Shown one piece after another: positions 1-64,000 of a stretch of 64,000 nucleotides of DNA; position 1 is the first letter of the stretch; every line of letters starts with the position of its first letter. The stretch covers positions 1 to 64,000 of the forward strand of contig JADCFP010000103.1 in assembly GCA_020249465.1 (NCBI GenBank). The letters are read 5' to 3'. A model generated the notes under the pieces. It saw only the letters and a list, made by a program, of their open reading frames with translations. It made no database searches and had not been told where the DNA came from. Both the position numbers and the translations under genes were made by a program. This DNA comes from Roseomonas sp. (GTDB lineage: Bacteria; Pseudomonadota; Alphaproteobacteria; Acetobacterales; Acetobacteraceae).

Positions 1-1
1 C

Positions 2-1267
2 CATAACCATGCGCGGCTGCGCGCCTTTTTGGATGCCTTCGGCTTTGATTATGAATTCGCCTCCTCATCTGATTACTATCGTTCCGGCAAGTTCGACGCA
101 GCGCTGCTGCGCATGGCGGAAAACCACGCCAAGGTGCTGGAAGTGATCCTGCCCACACTCGGGCCTGATCGTCGCGCCACCTATTCGCCCTTCCTGCCCA
201 TTCACCCGAAAACCGGCGTGGTGATGCAGGTGCCCATGGATGAAGTGCGCCCGGATCAGGACATGCTGGTCTGGCGCGATCCTGATACCGGGGAAAAATT
301 CGGCACACGCATCACCGGCGGCCATTGCAAGGCGCAATGGAAGGCGGATTGGGCCTTGCGTTGGTATGCGCTTGGCGTAGACTACGAAATGTCGGGCAAG
401 GATTTGATTGATAGCGTCCGGCTGTCTTCCGCGATATGCCGCGTGCTGGGTGGCCCACCGCCCGAGGGCTTTACCTATGAGCATTTCCTGGATGAGCAGG
501 GGCAGAAGATTTCCAAATCCAAGGGCAATGGCCTGACGATTGAGGAATGGCTGCGCTATGCGCCGCCGGAAAGCCTCTCGCAATTCATGTATAACCAACC
601 GCAGCGCGCGAAGCGGCTCTATTTCGATCAAATCCCGCGCGCCGTGGATGAATATCTGCAAAACCGCACGCGGCTCCGCACCGCGCCGGATGCCGCCAAC
701 CCGGCCTGGCATATCCATCGTGGCGCCGCACCGAATGACCCTGAGCCACCGGTTTCCTTCACCATGCTGCTGAACCTTGCCAGTGTGGTGAATGCCGATG
801 ATCCGGATTTGCTTTGGGGTTTTCTGGCGCGCTATGCGCCGGGCGCGACACCGGCAACGCAGCCCTTGCTCGGCAAGTTGGTGACTTATGCGGTCGCCTA
901 TTACCGGGATTTCGTCGCACCCACGAAGCGCTTCCGCAACCCGTCCGAGGCAGAGCGTGAGGCACTGACGGCGCTGATGGTCGCACTTCGCGACCGAGCG
1001 GCGGATTTGGAAGCCATGCCGGCGGAAGACCGCGCCAAGGCCGCGCAGGATCTGGTGTTTGACGCTGGGCGGCGGGAGCCCTTTTTGGAAACCAATAAGG
1101 ATGGCCGCATGGGCGTTTCCCGCGCCTGGTTCAATGCGCTCTATCAAGTGCTGCTCGGCCAGGAAGAAGGGCCGCGCTTTGGTGGCTTCATCGCGCTTTA
1201 TGGCGTGGCGGGCACCATTGGCCTCATTGAAACCGCCCTGGCGCGGGCGGAGAGTGCAAGCGCGTGA
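2..1267 (+). CDS. lysK: Class I lysyl-tRNA synthetase, 5'-truncated by window edge
   Basis: Charges tRNA-Lys with lysine in the cytoplasm. The reading frame is open from base 2 ([19 protein letters not shown]), so the true start and the HIGH motif lie outside the window. The class I KMSKS-type loop reads KISKSKGNG at about 506-532, followed by the helical C-terminal region typical of archaeal-type LysRS, the common form in alphaproteobacteria. The next gene begins inside the stop codon (GTGA overlap), which implies translational coupling with the MprF-like gene. MprF enzymes use Lys-tRNA as substrate, so the pairing is biologically sensible. Confidence 0.95.
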
Positions 1268-3228
1268 AGCCGCAGGGCGCCATGTCCCTGCTGAAACGCT
1301 ACGGCCCGACCTGTTTCGGGCTGATCCTGCTGGTGGGCGCGCTTTATGTCGTGCAGCGCGAGTTTCGCGGGCTTTCCTGGCGGGATATTCAGGCAGCGCT
1401 GCATGCCACACCACCTGCCGCACTTTGGCTGGCGGCTGGCTGCACGCTTGGTGCCTATCTGTTGCTCTCGGCCTATGACCGGCTGGGGTCCATCTATGCA
1501 GGGCATCCGGTTTCCTGGCGGCGATCCCTGCTTGCTTCCTTCTGCGCCTATTCGCTGGCGAATAATATCGGCGTAGCCACTGTTTCCGGGGCTGCGGTTC
1601 GCTATCGCTTTTATGCCAGTTGGGGCCTTGCGCCAGTGGCGATTGCCAAGGTCATCGCCATTACCTCGCTCACTTTCGGCCTTGGTGGTTTTGCCATTGC
1701 GGGGTTGGTGCTGGTGCTGGAACCCGACCTGCTGACCTTTCTGGGTAAGGGCGCGCCACGCTGGATCCTGCCGCTACTCGGCTTTTGCTGTTGGGCGATT
1801 GTGATCGCCTATGTGGTGATGGCGCGCTTCGTGCCGCATATCCGGCTTTTCGGGCATGAAATTGACCTGCCCGGCTTTCGTATTGCGCTTGCCCAGGTCG
1901 CACTGGCGACTGCTGATGTCGCGGTGACGGCGCTGATCTTCTACGCGCTGCTGCCACCCGCCGAGGGCCTCAGTTTTCTGCATTTTCTGGGGATTTACAT
2001 CGCCGCCTATATGGCGGGGCTGGCCGCCAATGTGCCGGGCGGCATTGGCGTGTTCGATGGCGCCATCCTGTTTGCCCTGGCTGGCTATATGCCAACCCCC
2101 GCCATTGTCGGCGCGCTGCTGCTGTTTAGGTTGTTTTACTACATCATCCCGCTTTTCCTGGCCGGGGCGCTTTTCGCGGGGTTTGAAGTCAGCCAGCGCC
2201 GCAAGCTGGTGGCACGGCTCGCGCCTGATCGGGGCATTGCGGTTTCCTTTCAAGTGTCCGCCCTGGTGGGGCTGACCGGGCTGGCCGCCCTGGTGCTGAT
2301 TTTCATCGGCGCCCTGCCGCCCAAGCCAAGCCTGCTTGGCCCAGTGCCGGATTTCCTGGAAGAAGCCGCGAGCCATTTTGCCGCCTCCGTGGTGGGCTCC
2401 CTATTACTCGCCGCCGCTTACGGGCTGGTGCGGCGGCTCGTGCTCGCCTGGTGGGCCTCACTGTTTCTGCTAGCAAATGGCACCCTGATTCTGGTGCTGC
2501 GCGGGGAACCGCTTTGGCTGATCGCGGCCTTTCTGCTGGTGCCCTTGCTATTGATGACCGCGCGCGGCGCCTTTTATCGCCATGCGCGGCTGATTGGGGA
2601 GGCCGTTTCTGCCGAGGGCCTGGGCGCCCTCGCCGCCGGGGCAATTTGCGGCCTGACGCTCGCGACCGTCGCCTATCAAAGCGAACTCGCCGAGCGATCC
2701 TGGTGGGGTGTGGTGCTGGCGGCGGATGCGCCGGCATCGCTCCGCTTTACGGTAGGCTTGGCCGGGGTGCTGCTGCTGGTCGCGGCGTTTCGGCTGCTGC
2801 TGCCCGCTCGCCCGCCGCTATTCCCCTATGCGGAACCGGTGCGGGAAAAGCTGCTGGCACTCGGCGCCATGGCGCCAGCGCTTTCCGCCGCTGATGGGGC
2901 GGTATTTGGCGAAGCGGGCCGGGCGGGCTTCGCCTTTCTGAAGCGGGATGGCGTGTGGCTGGCGCTCGGCGATCCCGCAGGGGAGGCGCGGGATAGGGTT
3001 TCTGCCATTTGGCGCTTCCGGGATTTGTGCGAAGCCGCCCAGGTTGACCCGGCCTTCTGGCGCGTGGGGCCGGAATTATTGCGGATTTACAGCGATATTG
3101 GCCTGACCGCGCTGCCGCTTGACCCGGATGGCGCCGCGCCGCGCTATCTGGTCTGCCGGGCGGAACGCGATCTGGAAAGCCTGCGCCCCCTGCTGCCCCA
3201 TGGCGGAGAAGAGGCTGAGGCCGCTTGA
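1264..3228 (+). CDS. MprF-like membrane protein with truncated synthase domain
   Basis: A 654-residue integral membrane protein. Residues about 1-310 match the UPF0104/YbhN-type flippase half of MprF ([31 protein letters not shown]), and further membrane helices run to about 515. From about 520 it shows the start of the DUF2156 lysyl-phosphatidylglycerol synthase domain ([30 protein letters not shown]), but it stops around 130 residues in, whereas full MprF proteins are about 850 residues. The second, aminoacyl-transferring GNAT half is therefore missing, and no continuation is visible in the other frames up to ugd. The GTG start overlaps the lysK stop; an ATG at 1282 is an alternative. It may flip lipids without making lysyl-PG. 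Confidence 0.8.
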
Positions 3229-3291
3229 ACCCCTTGCCAGCCATGGCCTGCCGCGCCATTGCAGGCGCGGCTCAGGTTTAAGGAGAAGACC

Positions 3292-4596
3292 ATGCGCATC
3301 GCCATGATCGGCGCCGGCTATGTCGGCCTGGTTTCCGGCGCCTGCTTCGCGGAATTCGGCGTGGATGTCACGGTGATGGACCTGGACCCCGCCAAGATCA
3401 CCGCGCTGCATGAAGGGCGCATGCCGATCTATGAACCGGGCCTCGATAAGCTTGTGGCAGAAAATGTCGCCGCCGGGCGGCTTGGCTTCACCACCGACCT
3501 CAAGACCGCCATTGCCGGGGCAGAGGCGGTTTTCCTCGCGGTTGGCACGCCAACCAGGCGGGGCGATGGCCATGCTGATCTTTCCTATGTCTATGCCGCC
3601 GCCGAGGAAGTGGCGCGCGCTGCAACCGGCCCCCTGGTGTTGGTGACGAAATCCACCGTGCCGGTTGGCACCGGGCGGGAAGTGCGCGCCATTGCCCGCC
3701 GCGTGCGGCCTGATCTGGCCATCAGCGTGGCGTCCAACCCTGAATTTTTGCGCGAAGGCAGCGCGATTGGCGATTTCATGCGCCCCGATCGCGTGGTGAT
3801 CGGCACCGAGGATGAACAGGGCCTGGCGGTGCTGAGGCGGCTCTATCGCCCGCTTTACCTTATTGAAACGCCGGTATTGGCCACCAGCCTTGAGACCGCA
3901 GAGCTCATCAAATACGCGGCCAATGCCTTCCTCGCGACCAAGATCACCTTCATCAATGAAATCGCCGATCTTTGCGAAAAGGTCGGCGCCGATGTGCATG
4001 ATGTGGCGCGCGGCATGGGCCTTGACGGGCGGATTGGGCGGAAATTCCTTCATCCCGGCCCTGGCTATGGCGGTTCCTGCTTCCCCAAGGATACGCTCGC
4101 TTTGGCCCATACCGCGCAGGATGCCGGCGCGCCGCTCAAGCTCGTGGAAGCGACCATTTCGGTGAATGAGGCGCGCAAGGCGCAAATGGCGGATCGCATC
4201 CTGGCGGCGCTTGGGCCAAACCCAGCGGGCAAGACCGTTGCGGTGCTTGGCCTGACCTTCAAGCCGGAAACGGATGACATGCGCGATGCGCCATCACTCG
4301 TGATCCTGCCCAGGCTGGCGGCGGCGGGGGTGGCGCTGCGGGCCTTTGACCCGCAGCCCGGCCATGCGCGCCAGGTGCTACCCCAGGCGGTACATTATGC
4401 CGATAGCCCTTTGGATGCGGCAGCCGGTGCCGATGCGCTGGTGGTGCTGACGGAATGGAATGAATTTCGCGCCCTGTCACCGGAACGCCTGAAATCTGCC
4501 ATGAAGGGCAGTATTGTGCTCGATCTTCGCAATATCTGGGACCCGGCGGCGATGCGCGCTGCTGGCTTTACCTATTCATCCATTGGCCGCCCCTGA
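3292..4596 (+). CDS. ugd: UDP-glucose 6-dehydrogenase
   Basis: Oxidises UDP-glucose twice with NAD+ to UDP-glucuronate for cell-envelope polysaccharide. 434 residues, usual length for the family. The N-terminal Rossmann motif is [11 protein letters not shown] (residues 6-16), and the catalytic cysteine is Cys263 in GGSCFPKD. The ATG at 3292 is chosen because AAGGAG lies 7 bases upstream; an upstream in-frame start would add 11 unconserved residues. The gene lies 64 bp after the MprF-like gene and 11 bp before the sugar-phosphate mutase, so they probably form one envelope operon. Confidence 0.95.
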
Positions 4597-4607
4597 AAGA
4601 TTTCACC

Positions 4608-6020
4608 ATGACCGGATTCAATCATCGCTTCGACCCCACCGTGCTGCGCGAATATGATATTCGCGGCATTGTGGGCAAAACCTTGAACCCGGAAGATGCC
4701 TACGCGATTGGCCGCTGCTTCGGCAGCATTGTCAGCCGCGGCGGCGGCACGCGCGTGGCCGTCGGCTATGATGGCCGGCTGCACTCGCCCGAGATGGAAG
4801 CGCAGTTGGTCGCGGGCCTGCGCGCCTGCGGCTTGGAAGTGGTGCGGATTGGGCTTTGCGCGACACCGATGCTTTATTACGCGGCCTATGCGCTGGAAGC
4901 CGATGGTGCGGCGATGGTGACCGGCAGCCATAACCCGCCGGACTATAACGGCTTCAAGATGATGATCGGCAAGAAGCCCTTCTACGGCGCACAGATTCAG
5001 CAAATTGGCCGCATGGCCGCCGAAGGCGATGTGGTGCCGGAAGCCGCCGGCAGCGATCGCGCCGTTGATATCGCCACGCGCTATGCGGATCGTGTGCTGC
5101 AGGATTGGGATGGCGGCGACCGCGCGCTGAAAGTGGTGTGGGATCCCGGCAATGGCTCGGCCGGGCCGATTGTGAAAGCGCTGGCAGCGCGACTGCCCGG
5201 GCATCACATGGTGATCAATGCCGAGGTGGATGGGCGCTTCCCGAACCATCACCCCGACCCGACCGTGCCGAAGAACCTTGAACAATTGATTGCCGCCGTG
5301 GCGCGCGAAGGCGCTGATCTTGGCATTGCCTTTGATGGCGATGGGGACCGTATCGGCATTGTTGATAATGAAGGCCATGTGCTGTTTGGCGACCAGTTGA
5401 TGATCGTGCTGGCGCGCGATGTGCTGAAAGCCAAGCCGGGTGCCACCATCATCGCCGATGTGAAGGCATCGCAAGTGCTGTTTGATGAAATCGCCAAGGC
5501 GGGCGGGCAGCCCTTGATGTGGAAGACCGGCCATTCGCTGATCAAGGCGAAAATGGCGGAGACCGGCAGCCCGCTGGCGGGGGAGATGTCGGGCCATATC
5601 TTCTTCGCCGATAAATGGTACGGCTTTGATGATGCGCCCTATTCCGCCGTGCGGCTGCTTGGCATTGTCGCACGTCTGGCCGGCCCGCTTTCCGCGCTGC
5701 GTGGGGCGCTGCCACAAGTGATCAATACGCCGGAACTCCGGTTTGACTGCACGGAAGCGCGCAAGTTTGAAGTGGTGCGTGAAGTGAAGGAACGCCTCGC
5801 TGCTGCCGGCGCCAAGGTGCAGGATGTGGATGGCGTGCGCGTGCTGACCGATGATGGCTGGTGGCTGCTGCGCGCTTCCAATACCCAGGCAGTGCTGGTT
5901 GCGCGTGTGGAAGCCTCCAGTGAGGCCGGGCTTGAACGCCTGAAGGCCGATCTGGCGCGCCAGATCACGGCGAGTGGCTTGGCGGTGCCGGATTTCTCCG
6001 GCGCCAATGCGGGGCATTGA
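4608..6020 (+). CDS. Phosphomannomutase/phosphoglucomutase
   Basis: Bifunctional alpha-D-phosphohexomutase interconverting the 1- and 6-phosphates of mannose or glucose, feeding UDP-glucose (substrate of the upstream ugd) and GDP-mannose. 470 residues, as in the AlgC/PMM-PGM family. The phosphoserine loop is TGSHNPP with Ser107. The metal loop is FDGDGDRIG, the sugar-specificity loop contains GEMSGH, and the C-terminal phosphate-binding loop is LRASNTQ. It may be co-transcribed with ugd. Confidence 0.93.
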
Positions 6021-6078
6021 GGGCGGGCGCGGGTTTGGGTTACGGTTCCTGCAACTTGAACAAGGGAAGGAACCGGGA

Positions 6079-7056
6079 ATGAAGCTCAATCGTCGTCAAG
6101 TCTTGGTTGCGGGCGCTGTACTGGCGGCGCCGGTGACGCTGCGTGCACAGGATTTCCCAACGCGGCCCATTCGCATCATCGTACCCTTCCCCGCCGGCGG
6201 GACCACGGATTTGCTCGCACGGCTTTTCGCGCAGCGCATGACCGAAACAATGGGTCAATCTGTCGTCGTTGAAAATCGCGGCGGCGGTGGCGGTTCGATT
6301 GGCGCTGATGTTGTCGCGAAGGCAGCACCCGATGGCTATACGCTGTTGATGCACAATATCACCTTCCCAACCACCACGGCAGCGATGACGCTGGCGGGAC
6401 GCCCGCCGCATGACATTGAACGGGATTTCGCGCCGCTGTCACTCGGCGCCAATGTGCCGCTGGTCATCCTGGCCAATCCAGCGGTGCCAGTCACCGATTT
6501 GCAGGGCTTTATCGGTTGGGCGAAGGCGCAATCATCGCCGCCCTTTTATGGTTCAACAGGCCCCGGTTCCTTCATGAATATGGTGGGCGAAGTGCTGAAG
6601 CGCGATGCCGGCATTGCGATGGAACACGTGCCCTTCCGTGGCGCGGCGCCGATGATTCAGGAATTGATCGCAGGGCGCGTGCAATTCGGCGGCGATCAAA
6701 TCTCCACTTGCTTCGGCCATGTGCGTTCCGGTGCCTTGAAGGGGCTTGCCACCACCGCATCCAAGCGCGCCAAGGTATTGCCCGATGTGCCGACGGTGCG
6801 CGAACAGGGTTTTGCTTCCTTGGAATTGGATGGCTGGAACGGCTTCTTTGCCCCGGCGCGCACGCCTGCGCCGATCATGGCGCGGCTGCAGCGCGAAATC
6901 GCCGCCGCCGCCGCGCAGCCCGAATTCATCAAGCGCTGTGATGAAGTGGGCGCGGAAGCCGTGGGGTCTGATTCCGAAAGCTTCGGCGCCATGGTGCGTG
7001 CCCAGGCTGCGAAAATCCGCGACCTGGTCGCGAGTGTGCAATTGAAGCCGGAGTGA
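6079..7056 (+). CDS. Bug/TctC-family tripartite tricarboxylate transporter solute-binding protein
   Basis: Periplasmic substrate-binding protein of the tripartite tricarboxylate transporter (TTT) type, which binds carboxylates for uptake. From the ATG at 6079 it has 325 residues. That start is preferred because GGGAAGGAA lies just upstream and it gives a signal peptide with a twin-arginine-like start (MKLNRRQVLVAGAVLAAPV) ending near RAQDFP. The Bug hallmarks PIRIIVPFPAGGTTD and ADVVAKAAPDGYTLL are present. No membrane subunits (TctA/TctB) are adjacent, which is common for Bug genes. It lies next to the catabolic cluster but on the opposite strand, so a role in taking up that cluster's substrate is only inference. 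Confidence 0.9.
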   Translation: MKLNRRQVLVAGAVLAAPVTLRAQDFPTRPIRIIVPFPAGGTTDLLARLFAQRMTETMGQSVVVENRGGGGGSIGADVVAKAAPDGYTLLMHNITFPTTTAAMTLAGRPPHDIERDFAPLSLGANVPLVILANPAVPVTDLQGFIGWAKAQSSPPFYGSTGPGSFMNMVGEVLKRDAGIAMEHVPFRGAAPMIQELIAGRVQFGGDQISTCFGHVRSGALKGLATTASKRAKVLPDVPTVREQGFASLELDGWNGFFAPARTPAPIMARLQREIAAAAAQPEFIKRCDEVGAEAVGSDSESFGAMVRAQAAKIRDLVASVQLKPE

Positions 7057-7067
7057 AGCCGCATGTC

Positions 7068-7095
7068 GCGCCCATGGAATTCACGCCATGGGCGC
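7068..7095 (+). terminator. Hairpin terminator after the Bug gene
   Basis: Perfect 10-bp stem GCGCCCATGG / CCATGGGCGC (7068-7077 with 7086-7095) around an 8-base loop, 12 bp after the stop codon and between convergent genes. There is no T-tract, so it may work with Rho or only protect the 3' end. Confidence 0.55.
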
Positions 7096-7214
7096 CCGGG
7101 CGCTGAAACGCCGGCAGACCCCGCCCGGTTCAGGCCCTTATCATAATTCTGATCGTTACTGCTCTCAAAACACGAACCGGTTATAAGCGCCGTAAAGACA
7201 CCGGTCAGAAGAAT

Positions 7215-8099
7215 TCAGGCCGGCGGCATGGCCCAGACTGCGGCCTCATTCCCCGCAGCATAATAGTTGTTGGTGATCGCCGCATTGCGATTGACCAGCG
7301 GGCGCATGAAAAGCGGGTGCGTCATGCTGCGGATTTCATGTTCCACTTCAAAAAGCACACGCCCATCATTCGGGTCCACCACCTTGATGAAGCGGTATTG
7401 ATGTGCGCTGTCTTCGCGCGAAATCAGGCCGCGTTCATTGAGCCGATTGTAGATTCCGCCGAAATCCACGAAGGCCAATTGAATATGATGGCCGTCAAAG
7501 GCGGGTTGCGGCTTATCGGTTTCGCGGAAGATCAGGAATTGCTCCCGCGCCACGCGCACATAAAGCGCGCCATCGCGCATTGCCGTGCTGGTGCCGATGA
7601 TCTGTTCATAAAACCGCGCCATGCCGGGCAAAGTGCCGGGTGCGACATCGAATTCCACATAGGGCATGCCAAGCGTGATGCGGCCAAGTTTGTCTGCATC
7701 CGGTGTGTGGCAGCGCATGCGATTGCCCCAGGGGCAGGTCACATCCACATGATCGGCGGCTTCGGCAAAGGTGTATTGCGTGCCTTCCAGCCAGCGCCGC
7801 GCACGATCCAAGCGATGCAATAGCTGCGCGCGATCCGGCAGCACCAGGCCCACCGTGCCGCGCAATACCTGCGCGGGGCCGGTCGGCAAATGAAATTGGC
7901 TGATGCCGACATTGGCCCACATATTGTCAATGCCTGTCATGAGATAGGGATCGCGCGTCAGGCCAAGCGCGCTGATGTAGAAGGCTGTTGCCTTCAACTG
8001 ATCCGGCACTTGCAGATTGACATGCTGCAATTCGACAACATTGCCTAAGGATTCCTCGGTCCGATCCCAGGGGCAGGCGAGTTTCGGGGTGCCATCCAT
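7215..8099 (-). CDS. VOC-family (glyoxalase/extradiol dioxygenase-like) protein
   Basis: A 294-residue vicinal-oxygen-chelate protein with two VOC modules. The first opens with ELQHVNLQVPD, and the second holds the conserved histidine in FDGHHIQLAFVD and the acidic ligand in VLFEVEHE, so a metal site is plausible. Many such proteins are ring-cleaving dioxygenases or isomerases; the substrate cannot be told. It is the last gene of the minus-strand catabolic cluster, 41 bp after the serine hydrolase. Confidence 0.8.
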   Translation of the reverse strand: MDGTPKLACPWDRTEESLGNVVELQHVNLQVPDQLKATAFYISALGLTRDPYLMTGIDNMWANVGISQFHLPTGPAQVLRGTVGLVLPDRAQLLHRLDRARRWLEGTQYTFAEAADHVDVTCPWGNRMRCHTPDADKLGRITLGMPYVEFDVAPGTLPGMARFYEQIIGTSTAMRDGALYVRVAREQFLIFRETDKPQPAFDGHHIQLAFVDFGGIYNRLNERGLISREDSAHQYRFIKVVDPNDGRVLFEVEHEIRSMTHPLFMRPLVNRNAAITNNYYAAGNEAAVWAMPPA

Positions 8100-8140
8100 T
8101 GTTTCGCTCCGTTTCTCTGTTTGCGCGGGTTGAATTCGCC

Positions 8141-9451
8141 TCAGCGGCGGCTTTCCACCATTGCGCCATAAACCAGGTTCTTGAACAACATCCGCGTATG
8201 GCCGCGGCGCGAAGGGCCTTGGGCCATGAAGACCGCGACCAGCCCCTCGGCGCGGTCAATGGTGAAGGAAGTGCCCCAGGCGCCAGCCCACATGGCATCG
8301 CCCGTGCTGCCGGGCGCGACCCCCAACCCATCCTGCAAGCGCACCCCAAAGCCAAGGCCAAAGCCATAGCCGGGGCCTGTCGAGGATTCCGGCGTGCCGC
8401 CCATGCCCTGGATATGGTTGGACAGCATGTAATTCACCATGGGCGCGGAAAGGTAGCGCCGGCCACCATAAATACCGCCATTGGCGACCATTTGCGCAAA
8501 GCGGATATAATCCCCGGCGGTGGAGACCAATCCGGCACCGCCCTTGAAATAGGATCGCCCGGCTTCGTTCTCCATGATCCGATAGGCACGCCACATGCGC
8601 GCCTTCAGCGGGTCGCTATCCAGCGCCTCGGCCAGACGGTCGCGCTTTTCAGCCGGCACGAACCAAGCGGTATCCTTCATGCCAAGCGGGCCGGTGATGC
8701 GCTGCACGAAGAAGCGATCAAGCGGCATGCCCGCCACGCGTTCCACCAGCAGGCCCAGCACATCTGTTGCCACAGAATAATGGAACATGGTGCCAGGTTG
8801 ATGCGCAAGCGGTATGGTGCCCAGGCGGCGCAGCATCTCATCGCCCGTAATTGGCGCATCGGCGGCAGCGATATTGAGGTTGTTATGCATATCCCGTATG
8901 CGCGTGGATGGCGCGCTATCGGCATAGACAAAGCCGGCGGAATGGCGCAGCAAATCCTGCACCCGTGGCTGGCGGCTTGGCGCAACATCCTCGGTGGGCT
9001 GACCTTCGCGGCGCAATTCCACTTTCAGATTGGCCAATTCCGGCAGAAAATCCGCGATTGGATCGGAAAGCTTCATCTTGCCTTCCTCAACCAACATCAT
9101 CGCCGCGACCGAGGTGATGGGCTTGGTCATGGAAGCTTGCAGGAAAATCGAATCACGGCGCATCGGTTTGGTGCGCGCGGCATCCTGATGGCCATAGGCT
9201 TCGAAATGCACCACCTCTGCACCGCGGGCGATGATGGCAACGCAACCGGGATAGGAACCGCGTGCGGCTTCGGCCATCAGGGCGGGTTCAAAGGCTTTCA
9301 GGCGCTGGCGTGAAAAGCCTCGCACCACTTCCGGCGGGCGGGGCGGGCGTGGCGGGGCCTCGGCGGCTTGTTGCGCCATGGCCGGGCTGGAAAGGCCCAG
9401 GGCGGAAAGGCCGAGCGCAAAGGTGGCGCGGCGGGACGTTGTGGGCTGCAT
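8141..9451 (-). CDS. Exported serine hydrolase of the class C beta-lactamase fold
   Basis: A 436-residue hydrolase of the beta-lactamase/EstB type (esterase, amidase or lactamase; substrate unknown). The nucleophile motif is SMTK (SxxK), the second motif YSV lies in FHYSVATDVLG, and GAWGT occupies the place of the third motif. The start at 9451 is chosen because GGAGGAG at 9461-9467 sits 9 bases upstream; the ATG at 9457 would leave only 3 bases. The N-terminus SRRATFALGLSALGL...AMAQ looks like a Tat-type signal peptide, so the enzyme is probably periplasmic. Confidence 0.85.
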   Translation of the reverse strand: MQPTTSRRATFALGLSALGLSSPAMAQQAAEAPPRPPRPPEVVRGFSRQRLKAFEPALMAEAARGSYPGCVAIIARGAEVVHFEAYGHQDAARTKPMRRDSIFLQASMTKPITSVAAMMLVEEGKMKLSDPIADFLPELANLKVELRREGQPTEDVAPSRQPRVQDLLRHSAGFVYADSAPSTRIRDMHNNLNIAAADAPITGDEMLRRLGTIPLAHQPGTMFHYSVATDVLGLLVERVAGMPLDRFFVQRITGPLGMKDTAWFVPAEKRDRLAEALDSDPLKARMWRAYRIMENEAGRSYFKGGAGLVSTAGDYIRFAQMVANGGIYGGRRYLSAPMVNYMLSNHIQGMGGTPESSTGPGYGFGLGFGVRLQDGLGVAPGSTGDAMWAGAWGTSFTIDRAEGLVAVFMAQGPSRRGHTRMLFKNLVYGAMVESRR

Positions 9452-9539
9452 GAACATTTCCTCCTCCGGCGGTCCTGAAGGGCCGCCCTGTTGGGAGGAA
9501 AGGCTAGATCAGTTTGGGCAAGGCTGAAAGCGCCCTGCC

Positions 9540-10502
9540 CTATTCCGCCGCCTTGGGCGCATAGCCCAGACCGCCTTGGTATTTTTCGGCCGCTTCGGCG
9601 GGCAGGAATTCGGCTTCCATTTCACGGATGCGGTCAAAGCCGGCGAAGCCATGCAGATTGCCCATGGGGTGCTGCTTGAAGCGCGCATCATAGGCGGCTT
9701 CGGCCATCGGGCCTTCGGCCTTCAGCGTGGTCGCGAAATCATGGATCGCCATGATGGTGGCGCGCATCGCAGCGCCCGGCAGGATGCAGGCGCGAATGCC
9801 AATCGCGGCCATTTCTTCTGCCGTGAAACGGGGTGAAATGCCGGTCATGTTGTAGAAGACAGGGCCTTTCACCGCCTGGCAAATATGCGCCACTTCTGCC
9901 TTGTCCTTCGGGCCTTCCACGAAGGCGAGGTCCGCCCCCGCTTCCAAAAACGCATTGGCGCGGGTGATGGCTTCTTCCATGGAACCGCCATGCGCGCCGC
10001 GCGCATCGGTGCGCGCGATGATGACGAAATCCGGATCGAGCGCATCACGGGTTTTGCAGGCGGCGCGGATTTTCAGCACAGCCTCATCGCGCGCAATCAC
10101 CTCCCGCCCCGCGACATGGCCGCAGCGCTTGGGCGCCACCTGGTCTTCCAGATGCATTCCCGCCACACCGGCGCGAATATATTCTTCCACCGTGCGCACC
10201 ACATTGATGGCATTGCCGAAGCCCGTATCGGCATCGGCAATCAACGGGGCACGCACGGCAGAGGCGATAAGCTTCGCATTCAGCGCCATTTCGGTCAGCG
10301 TAATCAGCCCCGCATCCGGCAGGCCAAGCAGATTGAGCGATGTGCCATAGCCCGACATGTAAAGTGCCGGAAAATTCGCATGTTCCAGAATGCGGGCCGA
10401 CATGGCGTTGAAGCAGCCGGGCAGGATCAGCGGCGCGGGTTCCTTCAGAAGCGCGCGCAAGCGTGTGGTGGCGCGGGCGGGGCTGGCTTGACCAAGGCGC
10501 AT
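9540..10502 (-). CDS. Isocitrate lyase/PEP mutase superfamily enzyme
   Basis: A 320-residue C-C or P-C bond lyase with the fold of 2-methylisocitrate lyase, oxaloacetate decarboxylase and carboxyphosphonoenolpyruvate mutase. Metal-binding DADTGFGNA (Asp90, Asp92), HLEDQ (119-121 region) and the active-site loop KRCGH (125-129) are all present. The ATG at 10502 is preferred, since the 38 codons upstream overlap the nitroreductase gene and are unlike the family. It lies 11 bp downstream of the nitroreductase gene. The exact reaction is not determinable. Confidence 0.85.
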   Translation of the reverse strand: MRLGQASPARATTRLRALLKEPAPLILPGCFNAMSARILEHANFPALYMSGYGTSLNLLGLPDAGLITLTEMALNAKLIASAVRAPLIADADTGFGNAINVVRTVEEYIRAGVAGMHLEDQVAPKRCGHVAGREVIARDEAVLKIRAACKTRDALDPDFVIIARTDARGAHGGSMEEAITRANAFLEAGADLAFVEGPKDKAEVAHICQAVKGPVFYNMTGISPRFTAEEMAAIGIRACILPGAAMRATIMAIHDFATTLKAEGPMAEAAYDARFKQHPMGNLHGFAGFDRIREMEAEFLPAEAAEKYQGGLGYAPKAAE

Positions 10503-10513
10503 CGGTGTTTTCC

Positions 10514-11344
10514 TTACTTCAGCGGGAAGCCAAGCGAACGCAGCGCCGCCTTCAGCCCATCCCTTCCACGCAGCGCGCCAATGGTGCCGATGCGCGAAAT
10601 CACGCGCTGCGACCAATTATCAGCGGCCATTTCATAACGCTTGGAATAATCCGCGAGCTTTTCATCATAGGCGGCGCGCAGCGATTTTTCCTTGGCGGTG
10701 GAATAGGTTTCGTGATGCAGCACCGCTTCCTGCGACAAGCGCGGCTTCACGGCACTTTCCTTGCCGGGCGCGGCATAGCCCACGCAAAGGCCAAAGACCG
10801 GCGCAGCACCGGGTGGCAATTCCAACATTGCCGCGACGCGCGGCACATCATTGCGCAGCGCGCCAATATAAACCGTGGCCAGGCCCAGGCTTTCCGCCGC
10901 CACCACGGCGTTTTGCGCCGCCAAGCCGGCATCAATCGCCGCCACCAGGAAGGTTTCCAGGAAGGGCATGCCGGCCAGCGCCACACCTTCCTGCTCACCC
11001 AGGCGTTCATTGCGCGACACATCGGCGATGAACACAAGGAAGATCGGGCATTGTTCGATATGTTTCTGCCCGCCCGCAATCGCCGCCAGCGCCTTGCGCT
11101 TTTCCGGATCGTTTACCGAAACCACGGACCAGGTTTGCAAATTGGATGATGTCGCGGCCGATTGCGCCGCCGCGATCAGGGTTTCCAGCGTGCCGGCCGG
11201 CGGCGCATCCGGGCGATAGCCGCGCACGGAACGGTGCGAGAGCAGCAGCGAAATCGTCTCATTCCAAGGGCCGAGCTTGGGTTCAGCGCCGGTGCCGTAA
11301 CGCGCTGTCAGGGCGGCCGGGGCCGGCAATTGCATGCCATCCAT
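10514..11344 (-). CDS. Nitroreductase-family FMN oxidoreductase (NfsA-like)
   Basis: A 276-residue NAD(P)H-dependent flavoprotein. It has the N-terminal FMN-binding HRSVRGYRPD, the dimer segment AAQSAATSSNLQTWSVV and the C-terminal FGLCVGYA-type strand of the NfsA/FRP group. It reduces quinones or nitro compounds and could supply reduced FMN to the flavin monooxygenase encoded immediately upstream (57 bp gap). That coupling is inference from order. Confidence 0.87.
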   Translation of the reverse strand: MDGMQLPAPAALTARYGTGAEPKLGPWNETISLLLSHRSVRGYRPDAPPAGTLETLIAAAQSAATSSNLQTWSVVSVNDPEKRKALAAIAGGQKHIEQCPIFLVFIADVSRNERLGEQEGVALAGMPFLETFLVAAIDAGLAAQNAVVAAESLGLATVYIGALRNDVPRVAAMLELPPGAAPVFGLCVGYAAPGKESAVKPRLSQEAVLHHETYSTAKEKSLRAAYDEKLADYSKRYEMAADNWSQRVISRIGTIGALRGRDGLKAALRSLGFPLK

Positions 11345-11401
11345 GTGGGTATTCCTTTGCGATGATCGGGGAAGCCTAGGCCAGAATGGCGCGGTGGGAA
11401 A

Positions 11402-12757
11402 TCACCCTATCTGGCGGTGCGCCGCCGCCGGGTGGGGTGCGGCCAGCAAAGGCCCGGCACCAAAGAGTTTTTCACGGTAGCTCCCCGGCGCGTAAGCCCG
11501 CTTATACCGCCCGCGTTCCTGAAGCGCCGGCACCAAAAGCCGCACTACATCTTCCAGGCATTCGGGCGTCACGGTGCGCGAGAGGTTGAAGCCATCCACG
11601 TCTGCCTGATCCACCCAGGCGATCAGTTCCTCGGCCACTTCTTGGACAGACCCAACAATCGGCGGTTGGCGGCTGCCCAGCACCATGCGGTCCATCAGCG
11701 CGCGCTTGGTGGCGCGCGGCGCGGCGGCGCGCAAAGCCTCCACATTGGAACGGATGGCCTGGCTTTGCCCGGCATCGGGCAATTCCTCATCGGGGTCAAA
11801 CCGCGCCAAATCTATGCCAAGCGAAGCCGAGGCATGCGCCAGCGCGCCTTCAATGCTGGCATGCTGGCGGTATTCGGCGAGCTTCGCCTCAGCCTCCGCC
11901 CGCGTGCGGCCGATGATCAGCGTGGCGCCGACAAAGATGCGGATTGGGCGCGATGCGGCGCGGGTGCGCAAATCAGCGACCAGCTTCGCGACATGCGGCT
12001 TTGGTCCGCCATTCACAAAGACGCATTCGGCATGGCGCGCGGCAAAACCCCGCCCGCGATCCGAAGCGCCGGCCTGATACAAAACCGGCGTGCGCTGTGG
12101 TGATGGTTCCACCAGATGCGGCGCATCCAGCCGATATTGCCGGCCTTCATGGCGGATGCGCTGCACGCGCGCGGGATCGGCATAGATGCCAGCAGCACGA
12201 TCGCGCTTGACGGCATCGGCGGCCCAGGATTCCTCCCACAGCCGATAGACGATTTCCATATATTCATCGGCCAGATCATAGCGATCATCATGCGCCATTT
12301 GCCGATCCAGCCCCATGGCGCGCGCCGCACTATCCAGATAGCCGGTGACGATATTCCAGCCGATCCGCCCCTGCGTCAGATGATCCAGCGTCGAGAAACG
12401 CCGCGCCAGCAGGGCCGGGCTTTCCCAAGCGAGGTTGCATGTCACGCCAAAGCCAAGATTGCGCGTGGCCGCCGCCATGGCCGGCACCAGCAGCATGGGA
12501 TCAAGCAGCGGCACCTGCACGGCATTCCTGATGGCCGCATCGCCATTCCCGCCATGCACATCATAAATCCCCAAGACATCGGCCAGAAACAGCCCGTCAA
12601 ACAGGCCTTCTTCCAACAAGCGCGCGAGGCCCATCCAATAGTCAAGCGAAAGATAGTCAGCCGAGCGATCCCGCGGATGGGTCCACATGCCTTGCTGGAT
12701 ATGGCCAACACAGGCCATGTCAAAAGCATTGAAGCGTATTTCGCGCGGAGACGTCAC
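11402..12757 (-). CDS. FMNH2-dependent monooxygenase of the NtaA/SnaA/DszA type
   Basis: A 451-residue luciferase-like (LLM) monooxygenase of the nitrilotriacetate/DszA/SnaA subgroup. Recognisable segments are FLADVLGIYD, LDHLTQGRIGWNIVTGYLDSAARA and the C-terminal FNLSRTVTPECLEDVVRLLVP. It hydroxylates an organic substrate with FMNH2 from a separate reductase. The GTG start overlaps the thioesterase stop (GTGA), so the two are translationally coupled. Confidence 0.9.
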   Translation of the reverse strand: MTSPREIRFNAFDMACVGHIQQGMWTHPRDRSADYLSLDYWMGLARLLEEGLFDGLFLADVLGIYDVHGGNGDAAIRNAVQVPLLDPMLLVPAMAAATRNLGFGVTCNLAWESPALLARRFSTLDHLTQGRIGWNIVTGYLDSAARAMGLDRQMAHDDRYDLADEYMEIVYRLWEESWAADAVKRDRAAGIYADPARVQRIRHEGRQYRLDAPHLVEPSPQRTPVLYQAGASDRGRGFAARHAECVFVNGGPKPHVAKLVADLRTRAASRPIRIFVGATLIIGRTRAEAEAKLAEYRQHASIEGALAHASASLGIDLARFDPDEELPDAGQSQAIRSNVEALRAAAPRATKRALMDRMVLGSRQPPIVGSVQEVAEELIAWVDQADVDGFNLSRTVTPECLEDVVRLLVPALQERGRYKRAYAPGSYREKLFGAGPLLAAPHPAAAHRQIG

Positions 12758-13647
12758 AACCCCAGCCCCGGCACCAGCAAGCCTTCCAACATCCGCCTTC
12801 TCTCAGGCGGGATCGCCACCGCCTTGCGTGCCTTGAGGTCAAAGCTGATGCCGACCGCTTCCGCCGCCGCTACCGGCGCGCCAGTCACACCATCATGCAG
12901 CAAATGCGTCCAGGTGGTGGTTTTCTCACCGAGCGCCCGCAGGCCGCTGCGGATGATCAGCAAATCGCCAATCCGCATCGGTTGCAGATAGACCAACCGA
13001 TATTCCAAGGCCGCGCTGCCAAGCCCTTCTTCCCGCGCGCCAAGCTCCGCCCCCGGAAAGCGCAGATTGGGCACGCCATCCCAGATGCGCGAGATCACCA
13101 CATCCGGGCGCATCAGCCCGGCGCGATCACAATCTTCGGCCCGGATGGCGCCGATATAGGCATCGGTCAGGCCCAAGGCGGCAGCGCCGGCGGCATCGGG
13201 CAGCGGGCGGATGGGATCAAAGGGCAGGCCACGCGGCCCGGCGTGATCCGGCAGGGTGGTGGCCAGGCCGGCGATTTTCTTATCAAGCCCCGCCGGCAAG
13301 GGCAGGATTGCGCCCGAGTGCGGGTCGCGCAATTCAATATCCGAAACCAGCGCGGCCGAGGCCGCCCCCGTGCCGCTATTCCTGATTTCCACATAGGCGC
13401 GCAGCCGATCCCCACGCCTTTCGACAATGCCGCAGAAGATCGTGAACGGCGTCCCCGCCGCCATTTCGCGCAAAAAGCGAATATGCTGATCCACCGGCAC
13501 AAAAAACCCGCGATCCGGCGTGATGCCAAGCGCCAAAGCAAGCCAGGCCAGCCCATCCCCCGCGCGGGCAATGTAATGGCGCACATTCATATGCCCCATC
13601 ACATCGCATTCGCCGCTTTGCACGCTGCCCTTGCCGATAACGATCAT
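12754..13647 (-). CDS. Tandem hotdog-fold thioesterase
   Basis: A 297-residue protein with two hotdog modules of the acyl-CoA thioesterase/thioester hydrolase type. The first is GECDVMGHMNVRHYIARAGD, with the catalytic-type Asp and the HMNV segment; the second is around residues 160-285. The ATG at 13647 is chosen because the 87 codons upstream are unlike any domain and run into the divergent promoter region. First gene of the minus-strand cluster. Acyl-CoA removal fits a catabolic pathway, but the substrate is unknown. Confidence 0.8.
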   Translation of the reverse strand: MIVIGKGSVQSGECDVMGHMNVRHYIARAGDGLAWLALALGITPDRGFFVPVDQHIRFLREMAAGTPFTIFCGIVERRGDRLRAYVEIRNSGTGAASAALVSDIELRDPHSGAILPLPAGLDKKIAGLATTLPDHAGPRGLPFDPIRPLPDAAGAAALGLTDAYIGAIRAEDCDRAGLMRPDVVISRIWDGVPNLRFPGAELGAREEGLGSAALEYRLVYLQPMRIGDLLIIRSGLRALGEKTTTWTHLLHDGVTGAPVAAAEAVGISFDLKARKAVAIPPERRRMLEGLLVPGLGL

Positions 13648-13770
13648 GGAATCACCCCTGGGAACCGCCCGCAGAACTCCCTGCCCTGCCTTTCCATGCA
13701 AGTTATGGCCCCTTGAGCCCGCCGAAACTTCGGCGCAGCATACCCGAAAGCAAAAGGAAGGAACCGCGCC

Positions 13771-14847
13771 ATGGATGTCGGTATTTTCAACCTCATGGGT
13801 TATCGCAATCGCGGCGTGCCCACGGCCGCGATCTATGACCAGACCATCGCCCAGGTGAAGGCCGCGGAAGCCGCCGGCTTCAACATCGCCTGGTTTGCCG
13901 AGCATCATTTCTCCAATTACTGCGTCTGCCCATCACCGCTGATGATGCTGGCGCGGCTGGCGGGCGAGACCTCACGGATCAAACTCGCTTCCGGCGTTGT
14001 GATCGTGCCGCTGTACCACCCTTCCCGCCTAATTGCCGAAATCGGCATGGTGGATTCGCTGACGCATGGGCGCCTGGTTCTCGGCGTTGGGAGCGGGTAT
14101 CAGCCTTATGAGTTTGAACGCTTCGATGCATCCCTTCAGGAAGCGCCGCACCGCTTGTTGGAAGTGATGGCCATGATGGAAAAGGCCTTTTGCGGCGAGA
14201 CCTTTTCGCATGAGGGCGAATATTACTCCCTGCCGCAAACCCATATCGCGCCGCGACCCGCCGGCAAGCTGCCGGAGATTTGGGTGGCCGGCGACAACCC
14301 CGATCTGCATCGCTACGCCGCGCAGCGCGACTGCGTGGTGATGGTGACACCGCGCCACTTCACCCCTGCCCTTTTGGCCGCCGCGCGTCGGCGCTTTGAA
14401 GATATCTGGCGCGCCGCCGGCAAGCCGCCCGAGGCGCTGCGCTTCGGCGCCATGCGCCCCTTCTGCGTGACGGATGACAAGGCCGAAGCCATGGCGTTCC
14501 TGGAAAATGCCCGCTGGCAAATCCGCCTATCCCAAAGCCTGCGCCGCAAGGAACAGGAAATGGATGGCGGCTTGCTGGTGGAAAAAACCTGGGAAGGCGA
14601 ACCAAGCCTGGAAGAAATGGGGTCCTTCATGCTGGTGGGCGATGCCGATACGGTGGCCGCGCGCATGGCCGCCGAAATCCGCGCCGCAAGCCCCTGCCAT
14701 TACCTGCTGCAAATGCAGATTGGCGACCTGCCGCCCGCCATCGCCATGAACACCATCAAGGCGTGGGAGGGTGCCATCCGCCCCCGCCTGGAACGCGAAT
14801 TCGGCCCACTGGACCGGATTGGGGTGCCGGTGCCGGCGGCCGCCTGA
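13771..14847 (+). CDS. LLM-class flavin-dependent oxidoreductase
   Basis: A 358-residue bacterial-luciferase-like monooxygenase. It has the LLM TIM-barrel features NIAWFAEHHFSNYCVCPSP, IKLASGVVIVPLYHP and HGRLVLGVGSGYQPYEFERF. Divergent from the thioesterase, with a 123-bp shared promoter gap. It differs from the NtaA-type enzyme in the minus-strand operon, so the locus carries two flavin monooxygenases. The last ~120 bases and the sequence after it recur, degraded, at 58,490-58,900. Confidence 0.9.
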   Translation: MDVGIFNLMGYRNRGVPTAAIYDQTIAQVKAAEAAGFNIAWFAEHHFSNYCVCPSPLMMLARLAGETSRIKLASGVVIVPLYHPSRLIAEIGMVDSLTHGRLVLGVGSGYQPYEFERFDASLQEAPHRLLEVMAMMEKAFCGETFSHEGEYYSLPQTHIAPRPAGKLPEIWVAGDNPDLHRYAAQRDCVVMVTPRHFTPALLAAARRRFEDIWRAAGKPPEALRFGAMRPFCVTDDKAEAMAFLENARWQIRLSQSLRRKEQEMDGGLLVEKTWEGEPSLEEMGSFMLVGDADTVAARMAAEIRAASPCHYLLQMQIGDLPPAIAMNTIKAWEGAIRPRLEREFGPLDRIGVPVPAAA

Positions 14848-14849
14848 AG

Positions 14850-15331
14850 GTTTGACTTGACCCCCAGCCCCGCGATTTGACACTATTTCAGGCGTGGTGA
14901 CGCTTACGCCAGTCAGTCGCGGGGATGAAGATACGCTCTGGGCCGTTGTGGCAACCGTGGGGCGCAAAAGCCGCGTGGCCGAGGTTTTCCGTTCCCGCTC
15001 CGCCGCCCTGAATGACCGCGACTGGCGCGACCAACAAGTGCGCGCCTACGCCGATTGGCTGATCCGCGCCAAACAACCCGTGCCACATTATTCGGTGACA
15101 CCCATCAAACGAAGCGACCTGCCAAGGAAATGGACGCCACTGCCCGCACTTGGGTTTTTGCGGGGGCAGATGGTGTGAGGGGTTTGTGGGGGGGCTTCAT
15201 GGAGGGGCTTGCGTGGAACGGGGACTCTGTCGGGGAATATCTCTTCAGTACAGACTTCTAGGCAGACATTGTTTTCCCTTGTGGGGTGCGCCCCTCTGTG
15301 GCAATGTTCTTGACCTGTTCTTGGGGGTGTC
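14850..15331. repeat. Degenerate long repeat, copy 1, plus gene-free spacer
   Basis: The stretch 14,855-15,190 is related to 58,570-58,900, with shared blocks such as GACGCTTACGCCAGTCAGT, GGGCGCAAAAGCCGCGTGG and GGCTGATCCGCGCCAAACAA. A 94-codon reading frame at 14,894-15,178 is not kept intact in the other copy, so coding is doubtful. The bases from 15,190 to 15,331 are the leader of the DUF5131 gene. I see no clear promoter or RNA there. Confidence 0.7.
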
Positions 15332-16075
15332 ATGGCGGATGGTAGCGCAATAGAGTGGACAGATGCGACGTGGAATCCGGTAACCGGGTGCACGAAGATC
15401 ACTGCCGGCTGTGCGAACTGCTACGCTGCTCGTTTCTCGGAGCGATTCCGCGGCGTAACTGGGCACCCCTTCGAACGCGGTTTCGACCTTACCCTTAGGC
15501 CGGACAGGATCTTACAACCGCTCTCTTGGCGGCGGCCTCGCATGATTTTCGTAAACTCAATGAGCGACCTCTTTCACAAGGAGATACCTCGAGAGTTCAT
15601 CGATAGGGTATTTGACACGATGGAAGCCGCGAGCTGGCACGTATTTCAGGTCCTTACAAAACGCAGCACACTAATGCGAAATTATCTCCAGCACCGTTAT
15701 CATGATGTCAAACCACCACCACACATTTGGCTCGGCGTATCCGTTGAGAATGGGGCAGCAACAAAACGTATCAAGCATTTGCAGCAGTCGCCCGCATCAA
15801 TACGATTTCTTTCTATTGAGCCATTGATTGGGCCAGTTGGGACAATGGATTTGGCCGGAATTCATTGGGTTATCGCAGGTGGTGAAAGCGGTCCGAATGC
15901 GCGGCCCATGCATATCGACTGGGCTCGTGATATTCGTGACCAATGCGCAAAGTCAGGGGTCGCATTTTTTTTCAAACAATGGGGCGGTATTCGTCCCAAA
16001 TCTGGCGGCCGAGCTCTAGACGGACGCGAATGGAACGAACTGCCAAATATCAGTTTGTCTGAGGAGGCAGCCTAA
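15332..16075 (+). CDS. DUF5131 (Gp37/Gp68 family) three-Cys protein
   Basis: A 247-residue member of the phage Gp37/Gp68 (DUF5131) family. The N-terminal WTDATWNPVTGCTKITAGC is followed by ANCYA: cysteines 20, 27 and 30 (C-x6-C-x2-C), which probably bind metal or an iron-sulfur cluster as in radical-SAM-related proteins. Further family segments are MSDLFHKEIP, VLTKR and WVIAGGESGPNARP. The next gene is TcmP, named as the partner of exactly this three-Cys family, starting 1 bp after this stop. Base composition is clearly more AT-rich than the flanks, indicating transfer. The biochemical role is not established. Confidence 0.87.
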   Translation: MADGSAIEWTDATWNPVTGCTKITAGCANCYAARFSERFRGVTGHPFERGFDLTLRPDRILQPLSWRRPRMIFVNSMSDLFHKEIPREFIDRVFDTMEAASWHVFQVLTKRSTLMRNYLQHRYHDVKPPPHIWLGVSVENGAATKRIKHLQQSPASIRFLSIEPLIGPVGTMDLAGIHWVIAGGESGPNARPMHIDWARDIRDQCAKSGVAFFFKQWGGIRPKSGGRALDGREWNELPNISLSEEAA

Positions 16076-16076
16076 G

Positions 16077-17246
16077 ATGGCTCTTGGTCCTGAACACTAC
16101 TCTGGTCGCGAGCAGGCTTATGTGAAACACTTTCTGCTAAAGCAATATTTTTCTGACTTAATACACAAGATTTCAAGCAGCTATGGGGAAGTCATTTATG
16201 TCGATGGTTTCTCGGGGCCATGGCAAAGTGAGCAAGACGATTTAGGAGATACTTCTTTCGGGATCGCGCTTGACGCGATGCGGAGTGCCAAGGCGGCTTG
16301 GCGTAAAAAAGGCCGAAATGTTCAAATGTACGCGCTGCTTGTCGAACGAAACAAAAAATCCTTTCAAGCGCTCGAAAAGGTGCCAGAGAAATATCCCGAG
16401 ATCAAAGTCCAAACTTACAATGGCGAATTTGTGCCGCTCGTATCACAACTGTCCAGCGACATGCCAAAAAATGCTTTTGCCTTCATCTTCATCGATCCTA
16501 AAGGATGGCGAATTGATATCGAATCAGTGGTACCGCTACTGCGGAGGCCCAACACTGAGGTTTTGTTTAATTTTATGTTCGATTTCATAAACCGTGCGGC
16601 ATCGATGACTGACCCCGCAATCGTCGAAGGATTGAATTCCCTGATCAAGACCGACAACTGGCGTCAACGTCTAGCTACGGCTCAGCCGGAAGGGGCGCAA
16701 AAGCTTGCCGATGTTCGTAAGGCCATTCTCGTTGATGCCTTCTCCCAAACACTCGCCAAGCTCGGTGGGTACAGCTTTGTCGCGGAAACTCCAATCTTCA
16801 AGCCGCTTGCTGACCGCACACTTTACTCGCTCATTTATGCAACACGGAAGCCCCCTGGTATCGAGGTATTCCGACGCGCCCAACTAAAGGCGTTGCGCGA
16901 GCAGGAAGTAGTGCGCGCGAATAAGCGTCAGGCAACAAAGAGCGGCGCGCAGATAGAGGCTTTTCTCCCGTCAGAAATGAGTGCCAGCGAGACCGAAGCC
17001 TACCTTGAGTTTGAACGAATATCGGCTGAGCGATATTTCATCGAGCTGATAAATGAGCATACACCAGCTCCCACCTACGGCGAGCTATGGCCAAAGGTTT
17101 TAGCCAAGCACGCAATTACAAGAAAAGATCTCAACAGCATCGCAGCTTCGCTCAAAGCTGACGGACGACTTACCTTCCCCGACTGGACGCGCGGGAAACG
17201 CGTTCCGGAAGATGGGTGGCAGGTGGTTGTTACAAAGCGGGGCTAG
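16077..17246 (+). CDS. tcmP: Three-Cys-motif partner protein TcmP
   Basis: A 389-residue TcmP-family protein. Residues 41-49 (YVDGFSGPW) and 137-143 (FIDPKGW) have the look of the SAM-binding and catalytic loops of a Rossmann methyltransferase. The C-terminal part (about 320-389) resembles a winged-helix segment. It forms a tight pair with the DUF5131 gene (1-bp gap). TcmP and DUF5131 genes recur together on mobile elements, so one joint activity on nucleic acid or protein is likely, but unknown. AT-rich relative to the host. It is outside the prophage, between the repeat and the crcB 3' end. Confidence 0.85.
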   Translation: MALGPEHYSGREQAYVKHFLLKQYFSDLIHKISSSYGEVIYVDGFSGPWQSEQDDLGDTSFGIALDAMRSAKAAWRKKGRNVQMYALLVERNKKSFQALEKVPEKYPEIKVQTYNGEFVPLVSQLSSDMPKNAFAFIFIDPKGWRIDIESVVPLLRRPNTEVLFNFMFDFINRAASMTDPAIVEGLNSLIKTDNWRQRLATAQPEGAQKLADVRKAILVDAFSQTLAKLGGYSFVAETPIFKPLADRTLYSLIYATRKPPGIEVFRRAQLKALREQEVVRANKRQATKSGAQIEAFLPSEMSASETEAYLEFERISAERYFIELINEHTPAPTYGELWPKVLAKHAITRKDLNSIAASLKADGRLTFPDWTRGKRVPEDGWQVVVTKRG

Positions 17247-17376
17247 ATCAAAACTGACCGCATATAGGTTCTTCCACAGGCTAGGGTGTACTTACAATCT
17301 GTCCTCCTACGGTAATCACCTGACAGTGGCCGCGCTTGAAGCGGACCCCGGGTGGCCTTGAGCTTGGCATCTGTGT

Positions 17377-17622
17377 TCAGATCGGCAATGCCCCTTCCCC
17401 TCCCCCCCGCCTCACCCCCCAATAACAAACCCCAAACGCCGCCAAGCCGCCCAGCACGGAAGCCGCCACGTAAACCACCGCCAACCACGGCGCCCTTTCC
17501 CACAGCACGCCGGTTTCCAGTGAAAAGGCGGAAAAAGTCGTGAAACCGCCAAGCAGGCCCGTCACCAGCAACAGCCGCGCCTCACCGGAAATACCCAGCG
17601 CGCCAAACACGCCAATCAGCGC
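17377..17622 (-). pseudogene. crcB: Fluoride channel CrcB, 3' part, cut by the prophage
   Basis: Encodes the C-terminal part of the small fluoride exporter CrcB/FluC: ALIGVFGALGISGEARLLL followed by VTGLLGGFTTFSAFSLE, the conserved pore region, to the TGA at 17377-17379. The N-terminal part lies at 58,016-58,173. Joining 58,016-58,173 to 17,377-17,617 through the duplicated AGCGC gives an uninterrupted 132-residue CrcB reading NIIGSALIGVFGALG at the junction. Without it the lysogen cannot make a full channel from this locus. Confidence 0.92.
17618..17622. repeat. Target-site duplication, left copy
   Basis: AGCGC directly precedes the phage TG terminus at 17,623 and recurs at 58,016-58,020 directly after the phage CA terminus. 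Five bases is the duplication length made by Mu transposition. Confidence 0.92.
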
Positions 17623-17628
17623 TGTTCC

Positions 17629-17650
17629 TTGACACATCATTCTGAACATC
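17629..17650 (+). other. Putative transposase-binding site L1
   Basis: A 22-bp site beginning TTGACACATCATTC, 6 bp inside the left phage end. It fits a consensus of about TTGACAcATggTTCCGGACA shared, without gaps, by five sites near the two ends. Mu has its L1 site at the same offset. Confidence 0.75.
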
Positions 17651-17735
17651 CGGGATGAACCGGGATGATCGGGGACTTCGCGGGATAATTGTCGAGAAAA
17701 ATTGGGTTTTTTCGGAATGCGCACCCGAAAACGCC

Positions 17736-17757
17736 CAGATCATAGGTTCCGGACAAA
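17736..17757 (+). other. Putative transposase-binding site L2
   Basis: A 22-bp match centred on GGTTCCGGACAAA (17,745-17,757), 114 bp inside the left end. Only the second half of the consensus is well kept. The position resembles Mu L2. Confidence 0.6.
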
Positions 17758-17776
17758 AAATTAGTTTTCGCCGGTT

Positions 17777-17798
17777 TTGACATTGGATTCCGGACAAA
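17777..17798 (+). other. Putative transposase-binding site L3
   Basis: TTGACATTGGATTCCGGACA, the best match to the end consensus in both halves, 155 bp inside the left end, close to the spacing of Mu L3. Confidence 0.7.
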
Positions 17799-17831
17799 GA
17801 GGGGCATGGTTCTTAGCCTCTTAGAAGGTTC

Positions 17832-18554
17832 TTAAGAGCGTATCGGGCCGGCCTGCCAGATGACTTCGCCAAGCACGTTCAGGCTGCTGGTTTGGTCTGC
17901 GGGCACCACTTCACTCTCATAGACGGCGTTGTCTGACTTCACGACCACGGACCCATCCAGGCGGAGCTGGATGCGCTTGACCATGAGGGCGCCGCCGATC
18001 GCGAGGACGTAGATTCGGCTGCCTTCGATGCGGCGGGCGGATGTGTCCACCAGCAGCAAATCTCCGTCCCGGATGGTGGGGTCCATGCTGTCTCCGCTGG
18101 CGGTCAGCAGGGCCAGGTTTTGTGGTTTGCGGCGGAGCGTTTGCCTAAGATAAGACTCTGAAAACGCGATGAAATCTACGATATGGTCGCTGCTGAGGCC
18201 GCCGTGGTTTCCGGCCGCGGCGCGGGCTTCCACCAGGGGCAAAAGCACATAGCCAGGTGGCGCTGCAGGCGCGGTGACGAGCGGCTGATCCTGCTGCATC
18301 GGCCCTTCGCCGGTGGCGAGCCATTCCAGCCGAACGCCGGTGGCGCGGGCAATGGACGCAGCGTTCGAAAGCTTCAATTCGCCGCCCCGAATATAGCCCT
18401 GAAGCGTGCCGTAAGGCAGGCCTGAGAGGCGCGCGGCTTCGCGCGCAGAGCCGACATTTTTGATCGCTTCGCGCAGCCTTTCGACGCGTTCTTCAGTTCC
18501 ATGTTCGGGTTCCGAACATGGAACTGGAATTCCACCTTCCGTTTCCGCTTCCAT
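17832..18554 (-). CDS. LexA/CI-type prophage repressor with S24 peptidase domain
   Basis: Keeps the prophage silent by binding operators near the divergent early promoter. 240 residues. The helix-turn-helix is at about 35-65 (SAREAARLSGLPYGTLQGYI), and the S24 autoprotease domain follows, with Ser156 in SGDSMDP, Lys193 in MVKR and a likely cleavage site Ala-Gly at 114-115. The design implies SOS-type induction through RecA, unlike the Mu c repressor, which is Clp-degraded. The start at 18,554 has GAGGG upstream. It places a 33-bp palindrome inside codons about 10-20, so a shorter start is possible. An inverted CTCTTA/TAAGAG pair overlaps the stop codon. Confidence 0.9.
   Translation of the reverse strand: MEAETEGGIPVPCSEPEHGTEERVERLREAIKNVGSAREAARLSGLPYGTLQGYIRGGELKLSNAASIARATGVRLEWLATGEGPMQQDQPLVTAPAAPPGYVLLPLVEARAAAGNHGGLSSDHIVDFIAFSESYLRQTLRRKPQNLALLTASGDSMDPTIRDGDLLLVDTSARRIEGSRIYVLAIGGALMVKRIQLRLDGSVVVKSDNAVYESEVVPADQTSSLNVLGEVIWQAGPIRS
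18494..18526. promoter_or_regulatory. 33-bp perfect inverted repeat, probable operator
   Basis: Two 15-base arms, CAGTTCCATGTTCGG and CCGAACATGGAACTG, around GTT. A 14-base half-site CCGAACATGGAACT recurs at 18,617-18,630 in the repressor-ner gap. Position between the two regulators makes it the prime candidate for repressor or Ner binding. It lies inside the repressor reading frame. Confidence 0.7.
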
Positions 18555-18738
18555 CTTCGTTAATTCCCTCGAAAAATCAAAGAGTTATCAGATTTTCGGC
18601 AAGTGTGGTCGGGTGACCGAACATGGAACTACCGAATTATCAATTTTCCGCTTGCATAGTGGTCGGATTTCTGACAACATGATTTTACCAAACCGGAAAA
18701 CCGACCACCTGAAGGCATCACTTTTGCGCGCGAAACCC
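18555..18738. promoter_or_regulatory. Divergent early control region (repressor/ner)
   Basis: 184 bp between the divergent repressor and ner genes, more AT-rich than its surroundings. It holds the half-site at 18,617-18,630 and a GGTCGGGTGACC near-palindrome next to it. Early promoters must be here, but I cannot assign -35/-10 boxes with confidence. Confidence 0.6.
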
Positions 18739-19065
18739 ATGATCAAACCCTCCGCAGATTGGCACCCTGAGGACATTAAAGCGGCCATCCGGAAAACCGG
18801 CACGACGCTTTCTGACCTCAGCCGCGCGGCGGGCTTTTCTGAAGGTGCTGCCAAGCGCGCGCTGCTGACACCCTGGCCCCGGATGGAGGCCGCGATTGCT
18901 GCGCGCCTTGGCCGCGAGCCCCACGAAATATGGCCCAGCCGATATTCGCCTGACGGGCGACCCATGGCCGGGCTGCATATCAGGCGCCCCAAAAACCTAG
19001 CGCCTGCCACCCCACCCCGCAACGTCAGAAAAGCGAGAAACGATGAACACCGCGCCTATGCTTGA
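18739..19065 (+). CDS. ner: Ner-family early regulator
   Basis: A 108-residue DNA-binding protein. WHPEDIKAAIRKTGTTLSDL, RAAGFSEGAAKRAL, TPWPRMEAAIAARLG and EIWPSRY are the hallmarks of Mu Ner/Nlp, which dampens early and repressor transcription after infection. The ATG at 18,739 is chosen because it begins just before the Ner domain; 18,679 is an alternative with 20 more residues. The C-terminal 35 residues extend beyond the usual Ner length and overlap the next gene by 23 bp. Confidence 0.88.
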   Translation: MIKPSADWHPEDIKAAIRKTGTTLSDLSRAAGFSEGAAKRALLTPWPRMEAAIAARLGREPHEIWPSRYSPDGRPMAGLHIRRPKNLAPATPPRNVRKARNDEHRAYA

Positions 19066-19867
19066 GCCGATTGAACTGATCCCGGTGGATCAGATTATCG
19101 TCGAAGACCGCCTGCGGTCCGTGAACCCGGACCATGCCGCGCTGATCGCGGAAAGCTTTCGCGCCAATGGCCAGATGACGCCAATTGAGGTGCGGCGGCG
19201 CCATGGTGAAAGTGGATTCACTCTGATTTCCGGCGCGCACCGCCTGGAAGCCGCCAAGCTGGCCGAAATGGACCAGATTGCGGCCAGCATCATTGATGCC
19301 GATAAGGATCAGGCGCGGCTGCGTGAGATTGACGAAAACCTCTGCCGCCGCGACCTGACCGAGCTTGACCGGGCGGCATTCCTTGCCGAACGCAAGGTGG
19401 TCTGGGCAAAGCTAAATCCGGAAGCCGTTGTTTTTAAAAACAAAAAATCGCGGACAAATTTGTCCACGATTGGGACTTTCGCTGAAGAAGTTGCCGAAAG
19501 GCTGGGGCTTTCACGCCGGTCAATTGACCGCGCCATCAATCGCCACAACGCGCTGGTTGCCAGAGCCAGGGATATCCTGGCCCATTCCCGCTGGGCCGAT
19601 AATGGTTCCGTTTTGGATGGCTTGGCCAAGCTTTCGGCGCAGGATCAAATCAAGGCCGCCGAGGCGCTGACGCGGGAAGACAACCCCGCCCGCAACCTTT
19701 CCGCCGCCATTGCCGAATTCGCCCCCCGCCCCAAAGGCGCCGCCGCTGCCGAAGCCAATCAGGAATATGACCGGCTGATCACCGCCTGGCGCAAGGCCGG
19801 GCGTGTGGCGCGCAAGCGGTTCATTGATTTCCTGGTCGCCGAAGGTGAAATCGGGGGCGCGACGTGA
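19043..19867 (+). CDS. ParB-like nuclease-domain protein
   Basis: A 274-residue ParB/Srx-fold protein. Residues about 8-95 form the ParB N-terminal domain (IPVDQIIVEDRLR, MTPIEVRR, LISGAHRLEAAKLA), and a KorB-like helix-turn-helix follows (ERLGLSRRSIDRAINRH). Similar proteins precede the transposase in alphaproteobacterial Mu-like phages, where the function is not settled; regulation or transposition support is likely. Overlaps ner and the next small gene. Confidence 0.85.
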   Translation: MNTAPMLEPIELIPVDQIIVEDRLRSVNPDHAALIAESFRANGQMTPIEVRRRHGESGFTLISGAHRLEAAKLAEMDQIAASIIDADKDQARLREIDENLCRRDLTELDRAAFLAERKVVWAKLNPEAVVFKNKKSRTNLSTIGTFAEEVAERLGLSRRSIDRAINRHNALVARARDILAHSRWADNGSVLDGLAKLSAQDQIKAAEALTREDNPARNLSAAIAEFAPRPKGAAAAEANQEYDRLITAWRKAGRVARKRFIDFLVAEGEIGGAT

Positions 19868-19983
19868 TCCCGCCCCGCCGCCTGCTGCGCGCCGCGCTGG
19901 GCGGCGCGGCCTTTGCCGGGTTCACCATCGGCTTCTTCTGGTTCGGCACCCTGGCCTTCGTGGCCGCTGGCATCCGGCCCTGA
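19864..19983 (+). CDS. Small single-pass membrane protein
   Basis: 39 residues from a GTG that overlaps the previous stop (GTGA). A basic start (PPRRLLRAALGG) is followed by one hydrophobic helix. Overlap within the early operon supports it being real. Function unknown. Confidence 0.5.
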   Translation: MIPPRRLLRAALGGAAFAGFTIGFFWFGTLAFVAAGIRP

Positions 19984-19992
19984 GGCGCGGCC

Positions 19993-20442
19993 ATGGTGCG
20001 GCATCCCGGACAGCCTGACCTGTTGGATTGGCAGCCACCGGAAGCGGTGAAGCGCTTTCCGGAAGAACAGGTGCGCGCCGCCACCTTTGCAGCGCGGGTT
20101 TCCCGTGCGGTGGCGGTGGCGCTGGCAGATGCGGATGCAGAGCGTGAGGCGATTGCCGCGCGCATGTCGAGCTTCCTTGGCGAGCGTGTCTCACCGGCCA
20201 TGCTGGATGCCTATGCCAGCCAGGCGCGGGAAGATCACCGGATCAGCGTGCCGCGGCTCATGGCGCTTTTGCATGCCACGCGCGACCGCCGCCTGTTGGA
20301 ATTGCTGGCGGAGCCCATGGGCTGGGCAGTGATTGATCGCCGCCACCTGCCGCTGATCGAGGTCGCGGCCATTCGTGAACATGAAGATGAATTGCGCAAG
20401 CGCCGGGAATACCTGATGCGCAGCGCGCGGAGCGGCGCATGA
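19993..20442 (+). CDS. Conserved early Mu-like phage protein, function unknown
   Basis: 149 residues beginning QPDLLDWQPPEAV, with a helical body (SSFLGERVSPAMLDAYASQA, ISVPRLMALLHAT) and a charged C-terminus. I know similar proteins directly upstream of the transposase in alphaproteobacterial Mu-like phages but no function for them. It overlaps the transposase start (ATGATGA). Confidence 0.7.
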   Translation: MVRHPGQPDLLDWQPPEAVKRFPEEQVRAATFAARVSRAVAVALADADAEREAIAARMSSFLGERVSPAMLDAYASQAREDHRISVPRLMALLHATRDRRLLELLAEPMGWAVIDRRHLPLIEVAAIREHEDELRKRREYLMRSARSGA

Positions 20443-22430
20443 TGAATTTGGCGCAGACCGACCGCTGGTTCACCCTGGCCGAATTGGCCGCGCTTGACCT
20501 GCCCGGCATTCCCAACACACGGCGCGGCCTGGCCGTGCAGGCGGAACGCGAAGAATGGGGCCATGAAGCCGCCGAAGGCCGGTTGTGGCGGCGCCGCCAA
20601 GGGCGCGGTGGCGGCATTGAATACTGGATCGGCGTGCTGCCCAGCTTCACCCAGGCGAAGCTACTGGCGAAGGAAGCCGCCGCCACCGCCAAGCCCGCGC
20701 GCGATGCCGCGCTGCAAAGCTTAAGCGATGACGCCGCCTGGCAGGGTTATGATCGCGCGCCGGAAAAGCACAAGCAGCGCGCGGCGGAACGTGTGGCGGC
20801 GCTGGATGCGGTGGCGGCGCTGGTGGCGCAGGGCCAATCACGCAGCGTCGCCATGATGGAAGTGGCGGCGACGCACAAGGTTTCTCGCACCGCGCTTTAC
20901 GCCTGGGCTGCGCTGGTGGAAGACGCGCCGCGCGCGCATTGGCTGGCGCGGCTAGTGCCGCAATACGCGGGGCGCAGCGGGCCGCGCGCCGAATGCGCCG
21001 ATGATGCCTGGGAATGGCTGCGCGCGCGCTATTTGCTGCCGAACCGCCCGACCTTTGAAGCCTGCTGGCGTGATCTGGAACAGGTGGCGGCGCAAAAGGG
21101 CTGGGTGCTGCCTTCATCGCAGACGCTGCGGCGGCGCATTAATGCCCTGCCGGCGACGGTGGTGGCGTGGCACCGCGAAGGGCCGGATGCGACTAACCGG
21201 ATGTTCCCGGCGCAGCGGCGCGACCGTTCCATGCTGCACGCACTGCAATGGGTGAATGCGGATGGCCATCGCTTCGATGTGTTTGTGAAGTGGCCGGATG
21301 GCACGGAAGGCCGCCCGATGGGCGTGTTCTTCCAGGATTTGTATTCCGGAAAATTGCTGGCTTATCGCGTGGCGCAGGCCGAAACAGGCGACACCTTCCG
21401 CCTTGCCTTCAGTGATGTGGTCGAGAAATTCGGCATCCCCGGCGCGGTGACGATTGATAACACGCTGGCGGCGGCGAATAAGACCATGAGCGGCGGGTTG
21501 AAGCGGCGCTTTCGCTTCAAGGTGCGGGAAGAAGAACCGCTCGGCATCTTCGCCAGCCTTGGCGTCGCGGTGCATTGGGCCAAGCCGTTTTCGGGCCAGT
21601 CAAAGCCGATTGAGCGCGCCTTTGGTGATCTGGCGCGCGATGTGGCGCGCCACCCGGCCTTTGTCGGCGCCTGGACCGGCAATAAGCCGACCGACAAGCC
21701 ACACGACTACGGCAAGAAGGCCGTGCCCATCAGTGAATTCATGGCGGTGCTGGATGCCGCGATTGCCGAGCATAATGCGCGGCCTGGTCGCGCGGCGCTG
21801 AATTGCCGTGGCCGGTCCTTCGATGACACTTTCGCCGAAAGCTACGCCAGCGCGCCGATCACGCGCGCGACCGAAGCGCAGCGCCGCATCTTCCTGCTGG
21901 CGGCGGAAGAAGTGCGTGTGCGGCAGGATGCGACGATCCATCTGCTCGGCAATCGCTACCACGATCCGCGGTTGGTTGAACTGCGCGGGCGGAATGTGTC
22001 GCTGCGCTTTGACCCGGACAAGCTGCATGCGCCGGTGCATGTGTATTTGCAAAACGGCGATTATTTTTGCACCGCCGAATGCTGGGCCGATGCCGGCTTT
22101 GGCGATACGGAAGCCGCGCGCCGCACCGCCGCCGCGCAGCGCCAGCGCCGCCGTGGCCTGAAGCTGCTGGCCGATGCCGAAGCGCGCATCAGCGCGGAAC
22201 AGATTGCGCGCGATATCGCCGCCGCGCAGCGCGACATTCCAGACCCACCCGCACCGCAGATTGTGCGCCCACTTTTCCGTGGCGCGGTGGCGCTGAAACC
22301 CAAGGAACAGGAGGAAGAAACTTCGGAAGCGCGGTCCGAAAGGCTGTTTGTGGCAGCGCGCGCCAGCATGCGGCAGGGCCAGGCGCCCGCGCATCTGCGC
22401 TTGCTGAACACTGACGATCCCGAGGCGTAA
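20439..22430 (+). CDS. Mu-type DDE transposase A
   Basis: Catalyses replicative transposition of the phage genome. 663 residues, as in MuA. The N-terminal winged-helix domain (WFTLAELAALDLPGIPNTRR) recognises enhancer DNA. The catalytic core has Asp275 (NADGH), Asp340 (TIDNT) and Glu392 (PIERAFGD), almost the same positions as MuA D269/D336/E392. The C-terminal helical part would contact the B protein encoded next. Its binding sites are probably the 22-bp repeats at the phage ends. Confidence 0.95.
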   Translation: MMNLAQTDRWFTLAELAALDLPGIPNTRRGLAVQAEREEWGHEAAEGRLWRRRQGRGGGIEYWIGVLPSFTQAKLLAKEAAATAKPARDAALQSLSDDAAWQGYDRAPEKHKQRAAERVAALDAVAALVAQGQSRSVAMMEVAATHKVSRTALYAWAALVEDAPRAHWLARLVPQYAGRSGPRAECADDAWEWLRARYLLPNRPTFEACWRDLEQVAAQKGWVLPSSQTLRRRINALPATVVAWHREGPDATNRMFPAQRRDRSMLHALQWVNADGHRFDVFVKWPDGTEGRPMGVFFQDLYSGKLLAYRVAQAETGDTFRLAFSDVVEKFGIPGAVTIDNTLAAANKTMSGGLKRRFRFKVREEEPLGIFASLGVAVHWAKPFSGQSKPIERAFGDLARDVARHPAFVGAWTGNKPTDKPHDYGKKAVPISEFMAVLDAAIAEHNARPGRAALNCRGRSFDDTFAESYASAPITRATEAQRRIFLLAAEEVRVRQDATIHLLGNRYHDPRLVELRGRNVSLRFDPDKLHAPVHVYLQNGDYFCTAECWADAGFGDTEAARRTAAAQRQRRRGLKLLADAEARISAEQIARDIAAAQRDIPDPPAPQIVRPLFRGAVALKPKEQEEETSEARSERLFVAARASMRQGQAPAHLRLLNTDDPEA

Positions 22431-22461
22431 CCTCGGTTCATCCCCAAACCAAGGAACGATT

Positions 22462-23436
22462 ATGTCTGACCAAATTGTTGATGCCGACGAAATGGATGCG
22501 CTGCGCCAGCACATCCGCACAAAAATGGCCGAACGAAGCCTTGCGATGACAGATGTCGCGCGGCAGACCGGCATTCCCTACGGCACCTTTTCAAGCTGGA
22601 TGGGCAATACCTATCGCGGCAGGCAAAACCCCATCGCCGAACAGGCGCGGCATTGGCTGGCTGGGCTGGAAGCGGCGGACCGCACGCGCGCGCTGGCACC
22701 GAAGGCGCCGGGCTTTTTGCAAACGCCAACCGCGGGCGCCATTCTGGCCACGCTGGAACATGCGCAATACATGCCGGAATTTGTGGTGATCACCGGCGCG
22801 CCTGGTGTTGGCAAAACCAGCAGCGCGCGCGCTTATGCGCAGCGCAACACCAATGTTTGGCTGATCACGGCCGAGCCCACCATGTCCACCCCGCGCGCGG
22901 TGTTGGAAGAATTGGCGGAAGCGATTGGCGTGCCGGCGCGCGGGCTTTCCACGCAGCAGCTTTCGCGATCCTTGACCAAGCGCATGGCCGCCAGCCAGGG
23001 CCTGATCCTGGTGGATGAAGCGCAGCATCTGACCAGCCAGACGCTGGATCAGCTTCGCATGTTCTACGATTTGGCCGATATCGGTATTGGGCTGATGGGC
23101 AATGAAGCGGTGCATGCGCGGCTTGAAGGCGGCGCGCGCGCCGCGCAATTCGCGCAGTTGTTTTCCCGCGTGGGCATGCGGCTTTCCCGCCCGCGCGCGC
23201 TGAAAGGCGACGCCGAGGCGCTGCTGGATGCCTGGAATGTGCCCGGCAAGGAAGAGCGCGCCATGCTGCTGGCGATTGCCAAGCGCCCCGGTGCGCTGCG
23301 CAACCTGACCAAGGTGTTGCGCATGGCGCATTTGCTGGCCGGCGCCGATGGCGCGCAAGCGGTGGCCGAGCCGCATATCCGCATGGCCTGGGAAAGGCTG
23401 AGTGCGGGCGCGCCGCTGATGGCTGAGGCTGCGTGA
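22462..23436 (+). CDS. Mu-type target-capture AAA+ ATPase B
   Basis: DNA-binding ATPase that selects targets and activates transposase A. 324 residues. The N-terminal helix-turn-helix is at about 25-55 (MTDVARQTGIPYGTFSSWMG), Walker A is GAPGVGKTS (112-120), Walker B is LILVDEAQH with Asp185-Glu186, and the C-terminal helical domain starts at about 250. Located 31 bp after A. Confidence 0.93.
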   Translation: MSDQIVDADEMDALRQHIRTKMAERSLAMTDVARQTGIPYGTFSSWMGNTYRGRQNPIAEQARHWLAGLEAADRTRALAPKAPGFLQTPTAGAILATLEHAQYMPEFVVITGAPGVGKTSSARAYAQRNTNVWLITAEPTMSTPRAVLEELAEAIGVPARGLSTQQLSRSLTKRMAASQGLILVDEAQHLTSQTLDQLRMFYDLADIGIGLMGNEAVHARLEGGARAAQFAQLFSRVGMRLSRPRALKGDAEALLDAWNVPGKEERAMLLAIAKRPGALRNLTKVLRMAHLLAGADGAQAVAEPHIRMAWERLSAGAPLMAEAA

Positions 23437-23870
23437 TGAACGCCGGCGCCTTGGCAGAACTGCGCACGCAAGTGGATTTGCTGAGCCGCCGCGTGCGCGC
23501 GCTTGAGACCAACACGCGCGAATTGGCCGCGACCGCGCCGCCGGTGGCGATCAGTGACGTGATCGAAGCCGTGGCGCTGGAATTTGAAGTGACGGCGCTG
23601 GCCATCACTTCCTGCCGCCGCGACCGGCAGGTGGTGCTGGCGCGGCAGGTGGTGATCACGCTTTGCATTGACGTGATGAACATGAGTGTTTCGCGCGTCG
23701 CGCGCGCCTTTGGCAAGGACCGCGCGACGGTGCGGCATGCGTATCACGCGGTGTGGAAGCTGGACGCGGATGACCCGAATTTCCGGTCCCGCATGGAGTA
23801 TTTGCGGTGGAAGCTGAAGCACGCCGCGCCCCATCCAACCTTCAAAACAAAGGAAGCCCGTAATGGCTAA
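23433..23870 (+). CDS. DnaA domain IV-like DNA-binding protein
   Basis: 145 residues: a short coiled coil (TQVDLLSRRVRALETNTREL), then residues about 45-110 that resemble the C-terminal DNA-binding domain of DnaA (VALEFEVTALAITSCRRDRQ; VSRVARAFGKDRATVRHAYH). The signature RDRATVRHA mimics the GRDHTTVLHA motif that reads DnaA boxes. There is no ATPase domain. Placed between B and Gam, it could mark host or phage DNA for replication; this is inference. Confidence 0.72.
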   Translation: MMNAGALAELRTQVDLLSRRVRALETNTRELAATAPPVAISDVIEAVALEFEVTALAITSCRRDRQVVLARQVVITLCIDVMNMSVSRVARAFGKDRATVRHAYHAVWKLDADDPNFRSRMEYLRWKLKHAAPHPTFKTKEARNG

Positions 23871-24381
23871 GAACAAGCGCGCGGCGGAAACCGCGACGCC
23901 GCCTGTTAATCGAGACGAGGCGGAAACCTATCTGGCGCGCCTCGGTGAAATCCAGCGCCTGACGCAGTTAAACAAGACCGCGCTGGCGGAAGCGGTGGCG
24001 CGCGTGACGGCTGATATCGAAGCATCCAGCGCGAAGCTCGGCGAAGAACATGACCGGCTGTTTCGCGGCCTTCAATTATGGGCGGAAGCGAACCGCCACG
24101 CCCTGACGGATGGCGGCAAAACCAAGACCGTGCGGCTTGGCAATGGCAGCATCGCGTGGCGCCAGGCGCCGCCTTCCGTGCAGATCAAGGGGCAGGAAGC
24201 GGTGCTGGCCTACCTGATTGAGAAAAAGGGCGAGGAATTCCTGCGCACCAAAGTGGAAATCAACCGCGAAGCGATGCTGGCGAACGCGGAGCAGGCATCC
24301 AAAATCCCCGGCGTACTGATCAAAAGCGCCGGCGAAAGTTTTGTCATTGAACCCATTGGCCAGAAGGAGATGGCAGCATGA
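23863..24381 (+). CDS. gam: Gam-like host-nuclease inhibitor
   Basis: A 172-residue Mu Gam family protein, which coats DNA ends as a Ku-like dimer and blocks exonucleases. A helical N-terminal half (YLARLGEIQRLTQLNKTAL) is followed by the conserved core LRTKVEINREAMLANAEQA and SFVIEPIG. The order B - small gene - Gam follows Mu-like phages. Confidence 0.9.
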   Translation: MAKNKRAAETATPPVNRDEAETYLARLGEIQRLTQLNKTALAEAVARVTADIEASSAKLGEEHDRLFRGLQLWAEANRHALTDGGKTKTVRLGNGSIAWRQAPPSVQIKGQEAVLAYLIEKKGEEFLRTKVEINREAMLANAEQASKIPGVLIKSAGESFVIEPIGQKEMAA

Positions 24382-24578
24382 GCGGCAATACACAATCGCT
24401 GGATCAGGTGATCAAGCGCATCGTCGGTGCGGCCTTCGATGCCGGTGTGCAGGCGGCGACCCGCCCGCGCGCGGAGCGTGACAGGCAGCGGCTGGATCAG
24501 GCGGACTTTGCCGCCGTGATGATCCGAGGGCAGGTGGATGCTGAGCGCGCGAAGCCCGCGAATGAGAACGCCGCATGA
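24378..24578 (+). CDS. Small hypothetical early protein
   Basis: 66 residues, charged and helical, with no recognised domain. It overlaps Gam and the nuclease gene by four bases (ATGA) on each side, which supports translation. Function unknown. Confidence 0.55.
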   Translation: MSGNTQSLDQVIKRIVGAAFDAGVQAATRPRAERDRQRLDQADFAAVMIRGQVDAERAKPANENAA

Positions 24579-24946
24579 TCAGCCACCTGAAAATCGTTGC
24601 CGCGCTGGTGCTGGCCCTGGCCGCGCCAGCCGCTGCCGAAGGCCCGCGCGTGATTGATGGCGACACCATCGTGCATCAGGGCCAGACCATTCGCATCATG
24701 GGCCTGGATGCGCCGGAAGTGCATCACCGCTGCCCGGCTGAGGCAGTGCTTGCCGAACGCGCCCGCCTGCGGCTGGAAGAACTGCTCGCCGGCGGCTTCA
24801 CGGTGCGGGCGCATGGCCGCGACCGTTATAACCGCGTGCTGGCCGAGGTGTTTGATGCGCGCGGCATGAATGTGGCTTCTGTTCTGATCCAGGAAGGGCT
24901 GGCGCGCCGCTACAATGGCCGCGGCCCGCGTGAGTTGTGGTGTTAG
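24575..24946 (+). CDS. Secreted thermonuclease-family (SNase) protein
   Basis: A 123-residue staphylococcal-nuclease-fold protein with a cleavable signal peptide (MISHLKIVAALVLALAAPAAA). The catalytic segments are present: VIDGDTI, IRIMGLDAPEV (Arg and acidic residues) and GRDRYNRVLAEV (second Arg). It should degrade DNA or RNA in the periplasm. A secreted nuclease in the early replication operon is unusual; it could attack incoming phage DNA or scavenge nucleotides. Confidence 0.85.
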   Translation: MISHLKIVAALVLALAAPAAAEGPRVIDGDTIVHQGQTIRIMGLDAPEVHHRCPAEAVLAERARLRLEELLAGGFTVRAHGRDRYNRVLAEVFDARGMNVASVLIQEGLARRYNGRGPRELWC

Positions 24947-24949
24947 GCC

Positions 24950-25516
24950 ATGCAGCGCGCCCTTTTCCCCAAGGATGGCCTGCCGAAGCATCTGCGTGAT
25001 GACTTCGATATTTTCTGGGCGGCGTATCCGCCGCGCCAGCCCAACCCGCGCGCGCTGGCCGAAGTGGCCTATGCGCGTGCGGTACGGGAAGGATTAAAGC
25101 CCGATGATCTGGCACGCGCGGCGGCGCGGTATTCCGATGAAGTGCGCGCGCAGAAGATTGAACCGGCCTTCGTGGTTCACGCCGCGACCTTCCTGCGCCA
25201 GCGCCGGTTCCTGGATTACCTGACCAGCGACGCGCCGGCGCCTGAGGCCGCGCCGCGCCAGGTGGATGAAGCGCACCCGCTGCGCGCGGTGACGCGCGGG
25301 CGGATCAGTGATGCGGATTTCATCGCCTGGATTGCGAAATTGGAAATCGCAGTTTGGGAAAAAGGACAGCGTGCGGTGCTGACCGCGCCGACCGCGTTCC
25401 ATCGGGATTGGGTGCGGAATTATCTCTCCGTAGAACTCCGCGCATGGATGCAGGTGCGGGTGCTGGAAATCCATATCCGTCACCGCCAGCCACAGGCGGA
25501 AGGGGCCGCGCCATGA
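24950..25516 (+). CDS. Putative replication-linked early protein
   Basis: 188 residues. The first part (FDIFWAAYPPRQPNPRALAE...HAATFLRQRRFLDYL) resembles the helical region of phage replication or DnaC-loader proteins. The C-terminal part (DFIAWIAKLE...AVLTAPTAFHRDWVRNYLS) resembles DnaA domain I, the helicase-loading module. Both similarities are weak and judged by eye. It may be a helicase-recruitment factor. Confidence 0.5.
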   Translation: MQRALFPKDGLPKHLRDDFDIFWAAYPPRQPNPRALAEVAYARAVREGLKPDDLARAAARYSDEVRAQKIEPAFVVHAATFLRQRRFLDYLTSDAPAPEAAPRQVDEAHPLRAVTRGRISDADFIAWIAKLEIAVWEKGQRAVLTAPTAFHRDWVRNYLSVELRAWMQVRVLEIHIRHRQPQAEGAAP

Positions 25517-25737
25517 TGCCCCGGACCATTGATCGCGAATGGCAGGAACTGGTCGCCAAGGCCGATGCGCAAGACATCCGCGAATTGGCGATGCTGGCCT
25601 TGGAAATGCGCACCGCGCAGCGGCGCTACTTCGCAGACCGTCAGCATCTGCACCTGGTGCAGGCCAAGAATGCGGAGCGCGACTTCGACAATCACGTGAA
25701 GCGGCTGCGCGCGCCGCAGCGGGGGCTTGTCCTATGA
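25513..25737 (+). CDS. Small hypothetical early protein
   Basis: 74 residues from the ATG at 25,513, which overlaps the previous stop (ATGATG); its own stop overlaps the gp16 start (ATGA). Helical and charged (DAQDIRELAMLALEMRTAQRR). No recognised domain. Confidence 0.6.
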   Translation: MMPRTIDREWQELVAKADAQDIRELAMLALEMRTAQRRYFADRQHLHLVQAKNAERDFDNHVKRLRAPQRGLVL

Positions 25738-26162
25738 AGCAGGACCGCCGCGCGATGATCGCCAAAATCCATCTGGCGAAGAAGCAATTGGCGCTGGCCG
25801 AAGCAAGTTACCGCGCCATCCTGGAACGTATCACCGGCCTGGATAGCGCGGGCAAGATGCGGGTGGACCAGTTGGACGCGGTGCTGCGCGAATTCGCCCG
25901 CCTGGGCTGGCGCGCCAAGCCTGCCACGAAGCGCAGCGCCCAGCCACAAATCCGCATGATCCACGCGGTTTGGGCCGATATCTGCAAGCTGCAAGGCCGG
26001 GGCGATGAAGCGGCACTGCGCGCCTTTGTGCGGCGGCAGACACGGACGGCAGAACACCCGGATGGCGTGGATAGCCCCAACTTCCTGACCGCGCCGCTGG
26101 CGAACCGCGTGCTGGAAGGCTTGAAGGCCTGGCGCGCGCGGCTGATGAAGGAAGCGGCCTGA
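25734..26162 (+). CDS. Mu gp16-family (DUF1018) protein
   Basis: 142 residues, matching the Mu gp16 family: AKIHLAKKQLALAEASYRAI and LERITGLDSAGKM at the N-terminus, QIRMIHAVWADICKLQ in the middle, and LANRVLEGLKAW at the end. Found in the semi-essential early region of most Mu-like phages; function unknown. Start at 25,734 (ATG) because it overlaps the upstream stop and starts the conserved domain. Confidence 0.87.
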   Translation: MKQDRRAMIAKIHLAKKQLALAEASYRAILERITGLDSAGKMRVDQLDAVLREFARLGWRAKPATKRSAQPQIRMIHAVWADICKLQGRGDEAALRAFVRRQTRTAEHPDGVDSPNFLTAPLANRVLEGLKAWRARLMKEAA

Positions 26163-26545
26163 TGGATGCGCCGCGCCCGAACACGCATTTGGACAATATG
26201 CTGCGCGAGTTTAAGCGCCTGGCCGAGGCCGGTCAGGATTTGCTCAGCATCACCAGCGTGGCCTGTGCCATCGGCGTCAGCAATTCAGATTTTTACCGCC
26301 ACCTGCACAAGGGCCATGAGAAAAGGTTTTGGGGGCTGAGGCGCGACGGCGCGCGCATCACCGCCATTTACGATCCGCGCGGTGCGTGGCTGCTGAAATG
26401 TTCCATGCGCCGGTATCGCGACCAGGGCCGTGAAGCGGTGCCTCCGCGCAAGTGCCTGCGCTGCCGCGAAGCCTTCCAGCCCGCGCATCGCACGAATTTC
26501 ATGTGTGAAGGGTGCCGCGCCTTCGCGGCGCAGGCGGCGCCATGA
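26162..26545 (+). CDS. HTH plus zinc-ribbon protein
   Basis: 127 residues. Residues about 28-50 (DLLSITSVACAIGVSNSDFY) read as a helix-turn-helix. The C-terminal CLRCREAF...CEGC is a four-cysteine zinc ribbon (C-x2-C...C-x2-C). Located shortly before mor, so a regulatory job is plausible but unproven. Its start overlaps the gp16 stop. Confidence 0.6.
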   Translation: MDAPRPNTHLDNMLREFKRLAEAGQDLLSITSVACAIGVSNSDFYRHLHKGHEKRFWGLRRDGARITAIYDPRGAWLLKCSMRRYRDQGREAVPPRKCLRCREAFQPAHRTNFMCEGCRAFAAQAAP

Positions 26546-26658
26546 GCTACCGCGCGTGGCGCCACCGGCAAAGGTTGCGGCAATGGCGCCGGGTGCTGGC
26601 CCGGCTGCCGGCGGCTGAGCGGCTGATGGCCGCGCTCAGCCTGAAGGCGTGGCGGTGA
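26542..26658 (+). CDS. Very small basic protein
   Basis: 38 residues, rich in arginine (YRAWRHRQRLRQWRRVLARL). The ATG overlaps the previous stop, and its stop lies 2 bp before the 3' end of the inverted gene. Coding is likely from the overlap only. Confidence 0.4.
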   Translation: MSYRAWRHRQRLRQWRRVLARLPAAERLMAALSLKAWR

Positions 26659-26660
26659 TG

Positions 26661-27164
26661 TCAGGGCTGCGGGACGAATTGGAATTGCACTTCGCCGCCG
26701 CGAAAGCCATCGCGTATCCGCATGCGCGTCTGCCCGACTTGCGGGTTAGTGTTGCGCGGCACATTGCCCAGGCCAAACATGCCCAGCACGGCATTGCGGC
26801 GTTCATCCGCGTTGATGCCCGGTTCCAGGGCTTCCAGGATCAAATGGCTCATGCCCACAACCTGCGGCATGGAGGTGTTGCCGGTGTAGGGAATGGCAAT
26901 CTCACGCAAGGCTTCCGGATTGTTAGACGCGCGGAGCTTCAGGCCAAGTGTTCCGGTCGGCGCATCGCATTCGATGGTGTTGCCCATGGCGCAGATCACG
27001 GAACCGATATTCAGCCGCAGTCTCTGCTTTTTGGCGGCATCATTGAACGCATCGGTGAAGGTATCAGTGCTGCGACCCCAAACCGCAGGCGCGGGCTGCG
27101 CCAGGGCGAAGATCGGCAGCAGCAGCGTGATCAGCAGAATGCAGGAAAGGACAGCGCGGCGCAT
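26661..27164 (-). CDS. Inverted secreted protein, candidate moron
   Basis: A 167-residue exported protein on the strand opposite to all neighbours. Strong Shine-Dalgarno GGAGG (27,171-27,175) is 6 bases before the ATG at 27,164. The signal peptide is MRRAVLSCILLITLLLPIFA with cleavage near ALAQ. The mature part has two cysteines (VICAMGNTIECDAP), so possibly one disulfide, and no domain I recognise. Opposite orientation inside an otherwise plus-strand phage suggests expression during lysogeny. Confidence 0.75.
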   Translation of the reverse strand: MRRAVLSCILLITLLLPIFALAQPAPAVWGRSTDTFTDAFNDAAKKQRLRLNIGSVICAMGNTIECDAPTGTLGLKLRASNNPEALREIAIPYTGNTSMPQVVGMSHLILEALEPGINADERRNAVLGMFGLGNVPRNTNPQVGQTRMRIRDGFRGGEVQFQFVPQP

Positions 27165-27229
27165 CGTTGTTCCTCCGTTGAAACGCGGCCTCTTATCGCC
27201 TGCTTTTACCGCGCGGCGCAAGCATTTCC

Positions 27230-27598
27230 GTGAAGCCGCAGCACACCGTTCCGGCACCGGCCGAAATCCATTGGCTGACGGATATCATTGGCGCAGCGGC
27301 TGCGCTTGCGATGATTGAAGCGCATGGCGGGACGCGGATTTACGTGCCGAAAGAGATCAATCAGAATTCCGCCGCGCGGCTGGCCTTGCCGCTGCCCGCA
27401 GCCCGGCGCCTGGGCGAAGAATACGGCGGCGAACACATCCTGGTGCCGATCGCGCGCGCCTGGCGCGTCAGGCTGTATCGCGCGGCGGGCATGACCTATC
27501 CGGCGATTGCGCGCAAGCTTGGCATCACCGAACGCGCGGTTGGGCGCATTCTGACCGATGCGGGCCTGACCATTTCGCAAGGCGACCTGTTCCGCTAA
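27230..27598 (+). CDS. mor: Mor-family middle/late transcription activator
   Basis: 122 residues of the Mu Mor/C family, which switch on later phage operons by binding a dyad upstream of the promoter. The N-terminal dimerisation part carries IGAAAALAMIEAHGGTRIYV, and the C-terminal helix-turn-helix is MTYPAIARKLGITERAVGRI. GTG start at 27,230. Only one Mor/C protein is present, so it may serve both middle and late roles. A matching dyad candidate follows 4 bp after its stop. Confidence 0.9.
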   Translation: MKPQHTVPAPAEIHWLTDIIGAAAALAMIEAHGGTRIYVPKEINQNSAARLALPLPAARRLGEEYGGEHILVPIARAWRVRLYRAAGMTYPAIARKLGITERAVGRILTDAGLTISQGDLFR

Positions 27599-27602
27599 CT
27601 GG

Positions 27603-27620
27603 TGCGGACGCATGTCCGCA
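27603..27620. promoter_or_regulatory. Dyad TGCGGAC-N4-GTCCGCA before the lysis operon
   Basis: Perfect 7-bp arms around GCAT, ending 35 bp before the endolysin ATG. The same dyad recurs at 36,591-36,608 before the protease gene. Mu places activator-dependent late promoters at these two positions (before lys and before I), so this may be the Mor site; an RNA hairpin is the alternative. Confidence 0.55.
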
Positions 27621-27655
27621 TGACCTGATCGCCGCGCGCGCGCGATGGTGCGGCC

Positions 27656-28072
27656 ATGAGCCAAGCCGCCACCCCTGACCTTCTTCTGCCGAGAGATCGT
27701 GAACGCCTGGTCGGCGTGCATCAGGATTTGGTGGATGTTGTGCTGCTGGCGCGCCTGCATACACCCTTCATCGTGCTGGAAGGGCTGCGCAGCGCGGAAC
27801 GGCAAGCCAAGCTGGTGCAGATTGGCGCGTCACGCACCATGAACAGCAGGCACATCACCGGCCATGCGGTGGACCTTGGTTATTGGCTGGATGATGGCGA
27901 CGGCAAGGTGGGAAACGGCGAAGTGCGCTGGGATTGGCCGCTGTATCACCAGCAGGCGGCGGCAATGAAGGCGGCGGCGGCGCAGCTTGGCGTGAAGATC
28001 ATTTGGGGTGGCGATTGGAAAAGCTTCCCTGATGGCCCGCACTTCGAATTGGATCGGCGGTTTTATCCATGA
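27656..28072 (+). CDS. M15-family peptidoglycan peptidase (endolysin)
   Basis: 138 residues of the VanY/D-Ala-D-Ala carboxypeptidase-like M15 fold used as phage endolysin (L-alanyl-D-glutamate type). Zinc ligands fit His66 and Asp73 in SRHITGHAVDLG and His129 in DGPHFEL. No signal peptide, so export depends on the downstream holin. First gene of the lysis cluster, overlapping the holin gene. Confidence 0.9.
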   Translation: MSQAATPDLLLPRDRERLVGVHQDLVDVVLLARLHTPFIVLEGLRSAERQAKLVQIGASRTMNSRHITGHAVDLGYWLDDGDGKVGNGEVRWDWPLYHQQAAAMKAAAAQLGVKIIWGGDWKSFPDGPHFELDRRFYP

Positions 28073-28317
28073 CCGAAGCCGCCATCCCGCCCAAATCCAC
28101 CCGCAGCTTTTCACGCGCGCTGGTGGTCGGCAATTGCCTTGCCGCTTGGTGCGCGGTGTTTCTGTGCATCTATGCCAGCGAAGTCAGCGCGGGCATTGTG
28201 GTGCCGGCGGCGCTGACCTTGGTGGCGTGGCTGGTCGGCGGATACATGGGCATTGGCGCGCTGGATTTTCGCACCGCCACCGCATCCGTCCAGCGCGGCG
28301 GCGGAACCGATAAATGA
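28069..28317 (+). CDS. Probable holin
   Basis: 82 residues with two hydrophobic segments (ALVVGNCLAAWCAVFLCIYA and IVVPAALTLVAWLVGGYMG) and a charged tail. Position between endolysin and spanins, with four-base overlaps on both sides, indicates a holin that permeabilises the inner membrane. Holin families are too diverse to name one. Confidence 0.68.
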   Translation: MTEAAIPPKSTRSFSRALVVGNCLAAWCAVFLCIYASEVSAGIVVPAALTLVAWLVGGYMGIGALDFRTATASVQRGGGTDK

Positions 28318-28718
28318 TCGGCGCCATCCTTGGCCGGCTGATCACGCCGGCCTTACTGTATTTGGCCGGCGCCTTGCTTGTGGTGGTGCTTGGCCTGGCC
28401 ACCGCCTGGCGCGTGGAAGCATCACGCCGCGCGGGTGCTGAGGAAAGCCTCGCCGAAACCCGCGCGGAATTGGATGCGGCGCAGCAGGCGCTGGCGGATC
28501 GCGCGCGGGTGATCAGCGCGCTGGAACGCCAAGCGGCCGCCGCCGCTGCCACGCAGGAACGGCTTGAACCCATCCGAAGGACCATCCATGCCGCCAAACC
28601 TACCCAGGCCTGTGTGGCCAGCCCTGCTGTTTCTGCTGGCCTTGATCGGCTGCGCGCCAGCCAAGCGCCCGGCGCCGGCAATCAGCCTCGCGCCCAGCCT
28701 GCTGAATTGCCGCGATGA
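28314..28718 (+). CDS. Inner-membrane spanin (Rz-like)
   Basis: 134 residues: an N-terminal membrane helix (ALLYLAGALLVVVLGLATAW, about 13-32) and a periplasmic coiled coil (GAEESLAETRAELDAAQQAL onward), the layout of Rz. The outer-membrane partner is encoded in another frame inside its 3' end, the classic nested spanin arrangement. Confidence 0.78.
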   Translation: MIGAILGRLITPALLYLAGALLVVVLGLATAWRVEASRRAGAEESLAETRAELDAAQQALADRARVISALERQAAAAAATQERLEPIRRTIHAAKPTQACVASPAVSAGLDRLRASQAPGAGNQPRAQPAELPR

Positions 28719-28848
28719 ACCGGCGGTGCCTGCCATGACCAGCGACGCCGATCTGATGGCCTTCCTGCTGGATGTGATTGAAGCCGGGGATGATTGCCGC
28801 ACGCGCCTGGCCCGCGTGCGTGAGATTTTTGAGCAGAGGAACCCGTGA
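28588..28848 (+). CDS. Outer-membrane spanin lipoprotein (Rz1-like)
   Basis: 86 residues from the ATG at 28,588. Signal sequence with lipobox LIGC (Cys22), proline-rich start of the mature part, then a helical domain. Starts inside the i-spanin gene in a different frame and continues past it. The lipid-anchored partner would complete fusion of inner and outer membranes at lysis. Confidence 0.78.
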   Translation: MPPNLPRPVWPALLFLLALIGCAPAKRPAPAISLAPSLLNCRDEPAVPAMTSDADLMAFLLDVIEAGDDCRTRLARVREIFEQRNP

Positions 28849-28985
28849 TGCCTGATGCCGTGGATTACGCGCAGGAATTGGAAGAACGCCACCGCGCCAA
28901 TGCAATCGCGCTGCTGCGCGCGCGCCAGGCCGCGCAGGCCGCACCGTCGCCGCAGCCGAAAAAGGATGCGGAGGATGACGCATGA
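28848..28985 (+). CDS. Small TraR/DksA-like N-terminal fragment
   Basis: 45 residues (DYAQELEERHRANAIALLRA). It resembles the N-terminal helix of phage TraR/DksA proteins, which bind RNA polymerase, but lacks the four-cysteine zinc finger that should follow. ATG overlaps the o-spanin stop and its own stop overlaps the DUF2730 gene. Either a degraded TraR or an independent small protein. Confidence 0.45.
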   Translation: MPDAVDYAQELEERHRANAIALLRARQAAQAAPSPQPKKDAEDDA

Positions 28986-29344
28986 TGGTCAGTCTGGAAT
29001 GGCGTGATCTGGCCGCCATTGTCACCACCGCCGTCATTGTCGGCGGTGGTGTTTTGGCGTTTCTGCGCTTCAAGCTGGCGGGCGATTTCGCCGCGCGTAC
29101 CGATCTGGCGACAGCCGTGGAGCGGATTGATGAGGTGGAAGAACGCCTTGCCAAAATGCCATCGCATAATGATCTGCGCGCGTTGCAGGACCGGGTGGCG
29201 GAACTGGATCGCGCCGTCGCGGTGGTCGCGGAACGGGTCACGGGGGTGCATGACATCCTGAAGCGCGTCGAATACCAGGTGCAGCTTTTGGTGCGGCATC
29301 AATTGTCTGATGGCGCGCCGGACAGCACGGGAAGGAAGCGCTGA
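28982..29344 (+). CDS. DUF2730 family protein (Mu gp25-like)
   Basis: 120 residues with one N-terminal membrane helix (IVTTAVIVGGGVLAFLRF) and a long coiled coil (TAVERIDEVEERLAKM, LRALQDRVAELDRAVAVV). The family is standard between lysis and terminase genes of Mu-like phages. Function unknown. Confidence 0.82.
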   Translation: MMVSLEWRDLAAIVTTAVIVGGGVLAFLRFKLAGDFAARTDLATAVERIDEVEERLAKMPSHNDLRALQDRVAELDRAVAVVAERVTGVHDILKRVEYQVQLLVRHQLSDGAPDSTGRKR

Positions 29345-29646
29345 TGTCCCGCTTCGCGGCGCTGCTGGCGGAAGACAGGCGGCTGATCATCCTGCGCGCC
29401 CTTTCGGAAGATCACGATTATGCGTTGAACGACTTCATCCTGAAGCGCGCGCTGGCGTCGCTGGGCCATGAGGTGTCGCGCGATATGCTGCGCGGTGATC
29501 TGACCTGGCTGAAGGATCAGCGGCTTATCACGCTGCGCGAATTGGATGATGGCGCGATCTGGGTGGCGCGTGCCACGGAAGATGGCATTGATGTCGCGGG
29601 CGGCAGGCCGCACCCGGGTGTGGCGCGCCCGGCGCCGGGGCTTTAG
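29344..29646 (+). CDS. Mu gp26-like (VpaChn25_0724 family) protein
   Basis: 100 residues with the family's winged-helix-like pattern (DRRLIILRALSEDHDYALND; DMLRGDLTWLKDQRLITLRE). Regularly encoded just before the small terminase in Mu-like phages. DNA binding is likely; the role is unknown. Confidence 0.82.
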   Translation: MSRFAALLAEDRRLIILRALSEDHDYALNDFILKRALASLGHEVSRDMLRGDLTWLKDQRLITLRELDDGAIWVARATEDGIDVAGGRPHPGVARPAPGL

Positions 29647-29649
29647 CCG

Positions 29650-30222
29650 ATGGCGCGGCCTTCCAGCATTGCGCGCCTGCCGGGCGAAATCCGCGAAGCG
29701 ATTGGGCGGCTGCGCGAGCAAGGCCGCACCCTGGATGAAATTCTGGACCATCTGCGCGGGATGGAGGTTGCAGTCAGCCGTTCCGCCCTGGGCCGCCATG
29801 TCCAGGCGATGGACAAGGTGGGCGAAAGGCTGCGCCGATCCCGCACCGTGGCGGAAACGCTGGTGCGGCAATTGGGCGATGCGCCGGAAAGCCAGACCGC
29901 GCGGCTGAATATCGAAATGATGCACAGCTTCATGTTCGACTTCCTGGCCAGCGTCGAAGGTGGCGAAGGTGGCGAAGCGGGTGAAGAAGCGCAGGCGCAT
30001 CTGCGTAACCCGAAATCCGTCGCGCTGATGGCGGAAGCGGTGCAGCGCCTGACGGTGGCGAGCCGGCAGAACGCGGAATACATCGCCCGCGTGGAAGATC
30101 GCGCCGCGCAAAAGGCCAAGGCCGGCGCCGCGCGCGCTGCCGAGGAAGCCGCCCGCCAGCAAGGGCTGAGTGCGGATACCATCGCGACGATAAAGGCCAG
30201 CATCCTTGGGGTGGCGGCATGA
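29650..30222 (+). CDS. DUF3486 family protein, small terminase subunit (Mu gp27-like)
   Basis: 190 residues. RLPGEIREAIGRLREQGRTL and VSRSALGRHVQAM form the DNA-binding N-terminus of DUF3486, and a helical C-terminus follows. It would recognise the phage left end (pac) and hand DNA to the large subunit encoded two genes later. Confidence 0.87.
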   Translation: MARPSSIARLPGEIREAIGRLREQGRTLDEILDHLRGMEVAVSRSALGRHVQAMDKVGERLRRSRTVAETLVRQLGDAPESQTARLNIEMMHSFMFDFLASVEGGEGGEAGEEAQAHLRNPKSVALMAEAVQRLTVASRQNAEYIARVEDRAAQKAKAGAARAAEEAARQQGLSADTIATIKASILGVAA

Positions 30223-30407
30223 TGGCGCCCCTTGGCATTGAGATCACCAGCGAAGGCCCGCTGGTCTATCTGCGGATGGTGGACCATCGGAATAACAGCA
30301 CCATGACCGCAGTGCTGAACGCCGACCAGGCGCGCGAATTGTCCCGCATGATCCGCAATGCCGCGAATTTTGTGGCGGCCCAGGCGCCGGCTGAAGGCAA
30401 CGCGTGA
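30219..30407 (+). CDS. Small hypothetical protein
   Basis: 62 residues (GIEITSEGPLVYLRMVDHRN; LNADQARELSRMIRNAANFV). Overlaps both neighbours by four bases or fewer. It reads like a small beta-alpha domain; no function known. Confidence 0.6.
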   Translation: MMAPLGIEITSEGPLVYLRMVDHRNNSTMTAVLNADQARELSRMIRNAANFVAAQAPAEGNA

Positions 30408-31105
30408 TGGGTGTGCGGGTTGAAAAGATCGGCGACGCCACCCTTTATTTGGGCGATTGCCGGGAGATTTTGCCGGGCTTGGAGCGTCCGGCGGCGGTGA
30501 TTACTGATCCGCCGTATGGGCAAAAGCTTGCACTGAGAAAAAACAAACGCGGCTCGTGGGGTGATTGGCGGCCCATAATTGGCGACGATAAGCCTTTCGA
30601 CCCAAGCTACCTCTTGACTTTGGCTGATCGGTGCGTTGTTTGGGGTGCGCATCATTTTTACCAATTTCTACCCCCCCCCCGCAAAACTCGTGCCAGCGGC
30701 GGTTTTTTAGTGTGGGACAAGCGCGTCGGCAAGACATCCAACCATCAGGGGGATGCTGAAATGGCGTGGTTAAATCGCCGCCAAGTGATGCGAGTGAAGC
30801 AGTTATACTGGAATGGGGGTGTGACTACGTCCAAGTCGCCGTTCAATAAGCGCGGCGCGCATCCGACGCAGAAGCCCATCGAGATCATGGCGTGGTCGAT
30901 CGAACAGGCCCGCGTTCCTCCTGGCGGCGTGATCCTCGACCCATACATGGGTTCCGGTTCCACCGGCGTCGCCGCGATGCAGCTTGGCTTTCCCTTCACC
31001 GGCATTGAAATCGACCCCGGCTATTTCGACACCGCCTGCCGCCGCATTGAAGCCGCCGCGCGGCAGGGCGTCTTGCAGCCAAGCCCCGCGCCGGTGAAGC
31101 CATGA
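30404..31105 (+). CDS. DNA adenine/cytosine-N4 methyltransferase
   Basis: A 233-residue DNA methyltransferase using SAM. Catalytic DPPY is at 35-38, the target and linker segment GAHPTQKP follows, and the SAM-binding DPYMGSGSTG is near 179-188, the order of beta-class enzymes. No partner endonuclease, so it is orphan. It may protect phage DNA from host restriction, the job done by Mom in Mu. Bases about 30,530-30,870 are less GC-rich than the rest of the gene, suggesting a swapped target-recognition segment. Confidence 0.88.
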   Translation: MMGVRVEKIGDATLYLGDCREILPGLERPAAVITDPPYGQKLALRKNKRGSWGDWRPIIGDDKPFDPSYLLTLADRCVVWGAHHFYQFLPPPRKTRASGGFLVWDKRVGKTSNHQGDAEMAWLNRRQVMRVKQLYWNGGVTTSKSPFNKRGAHPTQKPIEIMAWSIEQARVPPGGVILDPYMGSGSTGVAAMQLGFPFTGIEIDPGYFDTACRRIEAAARQGVLQPSPAPVKP

Positions 31106-32679
31106 AGAACGCGAAGCCTTCGAGGTCCGCAGATATCGGCGGCGTCCTGCTGCCCTATCAGCAGGCGCTTGTCCGCGCGGTCGCCGAGCATTCCGTCACC
31201 GTCTATGAAAAATCCCGCCGCATCGGCGCCACCTGGGGTGTCGGCGCACAAGCCGTGCTGACCGCCGGTGCCGCGCGGGATCAGCGCGGGATGGATGTGC
31301 TTTATATCGGCTACAACCTGGATATGGCGCGCGAGTTTATTGATGTCTGCGCCATGTGGGCGCGCAGCTTCGGCCTGGCCGCCGGTGAGATCGGCGAATT
31401 CCTGTTCAGCGACCAGGAAGACAAGGGCATGGAACGGCACATCGCCGCGTTCCGGATCAAGTTTGCCTCGGGCTTTGAAATCCTGGCGCTGGCGTCCCGG
31501 CCGCGGTCGCTGCGTGGCCGGCAGGGGTTTGTCATTATCGACGAAGCGGCCTTCCATGATGATCTTCAGGCGCTGTTAAAGGCTGCCTTGGCGCTGCTGA
31601 TTTGGGGCGGGCGGATTTTGGTTGTCTCCACGCATGACGGGGCGGAAAACCCCTTCGCCGAATTAGTGAATGATATCCGCGCCGGGCGAAAACCCTATCA
31701 CCTGCTCCGCACCACCTTCGATGAGGCCTGTCAACAGGGCCTGTATCGCCGCGTGGCCTTGAAGCTCGGCAAGGAATGGAATGCCGAGGCCGAGGCCGCC
31801 TGGAAGGCAGAAATCCGCGCCTTCTATGGCGAAAGTGCCACCGAGGAATTGGATGTGGTGCCGCGCGCCGGTTCCGGCCGATATCTGCCGCTCCATTTGA
31901 TTGAAGCGCGCGCCAGCCGCGATATCCCCGTGCTGCGCTATACCTGCGATGACGCCTTTGTCCATCAGCCGGAGCATATCCGCACCGCGGCAACGCTGGC
32001 CTGGTGTGAAGACAATATCCGCCCGCTGCTGGATCGGCTGGACCCGCTGCTGCGCAGCCTGGTCGGCATGGATTTTGGCCGCGTCGCGGACCTTTCCGTG
32101 ATCTGGCCCATCCAGATCATGCCTGATCTGATGCGCAAGACGCCCTTCACCATCGAATTGCGCAACGTGCCCTTCGAACAGCAGCGCGAAATTCTGTTCT
32201 ATCTGTTGGATCGGCTGCCGCGCCTTGCCGGCGTGGCGCTTGACCGCACCGGCAATGGCGCCTGGTTGGCTGAGCGCACCTTGCAGCGCTACGGCGCGCA
32301 TCGCGTGGAAGGCATTCACCTGACCGAAGGCTGGTATCGCGACCACATGCCGAAGTTAAAGGCGGCCTTCGAGGATGGCAGCTTCGATATCCCTGCCAAT
32401 GCGGAAGTGGTGGAAGATTTCCGCGCCATTGAACTGGTGAATGGCGTGGCCCGCGTGATGGTGCGCCGGGCCACCGCGAAAGGTGAAGACCGCGACCCGA
32501 ATGCAGGCCAGCGCCATGGCGACGCCGCGATTGCTGCGGTGCTGACCATTTACGCCGCCAGCCGTGACTGGGGCAGCCTGACCAATTTCCCGATCCCGCG
32601 CCGCGACATCATGGCGCCGCCCGACAACCAAAGCATCCTGGGCATGACCCAGGGCAGCATCGCAACCTATCTTGGATGA
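31102..32679 (+). CDS. Large terminase subunit (Mu gp28-like)
   Basis: DNA-packaging motor and headful nuclease, 525 residues. The ATPase part has the Walker A-like SRRIGATWG (38-46) and Walker B FVIIDEAAF with Asp147-Glu148. The RNase H-like nuclease part begins GMDFGR (Asp324) and includes ALDRTGNG. Overlaps the methyltransferase and the next small gene by four bases. Confidence 0.93.
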   Translation: MKNAKPSRSADIGGVLLPYQQALVRAVAEHSVTVYEKSRRIGATWGVGAQAVLTAGAARDQRGMDVLYIGYNLDMAREFIDVCAMWARSFGLAAGEIGEFLFSDQEDKGMERHIAAFRIKFASGFEILALASRPRSLRGRQGFVIIDEAAFHDDLQALLKAALALLIWGGRILVVSTHDGAENPFAELVNDIRAGRKPYHLLRTTFDEACQQGLYRRVALKLGKEWNAEAEAAWKAEIRAFYGESATEELDVVPRAGSGRYLPLHLIEARASRDIPVLRYTCDDAFVHQPEHIRTAATLAWCEDNIRPLLDRLDPLLRSLVGMDFGRVADLSVIWPIQIMPDLMRKTPFTIELRNVPFEQQREILFYLLDRLPRLAGVALDRTGNGAWLAERTLQRYGAHRVEGIHLTEGWYRDHMPKLKAAFEDGSFDIPANAEVVEDFRAIELVNGVARVMVRRATAKGEDRDPNAGQRHGDAAIAAVLTIYAASRDWGSLTNFPIPRRDIMAPPDNQSILGMTQGSIATYLG

Positions 32680-32915
32680 AAGAAGCCGTTGTGGAAAACC
32701 AGCACCGCAAGATCACGGGCTACCGCGAACTGACCGAAGTTGAAATCGGCGCCATGAACATCATCAAGGCGCGGGGCGAGCAGCTTGCGCAGCTTCTGGA
32801 TGATCTCGGCAATCTGCCGGATGTGGATAAGCGCGCACTGGCCATCGCGCGGACGGAGTTTCAGACCGGCCTGATGTGGGCAACGCGCGCGGTTGCCCGC
32901 CCCACCACCTTCTGA
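32676..32915 (+). CDS. acb2: Acb2/Tad1-hairpin family protein, candidate anti-CBASS sponge
   Basis: 79 residues. ENQHRKITGYRELTEVEI, then GAMNIIKARGEQL, a helical hairpin, and AIARTEFQTGLMWATRAVAR plus P-T-T-F match by eye the small phage family (DUF7681, Acb2/Tad1 hairpin) whose members bind cyclic di- and trinucleotides and so block CBASS and related immunity. Known Acb2 proteins are of similar size. Encoded between terminase and portal, its ATG overlapping the terminase stop. An internal GTG at 32,691 would give the family-typical start. Binding activity here is inferred. Confidence 0.75.
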   Translation: MKEAVVENQHRKITGYRELTEVEIGAMNIIKARGEQLAQLLDDLGNLPDVDKRALAIARTEFQTGLMWATRAVARPTTF

Positions 32916-32940
32916 TGAACCAGCGTTCGGAGCAAAGATC

Positions 32941-34434
32941 ATGAGCGGCACGCGCCTGCCCCAGGATTTACGGAATGAGGTCGCGACCTTCGAACGCGAT
33001 ATCACCGCCCAATACTACGCCTTCACCATGGCAACGCGCGACGACATCATTTTGACGCGCGGCGGTTCCAAGGGCCTTGGCATCTATCAGGATTTGGCGC
33101 GGGATGGGCATGCGGGCGCGGTGCTGCGCAAGCGGCGAAATGCGGTGGTGGCGCGGGAATGGAAGGTGGAACCAGGCGGGGAAGCGCCGGCTGATCTGCT
33201 GGCGGCGGAGCTGGTGAATGCCGCCTTGAAGCGCATCCGCTTCGACCGCGCCTGCCGGGGTTTGCTGACCGCCGTGCTGACCGGGATCTCGGTCGCCGAA
33301 ATCATGTGGGAAGCGGCGGAGCTTGAAGTGAATGGCACGCGCCGCACCTGGATTGTGCCCGGCGATATCCGCGTGCGTAATCCGCGCCGCTTTGCCTTTG
33401 ACCGTGATGGCCGACTGCGGCTGCTGACGCGTGAAGCCCGCACCCAGGGCATTGCCGTGCCGGACCGCAAATTCATCGTGGTACGATATTGGGCGGAGGA
33501 AAATGAAGACGCCTATGGCCGTGGCCTGGGCCATGATCTGTTCTGGCCGGTGTTTTTCAAACGCAACGGCGTGGCGCTATGGAATGCGCTGATCGAAAAG
33601 CACGGCCAACCCTTCGTCTATGCCGAATACCCGCAAGGCACATCGGATGGCGATGTGGACCGGCTGGTGACCATGATCCAGGGCATCGCGCGCGGCGCCG
33701 GTGTGGCGGTGCCATCGGGCACGCTGATCAAGATGCTGGAGGTGTCAAAATCCGGCACGGCGGACCTGCACAAGGAATTGGTGCAGACGATGAATGCCGA
33801 GATTTCCAAGATCGTGCTGGGCGAAACACTCACGACCGAAATGGGCCAGAATGGCGCGCGCGCCGCCAGCGAAACCCATAATGATGTCCGCACCGAATTG
33901 GCCGATGCCGATGCGGATATGCTGTCCGAAGAATTGAATGAGAGCCTGCTGAGGTGGATTGTGGACCTCAATCTGCCTGGTGCTGCGATGCCGAGTGTGT
34001 GGCGGAAGGCGCCGGAGGAACCCGATCTGCTGGCCGATGCGACGCTGGATGAAAAGCTGTTCGCCATTGGCTATGTGCCGAGCGAAGACCTGGTGCGCGA
34101 ACGCTATGGGGAAGGCTATCAGCGCATTGCAGGCGGCAGGCCAAGCGCCGCGCCGCCGCCAGCCTTTGCCGAAGGTGATGACCCCGCGACCATTCCGGAA
34201 GCCCTGGCTGAGCAGCTCGCGCGCCGTGGCGGCCCTGCCCAGGCCGCGATGCTGGCGGCGATCCGGGCCGAGGTTTCGGCAGCCGTGGATTTCGCCGATC
34301 TGGAGACGCGCCTGCTGCGGCTATCAGCCGCCATGCCGGTGGGCCGCTTGGTGGAAGAACTGACGCCCGCGCTCATTGTCGGCCACCTGGCCGGGCGCGC
34401 CGATGCGCGGGATGAAGCCACACCCGCGTCATGA
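32941..34434 (+). CDS. Portal protein, DUF935 family (Mu gp29-like)
   Basis: 497 residues. It forms the dodecameric DNA channel at one capsid vertex. DUF935 features include AVLRKRRNAVVAREWKVEPG, FDRACRGLLTAVLTGISVAEIMWE, KKHG-equivalent EKHGQPFVYAEYPQG and ETLTTEMGQNGARAASETHN. ATG at 32,941 is chosen as the first conserved start after the Acb2 gene. Overlaps gpF by four bases. Confidence 0.93.
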   Translation: MSGTRLPQDLRNEVATFERDITAQYYAFTMATRDDIILTRGGSKGLGIYQDLARDGHAGAVLRKRRNAVVAREWKVEPGGEAPADLLAAELVNAALKRIRFDRACRGLLTAVLTGISVAEIMWEAAELEVNGTRRTWIVPGDIRVRNPRRFAFDRDGRLRLLTREARTQGIAVPDRKFIVVRYWAEENEDAYGRGLGHDLFWPVFFKRNGVALWNALIEKHGQPFVYAEYPQGTSDGDVDRLVTMIQGIARGAGVAVPSGTLIKMLEVSKSGTADLHKELVQTMNAEISKIVLGETLTTEMGQNGARAASETHNDVRTELADADADMLSEELNESLLRWIVDLNLPGAAMPSVWRKAPEEPDLLADATLDEKLFAIGYVPSEDLVRERYGEGYQRIAGGRPSAAPPPAFAEGDDPATIPEALAEQLARRGGPAQAAMLAAIRAEVSAAVDFADLETRLLRLSAAMPVGRLVEELTPALIVGHLAGRADARDEATPAS

Positions 34435-35681
34435 GCGGCAGCATTGATGCGCTGAACCTGCCGCCGGAAGAAGCCATCCGCTTCTTCCGGGCGAAGGTGA
34501 ACACGCCAACCCGCGCCTGGGATGATCTGCGCCACGGTGCCCATGCGCGCGCCTGGTCTGTGGCGGGTGTGCAGGCGGATGACATGCTGGCCGATATCCG
34601 CCGCGCCATGGATAAGGCGATTGCGCAGGGCACGACGCTGGATGAATTCCGCCGCGATATCGCCCCGCTGCTGACGGAGCTCGGCTGGGCGGATCGCGGG
34701 CCCGGCTATGTGGGCTGGCGCACGCGCGTGATTTACGAGACGAATATGCGCACCGCCTATGCCGCCGGACGCTATGCGGAAATGACTGACCCCGATGTGC
34801 TGGCCGCGCGCCCCTTCTGGCGGTATCGCCATAGCGGCAAGCGCGATGCGCGCAAGCAGCACAAGGCCTGGGATGGGCTGGTGCTGCGCGCCGATGATCC
34901 CTTCTGGCAAAGCCACTATCCGCCGAATGGCTGGGGCTGCGGGTGCTATGTTCAATCGCTCGGCCCGCGCGATTTGGCGCGTGCGGGCAAGGAAGGCCCG
35001 GATGAAGCGCCGCCTGCCGGGACCAGGCCATATCGTGATCCGATGACCGGGGAGATTTCCGCTTTGCCTGCCGGTATTGATCCGGGCTGGGATTACAATG
35101 TCGGGCAAAGATGGTTGCAGGGTGTGGTGCCGCAACCGCTGGCGGAAGCGCTGCAACCCTATCGTGGTAACGCGCTGCGGCCTTCTGGCCAGCGCCCCGA
35201 TGATCTGCCGCCCATGCCGCCCGCGCGGCCTTCCAGCGCTACGCCAGCGCCCGCAGGGCGGGACGCGAATGCGGCAATTGATGATTTCCTGGGGCAGTTT
35301 GGTGCAACGCAAGACCGGCCCTCCGTGTTCCGCGACGCATCCGGCACGCGCGTGGTGATCAGCCGCGATCTGTTCCTGAATGCGGATGGCGAAGTGGCGC
35401 GGAATGCGCGGCGGGTGCAGCAGTTGGCGCAGATCGCTGAAGCGCTGAAAGACCCGGATGAGATATGGGTGGATTGGGCGGAAACCCCGGATGGCAATCT
35501 GCGGCTGCGCCGGCGCTACCTGCGCCGCTTTGCTGGCGCGGCGGCTGGCCTGGCCGTGCTGGAATGGACCGATGCCGGCTGGTTCGGCGCGGCGCTGCTG
35601 CTGGCGCGCGCCACGGCGTATTTGGAAAAACAGCGATCAGGTGCGCTGGTGTATCAGCGCGGGCAAAGAGAAACACCATGA
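34431..35681 (+). CDS. Minor head protein gpF fused to a PBECR-type nuclease domain
   Basis: 416 residues. Residues about 1-190 are the Mu gpF/phage head morphogenesis domain (RVIYETNMRTAYAAGRYAEM, WDGLVLRADDPFW, PPNGWGCGCYVQSL). The C-terminal 130 residues match the phage Barnase-EndoU-ColicinE5/D-RelE-like nuclease 2 domain (FRDASGTRVVISRDLF, LKDPDEIWVDWAE, LRLRRRYLRRF, GALVYQRG). In such fusions the toxin-like domain is carried in the virion and may be injected with the DNA. Which RNA it would cut is unknown. Confidence 0.88.
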   Translation: MSGSIDALNLPPEEAIRFFRAKVNTPTRAWDDLRHGAHARAWSVAGVQADDMLADIRRAMDKAIAQGTTLDEFRRDIAPLLTELGWADRGPGYVGWRTRVIYETNMRTAYAAGRYAEMTDPDVLAARPFWRYRHSGKRDARKQHKAWDGLVLRADDPFWQSHYPPNGWGCGCYVQSLGPRDLARAGKEGPDEAPPAGTRPYRDPMTGEISALPAGIDPGWDYNVGQRWLQGVVPQPLAEALQPYRGNALRPSGQRPDDLPPMPPARPSSATPAPAGRDANAAIDDFLGQFGATQDRPSVFRDASGTRVVISRDLFLNADGEVARNARRVQQLAQIAEALKDPDEIWVDWAETPDGNLRLRRRYLRRFAGAAAGLAVLEWTDAGWFGAALLLARATAYLEKQRSGALVYQRGQRETP

Positions 35682-35926
35682 AGCTACTCCGCACCCTACT
35701 CAGCCGCTTTGGTTACGCCCTGGTCCCGGTGAACGCCGTGGATCATGAGGATGTGCGCATCGCGGTCTGGGCTGCGCAATTCAGCTATGCGGCAGAACGC
35801 ATGGGCCTGAAGAACCCGGAAGCCGTCGCCAATGATGCTGTCATTCGCGCGCTGGACCCCGTGCAGGCTGAAAGCGACAAGCGCGCCTTCGCGGCCTTGC
35901 TCGCGGCGGTAGAGGAGCATTTCTGA
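35678..35926 (+). CDS. Small hypothetical protein
   Basis: 82 residues from the ATG at 35,678, overlapping the gpF stop (ATGA). A basic start (MKLLRTLLSRFGYALV) precedes a helical, acidic remainder. It could be an accessory partner of the nuclease domain encoded just before; no evidence beyond position. Confidence 0.55.
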   Translation: MKLLRTLLSRFGYALVPVNAVDHEDVRIAVWAAQFSYAAERMGLKNPEAVANDAVIRALDPVQAESDKRAFAALLAAVEEHF

Positions 35927-35928
35927 CC

Positions 35929-36429
35929 ATGACCGGCGTGCGCATCACCATCAACACCGCCGAATTCCGCGATGCCGTCGCGGGCCTGGGCGCGCTGATG
36001 CGTCGCCCCCAGGCGGCGATGGCCGAGATCGGCGAAGCGCTGATCCTATCCACGCAGGAACGCGCGGCGGCTGAGCAATCACCGGATGGCTTGGCTTGGC
36101 CAAAGCTGAACCCAGGCTATGCGGCGGCCAAGCGTGGCGGTTCGATGCTGCGCGAAACCGGGCGGCTGCTGGGCAGCCTGACGCGGCGTGCGGATGGCAA
36201 CCGCGTGATCGTCGGCACGAATGTGATCTATGCCGCCATCCATCAATTCGGCGGCACCATTCGCCCGAAATCCGGTGGGCGGTTGGCCTTCCGGCTGGGG
36301 CGCACGCGTGTGTTCGCGCGCAGCGTCAGCATCCCGGCGCGGCCCTTTCTTGGCGTATCCGATGCGGACCGGGCGGAGATCATCGCCATTTTTAAGGACC
36401 ACGCGCAGCGCGCGATGCGCGGCGCATGA
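35929..36429 (+). CDS. Virion morphogenesis protein gpG
   Basis: 166 residues of the Mu G tail-completion/virion morphogenesis family: VRITINTAEFRDAVAGLGAL, DGLAWPKLNPGYAAAKRGGS, MLRETGRLLGSL, YAAIHQFGGTIRPKSGGRLA and IPARPFLGVS. Needed for head-tail joining or tail completion. Last gene before a 215-bp regulatory gap. Confidence 0.9.
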   Translation: MTGVRITINTAEFRDAVAGLGALMRRPQAAMAEIGEALILSTQERAAAEQSPDGLAWPKLNPGYAAAKRGGSMLRETGRLLGSLTRRADGNRVIVGTNVIYAAIHQFGGTIRPKSGGRLAFRLGRTRVFARSVSIPARPFLGVSDADRAEIIAIFKDHAQRAMRGA

Positions 36430-36644
36430 CGAAGCCGCTACGGGCGCGCTACAGGCGCCAAGGCTGCCAGGGCGCAGCATCCGGGCGTCACGCGCTTTTG
36501 AAGGCGCCAGACCCCGCTCTTAAGGCTCTTATTCGCTCTTAATCGCCGCCATCCCGGATCAGCATCACGCGCGCGCGAGGATTGGGGCCGTGCGGACGCC
36601 TGTCCGCATAAAATTACCGGGCCAGCACTGCCAGTGTGGCGGTG
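36430..36644. promoter_or_regulatory. Intergenic region before the protease/capsid operon
   Basis: 215 bp. It holds three CTCTTA boxes starting at 36,517, 36,526 and 36,536 (about one helical turn apart) and the dyad at 36,591-36,608. A 38-codon frame beginning at 36,426 (overlapping the gpG stop) ends at 36,542, but its basic, repeat-shaped content makes coding doubtful. By Mu analogy this is where the late promoter PI lies. Confidence 0.55.
36591..36608. promoter_or_regulatory. Dyad TGCGGAC-N4-GTCCGCA before the protease gene
   Basis: Same 7-bp arms as at 27,603-27,620, with the four-base centre GCCT instead of GCAT. It ends 36 bp before the ATG at 36,645, almost the same distance as in front of the endolysin gene. 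Candidate Mor/C-type activator site or mRNA leader hairpin. Confidence 0.55.
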
Positions 36645-37805
36645 ATGAAGCAGCTCCATATTTTCCGCGCCGGCGTGCATACGCCAATGACCGGCGGCGC
36701 CATCGAATTCCGCGAAGCCGATCTGGCCGCGACCGCCGCTGCCTATGATCCTGCGCTGGGTGAAGCGCCCCTGGTGGTTGGCCATCCGAAGACCGATGCG
36801 CCAGCCTATGGCTGGGTGCGCGCCTTGCGTGCCGATGGTGGCGACCTGGTCGCGGAACCGCATCAGGTGGAGTCAGCCTTCGCCGAAATGGTGCAGGCGG
36901 GCCGCTTCAAGAAAATCAGCGCGTCCTTCTATACGCCGACCCATCCAGCCAATCCGAAGCCCGGTGCCTATTACCTGAAGCATGTGGGCTTCCTGGGTGC
37001 TGCCGCGCCAGCCGTGAAGGGCCTGCGCGATGTCGCCTTCTCTGGTGATGATGCGGATGTGATCACCCTTGAATTCGCCGCCGATGGTGCGGTGAGCCCA
37101 TGGCGCATGTCCTGGCTGCTGGCTGATGTCGGCGGGCTGTTCCGTGGCATCCGCGATTGGATCGTATCCAAGGAAGGTTTGGAGACGGCGGAGAAGATGC
37201 TGCCGGCGCAGACCGTGCAACGCATGACGGATGAAGCCGCGCGCATGCAGGGCGAGGCCGATGCGGCCCGCGCCGCGGCCCAGGTTCCGCCGCCCGCCTT
37301 TGCCGAAGACAAGCAACAGGAGACTGAGACAGTGCCGACTGAAAAAACGGATGATGCGGATCGCATCGCCGCGCTTGAAGCGCGCGAACGCGATTTGCAG
37401 GCGCGTGAAGCCGCCTTTGCCGAGGCTGAGGCGGCGCGGCGCAATGCTGAGATGGCCGCCTTCACCGAAAAGCTGGTGGCGGAAGCGCGCATCCCGCAAG
37501 GCGTGGTGCCGCGCATCCTGGCCTTTGCCGCGAGCCTGCCCGCGACTGGTGAGGTTTCCTTCACCGAAGGCGATGGCACCGTCAAGGAAGCGCCACTGGA
37601 TGCCTTCCGCGCCGTGCTGGCCGCACTGCCTGCCCGCGTGGAATTCGCGGAACTGGCACCGGCCGGGAAGGTTGAATTTGCCGCCGATGACCCGGTGGCC
37701 ATTTCCGCTGCGGCGCAGGCCTATCAGGCCGAACGCGCGCAGGCAGGTGAAACCGTTTCAATGGCAGCCGCCGTTGAGCATGTGACCAACAGGAGGTCCG
37801 CGTGA
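36645..37805 (+). CDS. Capsid maturation protease and scaffold (Mu gpI-like)
   Basis: 386 residues from the ATG at 36,645 (a GTG at 36,636 is possible). The N-terminal protease half (FRAGVHTPMTGGAIEFREAD, APLVVGHPKTDAPAYGWV, KKISASFYTP) processes the procapsid. The C-terminal half (about 225-386) is an alanine/glutamate-rich coiled coil typical of the scaffold that Mu also makes separately as Z. An internal scaffold start would be expected near 37,333, where the acidic segment begins; not proven. Confidence 0.9.
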   Translation: MKQLHIFRAGVHTPMTGGAIEFREADLAATAAAYDPALGEAPLVVGHPKTDAPAYGWVRALRADGGDLVAEPHQVESAFAEMVQAGRFKKISASFYTPTHPANPKPGAYYLKHVGFLGAAAPAVKGLRDVAFSGDDADVITLEFAADGAVSPWRMSWLLADVGGLFRGIRDWIVSKEGLETAEKMLPAQTVQRMTDEAARMQGEADAARAAAQVPPPAFAEDKQQETETVPTEKTDDADRIAALEARERDLQAREAAFAEAEAARRNAEMAAFTEKLVAEARIPQGVVPRILAFAASLPATGEVSFTEGDGTVKEAPLDAFRAVLAALPARVEFAELAPAGKVEFAADDPVAISAAAQAYQAERAQAGETVSMAAAVEHVTNRRSA

Positions 37806-38176
37806 GCAATCCGCTTATGTTCAAGGCGTTCACCGCAGGTGGCGCCATCAATCCATATCGCCTTGTGCGGTTTTCCGCTGCTGACACGGTGGTGCAGGCC
37901 GCCGCCGCGACCGAAAGCATCTTCGGCGTCAATTCCGATCTGGCGATTGTCAGTGGTGAACGCTGCGAAGTCATGACTGATGGCATCGCCTGGGTTGAAG
38001 CCGGCGCTGCTGTCACCATTGGCGCACTGATCACCGCCGACAGCGTGGGCCGTGGTGTCACCGCCGCGCCTGCCGCTGGCGTGAATAACCGCGTGATCGG
38101 TGTGGCGCTGGATGCGGCTGTGGCCGCCGGCGATCAAATTCGTGTCCTGCTGAGCCCTGGCTCGGTCCAAGGCTGA
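37802..38176 (+). CDS. Capsid decoration/cement protein (DUF2190-like)
   Basis: 124 residues rich in small and beta-forming residues: AINPYRLVRFSAADTVVQAA, ESIFGVNSDLAIVSGERCEV and GVALDAAVAAGDQIRVLLSP. This pattern and the position between protease and major capsid gene fit a DUF2190-type head decoration protein. Overlaps the protease stop. Confidence 0.8.
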   Translation: MSNPLMFKAFTAGGAINPYRLVRFSAADTVVQAAAATESIFGVNSDLAIVSGERCEVMTDGIAWVEAGAAVTIGALITADSVGRGVTAAPAAGVNNRVIGVALDAAVAAGDQIRVLLSPGSVQG

Positions 38177-38193
38177 TCTGAAGGAACCCTGAA

Positions 38194-39153
38194 ATGGCAA
38201 CCACCGCCTTTCCCGTAAATCCGAACCTGACCGCCATCGCGATTGGCTACAAAAACCGCGATGTTGATCTGATTGCCGATCTGGTGCTGCCGCGTGTTGG
38301 GCGCACCGGCAAGCTGTTCCGTTACACGCGCTACGCCGCGGCGGATGCCTATACCGTGCCCAGCACGCGTGTGGCGCGCCGGGCCGAACCCACCGTGCTG
38401 GAATTTGGCGGCACGCTGGTGGCGGATGAATGCCTTGACTACGGCCTGGATGACATCGTGCCGAATGATGAGATCATCGCCTGGGAAGAAATGCAGAAGC
38501 CTTCCTCTGGCGGTCCGGTCTCGCCACTCGCGAAATCTACATCCTTGCTAACCAGCCTGATGATGCTGGACCGCGAAGTGCGCGTGGCCGGTCTGATCTT
38601 CGCTTCAACAAGCTATGCGGCGGCGAACCGCACCACGCTTTCCGGCACCAGCCAGTGGAGCGACTTCACGAACAGCAACCCGGTGCAGGCCATCATGGCG
38701 GCGCTTGATGTGCCGCTGATCCGCCCGAATACGCTGGTGTTTGGCCAAGCCACCTGGACGCAGTTGCGCCAGCATCCGCGCATGGTCACGGCCATTTTGG
38801 GCAACCAAGTGAATGCCGGTGCGGTCACGCGCGAACAGGTGGCGAATTTCTTTGAAGTCCAGCGTGTGGTTGTGGGCGCTGGCTTCGTGAACACCGCGCG
38901 CAAGGGCCAGGCCGCCAGCATGGCGCGCGTCTGGGGTAGGCATGCCGCTGCGCTTTTCGTCTCCCCCGATCTGGCCGATGCGGATCAGCCGACCTTCGGT
39001 TTCACCGCGGAGTTTGGGACGCGCATCGCGGGCACCATGGATGAACCCAAGATGGGTCTGCGCGGTTCCGTGCGGATCCGTGTGGGTGAAAGCGTGAAGG
39101 AAGTGCTGGCGGCGAATGACGCTGGCTACTACTTCGAAAACGCGGTGGCCTGA
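38194..39153 (+). CDS. Major capsid protein (Mu gpT-like)
   Basis: 319 residues; builds the icosahedral shell. Features of the Mu-like group: NPNLTAIAIGYKNRDVDLIA, DLVLPRVGRTGKLFRYTRYA, ECLDYGLDDIVPNDEI and VRIRVGESVKEVLAANDAGY. Shine-Dalgarno GAAGGAA lies 7 bases upstream. Confidence 0.9.
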   Translation: MATTAFPVNPNLTAIAIGYKNRDVDLIADLVLPRVGRTGKLFRYTRYAAADAYTVPSTRVARRAEPTVLEFGGTLVADECLDYGLDDIVPNDEIIAWEEMQKPSSGGPVSPLAKSTSLLTSLMMLDREVRVAGLIFASTSYAAANRTTLSGTSQWSDFTNSNPVQAIMAALDVPLIRPNTLVFGQATWTQLRQHPRMVTAILGNQVNAGAVTREQVANFFEVQRVVVGAGFVNTARKGQAASMARVWGRHAAALFVSPDLADADQPTFGFTAEFGTRIAGTMDEPKMGLRGSVRIRVGESVKEVLAANDAGYYFENAVA

Positions 39154-39155
39154 TC

Positions 39156-39380
39156 ATGGACACCACACAGAAAATCCGCGCGCTGCGCAATTTGGATGTT
39201 GATGGCGTGCGGATCGAACAAGGCGCGGTGGCGGAAATCCGCCGCGAGCTGCTTCCCAGCCTCATCGCCGTGGGCGCGGCGGATGATGAGGTTGAGGAAG
39301 CGCCGGCGGCTGATGGGGATGAGGCCGCCGGCGCATCTTCCAAAGGCAAGACCGGCAAGCAGGGCAAGGCCAAGGAATAA
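39156..39380 (+). CDS. Small hypothetical head-region protein
   Basis: 74 residues: an N-terminal beta-rich half (IRALRNLDVDGVRIEQGAVA) and a low-complexity acidic then lysine/glycine-rich tail. The N-terminal half resembles small proteins found after the capsid gene in Mu-like phages. Function unknown. Confidence 0.65.
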   Translation: MDTTQKIRALRNLDVDGVRIEQGAVAEIRRELLPSLIAVGAADDEVEEAPAADGDEAAGASSKGKTGKQGKAKE

Positions 39381-39383
39381 TCC

Positions 39384-39833
39384 GTGACCGCTTACTGCAC
39401 CCCGCAGGATTTGATCGACCGCTTCGGCCAGGCAGAAGTGGCGCAGCTTGCGCCAGCCTTGCTCGGCCAGGTGGATACTGCGCGGGTGCAGCGCGCTTGT
39501 GATGACGCGGGCGATATCGTGGATGGCTATTTGCGCCCGCGCTACACGCTGCCGCTTTCCGTCGTGCCTCGGCTTTTGGTGAAGCTATCGGCGGCCATCG
39601 CGCGGCATGAATTGCATCTGGGCGGGGACCGCCAGCCGACCGATCAAGTGTTGCGGGACCGCGACCAGGCCATCGCTTTCCTGAAGGATGTTGCTGGCGG
39701 CAAGGCTGATCTCGGCATTGATGCCAGTGGCGCCGAACCCGCCGAAGACAGCACCGGTGTGCGTTTCAAGCCGGGCGGCACTGGCCTGCTTGAAGGCGAT
39801 CTGGCGCATTATCGCTGGGGCGGTCCGCTATGA
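39384..39833 (+). CDS. DUF1320 head-tail connector (Mu gp36/J-like)
   Basis: 149 residues. YCTPQDLIDRFGQAEVAQLA and VDGYLRPRYTLPLSVVPRLL are diagnostic of DUF1320, an adaptor at the head-tail interface. Overlaps the next gene by four bases. Confidence 0.9.
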   Translation: MTAYCTPQDLIDRFGQAEVAQLAPALLGQVDTARVQRACDDAGDIVDGYLRPRYTLPLSVVPRLLVKLSAAIARHELHLGGDRQPTDQVLRDRDQAIAFLKDVAGGKADLGIDASGAEPAEDSTGVRFKPGGTGLLEGDLAHYRWGGPL

Positions 39834-40429
39834 TCGGAGCGCTGGAAGACGCCATTATCTGCCGCCTGCGCGAAGCCTTTGATGGCCGCGTGAAGGAAGT
39901 GGACCATAAGCCCGCGAAATTTGACGCGGAGGAGCTGCTGCGCATCCTGAACCAGGCGCCCGCGATTTATGTGGCGTTCCTGGGCTGGCAGCGGGTGGAA
40001 CGCCCGCCCGGTTCGGTGCGCGCCACCTTCGGCGCATACATTGTCGCGGCGAATGCCAGCGGCGAAGTTGCGCGCCGCCGCGGTGACCAGGTGACGATCG
40101 GCGCCTATGAAATGGCGATCCTGACCGCCGCCACGCTGGAACGGTGGCTGCCCGAGGGCGCGGCTGGGCCGATGGAAGTGCAAAGCTGCGAAAACCTTTA
40201 CGCCACCGCCTTCGAGAAAGCGGGCCGCACCGTCTATGGCCTGGTGTGTGATGTGCCGGTGCAAATCCAGGATGATTGGTCGCAGGCGCTGACGCTTGAT
40301 GATTTCATCACATTCCACGGCGATGTTGATATTCCGCCCTTCGGCAATGTCGCAACGCCACCGCCCGCGCCGGATGCCGGCGCCAATCGCGCCGATGCGG
40401 TCGTGCGCGTCACCCTTCCGATAACATGA
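39830..40429 (+). CDS. DUF1834 tail-terminator-like protein (Mu gp37/K-like)
   Basis: 199 residues. MIGALEDAIICRLREAFDGR, QAPAIYVAFLGWQRVER, AYEMAILTAATLERWLPEGA and YGLVCDVPVQIQDDW fit DUF1834 (Mu gp37), a connector or tail-completion protein. Confidence 0.88.
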   Translation: MIGALEDAIICRLREAFDGRVKEVDHKPAKFDAEELLRILNQAPAIYVAFLGWQRVERPPGSVRATFGAYIVAANASGEVARRRGDQVTIGAYEMAILTAATLERWLPEGAAGPMEVQSCENLYATAFEKAGRTVYGLVCDVPVQIQDDWSQALTLDDFITFHGDVDIPPFGNVATPPPAPDAGANRADAVVRVTLPIT

Positions 40430-40437
40430 GGCCACCG

Positions 40438-40638
40438 ATGTTCGTTAAGCCTGGCAAACCCGACCTTCTGGTCGCCAACCCCGAGGCCATGGCGCCTATG
40501 CCACGCCACCTACCTGTTGAAGGTGCGGAAGTGCCCAACACCGAATATTGGCGCCGCCGCATCGCGGATGGCGATGTGGTCCTGGTGCAGACCGAAGTTG
40601 GCCCGGCCGCAAAAACCAGCGGCGCGAAGAAGGAGTAA
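40438..40638 (+). CDS. DUF2635 protein (Mu gp38-like)
   Basis: 66 residues from the ATG at 40,438: MFVKPGKPDLLVANPEAMAP, LPVEGAEVPNTEYWRRRIAD, GDVV. The family always sits just before the sheath gene. Function unknown. Confidence 0.88.
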   Translation: MFVKPGKPDLLVANPEAMAPMPRHLPVEGAEVPNTEYWRRRIADGDVVLVQTEVGPAAKTSGAKKE

Positions 40639-40644
40639 TCGTCC

Positions 40645-42117
40645 ATGTCCGGTTCCATCAGCTTCAATAATATTCCAAACAGCATTCGCGTTCCTGGTTC
40701 TTATGTGGAATTCGACAATTCGCGCGCGCTGCGTGGATTGAATGATTGGCCCACGCGCGTGTTGATCATGGGCCAGCGGTTTTTGAACGGCACGATTCCG
40801 GCAGCCACGCCGGTGCGCGTCACGGATCTGCAGCAGGCGCGGAATTTCTTCGGCCGCGGCAGCATGCTGGCGCATATGTTTGAAGCGTGGTTCGCCAATC
40901 CATCATTGGTTGAAGTCTGGGGTATTGCGCTTGATGACCCGCCGACAGGCGCACAGCAGGTCTGGACGCTTTCGTTCGCCGGAACGGCAACCGCCGCCGG
41001 TGTGATCGCGCTCATGATTGGTGGCCGCAGATTAGAGGTTGCGGTCGCGTCTGGTGCAACCGCGGCACAAATCGCCACATCAATCGCCTCTACGATAAAC
41101 GCGGGATTGGATTTTTATGTCACCGCAACGGCGGCTGCCGGCGTGCTGACAGCCACCGCCAAACATCGTGGCGAGACACTTAATCAGACGGGATTTCTTA
41201 TCAACTACTTATCCACAGATCGCTTGCCGGAAGGGGTTTCTGTGGCAGGCTTCGCGGTACCGACACTTGGCACCTTGAACCCGAACATTACAACCGCGCT
41301 GGATGCCGTGTCCGGAATGTGGTTCACGGATTTCGTCACGCCCTGGACCGATGTGACAAATCTCAGTGCCTTGGAAGCGCGGTTATCGGATAATTGGGGA
41401 CCGCTTATTCAGCGCGATGGCCATGGCTGGGCAAGCAGGTCGGACTCGCACGCTAACCTAGTCACTTTTGGGAATGCGCGGAATTCGCCTAACATGAGCA
41501 TCATTGGGTCGATGCCGCCTAGCCCGCCATGGGTGTGGGCGTCAGCGATTGCCAGTGTGTGCATTCCGGCGCTGGCCATTGACCCGGCGCGTCCAGTCCA
41601 GACGTTACAAATTCCGCATATTCAGGCGCCACAGGTCAACAGCCGCTTTACCTTCCAGGAACGCGACCTGCTGCTGCGCGATGGCATCAGCACCTTCCGG
41701 GTGAATGATGCTGGCCAGGTCTTTGTGGAACGCGTGATCACCACTTATCAGACCTCAGCCAGTGGCGCGGCGGATATCAGCTACCTTGATGTGGAGACAG
41801 TGAAGACGCTGTCCTACATCCGGTACGATCTGCGCACCATGATCGCGCTGCGCTTCCCGCGCCACAAGCTTGCGAATGACGGCACGAATTTCGCGCGTGG
41901 CCAAAATGTGGTCACACCAGGCACGCTGCGGGCGGAAATTATCGCGCGCTTCAAGCAATGGGAGGCAGCGGGCTTGGTCGAAGGGGTGGACCAATTCAAG
42001 CAGGACATCATTGTGGTGCGGTCCGAAAGCGATCCGAACCGCGTGGATGCTTTGCTGCCGCCCGACCTGGTCAACCAATTCCGCGTGCTCGCCGCGCAAA
42101 TCGAATTCCTGCTGTAA
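40645..42117 (+). CDS. Contractile tail sheath protein (Mu gpL-like)
   Basis: 490 residues; polymerises around the tube and contracts at infection, so this is a myophage. SGSISFNNIPNSIRVPGSYV, LIMGQRFLNGTIPAATPVRV and GSMLAHMFEAWFANP mark the Mu sheath family, and TISYL-like ADISYLDVETVKTLSYIRYD with the C-terminal NPNRVDALLPPDLVNQFRVL-type end completes it. The 41,000-41,500 part is less GC-rich, matching the surface-exposed domain. Confidence 0.93.
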   Translation: MSGSISFNNIPNSIRVPGSYVEFDNSRALRGLNDWPTRVLIMGQRFLNGTIPAATPVRVTDLQQARNFFGRGSMLAHMFEAWFANPSLVEVWGIALDDPPTGAQQVWTLSFAGTATAAGVIALMIGGRRLEVAVASGATAAQIATSIASTINAGLDFYVTATAAAGVLTATAKHRGETLNQTGFLINYLSTDRLPEGVSVAGFAVPTLGTLNPNITTALDAVSGMWFTDFVTPWTDVTNLSALEARLSDNWGPLIQRDGHGWASRSDSHANLVTFGNARNSPNMSIIGSMPPSPPWVWASAIASVCIPALAIDPARPVQTLQIPHIQAPQVNSRFTFQERDLLLRDGISTFRVNDAGQVFVERVITTYQTSASGAADISYLDVETVKTLSYIRYDLRTMIALRFPRHKLANDGTNFARGQNVVTPGTLRAEIIARFKQWEAAGLVEGVDQFKQDIIVVRSESDPNRVDALLPPDLVNQFRVLAAQIEFLL

Positions 42118-42134
42118 TTTGAGGAGATTGGCAG

Positions 42135-42494
42135 ATGCCGCAATTCCTGGGCCGCGCGACCATTCGCGCCAATGGGCAGGTGATCGAAACCGCCAAGGGC
42201 GCCACGCTCGATATCGGTGGCACCAAGGCCAATCCCGTCACGGTGGGCCGCGTGGTTGGCTGGGCGGAAGAAACCGTGCCCGCCATGGTCGAATGCGAAA
42301 CCAGCCTGCGGGCCGGGCAGTCCATCGAAACCTACCGCAGGCTGGCGGGGGTTACCGTGATTTTCGAATGCGACACGGGCCAGCGCTACGTGATCAACGA
42401 CGCCTTTCTGACGGATACGCCGACGATGAAGGATGGCGAAGGCGGCAATATCAGCCTGAAATTCTCAGGCCCAGCGGCTGAGGAAGTGCTGTAA
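42135..42494 (+). CDS. Tail tube protein (Mu gpM-like)
   Basis: 119 residues forming the inner tube: MPQFLGRATIRANGQVIETA, RVVGWAEETVPAMVECETSL and YVINDAFLTDTPTMKDGEGG. Shine-Dalgarno GAGGAG lies 9 bases before the ATG. Its stop overlaps the chaperone start. Confidence 0.9.
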   Translation: MPQFLGRATIRANGQVIETAKGATLDIGGTKANPVTVGRVVGWAEETVPAMVECETSLRAGQSIETYRRLAGVTVIFECDTGQRYVINDAFLTDTPTMKDGEGGNISLKFSGPAAEEVL

Positions 42495-42868
42495 TGCGCC
42501 AATCCATCAAGATCACGCTGCGTGAGCCGATTATCCTGCGCAATGCGGAAACCGGCGCCGAGGTTCACCGCATTGCGGAGATTGATTTCCGCGAACCGCG
42601 CGCGGGCGATATGGCGGCGGCCATGGATGCGAGCGGCGCAGGTGGCACGGGTTCCATGATTTTGGCCCTTGCCGCGCGCTGTTCGGGCCTTTCCCGCGCG
42701 CAGGTGGATGATCTTTCAATTGAAGACTTCTTCGCGATTTCTGAGGTGGCGACGAGTTTTTTGCAGCGTGGCCAGGCGACTGGCCAGAGTGCTGCGAACT
42801 TGTCTTCGGCACCTTCGGCCTTGCTGCCGGCTGGCAGCGCTGGAACGCCACCGAACTTCGGTTCCTGA
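42494..42868 (+). CDS. Tail assembly chaperone, zero-frame product (Mu gp41-like)
   Basis: 124 residues: IKITLREPIILRNAETGAEV, EIDFREPRAGDMAAAMDA and DDLSIEDFFAISEVATSFL are the gp41/GpE-type tail chaperone. It keeps the tape measure in solution during tube assembly. A slippery heptamer at codons 88-90 allows a second, longer product in the -1 frame; see the frameshift entries. Confidence 0.88.
   Translation: MRQSIKITLREPIILRNAETGAEVHRIAEIDFREPRAGDMAAAMDASGAGGTGSMILALAARCSGLSRAQVDDLSIEDFFAISEVATSFLQRGQATGQSAANLSSAPSALLPAGSAGTPPNFGS
42757..42763 (+). promoter_or_regulatory. Slippery heptamer T TTT TTG for -1 frameshifting
   Basis: In the chaperone zero frame the bases read AGT TTT TTG, i.e. 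the X XXY YYZ heptamer T TTT TTG. Slipping back one base continues in an open frame from GCA at 42,763 to TAG at 42,910-42,912. Mu and most long-tailed phages use -1 slippage exactly here. Confidence 0.8.
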
Positions 42869-42912
42869 CGAAACGGGCGGTGGAATGGAACCGCCGCATG
42901 GCCGCGAGGTAG
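42763..42912 (+). CDS. Tail assembly chaperone, -1 frame extension (Mu gp42-like)
   Basis: 49 codons in the -1 frame, joined to the first 90 codons of the zero-frame product to make a protein of about 139 residues. The end ELVFGTFGLAAGWQRWNATE, LRFLTKRAVEWNRRMAAR is clearly a real protein sequence (tryptophans, conserved LR-LT pattern). No start codon with a ribosome-binding site serves it alone; the frame is closed upstream by TGA at 42,742. It ends 8 bp before the tape-measure ATG. Confidence 0.82.
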   Translation, partial: AAWPGDWPECCELVFGTFGLAAGWQRWNATELRFLTKRAVEWNRRMAAR

Positions 42913-42920
42913 TCATATAA

Positions 42921-44804
42921 ATGTCGGGTTCCCTCCGACTATCCATCCTGATCGAGGCGATTGACCGCGCATCGCAGCCCTTGGCGGCATTGCAGGCGCG
43001 GCTTGGTGGCATTGCGGCGGGGATGCTGGCGGTGGGGCAGGCGGCGCAGCGGCTTTCCAATGTCAGCGGCGCCGGGGTTTTGGCGCAGGCGCTGGGCAAT
43101 GTGGCGGGGCGCGCGCGCGATGCGGCGGGCGCGGTGGCGGGGCTTTCGGCGCGTTTGGCGATTGCAGGTGCTGGTGGCGCTTATGTGTTCAATCAGCAAT
43201 TCGTGCGCGGCGCGGCGGATTTTGAACGGTATCGGCTGACGCTGGAAACCGTGATGGGCAGTGCTGAAGCCGCCCAAAAGCGCCTGAATGAGCTGACCGA
43301 ATTCGCGCAGAAAACCCCGTTTAACGTGGCGGAAGTGGTGCGCGCGGGTGTCGCGCTGCAAACCTTGGGCATTCGCGGCGCGGCTGCTGATACCGCGCTG
43401 AAGGCGGCGGGTGATGCCGCTGCGGTGTTTGGCACCAGGCTGGATGAGGCGATGACGGCCATGGCTGCCGCCAGCCGTGGTGAAATGGACCCGATTGAAC
43501 GCTTCGGCTTGCAAGCGCGCACCGAGGGCAATAAGATCGTCATGACCTGGGAAGAAGCCGGGAAGCAGATGCGCGCGACGATTGATAAGAACAATCGCGC
43601 GGCCATTGTTGCTGCCACCGCGCGCGCCTGGCGTGGCATTGCTGGTGGCGGCATGGAAAGGCTGGCCGATAGCTGGGATGGCATGCTGTCCAACCTGGGT
43701 GATGCCTGGTCGAACTTCGCGCGCCTGGTTGCCGAAAGCGGGCCTTTTGAATTCCTGAAGCAGCAATTGAGAGACATCCTGGCCTGGATCGAGCAGGTGA
43801 AGGAAGACGGCCGCCTGGACCAATGGGCGCAGCAGATCGGCGCGGCGATCACCAATGCCTTCCAGGCCATCCGGCAATTCGTGGTCGGGACGGAAGAAAC
43901 GCCGGGGGCATTGGCGCGGATTGAAGCCATGTTCCAGCGTGTATCGGCGGTGCTTTCCCCGGTGATTGAACGCTTCGGTGGGCTGGAAACGCTGCTTGTG
44001 GCGATGGGCGTGCTGCTGGGCGGGCCGCTCATTGCCGCGCTGGTGTCGCTCGCGGGCGCCATGACGACGCTTGGTGTGGTGCTGGCACTGACGCCGGCTG
44101 GCTGGTTTGCCATGGCCGCCGCTGGCATGGCAGCGCTGGGCATTGCCATCTACCAGAATTGGGATGGGATCACGGCGCTATTCGGGCGGCTGGGTGACGC
44201 CTGGCGCGCCTTCATGAATTCCGAACAGATGCAGGAAGCAAGCCGCATCTTTGGCGGTATCGCGGATTTCATCATTGAACGCTGGAATTCGGTGGGCCAG
44301 GCGTTCACTGCGCTCGGTAGCCTGGTTGAACGTATTCTCCCGGCCGCCGCCATGGAAGAAGCGCGCCGCATCTTTGGCGGCATTGCGGATTTCATCACCG
44401 AACGCTGGAATGCGGTGGGCGATGTCTTTACCGGCATAGGCGGTGTGATCCAGGGCGTGTTCAGTAATGTCATGGGCTACTTCCAGCCGGTGCGCGACGC
44501 ATTGAATTGGGTGATGGACCGCATCCCTGGGTTTGGTGGTGGTGGCGGTACCGCCGCTGCTGCGCCCACCCCGCGTGATGCGGGGGCGCGCAATGGCCTG
44601 CGCCGGCAATCCATCTATGGCCCTGATGCCCTGCCATCCGGTGCGGGCGGTGGCGTGCTGCCGCCGGCGAATGATGTGCGGCTGAATGCAGGGTTGGATG
44701 TGAATATCCGCGCGCCCGAAGGTTTTGGCGTGACTATCACGCCGCGCAGTGCGGATGAAGGCATGGCGCTGAATGTGCGGCGCGGGATGCTGGCCGCGCC
44801 ATGA
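42921..44804 (+). CDS. Tail tape measure protein
   Basis: 627 residues; sets tail length and is ejected ahead of DNA. The N-terminal tape-measure domain is FERYRLTLETVMGSAEAAQK, RLNELTEFAQKTPFNVAEVV. Hydrophobic segments occur at about 355-415 (LLVAMGVLLGGPLIAALVSL). A 38-residue unit is duplicated at about 438-510 (RIFGGIADFIIERWNSVGQA and RIFGGIADFITERWNAVGDV). The length suggests a tail of roughly 90-100 nm by the usual rule of thumb. Confidence 0.92.
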   Translation: MSGSLRLSILIEAIDRASQPLAALQARLGGIAAGMLAVGQAAQRLSNVSGAGVLAQALGNVAGRARDAAGAVAGLSARLAIAGAGGAYVFNQQFVRGAADFERYRLTLETVMGSAEAAQKRLNELTEFAQKTPFNVAEVVRAGVALQTLGIRGAAADTALKAAGDAAAVFGTRLDEAMTAMAAASRGEMDPIERFGLQARTEGNKIVMTWEEAGKQMRATIDKNNRAAIVAATARAWRGIAGGGMERLADSWDGMLSNLGDAWSNFARLVAESGPFEFLKQQLRDILAWIEQVKEDGRLDQWAQQIGAAITNAFQAIRQFVVGTEETPGALARIEAMFQRVSAVLSPVIERFGGLETLLVAMGVLLGGPLIAALVSLAGAMTTLGVVLALTPAGWFAMAAAGMAALGIAIYQNWDGITALFGRLGDAWRAFMNSEQMQEASRIFGGIADFIIERWNSVGQAFTALGSLVERILPAAAMEEARRIFGGIADFITERWNAVGDVFTGIGGVIQGVFSNVMGYFQPVRDALNWVMDRIPGFGGGGGTAAAAPTPRDAGARNGLRRQSIYGPDALPSGAGGGVLPPANDVRLNAGLDVNIRAPEGFGVTITPRSADEGMALNVRRGMLAAP

Positions 44805-46084
44805 GTGAAGCCCTTACCAGCCTTGCCAGTTTTTCCACGGCCCTGCCCTGGGTGGGCGCCAATCTGCGGCCGGCCGCGCTGCGTGGCCTGCTGTTTTATG
44901 TGCGCACATCCGAAGACACGTCAGTACGCCGGTGGGTCACGCATGAATTTCCGGGCCGCGATGAACCATGGCATGAGGATTTGGGCGCGAAAACCCGCAG
45001 TTTCTCCATCGAAGGCATCATCATCGGCGCCGATGTTGTCTTGCAGGCGCGCGCCTTTGCCCGCGCTGCTGCCAAGCCTGACCCCGCCACGCTGCTGCAC
45101 CCATGGCTCGGCGCCATGGAAGTCGTGGTGCAGGACTGCAAGATTTCCTTCGATGTGAATGAAGCGCGCGTGGCGCGGATTTCGCTGCGGGTGGAAAAGG
45201 CCGGCACCAAGCCCGCGCCGGTGATCGGCACGGATGGCCTGGGTAGTGTGCTGGCGGACGCCGAGGAATTGCTGACGGCGGCGCAGGAAGCCTATGCCGA
45301 ATACCGGTACCTGCGCGCCATGGCGGATTTTGCCATTGCCAATTTCAAGGCCAGTGTGGAAGGCATCGCCGGCGCTGTTCAAGGTGCGCTGGCCAATACG
45401 GGCAAGGGCGGCGCTGCAGCCAGCAGTGTTGCCGCACTGGCCAGTTTGAACGACGCCGCGCTGGTTTCGGATACCGCGGTGCCGCTGGCACTGGCGACGG
45501 TGGCCCGTGAAGTATCGTCGCTGGCGGGCGGTCGTGCGGCGCTGACGCGTGGCGCGGATGCGGCGCCGATGCCGGCCTTTGAAGCGCTCAGCGCGCTTGC
45601 CACTCAGGATTTGGTGCCGCCCGCCACCAGCCCAGCCACGACGCCCGCGCAACAGCAATTGGCCGTTGCGAAGAATGCTTTAAGCGTGATGGCGGCGGCG
45701 ATGTTCGCTGGCGAATTGGCCCGGGCCGCTGCGGCGGTGCCCTGGGCTTCGCGTGATGAAGCCATGGCCGCGCGGGACCGCGTTTCTGATGCGCTGGCGG
45801 CAGCCGCCGATCGTGTGGCTGCTCTTGGCTGGGATGCAGTTTGGCAGCGGCTGGTGGCGCTGCGCGCTTCTATCGCGGCTGATCTGGCGGAGCGTTCCGC
45901 GCCGTTGCCGCGCATCAAGCGGTTGGAATTGTCGGCCGTGATGTCCAGCACGTTGATAGCGTATCACCTGGATGGCGATAGCCTTTCTGACCTGTTTGGC
46001 CGCGCGGCAGCACTCGCCGCGCGCAACCGCGTGCGGCACCCGGGCTTCGTGCCCGCCGGCAGCCCGATTGAGGTGCTGGCATGA
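44801..46084 (+). CDS. Tail/DNA circularisation protein (Mu gpN-like)
   Basis: 427 residues. The N-terminal DNA_circ_N domain is LPWVGANLRPAALRGLLFYV, VRRWVTHEFPGRDEPWHEDL, ARTLLHPWLG-type LLHPWLGAMEVVVQDC. The long alanine-rich helical remainder is typical. A baseplate hub component in Mu. Overlaps both neighbours by four bases. Confidence 0.9.
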   Translation: MSEALTSLASFSTALPWVGANLRPAALRGLLFYVRTSEDTSVRRWVTHEFPGRDEPWHEDLGAKTRSFSIEGIIIGADVVLQARAFARAAAKPDPATLLHPWLGAMEVVVQDCKISFDVNEARVARISLRVEKAGTKPAPVIGTDGLGSVLADAEELLTAAQEAYAEYRYLRAMADFAIANFKASVEGIAGAVQGALANTGKGGAAASSVAALASLNDAALVSDTAVPLALATVAREVSSLAGGRAALTRGADAAPMPAFEALSALATQDLVPPATSPATTPAQQQLAVAKNALSVMAAAMFAGELARAAAAVPWASRDEAMAARDRVSDALAAAADRVAALGWDAVWQRLVALRASIAADLAERSAPLPRIKRLELSAVMSSTLIAYHLDGDSLSDLFGRAAALAARNRVRHPGFVPAGSPIEVLA

Positions 46085-47208
46085 GCGCCGCGATTGCAGC
46101 CGAAGTGGCGCTGATCGTGGGTGGTGTGATTTATCGCGGCTGGCGCAGCATGAAGTGTTCCATCGGCCTGGATGCGGCCGCGGCTGAAGTGAATATCGAA
46201 TTGGCCGAACGCTGGGCCGGCGCGGCAGACGCGGCGCAGATTGCGCGCGCGATCCGCCCAGGCGCGGAATTCCTGCTGACGCTGGAAGGCGATGAAGTGG
46301 TGAAGGGGTACCTGGATGCCCTGGACGTCAATTATGACGCCAACGACCACAAGTTGAGTGTGCGCGGGCGTGAGCGCACCGCCGATCTGGTGGATTGCGC
46401 GGCAACGCTGGATGGCCCGTATGAATGGGCGAATATCAGCCTGGAAGAAGCCGCGCGGCGCATCGCCGAACCCTATGAGATTGAAGTGCGGGCCGAAACT
46501 GATTTGGGCAAGCCCTTTCCGCGCTTTTCAATCCAGCCGGGCGAAGCGGCCTGGGAATGCCTGGCGCGCGCGGCGCGCGAACGCGCCGTGATCGCGACCG
46601 GTGACGGCCTTGGCACGCTGGTGCTGACGCGCGCGGGCGAAGGTGGTGAAGCCGCTGGCGCGCTGCGCCTTGGCGGCAAAGACGGCAATATCCTGCGCGC
46701 GAATGGCAGTTTTGACGTGGCGGAACGCCATAATGTGGTGGTGGTGCGCGGCCAGGCGCAGGGCGAAGACGCCGCGCAGGGCGAAGCTCGGGCCGAGGAT
46801 GATGATATTCTGCGCCACCGCCCGAAGGTGATCTTAGCGGAAGCCCAGGGTGAAGGCGTGACTTTTCAAAGCCGCGCTGATCATGAAGTGCGGGTCGCTG
46901 CCGGGAAGTCGCGTCGCGTGCGCTACACCGTGCCGGGCTGGCGCGGTTCTTCGGGTAATTTATGGCTGCCGAACACGAAGGTCTGGGTGGAAGACGCGTT
47001 CCTGGAATTGGAACGCGAATTACTGATTTCCAATGTCGTTTTCAGCCTGACGGATCAAGGCACGGTGACGGAATTGCAGGTGGCACCGGTGGATGCCTAT
47101 GCGCTGCTGCCAGAAAAGGGCCGTGGCGGCGGTGAAGGTGGGCCATTCGATACCATCATCGAAAGCCGCGCTGATGAAAAAGACCGCTGGAGGCGGGTGA
47201 ACGAATGA
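46081..47208 (+). CDS. Baseplate hub protein (Mu gpP/gp44-like)
   Basis: 375 residues matching the T4 gp27-like hub of Mu: IYRGWRSMKCSIGLDAAAAE, GYLDALDVNYDANDHKLSVR, GRERTADLVDCAA, FSIQPGEAAWECLARAARER and LWLPNTKVWVEDAFLELERE. Joins tail tube to spike. A low-complexity acidic stretch lies near residues 225-245. Confidence 0.92.
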   Translation: MSAAIAAEVALIVGGVIYRGWRSMKCSIGLDAAAAEVNIELAERWAGAADAAQIARAIRPGAEFLLTLEGDEVVKGYLDALDVNYDANDHKLSVRGRERTADLVDCAATLDGPYEWANISLEEAARRIAEPYEIEVRAETDLGKPFPRFSIQPGEAAWECLARAARERAVIATGDGLGTLVLTRAGEGGEAAGALRLGGKDGNILRANGSFDVAERHNVVVVRGQAQGEDAAQGEARAEDDDILRHRPKVILAEAQGEGVTFQSRADHEVRVAAGKSRRVRYTVPGWRGSSGNLWLPNTKVWVEDAFLELERELLISNVVFSLTDQGTVTELQVAPVDAYALLPEKGRGGGEGGPFDTIIESRADEKDRWRRVNE

Positions 47209-47774
47209 CGCTTGATGACATGAAGCGCTTCATCGCCCCCCTGCAGCGCCGCGTGATGCTTGCGATCGGGCGCGGCACCTTGGGCCCGGTGAATGATGGC
47301 GACGGCCTGCAGCGCAGCCAGGTGACGCTGCTGGCGGGCGAAGTGCGCGACAATGTCGAACGGGTCCAGCAATACGGCATCAGCGCTGTGCCGCTGCCGG
47401 GTGCGGATGTGCTGGTGGTCTGTGTGGGCGGCAACCGCGACCATCCCGTGATGATTGCCGTGGATGATCGGCGCCATCGCCCGACCGGGCTGCAGCCCGG
47501 CGATGTCTGCATCTACACGCATCAGTCGGGCCATCGCATTCTTTTGAAGGCGGATCGCAAGATTGAAATTGAGGGTGATGAAATCACCATTAAAGGCGAC
47601 ACGAAGATCACGCTGGAAGCGCCCCTGGTGGAAGTGACCGGTGCGCTGGATGTGAATGGCGATATCCGCGACCGCGCGGCTTCCGGTGGTATGTCAATGA
47701 ATGGCATGCGCGCCGATTACAACAGCCACGTTCATGGAGGCAGCGCGGGTCCAACCCCGCTGATGCAGCCATGA
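47205..47774 (+). CDS. Baseplate assembly protein V, membrane-piercing spike (Mu gp45-like)
   Basis: 189 residues. An N-terminal OB-fold (LQRSQVTLLAGEVRDNVERV, QQYGISAVPLPGADVLVV) is followed by a triple-stranded beta-helix (IEIEGDEITIKGDTKITLEA) and the tip motif NSHVHGG, whose histidines hold iron in Mu-type spikes. Punctures the outer membrane. Confidence 0.92.
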   Translation: MTLDDMKRFIAPLQRRVMLAIGRGTLGPVNDGDGLQRSQVTLLAGEVRDNVERVQQYGISAVPLPGADVLVVCVGGNRDHPVMIAVDDRRHRPTGLQPGDVCIYTHQSGHRILLKADRKIEIEGDEITIKGDTKITLEAPLVEVTGALDVNGDIRDRAASGGMSMNGMRADYNSHVHGGSAGPTPLMQP

Positions 47775-48193
47775 TCGCGTTGGCCTGGAATGACGCGGTG
47801 GGCACCGCTGATCTGGCGCGGAAAGCCGGCGGCGCGCTCGCGGCTGATGAGGCGCTGCAGACCGCCGTGGTGCTTTCCCTGTTTCTGGATGCGCGGGCAC
47901 GGCCGGATGATGGCGCGGAAGGCCACCGGCGCGGCTGGGTGGGGGATGCCTTCACGCCGGAAGATCGCGTGGGGTCTCGGCTTTGGCTGCTTCGCCGCGA
48001 AAAACAGACCGAAGAAACCCGCCGCCGTGCGGAAGACTACGCGAATGAGGCGCTTGCCTGGCTGGTGGATGCGGGCCTGGCCACCAGCGTATCCGTCACG
48101 GCGGTTTGGGTCGCGCGTGGCGTGCTGGGCCTTGGCGTCGCTATCGCCACGCCAGGCGGCATTGAGCGCAGCCAATTTACGATGAGGCTCTGA
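47771..48193 (+). CDS. Baseplate protein, GP46 family
   Basis: 140 residues. VVLSLFLDARARPDDGAEGH, RRGWVGDAF, GSRLWLLRREKQTEETRRRA are diagnostic of phage GP46 (Mu W-like, T4 gp25-like wedge). Overlaps the spike gene. Confidence 0.9.
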   Translation: MIALAWNDAVGTADLARKAGGALAADEALQTAVVLSLFLDARARPDDGAEGHRRGWVGDAFTPEDRVGSRLWLLRREKQTEETRRRAEDYANEALAWLVDAGLATSVSVTAVWVARGVLGLGVAIATPGGIERSQFTMRL

Positions 48194-48195
48194 AG

Positions 48196-49245
48196 ATGCC
48201 CTTTTCCCGCCCTTCGCCATCTGAAATCCGGGACCGCATGGCGGCTGAAATCGCGGTCGCGCTGCCGGGTGCGGATGCGCGGCTGCGCCGTTCGATGGAA
48301 GAAGTGCTGGTGCGCGCGATCGGCATCGCGAGCCATGAATTGCACGGGCATGTTGAATGGGCCGCGCTGCAAATCCTGCCGGATACGGCGGAAGATGAAG
48401 TGCTGGCGCGGCACGCCGGGATCTGGGGCCTCACGCGCATTGCCGCGACGGCCGCGACGGGCAGCGTGACTTTCACCGGCACGCCAGGGGCGGTGGTGCC
48501 GGCGAATACGGAACTCAGGCGCGGTGATGATGCGCGGTATCTGCTGGCCGCTGATGTGACGATTGGCGGCGGCGGCACCGCCAGCGGCAGCGTGACAGCG
48601 CGCGTGGCGGGGGCGGCAGGCAACAGCGTGCCTGGCGTCGCGCTGCAATTGGTGGCACCGGTGGCGGGTGTGCAGCCCAGCGCCGTGGTGGCCGCTGGCG
48701 GGTTAGCGGCCGCGGCCGATGCGGAAACGGATGCAGCGCTGCGCGCGCGGCTGCTGCAACGCATCCAGGCACCGCCTGCCGGTGGCGCGAAAGACGATTA
48801 CATCACGTGGTCGCTGGCCGTGGCGGGCGTGGAAAAGGTATGGGTTTATCCGAATTGGCTGGGCCCGGGCACGGTGGGTGTGGCTTTTGTCACCACCGGT
48901 GGCGCGATCCCCGCTGCGCCTTTGGTGGCGGCGGTGCAGGCGGCGCTTGATCTGCGCCGGCCTGTGACGGCGGCGGTGACGGTGTTTGCGCCCGCCACGC
49001 AGGCGGTGGCGCTGACGATTGACCTGGCAGTGGATACAGCCGCGATCCGCGCGGCGGTGCTGGCGGAGCTTGCGGATTTTTTCGTGCGGGAAGCGGAACC
49101 TGGTGGGGTGATCCGCGTCTCTCGGATCTCCGCCGCCATCAGCGGCGCCTTGGGCGAAGTGGCGCATCTGTTGGTGGCACCCAGCGCCGATATTACCCTG
49201 CCAGCGGGCACCATTGCCACGCTTGGCACCGTGACCTGGGTCTGA
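48196..49245 (+). CDS. Baseplate J-like wedge protein (Mu gp47-like)
   Basis: 349 residues of the baseplate J family: HVEWAALQILPDTAEDEVLA, ARHAGIWGLTRIAATAATGS, GGLAAAADAETDAALRARLL, PAGGAKDDYITWSLAVAGVE and RVSRISAAISGALGEVAHLL. Forms the baseplate wedge ring. Followed 3 bp later by the gp48 gene. Confidence 0.92.
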   Translation: MPFSRPSPSEIRDRMAAEIAVALPGADARLRRSMEEVLVRAIGIASHELHGHVEWAALQILPDTAEDEVLARHAGIWGLTRIAATAATGSVTFTGTPGAVVPANTELRRGDDARYLLAADVTIGGGGTASGSVTARVAGAAGNSVPGVALQLVAPVAGVQPSAVVAAGGLAAAADAETDAALRARLLQRIQAPPAGGAKDDYITWSLAVAGVEKVWVYPNWLGPGTVGVAFVTTGGAIPAAPLVAAVQAALDLRRPVTAAVTVFAPATQAVALTIDLAVDTAAIRAAVLAELADFFVREAEPGGVIRVSRISAAISGALGEVAHLLVAPSADITLPAGTIATLGTVTWV

Positions 49246-49248
49246 GCG

Positions 49249-50613
49249 ATGGATGCCAGCGCCTATCTTTCGCAATTAATCGCCCTGCTGCCGCCCGGTG
49301 ATGCGCTGGCGCGGGAGCCTGGTTCTGTTCTGGCACGGCTGCTGTCTGTGCCGGCGGCGGAATTGGCGCGGGTGGATGGCCGGGTGGAAGCGCTGCTGCT
49401 GGAAAGTGACCCGGCGCGCACCACGGAGATGCTGGAAGATTGGGAAAGGGCGCTGGGCCTTCCGGATGTGTGTTACCCGAATTTCCAATTCAGCCGCGCA
49501 TCGCGCGCCTGGTATTTTGATGGCGCGGGCGTGCTGCGCCAAGCGGCGGTTGATGAGCCGCGCTACCTGTTTGATGCGCAGGGCAAACGCACGGATGCGG
49601 TGGGGGTGGAGCCCGAAGGAAAAAACTGGATCCGCAATCCCTGGTTTGAGTTTGCGGTCCCAGGGACGCCTGGAACCCGCCATCCCTGGTTTGAGTTTCC
49701 GGTCCCAGGGACGCCTGGAACCCCGCCAATGTTCATGGGCTTTGGATTATCTCCCACCAGCGGTAGCGGGGTGTCAATCGCGATTGCTGGCGTCGGCACT
49801 GAAAAAAATGTGCCTTTCATTGATCTCAGCGTGTCAGGGACGCCGCTCGTCAATGGGTTGATGGCTTTTTTCTTTGAATTTCCAAATTTGATCCCTGCTG
49901 CGGCAGGCCAAACCTGGGTGTGTTCGGTTTTTCACAAAGGCATCGGCATTGCCGGTTTGGGGCAAACGAGCATCATTTTTAATGAACAGGACGCGGCGGG
50001 AAACTTCCTATCCTTGTCGCTGGCGCAGTTTGAAGTGGCCGCCCTGCCCGCAGTGTTAACGCGCGCCGCAATTTCTGCCGTCATCAGCAATACGCCGGGC
50101 GTCGCCTATGTGGCGCCGTACATTGGATGGGCTTTCAGCGCCGGCCAGCCAGTGTCCGGCACAATCCGCATCGGCGCACCGCAGATGGAGCGGGGAAGCT
50201 TTGCCACCAGCGTGATGCTGCCACCTGTTGGTGCGCCCGCGGTGACAACCCGCGCGGCGGATCAGCTCTACATCGCGACCATTCAGGAACGCCGCGCGCG
50301 GATTATCGCGAAGCTGATCGAACGCTTTGAACCGACGCCTGCTGCCATTACGGGCATCGCGGCGCGCCTGGGTGACGCGGTTACGGTCACTGAATTCAGG
50401 CCGATCACCTGTGAATTGAACTGCGAAGTCCCGGTCTGTGACACGGACTGGGCGCATGCCTTCCAGGTGGCGGGCGCTGCCCAGATGGTGGTGGAATTCA
50501 CCTGTGAAGACAGCGCCGAGACGCCCTTAAGCCAATGGCGGACCGGCGCTTACGAATGCGCGATCCGGCGCTTTGCGCCAGCGCACACTGTTCCGATCTT
50601 CAGTTATGCATAG
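49249..50613 (+). CDS. DUF2313 baseplate protein (gp48/YmfQ-like) split by an inserted fibre domain
   Basis: 454 residues, about twice the family's usual length. Residues 1-80 (LPPGDALAREPGSVLARLLS, WERALGLPDVCY) and about 340-454 (ERRARIIAKLIERF, ITGIAARLGDAVTVTEFRPI, FTCEDSAETPLSQWRTGAYE) are the two halves of DUF2313. Between them lies about 255 residues like the phage head-spike/fibre carbohydrate-binding domain (NFQFSRASRAWYFDGAGVLR onward), less GC-rich than the halves. The insert includes a 15-residue tandem repeat. It probably adds a receptor-binding module to the baseplate. Confidence 0.85.
   Translation: MDASAYLSQLIALLPPGDALAREPGSVLARLLSVPAAELARVDGRVEALLLESDPARTTEMLEDWERALGLPDVCYPNFQFSRASRAWYFDGAGVLRQAAVDEPRYLFDAQGKRTDAVGVEPEGKNWIRNPWFEFAVPGTPGTRHPWFEFPVPGTPGTPPMFMGFGLSPTSGSGVSIAIAGVGTEKNVPFIDLSVSGTPLVNGLMAFFFEFPNLIPAAAGQTWVCSVFHKGIGIAGLGQTSIIFNEQDAAGNFLSLSLAQFEVAALPAVLTRAAISAVISNTPGVAYVAPYIGWAFSAGQPVSGTIRIGAPQMERGSFATSVMLPPVGAPAVTTRAADQLYIATIQERRARIIAKLIERFEPTPAAITGIAARLGDAVTVTEFRPITCELNCEVPVCDTDWAHAFQVAGAAQMVVEFTCEDSAETPLSQWRTGAYECAIRRFAPAHTVPIFSYA
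49637..49726 (+). repeat. Tandem 45-bp repeat inside gp48
   Basis: Two copies with a period of 45 bp (ATCCCTGGTTTGAGTTT, one difference, then CGGTCCCAGGGACGCCTGG). They encode PWFEFAVPGTPGT and PWFEFPVPGTPGT. Near identity points to a recent duplication. Confidence 0.85.
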
Positions 50614-50624
50614 GGAAGAAAAAC

Positions 50625-51473
50625 ATGCAGCGCGTCAGTAGAGCATCAGCCGTCGCCAGCCTGCCATCGCCGCCAGCCGGCGGCACACCAGGCTATTTCA
50701 CGGGTGGGAACCCCGGCGTGGGCCAGCCCGCCACCGTGCCGGGCTATGAGTGGTTCAATGCCGTGCAGGAGGAATTGCTGGCCGTCATCCTGCGCGGTGG
50801 GTTGACCGCATCCAATACGGATTTGGCGCAGGTGCGGAAATCCTTGGACCGGCTGTTTGGCGGTGGCGTGGTCAGCTATTCGGCCAATACCACACTCACG
50901 GTGGATGATGCCGGCCTGGTGCTGGTGAATGCCAGCGGCGGCGCGCGCAGCATCACGCTGCCGGCAGCGAATGCGCTGGGTGGACGGCCCATTCAATTCC
51001 GCATCGTGAAAAGCGACAACAGCGCGAATGCGGTCACCATTCAGCGTGCCGGGACAGACAGCATTGAAGGCGGCACATCTGTCCTGCTGCGTTATCAGTG
51101 GGAGAGCCTGACGCTGTTATCGGATGGTACTGGCGCCTGGGTCGTGGTTGGCGCTGGTGGTGGCAGTCGCAGCCTGGCTAATCCAGGTTGGGCATTGTTG
51201 CCGGGCGGGCTGATGTTTCAATGGGGCACAGTTTCAGGGACGGTCGGTGCGCTGTCGGGTGGGGAAGCGTGGGTATTCCAGACCGCGGCTTATCCGCTTT
51301 CATTCCGAAATGCGGCAGTTTTCGCGAGTGTCACGCCATACGACGTTTTGGGCCAGGCGAATGAGCGGGCCTGGATCAACGCCGCGCCTGGACAATCCAG
51401 CATGTCTGTCGGCCTGTCCTGTAATATCGCGGGCGCCGCCATGACCGCAGGGTACCTCGTTATCGGATATTGA
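50625..51473 (+). CDS. Tail fibre protein with gp53-like C-terminus
   Basis: 282 residues. N-terminal baseplate-attachment segment GYFTGGNPGVGQPATVPGYE, WFNAVQEELLAVI; middle beta-structured shaft (LTVDDAGLVLVNASGGARSI, TLPAANA); C-terminal part (GWALLPGGLMFQWGTVSG) resembling the receptor-binding end of prophage tail fibres (gp53-like). Determines host range. The ATG at 50,625 has GGGAAGAA upstream. Confidence 0.85.
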   Translation: MQRVSRASAVASLPSPPAGGTPGYFTGGNPGVGQPATVPGYEWFNAVQEELLAVILRGGLTASNTDLAQVRKSLDRLFGGGVVSYSANTTLTVDDAGLVLVNASGGARSITLPAANALGGRPIQFRIVKSDNSANAVTIQRAGTDSIEGGTSVLLRYQWESLTLLSDGTGAWVVVGAGGGSRSLANPGWALLPGGLMFQWGTVSGTVGALSGGEAWVFQTAAYPLSFRNAAVFASVTPYDVLGQANERAWINAAPGQSSMSVGLSCNIAGAAMTAGYLVIGY

Positions 51474-51792
51474 GGAGAGAGACCGTGACTCATTTGGCCC
51501 ATTTTGATGCCGAAGGCCGCGTGCGCGGCTTCTACATCCCGGAAAATCATGGCGATGCCATTCCTGAAAATGCGGTGGAGATCACCGAGGAAAGCCACGC
51601 GGCCGCGCTTGTCGATACAGGGCGACAGCTATTGAGGAGAGAGACCGTGACTTATTTGGCCGATCTTGATGCCGAAGGCCGCGTGCGCGGCTTCTACACG
51701 CCGGAAATTCATGGCGATGCCATTCCGGAAGGCGCGGTGGCCATTTCGGCAGAAATCCACGCTGCCTGGCTCGCGAATACACAGCGGCAGCG
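51469..51792 (+). repeat. 162-bp tandem duplication including a Shine-Dalgarno and GTG
   Basis: ATTGAGGAGAGAGACCGTGA at 51,469 recurs at 51,631, and high similarity continues through GATGCCGAAGGCCGCGTGCG and CATGGCGATGCCATTCC. The unit is a multiple of three, so the frame is kept. Confidence 0.88.
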
Positions 51793-52135
51793 CTGGAATG
51801 GTGAAGCGCTGGAACCCTGCGATCCACCACCGCAGCCGCCACCACCACCCGTGACGGATGTGAGTTTCTGGCAATTCATGATGGCGGCGTGGAAGCTGGA
51901 CTTCATCACCCATGCCGAAGCACTGGCCGCGGTGCGGTCGCGCATCATGCCGCCTGCTTTTGTCACCGCGATTTCTGGCCTGCCGGAAGCCGCGCGGCTG
52001 GAAGCGGAGCTTAAATTCGCCGGCATCACGCGGATGCTGCGATCCGACCCGATGTTTGCCCTGGTCGTGGCAGCGAATATCGCGACCGATGAACAGATTG
52101 ATGGCGTCTTTTCCGTCGCCGCCAGCATCGCCTGA
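51485..52135 (+). CDS. Tail fibre assembly-like protein with internal duplication
   Basis: 216 residues from GTG at 51,485 with GAGGAGAG upstream. The N-terminal unit (FDAEGRVRGFYIPENHGDAI) is repeated 54 codons later (LDAEGRVRGFYTPEIHGDAI). A proline run (PPPQPPPPP) and a C-terminal helical domain (VSFWQFMMAAWKLDFITHAE, AALAAVRSRIMP) follow. The C-terminal half resembles proteins encoded after Mu-like tail fibres. A second GTG at 51,647 has its own copied ribosome-binding site and could start a 162-residue form. Confidence 0.75.
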   Translation: MTHLAHFDAEGRVRGFYIPENHGDAIPENAVEITEESHAAALVDTGRQLLRRETVTYLADLDAEGRVRGFYTPEIHGDAIPEGAVAISAEIHAAWLANTQRQRWNGEALEPCDPPPQPPPPPVTDVSFWQFMMAAWKLDFITHAEALAAVRSRIMPPAFVTAISGLPEAARLEAELKFAGITRMLRSDPMFALVVAANIATDEQIDGVFSVAASIA

Positions 52136-52150
52136 AAAGGGGGATAAGAC

Positions 52151-52576
52151 ATGTCCGGTTCCATCTTCAATAAGTTCAACCGCTTTGTCGCAGACCTGGC
52201 GAATGGCGTGCACAACCTGGGCAGCAACCAGCTGCGCGTGATGCTCACCAATACCGCGCCGGTGGCCACCAATGGCCTGCGCGCCGATATCACGGAAATT
52301 GCGGCGGCTGGCGGCTATGCTGCAGGCGGCTTCGCGGTGACTGTCACGTCTTCCGCGCAGACCGGCGGCGTGCATCGGTTGATCGCGGATGATATTGTGG
52401 TGACACCCACCGGCGCGGGCTTTGGGCCGTTCCGCTACGCGGTCCTGTATAATGACACGGCGGCGAATGACCCGCTGATTGGCTGGTGGGATCGCGGCAG
52501 TTCCGTGAGCGTGGCGCCGCCCGATACCTTCACCCTGGATCTGAGCGCGACGAATGGCGTGCTGCAGATCACCTGA
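52151..52576 (+). CDS. Phage structural protein, unknown
   Basis: 141 residues: FNKFNRFVADLANGVHNLGS, NQLRVMLTNTAPVATNGLRA, FRYAVLYNDTAANDPLIGWW. Mostly beta. Similar proteins occur among tail genes of alphaproteobacterial phages and prophage-like elements; role unknown. Confidence 0.7.
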   Translation: MSGSIFNKFNRFVADLANGVHNLGSNQLRVMLTNTAPVATNGLRADITEIAAAGGYAAGGFAVTVTSSAQTGGVHRLIADDIVVTPTGAGFGPFRYAVLYNDTAANDPLIGWWDRGSSVSVAPPDTFTLDLSATNGVLQIT

Positions 52577-52579
52577 CCC

Positions 52580-52987
52580 ATGCAGCAATTCCTGACAAAA
52601 CTGCGCCTGGTGCTGGCCGAATTGGCCAGGCCGGGTGCCATGCGTGACGATTGGTTTGCCTGGGCGGCAGGCCAGACGGCGCATCTCGCGATCGGCGCCG
52701 TGCTGGCGGGGGCGCTGTTGTTCTTCCTGCCGGCGCTTTGGGCATTTGCCGTGGCCGCGCTGGGCTATGCGCTGGCCAAAGAAGTGCCTGATTATTTCCG
52801 CGCGCCGGGGTGGGCTGGCGCGCGCGATAGCATCCAGGATGCGCTGTTTGTCACCGCCGGTGCGGCATTGGCTGTGGCCATCGGCGGCGCGCATGACCGG
52901 CTGTTTGCCGTGGCGGTGGGCGCGGCGGTGGTTGGGCTGGCGCTTGGGATTTTGGCGCGCATGGCGCGCGGGGGGAATGGAAAATGA
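52580..52987 (+). CDS. Multi-pass membrane protein
   Basis: 135 residues with about four hydrophobic segments (LAIGAVLAGALLFFLPALWA, FAVAALGYALA, ALFVTAGAALAVAIGG, AVAVGAAVVGLALGILARMA). Membrane proteins among fibre genes may act in superinfection exclusion or as a second holin; no sequence support for either. Confidence 0.6.
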   Translation: MQQFLTKLRLVLAELARPGAMRDDWFAWAAGQTAHLAIGAVLAGALLFFLPALWAFAVAALGYALAKEVPDYFRAPGWAGARDSIQDALFVTAGAALAVAIGGAHDRLFAVAVGAAVVGLALGILARMARGGNGK

Positions 52988-53448
52988 CAAACCGGGTGCG
53001 GATTGCGACGAAAGACGCGCAAGAAATCCTGCTGAGCAGCGGCGAATGGGCGGCGATTGTCATGGCGGCGGAAAATGCTGGCCTGCCAGCAGAGCTGCGC
53101 GGCCTGTGCATCAACGTCCGCGACACGGTGCGGCAGAGCCTGGTGATCCGCATGGATGATCCGGTCATCGCCGCGCGCATCGAAGGCGCGCTGGGCGCAC
53201 TGGTGGGTGTTGGCCTGCTTTCAGAAGCCACGCGCGATGCGCTGCTGGCGCTGGCAGAGCCCAGCGCGGCGCCAATCGACCCGCCGCGCGTGAGGTTAAA
53301 CAGGGGCCATCCGGTGCTGAATGGCGCCATGGTGGTGCTCAATACCGGCGAATATCGGTTGGATGAAGCGGTGGAATGCGCGCGCGCCGATGCGCCGGAT
53401 CAAAGCTACTGCGCGTTTTTGTGTTCAACGATTGTGGGAGAATCTTGA
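52984..53448 (+). CDS. Hypothetical phage protein
   Basis: 154 residues beginning VRIATKDAQEILLSSGEWAA; no recognised domain. It overlaps the membrane-protein gene and touches the next start (53,449), so it belongs to the same transcript. Confidence 0.6.
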   Translation: MTNRVRIATKDAQEILLSSGEWAAIVMAAENAGLPAELRGLCINVRDTVRQSLVIRMDDPVIAARIEGALGALVGVGLLSEATRDALLALAEPSAAPIDPPRVRLNRGHPVLNGAMVVLNTGEYRLDEAVECARADAPDQSYCAFLCSTIVGES

Positions 53449-55584
53449 ATGAAAGCCGCAGTCGAACAGGTGTTTGATGGCAGCCTAACGCAGGTCGCGA
53501 TTGGTGGAGCTTACGACGCCAGCAAGATCAATCGTGGCAAGCACACCGGGCAATTCAATCTTGGCGCTGGCCTGGTGGACCGCTTCGTTGGCCCGGCGGC
53601 GGTGGGGGTTGCGAATTTTGGCGAGTCCCCGCAAGCCATTCCTTCTCCTTTTATTCACGTCGTCAAAATCACCGATGATCTATTCTGGATTTTCGGCGCT
53701 GACGCGGCGTCACCCGCAGTGACCCGGCGCGTGCAGCTTTGGACCTTCGTGCCGTCCACCAATACCTACACTTTTGCCGGGTTCATTGTTTTGACCTTCC
53801 CCACCACAGGGAACGTCACCGCGCGCGGCCTGCGCGCCATCTTGGAAAATTACACGGTTGGGACGGTCGGCGTATCTGGCACGGCGGTCACCGGAAGCGG
53901 CACGTCCTGGGCCACGGGCCTTTCAGTCGGGTCGCGCATTGGGTTTGGGTCCACGGACCCGATGCAGATCACGACCTGGTATCAGGTCAGCGCCATTGGG
54001 TCAGACACCAGCATCACACTCACCGGCAGCGCTGGCACGATTGCCGCAGGCTCGCCTTACGTCATTCAAGACCTCATGATTGTGCATGCAAATTCAAATG
54101 GCACGAATGGCGGGCTGTTCGTGGCCAAGGGTCTTCGATATGAGGACTTCGCGCCGACAGGTAATACTATCCCGGCAGCAACGACCATTGATAAAATCAA
54201 GGCAGTTTATTGGCTGAAGGACGCGGGCACCATAACGAATACCACGATTGGTGGTTGCGCGCTGGGTGATCGCGATAGCTGGACGCAGCAATATGTATAT
54301 GCTTCCGATGGCGCTGGCACGGTACTGAAGCTATTTCGCTATAATATCCGCGCGCCGTTGACTTCGCTTGGCGCAGGGGCCTTCGTTTTGACTGGCACAG
54401 ATATTGTGGTGACCGGCAACCAGTCGGTCACTGGCAATATCACGCTTGTGAACAACGGCAGGGTGGCCACGCTCAATCATGGTCCGGGCAGCGGTGTACC
54501 TTCACTATATCTTTTGACCTCAACGCGTGTCGTGCGGGTGCCGCTTTCTGCGATTGTTGCGAGCAGCACGACCTTTGTCGCGGACAGCATGAGTGAGGTG
54601 CCGCCCGGCGGCGGAAACACAAATTTATCAGTCAGCACGCTCACAACGATGGATGTCGCAGGGTCGATCGACAAGCTGGTAATCACTTCGGTGGCAGACA
54701 GAGGCACGATCTACATCACGGATTATTATACGGGTGGGCAGCAGATCGACCGCCGCGCTGGCTGCCTGGCGTCGCAGTTGCCTTCGGCGCTGCGCGACAC
54801 GGATAGCCCTATTTTCGTTCATAGCTTGGGGGGGCAAACGCCCTTTGTCTGGGTTGAAGATGGCTGGTTGTTCCATCTCTATGCGCAGTCGAGTACCACC
54901 AACCTCAACGCCTTGTCAGCCTACCCGCTGGCGGCGGATGCGGATTTTCAGGCTGATGTGAATAATCGGGTGATTTGCCCCAAGATCACACTTGGCGCCA
55001 CACCTGCCAAACTTTACCGCGCGCTGGTGAATGCGGCGGAAAATATCGGCGGCTATCTGATGGGGGTCGCGCCGGACATGTTCCGATTGCAGGTGCGCAC
55101 TTCCGGCATTGATGACAACAGTGGCACATGGACCGATGTGGCACCGAATGGGGATTTGTCTGGGCTGGGCACGCCGTCGGCTATCCAATTCGCTTTTCAG
55201 TTCCGCACGGCTGGCGTGATCATGCTGCCCGCGCGGGTTCTTTCGCTGGCGCTGATTTATGAGACCGATGATGCGCTGCCATCGCAGTATCGCTGGAACT
55301 TCGCGGATAGCGATCAGGCGAATGGCACCTTTGGCTTCACCCAGGCTGCACTTTTCGGCGCGGCGCCTGGCCTTCACACCATCAATATTTATCGCGCTGA
55401 CACGAATGCGCTCGTGCTGACGCAGGCTTCCAGCGGCACCACGAATGGAAATTTCCAGTATTGGAACGGCACCGCCTGGGTGAATGGGTTGGGTAGTGAC
55501 GTGGTGGGCACGCGCCGGCGCTTTGTGCCGACCGGCAGCCTGCCATCTGGCGTTGACCTTTATGCGACGGTGACGGTGGCCTGA
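53449..55584 (+). CDS. Large tail-associated structural protein, unknown
   Basis: 711 residues, almost all beta-forming and threonine/glycine-rich. An Ig-like or fibre-like segment (GTVGVSGTAVTGSGTSWATG) lies near 140-200. Aromatic-rich strands suggest a beta-propeller or fibre (FVWVEDGWLFHLYAQSS). The C-terminal part includes NGNFQYWNGTAWVNGLGS. 54,100-54,800 is less GC-rich than the neighbours. Probably a virion surface protein that meets the receptor; no catalytic motif seen. Confidence 0.65.
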   Translation: MKAAVEQVFDGSLTQVAIGGAYDASKINRGKHTGQFNLGAGLVDRFVGPAAVGVANFGESPQAIPSPFIHVVKITDDLFWIFGADAASPAVTRRVQLWTFVPSTNTYTFAGFIVLTFPTTGNVTARGLRAILENYTVGTVGVSGTAVTGSGTSWATGLSVGSRIGFGSTDPMQITTWYQVSAIGSDTSITLTGSAGTIAAGSPYVIQDLMIVHANSNGTNGGLFVAKGLRYEDFAPTGNTIPAATTIDKIKAVYWLKDAGTITNTTIGGCALGDRDSWTQQYVYASDGAGTVLKLFRYNIRAPLTSLGAGAFVLTGTDIVVTGNQSVTGNITLVNNGRVATLNHGPGSGVPSLYLLTSTRVVRVPLSAIVASSTTFVADSMSEVPPGGGNTNLSVSTLTTMDVAGSIDKLVITSVADRGTIYITDYYTGGQQIDRRAGCLASQLPSALRDTDSPIFVHSLGGQTPFVWVEDGWLFHLYAQSSTTNLNALSAYPLAADADFQADVNNRVICPKITLGATPAKLYRALVNAAENIGGYLMGVAPDMFRLQVRTSGIDDNSGTWTDVAPNGDLSGLGTPSAIQFAFQFRTAGVIMLPARVLSLALIYETDDALPSQYRWNFADSDQANGTFGFTQAALFGAAPGLHTINIYRADTNALVLTQASSGTTNGNFQYWNGTAWVNGLGSDVVGTRRRFVPTGSLPSGVDLYATVTVA

Positions 55585-55585
55585 T

Positions 55586-56467
55586 ATGGGCCTGCGCGCG
55601 GGGGGCGGCCCGCTCCTCCTCCGGCGTGATTTGGGGCTGCCTGGACCAGTTCAGGGGCAGCAGGCGTCCGGCGCCGCGCTGATTGGTGCGCGGCTGGCGG
55701 CGGCAGTCATCGGCACGGTGCGGATGCGCGCGGGGGATGGCCCGTTTTCTCTACGAATTCCGGCGTCGGGTGGTGGCGTCATTTTGGTGGCGAATGCCGG
55801 CGCCTTCACCCTTGCCGCGCAGGAAGCGGCGCTGCGGGTGGATCGGCGCGTCATGGCGGAAGCTGGCGCCTTTGCCCTGGCCGGGCAGGAAGCCGCGCTG
55901 CGGGTGGATCGGCGGGTGGTGGCGGAGGCCGGGGCCTTCACGCTGGCCGGGCAGACCGCCGATTTTATCATCACCACGCCGCCTGCGGGCATCGTTTTTG
56001 TCGCGAATGCTGGCGCCTTCACCCTGGCTGGGCAGGATGCCGCGCTGCGGGTGGATCGGCGGGTGGTGGCGGAGGCCGGGGCCTTCGCGCTGGCGGGCCA
56101 GGATGCGGCGCTTAGGCTTGATCGGCGGCTGGTGCTGGAAGCTGGCGCCTTCGCGCTGATCGGCCAGGATGCGGCGCTGCGGCGCGATATTCGCCAGGTG
56201 GTGCAAGTGGGTGCGTTCACGCTGGCTGGGCAGGAAGCGCTGCTGAGCGTGGCGCGGCGCCTGGTGGCAGAGGCCGGCGCATTCGCGCTGGCGGGGCAAG
56301 ATATCGAATTCGTGGTGCCGGGTTCCGGTGGCCTGGTGGTGGCGCGGCTGGCGCGCAGGCCAGCGCAGATCGCGCGGCCGTGGCATAGGCCGGCCGTGAT
56401 TGGGCTGCCATCTGATGCGCCGCGGGTCGTGGTGCGGCTGATTATTCGGGGGGACGACAATCTATGA
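55586..56467 (+). CDS. GAFxLAGQ tandem-repeat protein
   Basis: 293 residues. Between about 65 and 250 there are eight copies of a roughly 22-residue unit with core AGAF-(T/A)-LAGQ-(E/D)-AALRVDRR, each predicted to make two strands. Short non-repeat ends flank them. Such repeats build extended fibres or beta-solenoids. It starts 1 bp after the large structural gene. Confidence 0.75.
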   Translation: MGLRAGGGPLLLRRDLGLPGPVQGQQASGAALIGARLAAAVIGTVRMRAGDGPFSLRIPASGGGVILVANAGAFTLAAQEAALRVDRRVMAEAGAFALAGQEAALRVDRRVVAEAGAFTLAGQTADFIITTPPAGIVFVANAGAFTLAGQDAALRVDRRVVAEAGAFALAGQDAALRLDRRLVLEAGAFALIGQDAALRRDIRQVVQVGAFTLAGQEALLSVARRLVAEAGAFALAGQDIEFVVPGSGGLVVARLARRPAQIARPWHRPAVIGLPSDAPRVVVRLIIRGDDNL

Positions 56468-56751
56468 ACGCTGCGAAGTATTGGCAGGGGCAGTCAGTGG
56501 AACTGCGCGCGCTATTCCTGAGTGCGGTTGGCGTGCCGCTGGCCGCCGGCGGCGTCAGCTTCCGGGTGAAGAAGCCGGATGGCGCGGTTTTGACGGTCGC
56601 TGCCAGCCCCGATCCGGCGCGGGCGAATGAATTTGTGGGCGTGCTGGTCGCGGACCAGGCGGGGGTTTGGCAGGTCAAGGCATCCTGCCAGACGCCGGCG
56701 CCTGCCGTGGAACAAAGCACGTTTACAGTAATGGCATCCCTCCCCGGCTAG
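56464..56751 (+). CDS. Small beta-sandwich protein, unknown
   Basis: 95 residues with an Ig-like pattern (QSVELRALFLSAVGVPLAAG, VSFRVKKPDGAVLTV, GVWQVKASCQTPAPAVEQST). The last gene of the tail operon. Its stop codon overlaps the first base of the structured RNA candidate. Confidence 0.7.
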   Translation: MNAAKYWQGQSVELRALFLSAVGVPLAAGGVSFRVKKPDGAVLTVAASPDPARANEFVGVLVADQAGVWQVKASCQTPAPAVEQSTFTVMASLPG

Positions 56752-56823
56752 GCGGGGGTCCTGGCCGCTGACACGGCCTGGAACCGAGAGAAAGCACCTC
56801 TCACGGGTAGAACCCGCCCCGCC
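56751..56823 (+). ncRNA. Candidate four-way-junction structured RNA
   Basis: Fully nested complementary stems: P1 56751-56757 (GGCGGGG) with 56817-56823 (CCCCGCC); P2 56758-56767 with 56774-56784, ten pairs with one U-U mismatch and a bulged A; P3 56786-56790 (GAGAG) with 56798-56802 (CUCUC) around a 7-base loop; P4 56804-56808 (CGGGU) with 56812-56816 (ACCCG). Only two junction bases are unpaired. An alternative hairpin (56742-56746 with 56753-56757) would compete with P1 across the stop codon. It is not a tRNA (no T-loop, no U33). A further hairpin AACCT-AAAG-AGGTT follows at 56,850-56,863. Confidence 0.5.
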
Positions 56824-56895
56824 CGCGCCGGGCCGGCAAAGGGGGGCATAACCTAAAGAGGTTGCCTAAATGGTAACGGCTGAACTGACCCCGGG

Positions 56896-57015
56896 GTGCG
56901 GAAGTGCTTTGCTGGGTTTGCGATGGAAGTGGTGGAGACGACCTACGCCATCGGCTACCGCACCGGAAAGGACACCCAGAAGGTGCGTGAGCTGCTGATT
57001 TCGAATGGCGGCTGA
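56896..57015 (+). CDS. Tiny phage protein
   Basis: 39 residues from GTG at 56,896, or 30 from ATG at 56,923 (MEVVETTYAIGYRTGKDTQK). The protein-like composition and position after the structured RNA suggest it is translated; the start is uncertain. Function unknown. Confidence 0.45.
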   Translation: MRKCFAGFAMEVVETTYAIGYRTGKDTQKVRELLISNGG

Positions 57016-57027
57016 GTGAGTGATGGG

Positions 57028-57053
57028 TGGCGCCAGTCTGAGGGCTGGCGCCA
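57028..57053 (+). terminator. Strong hairpin after the tail operon
   Basis: Perfect 9-bp arms TGGCGCCAG and CTGGCGCCA around an 8-base loop, 13 bp after the tiny gene. No clear T-tract. Probably ends the late transcript and insulates the right-end module. Confidence 0.6.
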
Positions 57054-57099
57054 TTCGCTCAAGGGGTGCTTAAAAGGTGCTTGAGAGGTCGTTTTTCGC

Positions 57100-57128
57100 T
57101 TGACTCGTTACACTAAAAGTGTAGTGTG
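57100..57128 (+). promoter_or_regulatory. Right-end promoter with embedded dyad
   Basis: A -35-like TTGACT at 57,100-57,105 and, 17 bp on, a weak -10 position (AGTGTG). Between them lies the dyad TACACT-AAA-AGTGTA (57,109-57,123). A dyad between promoter boxes is the usual place for an autorepressor; the HTH protein encoded downstream is the natural candidate. Confidence 0.5.
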
Positions 57129-57174
57129 TGGGTGTGACGGCGGGATTGGCCCGCTGGAAAGAGGAGACAGCCCG

Positions 57175-57441
57175 ATGACTGATGCTCAGAAACTCTGCGA
57201 AGCTTTTTGCCAAACGCTCGACAAAACCTTTCGCGCGGGATGTGCGGTGAATCCGGCACAAAATATGGCCCGTTGGGCCGCGCGGCACACGAAGGGCTTT
57301 GAAATTCTGGGAAACGAAAAGTGGCTTGATGGGCAGCGGAAATGGGTGCGCTGCCCGGATGGAAGCCGCTTCGCCTACTCTTTCGGCGACCCGATGGTGC
57401 AGGCGCAAGCTTGGGCCGCACCAGCTGAAGCGGCGGCTTAA
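57175..57441 (+). CDS. Small right-end accessory protein
   Basis: 88 residues with good Shine-Dalgarno GAGGAG 8 bases upstream of the ATG. EAFCQTLDKTFRAGCAVNPA, FEILGNEKWLDGQRKWVRCP; three cysteines, small and compact. First gene after a private promoter and before an HTH gene, the layout of anti-CRISPR operons. No family recognised. Confidence 0.65.
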   Translation: MTDAQKLCEAFCQTLDKTFRAGCAVNPAQNMARWAARHTKGFEILGNEKWLDGQRKWVRCPDGSRFAYSFGDPMVQAQAWAAPAEAAA

Positions 57442-57452
57442 GGAGGGTGCAG

Positions 57453-57515
57453 ATGACCAGCATGAACATCCCCGCCACCCAAAACCATGAATGGGGCCTG
57501 ATCCGGCATCGGTGA
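57453..57515 (+). pseudogene. 20-codon remnant with strong ribosome-binding site
   Basis: ATG at 57,453 follows AGGAGG by 6 bases and encodes MTSMNIPATQNHEWGLIRHR. The start (NIPATQN-EWG) looks like a small family of longer alphaproteobacterial plasmid/phage proteins, so this is probably a truncated relic. Low certainty. Confidence 0.35.
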
Positions 57516-57549
57516 TGGCCGGGTTGGAGAAAGAGAGGGCTTAAGCTGA

Positions 57550-57942
57550 ATGACCCCGTATCGCCTTTTGTTATCGCGCGTCGGCCTGTCGCAGGCTGAC
57601 GCGGCCACCCTGCATCAGGTGCGGCTGGACACGATTAAAAGCTGGTGCGCTGGCCGGGCGCGTGCACCGGTTGGCGTGATCGCGGAATTGAGGACGCTCT
57701 ACGCGCGGCAGAAGAAGGCCGCCGCTGAGGCCCTAGAGATGATCTCTGAACGGCCCGAAGTCGGCCAGATCGAACTAGGCTATGCGGTGGATGACCATGA
57801 GGCTGCGGGTATGGGCTGGCCCTGCGCGGCTGCCCAATGGACGAGCCTCGGTATGGTGGTGGCGGCTTGCGACCGCCCCGTGTCACTGGTGCCGCGAGGC
57901 ACCACAATGGCCACCGCAGCGGCTGCTGATCAGCATCTTTGA
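57550..57942 (+). CDS. Right-end HTH regulator, Aca-like position
   Basis: 130 residues. Residues about 1-45 ([34 protein letters not shown]) form a helix-turn-helix. The C-terminal part ([39 protein letters not shown]) belongs to no family I can name. The last phage gene. It probably controls the right-end promoter at 57,100. Followed by a T-run at 57,952-57,957, 24 bp before the R2 site. Confidence 0.68.
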
Positions 57943-57965
57943 GGGCTCTTTTTTATTTGCGGACA

Positions 57966-57987
57966 GGGGTGCGGAACCATGTGTCAA
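57966..57987 (-). other. Putative transposase-binding site R2
   Basis: Minus-strand 22-bp site beginning TTGACACATGGTTCCGCAC. It abuts R1 with no gap, as adjacent Mu R sites nearly do. Confidence 0.7.
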
Positions 57988-58009
57988 ACTGTCCGGAACG
58001 TTGTGGCCG
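57988..58009 (-). other. Putative transposase-binding site R1
   Basis: Minus-strand 22-bp site containing AACGTTCCGGACAG; good in the second half of the consensus. It starts 6 bp inside the right phage end, the same offset as L1 at the left. Confidence 0.7.
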
Positions 58010-58015
58010 GCTACA

Positions 58016-58020
58016 AGCGC
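58016..58020. repeat. Target-site duplication, right copy
   Basis: AGCGC immediately after the phage CA terminus at 58,014-58,015; matches 17,618-17,622. Confidence 0.92.
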
Positions 58021-58173
58021 GCTGCCGATGATATTCACCGCCAGCGTCCCCCAGGGAAAGCCCGTGCCAAACAGCACCACACCCGCGTGGGAAACCGCGT
58101 AGCGCAGCACGGAACCTGCGGCGCCACCCAGCGCCACCAGCAGCAAGGACAGGGGCGAAAATGCTGTGCCCAT
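58016..58173 (-). pseudogene. crcB: Fluoride channel CrcB, 5' part, cut by the prophage
   Basis: Encodes the first 52 residues: [35 protein letters not shown], the N-terminal signature of CrcB/FluC, up to the insertion point. Past the junction the frame runs into phage DNA and would add unrelated residues. The start codon overlaps the rarA stop, so crcB was the second gene of a rarA-crcB unit. Confidence 0.9.
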
Positions 58174-58460
58174 CAGCGTTTCCTTTTGCGGCGCAATTCC
58201 GCGAAGTGCGCCAAGCGCTCGGCAATGGCAGCCTCAGCGCCGCGATCGGTCGGGCGATAGAAAACGCGCCGGCCCATTTCCTCGGGGAAGTAATCCTGGC
58301 CGGAAAAGCCGCCCTCAGCCTCATGGTCATAGGCATAGCCGGCGCCATAGCCGATTTCCTGCATCAGCTTCGGGGCCGCATTCAAAATGTGCTTGGGCGG
58401 CATCAGGCTGCCGGTTTCCCATGCGGCGCGCATCGCCTGATCAGGGCGCGTTGGGTTCAC
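58173..58460 (-). pseudogene. rarA: RarA/MgsA recombination ATPase, C-terminal fragment
   Basis: Only about 85 residues match Rar[61 protein letters not shown], out of roughly 430-450 in the intact AAA+ enzyme, so Walker motifs are absent. Upstream, from about 58,440, the sequence becomes the degenerate repeat instead of rarA. The gene has thus been cut by a rearrangement that is separate from the phage insertion. Confidence 0.85.
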
Positions 58461-58484
58461 ATGTGTTCACGCCACCTGCTCCAG

Positions 58485-58905
58485 CTGCCCGCATGGCCGC
58501 CGAAATCCGCGCCATCCGCCCCTGCCCGGAACGCGAATTCGCTTCTATGGGCCGGATTGGCGCGCCGGTGCCGCCTGCGGCCCGAATGACTGGCTTGCCC
58601 CCAGCCGCCGCGCTTCAGGGGTGGCGACGCTTACGCCAGTCAGTAGCGGGGATGGGGATAGGTTCTGGGCCGTTGCGGCAACCATGGGGCGCAAAAGCCG
58701 CGTGGCAGAGGGTCTCCGCCCCCGCTCCGCTGCGCCCGTGCCAGTGATGCTGCCGCGATTGGCTGATCCGCGCCAAACAATCCGCGCCACATTGCTTGGT
58801 GGCACCGATCAAATGAAGTGACCTGCCGCGGGGATGGAAGCCATTGCCAGCGCTTGGGCTTTTGCGCGGGCAGATGGTGCGAATGGGTTTGGCGGCCGTT
58901 AGAAG
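58485..58905. repeat. Degenerate long repeat, copy 2, with a luciferase-like gene fragment
   Basis: 58,490-58,600 matches the 3' end of the LLM gene at 14,660-14,850 (ATGGCCGCCGAAATCCGCGC; GGAACGCGAATTCG; CCGGATTGG) with an internal deletion. 58,600-58,900 matches copy 1 (GACGCTTACGCCAGTCAGT; GGGCGCAAAAGCCGCGTGG). No intact gene lies between rarA and the tRNA. The two copies bracket the cargo plus the prophage. Confidence 0.75.
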
Positions 58906-58945
58906 CCGCCTTGACCCCGACGCTTACGCTTTTTTTGGCAAGACA

Positions 58946-59021
58946 TGGTGAGCTCGGAGGGATTCGAACCCTCGACCTACAGATTAAAAGTCCGTTGCTC
59001 TACCAGCTGAGCTACGAGCTC
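58946..59021 (-). tRNA. tRNA-Lys (anticodon UUU)
   Basis: 76 bases with CCA encoded. Acceptor stem GAGCTCG/CGAGCTC, D-arm GCTC/GAGC, anticodon stem ACGGA/TCTGT (one G-T pair) with loop CTTTTAA, T-arm GAGGG/CCCTC with loop TTCGAAT, discriminator A. Anticodon TTT reads AAA/AAG lysine codons. Confidence 0.97.
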
Positions 59022-59073
59022 CCAAACACGGCGGCGCCTTAGCACGGCGCCGCGCGTTTACCAACAGCAGGCT

Positions 59074-59583
59074 TCAGGCGTTATCCGCTGCAACCTTCAT
59101 GCTGCGGATGCGATCCGGCCCTTGCACCATGCCGGAACCACCAGAACCGCGCTTGATCTTGTCCACCGCGTCCATGCCGGCGGTCACCTCACCCCAGATG
59201 GTATATTGGCCATCAAGGCTCGGGATCGGTGCGAACATGATGAAGAATTGACTGTTGGCGCTATCGGGATTGCTGGTGCGCGCCATGCCGCAAACGCCAC
59301 GCAGGAAGCGCGCGCGCGAAGCTTCGCTGAATTCCGCGGGCAGATCCGGCAATTCAGAACCACCCGTGCCTGTGCCGGTCGGGTCGCCGCCTTGGGCCAT
59401 GAAGCCTTCGATCACACGATGGAAGGGCACGTTATTGTAGAACCCCTGCCGCGCGAGGGTTTTGATCCGTTCCACATGCAAGGGCGCCAGATCGGGCCGT
59501 AGCTTGATGGTCACGGTGCCGTGCTCAATTTCCATGAGCAGAGTGTTTTCGCCATCCTCGGCATTGGCTTCGGTTTCAGACAT
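59074..59583 (-). CDS. Cytoplasmic cyclophilin-type peptidyl-prolyl isomerase
   Basis: 169 residues; catalyses cis-trans isomerisation of prolyl bonds. Cyclophilin core FHRVIEGFMAQGGDPTGTGT, FLRGVCGMARTSNPDSANSQ, FFIMFAPIPSLDGQYTIWGE. The start at 59,583 is chosen because upstream codons overlap the spacer. An acidic N-terminus and no signal peptide mean cytoplasm. It lies 25 bp after the exported paralogue. Confidence 0.93.
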   Translation of the reverse strand: MSETEANAEDGENTLLMEIEHGTVTIKLRPDLAPLHVERIKTLARQGFYNNVPFHRVIEGFMAQGGDPTGTGTGGSELPDLPAEFSEASRARFLRGVCGMARTSNPDSANSQFFIMFAPIPSLDGQYTIWGEVTAGMDAVDKIKRGSGGSGMVQGPDRIRSMKVAADNA

Positions 59584-59608
59584 CGTCTTTCGTCTTTCGG
59601 TTCGGGTC

Positions 59609-60160
59609 TCAACGAATATCAGCGGCAACGCGCATGCTGCGCAGCCGATCCGGCCCGCGCACCATGCCACTCGGCGGATCGCCGCGCTTGATCTTGTCCA
59701 CCGCATCCATGCCGGCGGTCACGCGACCCCAGATGGTATATTGCCCATCCAATGAAGGCGCTGGCGCGAACATGATGAAGAATTGGCTATTCGCGCTATT
59801 GGGGTCCGAAGACCGCGCCATACCGCAAACACCGCGCAGAAATCGCGCGCGCGCGGGCGGGCTGAATTCTGCGGCCAGATTGGGCAAGGGCGATCCACCC
59901 GTGCCTGTGCCAGTGGGATCGCCGCCTTGCGCCATGAAGCCTTCAAGCACACGGTGGAATACCGTATTGTCATAAAAGCCGCGCCGCGCGAGCACCTTGA
60001 TCCGCTCCACATGGCGCGGCGCCAGATCAGGCAGCAATTGGATGGTCACGCGCCCATCCTTCAATTCCAGGAACAGCGTGTTTTCCGGATCATTCGCCTG
60101 CGCCAGGGCGGGGGCGGCCAAGGCGCCCATACCAGCGGCAAGCATAAGGCGGCGATGCAT
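59609..60160 (-). CDS. Exported cyclophilin-type peptidyl-prolyl isomerase
   Basis: 183 residues, a close paralogue of the next gene (FHRVLEGFMAQGGDPTGTGT, FLRGVCGMARSSDPNSANSQ) but with a signal peptide (MHRRLMLAAGMGALAAPALA), so it folds periplasmic proteins. The tandem pair supplies both compartments and arose by duplication. Confidence 0.93.
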   Translation of the reverse strand: MHRRLMLAAGMGALAAPALAQANDPENTLFLELKDGRVTIQLLPDLAPRHVERIKVLARRGFYDNTVFHRVLEGFMAQGGDPTGTGTGGSPLPNLAAEFSPPARARFLRGVCGMARSSDPNSANSQFFIMFAPAPSLDGQYTIWGRVTAGMDAVDKIKRGDPPSGMVRGPDRLRSMRVAADIR

Positions 60161-60175
60161 GGGTTTTTCCTTTCC

Positions 60176-60682
60176 TCAGGCGCCGGCTTTGACGCGCGCC
60201 ATGGTGCGTTCCAGGGTCAATTTCGGCACGAAGCTGCTGATGTCACCGCCAAGCCGGGCAATTTCCTTGACCAGGCGCGAGGCGATGAATTGGTTGGTTT
60301 CAGACGCCATCAGAAACACGGTTTCAACTTCCTGATCCAGCCGGCGATTCATGCCGGTCATCTGGAATTCGTAATCGAAATCCGTCACCGCGCGCAGCCC
60401 GCGCACAATCATGCCAGCGCCGATTTCGCGCGCGAAGGCAACCAGCAGGCCTTCAAAGGGGCGCACTTCAATTACCGTGCCGGTGCGCGCTGCAATTGGG
60501 GCGACTTCAGCCTGGACCAATTCAACGCGTTCGGCCAATTCAAACAGCGGGCCCTTGCCGATATTGATGGCAACGCCAATCACCAGCCGATCCACCAGCC
60601 GCGCGGCGCGGCCGATAATGTCCAAATGCCCATTGGTGACCGGGTCGAAAGTGCCGGGATAAAGCGCAATCCGTTCAGCCAT
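60176..60682 (-). CDS. coaD: Phosphopantetheine adenylyltransferase
   Basis: Fourth step of coenzyme A synthesis: ATP + 4'-phosphopantetheine to dephospho-CoA. 168 residues. Nucleotidyltransferase motif [12 protein letters not shown] (8-19), then [20 protein letters not shown] and [15 protein letters not shown]. The ATG at 60,682 is used because it begins the family at [10 protein letters not shown]. It overlaps the gyrA 3' end by 8 bp. Confidence 0.96.
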
Positions 60683-63431
60683 TGGCGTTTTCCTCCTGCG
60701 CGGGGGCGGCTTCATCATCGCTGCCTTCATCGGCGACGGGGAAGCAGGAAATCACACGCTCACCTTCCGCGGGGCGCATCAGCGTGACACCCATCGCCAT
60801 GCGTCCGGTCAGGCGCACATCATCGGCCTTCAGCCGGATCAATTGCCCGCCATTCGTCACCAGCATGATGTCATCGCCCGGCCGCACCGGGAAGGTCGCG
60901 ACCACCTCACGGCCGGTGCGCGCACTCAATACTATGCCGGCAATGCCCTGACCGCCACGGCCAGTGACGCGATATTCATGCGCGGAAGAACGCTTGCCAA
61001 AGCCGGCATCCGTCACCGTCAGCAAAATTTCCTCGGCTTCCGCCAGCGCTTCAAAGCGTTCTGGCGAAAGCGTGATTTCCGCCACCGCTTCCTCCGCCTC
61101 AGCCTCGGCCACTGGTGGCGTTTCGGTTTCCTCATCAGCAGCGCGGCGGCGTTGCGCGGCGGCCTTCAAATAGGCCGCACGTTCTTCCGTGGTCGCTTCC
61201 ACATGGCGCAGCACGGAAAGCGCAATCACCGCATCGCCCTGCGCCAGTTTGATGCCGCGTACGCCGGTTGAATCACGCCCGGCAAAGACGCGCAGCGTAT
61301 CCGCATCCGCGGTGAAGCGGATGCATTTGCCGCCGCGCGTCGCCAGCATCACATCATCGCCCTCGCGGCAGGTTGAAACGCCGACCAGGCTGTCACCCTC
61401 ATCCAACTTCATCGCAATCAGGCCGACCGAGCGCACATTCTTGAAGTCAGACAGCCGATTGCGCCGCACATTGCCCTGCACGGTGGCGAAGACCAGATGC
61501 AGCCCTTCCCAGAGATCCTCATCCATCGGCAGCGGCAGGATGGCGGTGACGCTTTCACCTTCCTGCAATTGCAGCACCTGGCGCAAAGAACGCCCACGCC
61601 CCTGCGGCCCGGCTTCCGGCAATTGCCAAACCTTCTCACGGAAGGCGATGCCGCGATCGGTGAAGAACAACACCCATTGATGCGTATGCGCGACAAAGGA
61701 ACGGATGATGACATCATCCTCACGCGTGGCAGCTGCGCTGCGGCCCTTGCCGCCACGCCCCTGGGCGCGGAAGGTTTCCAAGGGTGTGCGCTTCACATAG
61801 CCATCACGCGTCAGCGTCACCACCATGGTGCCGGGTTCGATCAGGCTTTCATCATCCACATCGGCAATGCCATCCACGATCTCGGTCATGCGAGGCGAGG
61901 CGATCTCGGCGCGGATTTCGCGCAATTCCTGATCCATCACCTCCAGGCGCCGAGGGCGGCTGGCCAGGATTTCCAGCAATTCGCGGATGCGCCCGCCAAC
62001 CTCGCCGAGTTCGGCGACGATCTTTTCGCGTTCCAACCCAGTCAGACGTTGCAGGCGCAAATCCAGAATGCCGCGGGTCTGTTCTTCGGTCAGCCGCACC
62101 GTGCCTTCTGACGACACCGCATTGCGATAGTCATCCACCAAGGCAAGCAGCACACCAACATCACCTGCCGGCCAATCCCGCGCCATCAAGGCAGCGCGCG
62201 CCGCGGCGCCATCCGCACTTTCGCGAATGACACGAATGACCTCATCCAGATTGGCGACTGCAATTGCCAGGCCAATCAGCAAATGCCCACGTTCCCGCGC
62301 CTTCGCCAGGCGGTGGCGGGACCGGCGCAGAATCACCTCCTCACGGAAGGCGATGAAGGCCATCAGCGCGTCTTTCAGCCCCATCTGCCGTGGCCGGCCT
62401 TCATGCAAGGCCACGAAATTCACGGGGAAGGAGGTCTGCAACTGCGTCATGCGATAAAGCTGGTTCAGCACCACTTCCGCCGTCGCATCGCGCTTCAACT
62501 CAATGACAATGCGCATGCCCGAACGGTCGCTTTCGTCGCGCAGATCGGAAATGCCTTCCACGGCCTTGGCGCGCACCAATTCGGCGATCTTCTCCAGCAG
62601 CGTCGCCTTATTGACCTGATAGGGGATTTCGGAGACCGCGATCGCCTGGCGGCCGCCGCGCAATTCCTCAATCTCCGCCCGCGCGCGCAGCGGGATGGAA
62701 CCACGCCCGGTTTCAAACGCCGCGCGAATCCCGGAACGGCCCAGGATCAGCGCCCCAGTCGGGAAATCCGGCCCGGGCACGATCTTCATGAGTTCTTCAA
62801 GCGTCAGCGCTGGATTGGCAATCAGCGCCAGAGTCGCATCCAGAATCTCGGTTGGATTATGCGGCGGGATATTGGTCGCCATACCCACCGCAATGCCGCC
62901 CGCGCCATTGATCAGCAGGTTCGGGAAGGCCGCCGGCAAAACGCGCGGTTCCTCCACGCTTTCATCGTAATTCGGCTGGAAATCCACGGTGTCTTCGTCA
63001 ATGCCGGCCAGCAGCGCACCGGCTGCGGGCGCCAGCCGCGCTTCCGTGTAGCGCATCGCCGCTGGTGGATCGCCATCAACGGAACCAAAATTCCCCTGCC
63101 CATCAATCAGTGGCAGGCGCATGGAAAAGGGCTGCGCCATGCGCACCAGCGCATCATAGATCGAAGCATCGCCATGCGGCTGGTATTTACCCATCACATC
63201 GCCGACCACACGGGCCGATTTGCGATAAGGTTTGTCAGCGGTGTAGCCGGCTTCCTGCATGGCAAACAGGATCCGCCGATGCACCGGCTTCAACCCATCG
63301 CGCACATCGGGCAGCGCCCGGGCCACGATCACGCTCATGGCGTAATCGAGGTAGGAGCGGCGCATTTCCTCCTCAAGCGCGACCGGGGTCGTATCCTGCG
63401 GGGGCTGGCCGGGGTTTTGGATGTCGCTCAC
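60675..63431 (-). CDS. gyrA: DNA gyrase subunit A
   Basis: 918 residues; breaks and rejoins DNA during negative supercoiling, with GyrB. The catalytic tyrosine is Tyr128 in [10 protein letters not shown]. The quinolone-determining region is [20 protein letters not shown]: Ala89 stands where E. coli has Ser83, and Asp93 where it has Asp87. The C-terminal domain carries the GyrA-box QGRGGKGR and beta-pinwheel repeats, with an acidic, alanine-rich insert near 755-785 and an acidic tail. Followed by overlapping coaD. Confidence 0.97.
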
Positions 63432-63560
63432 GCTTGAAAACCGATTCTGAAAGCCGCGATTCCGGGGAAGTTACAACGGGAAAGACGCATAGGCCCTTTC
63501 AGGCGCGCCGCGTCAACCACCACGGCGCTGTCCTGCCCAAGCAAAGGTCAAGTAACTGGA

Positions 63561-64000
63561 TCAGAAGGGAATTTCGTCATCCAGATCGGATTTCTTGGCA
63601 TCCCAGCCGCCCGCACGCTGAGCCGGGCGGGCGGGCGCGCTACGCTCCCCCATCGGTTCGCCAGGATCATCCATGCCGCCACCCGCGCCGCGCCCGCCAA
63701 TCAGCTGCAATTCGCCGCGATATTGGCGGAGCACGATCTCGGTCGTGTAGCGGTCCTGGCCCGATTGATCCTGCCATTTCCGGGTTTCAAGCTGGCCTTC
63801 GACATAGACCTCGCTGCCCTTGCGCAGGTATTTTTCGGCCACATCGCCCAGGCGATCATTGAAAATCGCGACCGAATGCCATTCGGTGCGTTCCTGCTGA
63901 TTGCCTTCCCTGTCCTTGTAGCGTTCGGATGTGGCGATGCGCAGGTTCACCACCTTGCCGCCATTCTGGAAATTGCGCACTTCCGGGTCTCGCCCCAGAC
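63561..64000 (-). CDS. ssb: Single-stranded DNA-binding protein, 5'-truncated by window edge
   Basis: Coats single-stranded DNA in replication and repair. The frame is open to the window edge ([20 protein letters not shown]), so only the first 20 or so residues are missing. OB-fold segments [40 protein letters not shown], then a glycine-rich linker and the acidic tip DLDDEIPF that recruits partner proteins. Encoded upstream of gyrA, as in many alphaproteobacteria, across a 129-bp gap. Confidence 0.96.

Follow-up and report, generated by a model that had tools for sequence, protein, structure and literature searches.

We are highly confident that the 40,393-bp element described here is a Mu-type transposable phage inserted in crcB, the fluoride channel gene, of a Roseomonas-like bacterium. 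In the window, by which we mean the whole 64,000-nucleotide stretch of DNA analyzed, the element runs from TG at 17623 to CA at 58015 and is enclosed by two copies of AGCGC (Table 1); in a scan of 140 x 140 boundary pairs around the ends, these termini were the only TG...CA combination flanked by identical 5-mers. Counting from the crcB start codon, whose first base is 58173, AGCGC is preceded by 51 whole codons, and the cut falls in codon 53. As it stands, the frame of the 5' part runs into phage DNA and stops after 96 amino acids, while the two flanks, fused with a single AGCGC between them, form an uninterrupted crcB frame of 132 amino acids that contains NIIGSALIGVFGALG. The initial annotation had described TG...CA termini with AGCGC on both sides and a crcB that rejoins in frame once the element and one repeat are deleted; the coordinates of the former proved exact to the base, and the open 132-residue frame bears out the latter. 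Its assignment of the insertion to the Mu type is supported by the termini, the 5-bp repeat, and the Mu-type gene set, and its prediction that full-length CrcB is lost, which it limited to this locus, is supported as well. Loss of the crcB copy at the window locus is near certain.

Table 1. Features of the prophage, its target gene, and the right flank (window coordinates)
Feature	Coordinates	Strand	Basis
crcB 3' part, 81 codons + stop, one AGCGC counted in	17377..17622	-	Pfam, rejoined frame
Left 5-bp target duplication AGCGC	17618..17622	.	Sequence
Mu-type prophage, 40,393 bp, TG...CA	17623..58015	+	Termini, PHROGs matches
Phage repressor (phrog_4)	17832..18554	-	PHROGs
ParB-like protein (phrog_3264)	19043..19867	+	PHROGs
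MuA-type transposase (phrog_310, 663 aa)	20439..22430	+	PHROGs, E 4.4e-149
MuB-type DNA transposition protein (phrog_296)	22462..23436	+	PHROGs, E 3.3e-76; adjoins transposase
DnaA C-terminal DNA-binding domain protein (PF08299)	23433..23870	+	Pfam
Mu Gam-like end protection protein (phrog_491)	23863..24381	+	PHROGs
Late transcriptional activator (phrog_836)	27230..27598	+	PHROGs
Endolysin (phrog_465)	27656..28072	+	PHROGs
Terminase small subunit (phrog_426)	29650..30222	+	PHROGs
DNA methyltransferase (phrog_67)	30404..31105	+	PHROGs
Terminase large subunit (phrog_2)	31102..32679	+	PHROGs
Portal (phrog_113)	32893..34434	+	PHROGs
Minor head protein (phrog_220)	34431..35681	+	PHROGs
Head protease, scaffold, major head protein (phrog_976, 673, 1005)	36636..39153	+	PHROGs
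Contractile tail sheath and tube (phrog_165, 185)	40645..42494	+	PHROGs
Tape measure, hub, baseplate genes	42921..49245	+	PHROGs
Baseplate wedge and tail fibre region	49249..55584	+	PHROGs
Right 5-bp target duplication AGCGC	58016..58020	.	Sequence
crcB 5' part, first 51 codons before AGCGC	58021..58173	-	Rejoined frame
rarA-like gene 3' fragment	58173..58441	-	Homology to relatives stops at 58436-58441
tRNA-Lys	58946..59021	-	Rfam; 3' end is the edge of the PPIases/coaD/gyrA locus

The element carries the set of Mu-type genes listed in Table 1, with PHROGs matches for 41 of the 50 phage open reading frames (ORFs) scanned (cut-off E 1e-3 or 1e-5, depending on the gene block). Integration-type matches among these 50 were confined to the transposase and the transposition protein, and NCBIfam gave no match for the transposase. 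The latter is 38.3% identical to the Mu transposase over 69% of the query; the best-ranked named phage reaches 44.8% identity over 83% of the query, and all 162 records lie below 60%. That best-ranked phage is Microcystis phage Mwe-Yong1 (L128, MZ436628.1), whose listed host is Microcystis; we would guess that its true host could be a Microcystis-associated bacterium and that the prophage hosts considered here may live in Microcystis colonies. In a difference from Mu, PHROGs gave no invertase for any of the ORFs scanned, and a search for an inverted fibre cassette returned nine inverted-repeat pairs, none of them convincing. The Mu-like lysogeny seen here is real, well formed, and ordinary for such a phage.

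The empty site is preserved in relatives. In the four best-matching ones, the intact crcB locus aligned to the joined flanks with zero gaps, at 95.8% identity over 505 bp (L030), 95.1% over 506 bp (L027), 93.5% over 504 bp (L032), and 88.9% over 506 bp (L031); the loci of the remaining relatives matched more weakly (66.6 to 85%) and over shorter stretches. Within the 200 bp centred on the junction, no gap was opened in any of eight loci (six over the full 200 bp and two over 196 bp, at 88.3 to 97.5% identity). The comparison with phage-free relatives proposed in the initial annotation thus gave a gapless match to the rejoined sequence, and the mismatch that would have spoken against the insertion was absent. 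At the protein level, the rejoined CrcB is identical to that of L030 at 123 of 124 residues and then carries an 8-residue C-terminal extension, because homology to the relatives is lost near 17397, a little before the 3' end of the gene. The name crcB rests on Pfam family PF02537 (Fluc/CrcB), which scores above its cut-off in both halves in the window, at positions 1 to 44 and 33 to 99 of 103; the window holds the family in these two parts only, whereas the empty site yields the full-length open frame. The NCBIfam crcB model TIGR00494 gave 78.9 bits on the intact protein of L030, against a cut-off of 80.45.

By analogy with Mu, the phage would have integrated at codon 53 of crcB through MuA/MuB strand transfer, the target being cut with a 5-bp stagger, and repair of the staggered ends would have duplicated AGCGC. 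Of a CrcB of about 130 residues cut at residue 53, what remains is a 96-residue chimera of 53 CrcB residues and a phage-encoded tail, together with a C-terminal CrcB part that has no start region of its own. Functional Fluc channels are antiparallel dimers, according to PMC3755343, so half a CrcB protein is not expected to work, and neither remnant of the gene split by the phage would be expected to form the dimeric channel. Both fragments are therefore probably nonfunctional, and the phage itself is presumably active.

The right side of the locus is rearranged with respect to relatives, which means that more than a single phage insertion happened here. The left flank of the cut gene (7219-15208) is the context found in relatives. 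On the right, 504 bp beyond the end of homology in the rarA-like gene come tRNA-Lys, two PPIases, coaD, and gyrA. In every one of the 10 relatives tested, the match to this tRNA-Lys/gyrA locus starts at one and the same base of the tRNA, and the locus lies on a different contig from crcB in all nine relatives that have both, although these are drafts and distance is not proven thereby. At the Rfam gathering threshold, the whole window gave a match to this tRNA only. In G005, G007, G020, and G031, the rarA-like gene comes next to crcB, and beyond it lies sequence that in the strain studied here belongs to its contig C101; in L030, one base is shared between the rarA-like stop and the crcB start. 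The name rarA is our own reading, the NCBIfam AAA-family ATPase and RarA models all being below their cut-offs. On C101, the strain has a near-complete rarA-like gene whose frame stays open from the start codon as far as the end of the contig, which lies 11 bp ahead of the position at which crcB starts in relatives. The 3' ends of this gene and of the window fragment (58173-58441) are 93.4% identical over 257 bp, and so represent two copies and not an assembly overlap. Genome G024 presents a similar picture, with crcB next to a truncated rarA-like tail on both C8 and C31, at differing junctions, and with C39 ending in a rarA-like gene and the initial 47 bp or so of yet another crcB. Near the rearranged end on G024 C8, where an integrase was expected, the eight ORFs scanned (of 20 listed from 150 amino acids up, with overlapping frames among the 20) match metabolic families instead.

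The fluoride sensitivity suggested in the initial annotation, with its possible selection for or against lysogens, is less well supported than the insertion and depends on whether there is another CrcB. The initial annotation had suggested searching for a second gene; in the draft genome of the strain (162 contigs, 97.5% complete), neither the Pfam family nor a relative's protein at E values up to 10 found anything beyond the two halves in the window. Because C101 breaks off 11 bp ahead of where crcB would start, a second crcB may nevertheless be missing from the draft, and the two rarA-like 3' ends suggest that it may follow the longer rarA-like gene. It falls a little short of an even chance, in our judgment, that the interrupted crcB is a displaced or duplicated copy and that a working one lies just past the end of C101, in which case the lysogen would not be fluoride sensitive. 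The pairing of a 3' fragment in the window with a near-complete gene on C101, the divergence that marks the two rarA-like ends as separate copies, the one-base overlap of the two genes in L030, and the similar case of G024 all favor this account; against it, no piece of crcB other than the two halves was found in the genome, and the left flank is in the context that relatives have.

We regard it as nearly, but not quite, an even proposition that the lysogen instead has no working CrcB, is hypersensitive to fluoride, and is selected against where fluoride is high. Here the argument is that the cut crcB is the only one found in the genome, that the genome has no match to the CLC family (PF00654), and that Pseudomonas putida lacking CrcB is restricted in growth already at 0.25 mM NaF, as reported in PMC13104614. 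Against this are the 162-contig state of the draft, in which one contig end coincides with the possible site of a second crcB, and the fact that crcB was matched in 27 of 34 same-genus genomes and not in the other seven, although those seven are all in 320 to 520 contigs. No fluoride riboswitch was found in the genome among the 150 of 984 first-look candidates that were scored, in a search whose control was positive in 4 of 14 genomes. The chances that the strain has lost all CrcB are about even.

The same observations allow a broader and more tentative reading, which we think could be right but would not expect to be: in these Roseomonas-like bacteria, the junction of crcB with the rarA-like gene may be a recurrent rearrangement point. 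Copies of crcB with a short rarA-like 3' tail would have arisen there by duplication and been attached at various sites in the chromosome (tRNA-Lys/gyrA in the window, a run of metabolic genes on G024 C8), a variable gene slot would directly adjoin the stop codon of crcB, and the phage would have inactivated one spare copy.

Several other features of the flanks were recorded. The slot beside the crcB 3' end (15332-17246) encodes a DUF5131 protein and a three-Cys-motif partner protein (TcmP); TcmP is over its NCBIfam cut-off, and the two match the candidate defence models PDC-M30/M41. The same slot holds a TPR-repeat protein (Pfam) in one G024 copy and, in G005, a 491-amino-acid ORF that resembles a TPR protein on visual inspection. 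One block of related sequence, at most about 400 bp long, occurs in three places on one contig (14773-15208, 58509-58888, and, in the numbering of contig C6 of the strain, 73058-73237); it also adjoins the variable slot in relatives and contains one 94-amino-acid ORF with no Pfam match. Finally, 58439-58482 is a short dispersed repeat, roughly 40 bp long, that has numerous matches in the genome.

Sister prophages provide independent evidence on the insertion. This transposase occurs in 6 of 35 genomes of the genus, the strain's own included, with seven matches in all, and relatives at 89 to 90% identity are found in three Roseomonas sp. metagenome-assembled genomes. Both ends are readable in the window and in three sisters (G007, G034, and G003), and all four show a perfect 5-bp repeat, AGCGC in the window and GCCAG, ATCAC, and GCCAA in the respective sisters, which start with TGTT, finish with TACA, and lie at loci other than crcB. 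The crcB genes of these three hosts are open and on contigs other than the prophage's, which makes them a phage-free comparison. Mu prefers NYSRN at its target, and AGCGC fits this less well than do the three sister sites, a point that counts against the Mu-type reading. An assembly or binning chimera at the junction is very improbable: the window does come from a 162-contig draft, three of its kin are metagenome-assembled genomes, and the right flank switches context at 58441, but the 5-bp repeat is exact at canonical termini, and the same termini were recovered independently in the sisters.

Insertions with a readable left end numbered nine (the window; G007, G034, and G003; two in G001, whose right ends are unreadable because the copies run into contig ends; and the viral contigs L089, L123, and L126), and they lie at different places. 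G033, on a cut contig, was left out of this count. A relative of the transposase was present on 10 viral contigs in total, and the 7 besides L089, L123, and L126 were likewise left out. Over the viral contigs as a whole, the left-end pattern occurred in 45 stretches, of which only the transposase-linked ones were taken further; in 385 genomes of the class, a sample without other genomes of the genus, it was found in the strain's own genome only. It is scarcely credible that this phage uses crcB as a preferred, site-specific attachment site, as the idea has no support beyond the window case, only one of the nine insertions is in crcB, and the only integration-type PHROGs matches of the 50 ORFs scanned are the transposase and the transposition protein.

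Our literature search found no paper on a Mu-like insertion in crcB; the excerpted text of PMC3125207 contains both terms and draws no link between them. With its base-exact empty sites in relatives, this clean natural insertion is useful for placing this phage group and for the study of its target choice, and if there is no second crcB, the strain is a natural fluoride-channel knockout in an environmental bacterium. Judging from isolate names, we think that the three metagenome-assembled genomes perhaps come from the Microcystis colony study PMC8477515.

Among the closest known systems are the sister prophages on JADCEX010000084.1 and JADCFQ010000007.1, both from Roseomonas sp. metagenome-assembled genomes, which share with the window prophage a transposase at 89 to 90% identity, a largely colinear genome, and the same termini, while differing in insertion site and in a fibre region that is divergent or partly missing. 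Tblastn matched 47 of 49 phage ORFs in the window in at least one of these two sisters, the exceptions being the methyltransferase and a 113-amino-acid ORF at 57100; several fibre-region matches were partial or in one sister only. The alignment of the ORF at 25539 crosses two stop codons in both sisters, and that of the ORF at 32893 crosses one in G034, stops that may stem from the start codons chosen. With Escherichia phage Mu and Mu-like phages, the prophage shares MuA, MuB, Gam, and the late activator, the head and contractile tail genes, TG...CA ends, a 5-bp duplication, and insertion within host genes. Unlike Mu, it carries a ParB-like protein, a protein with a DnaA C-terminal domain, and a DNA methyltransferase.
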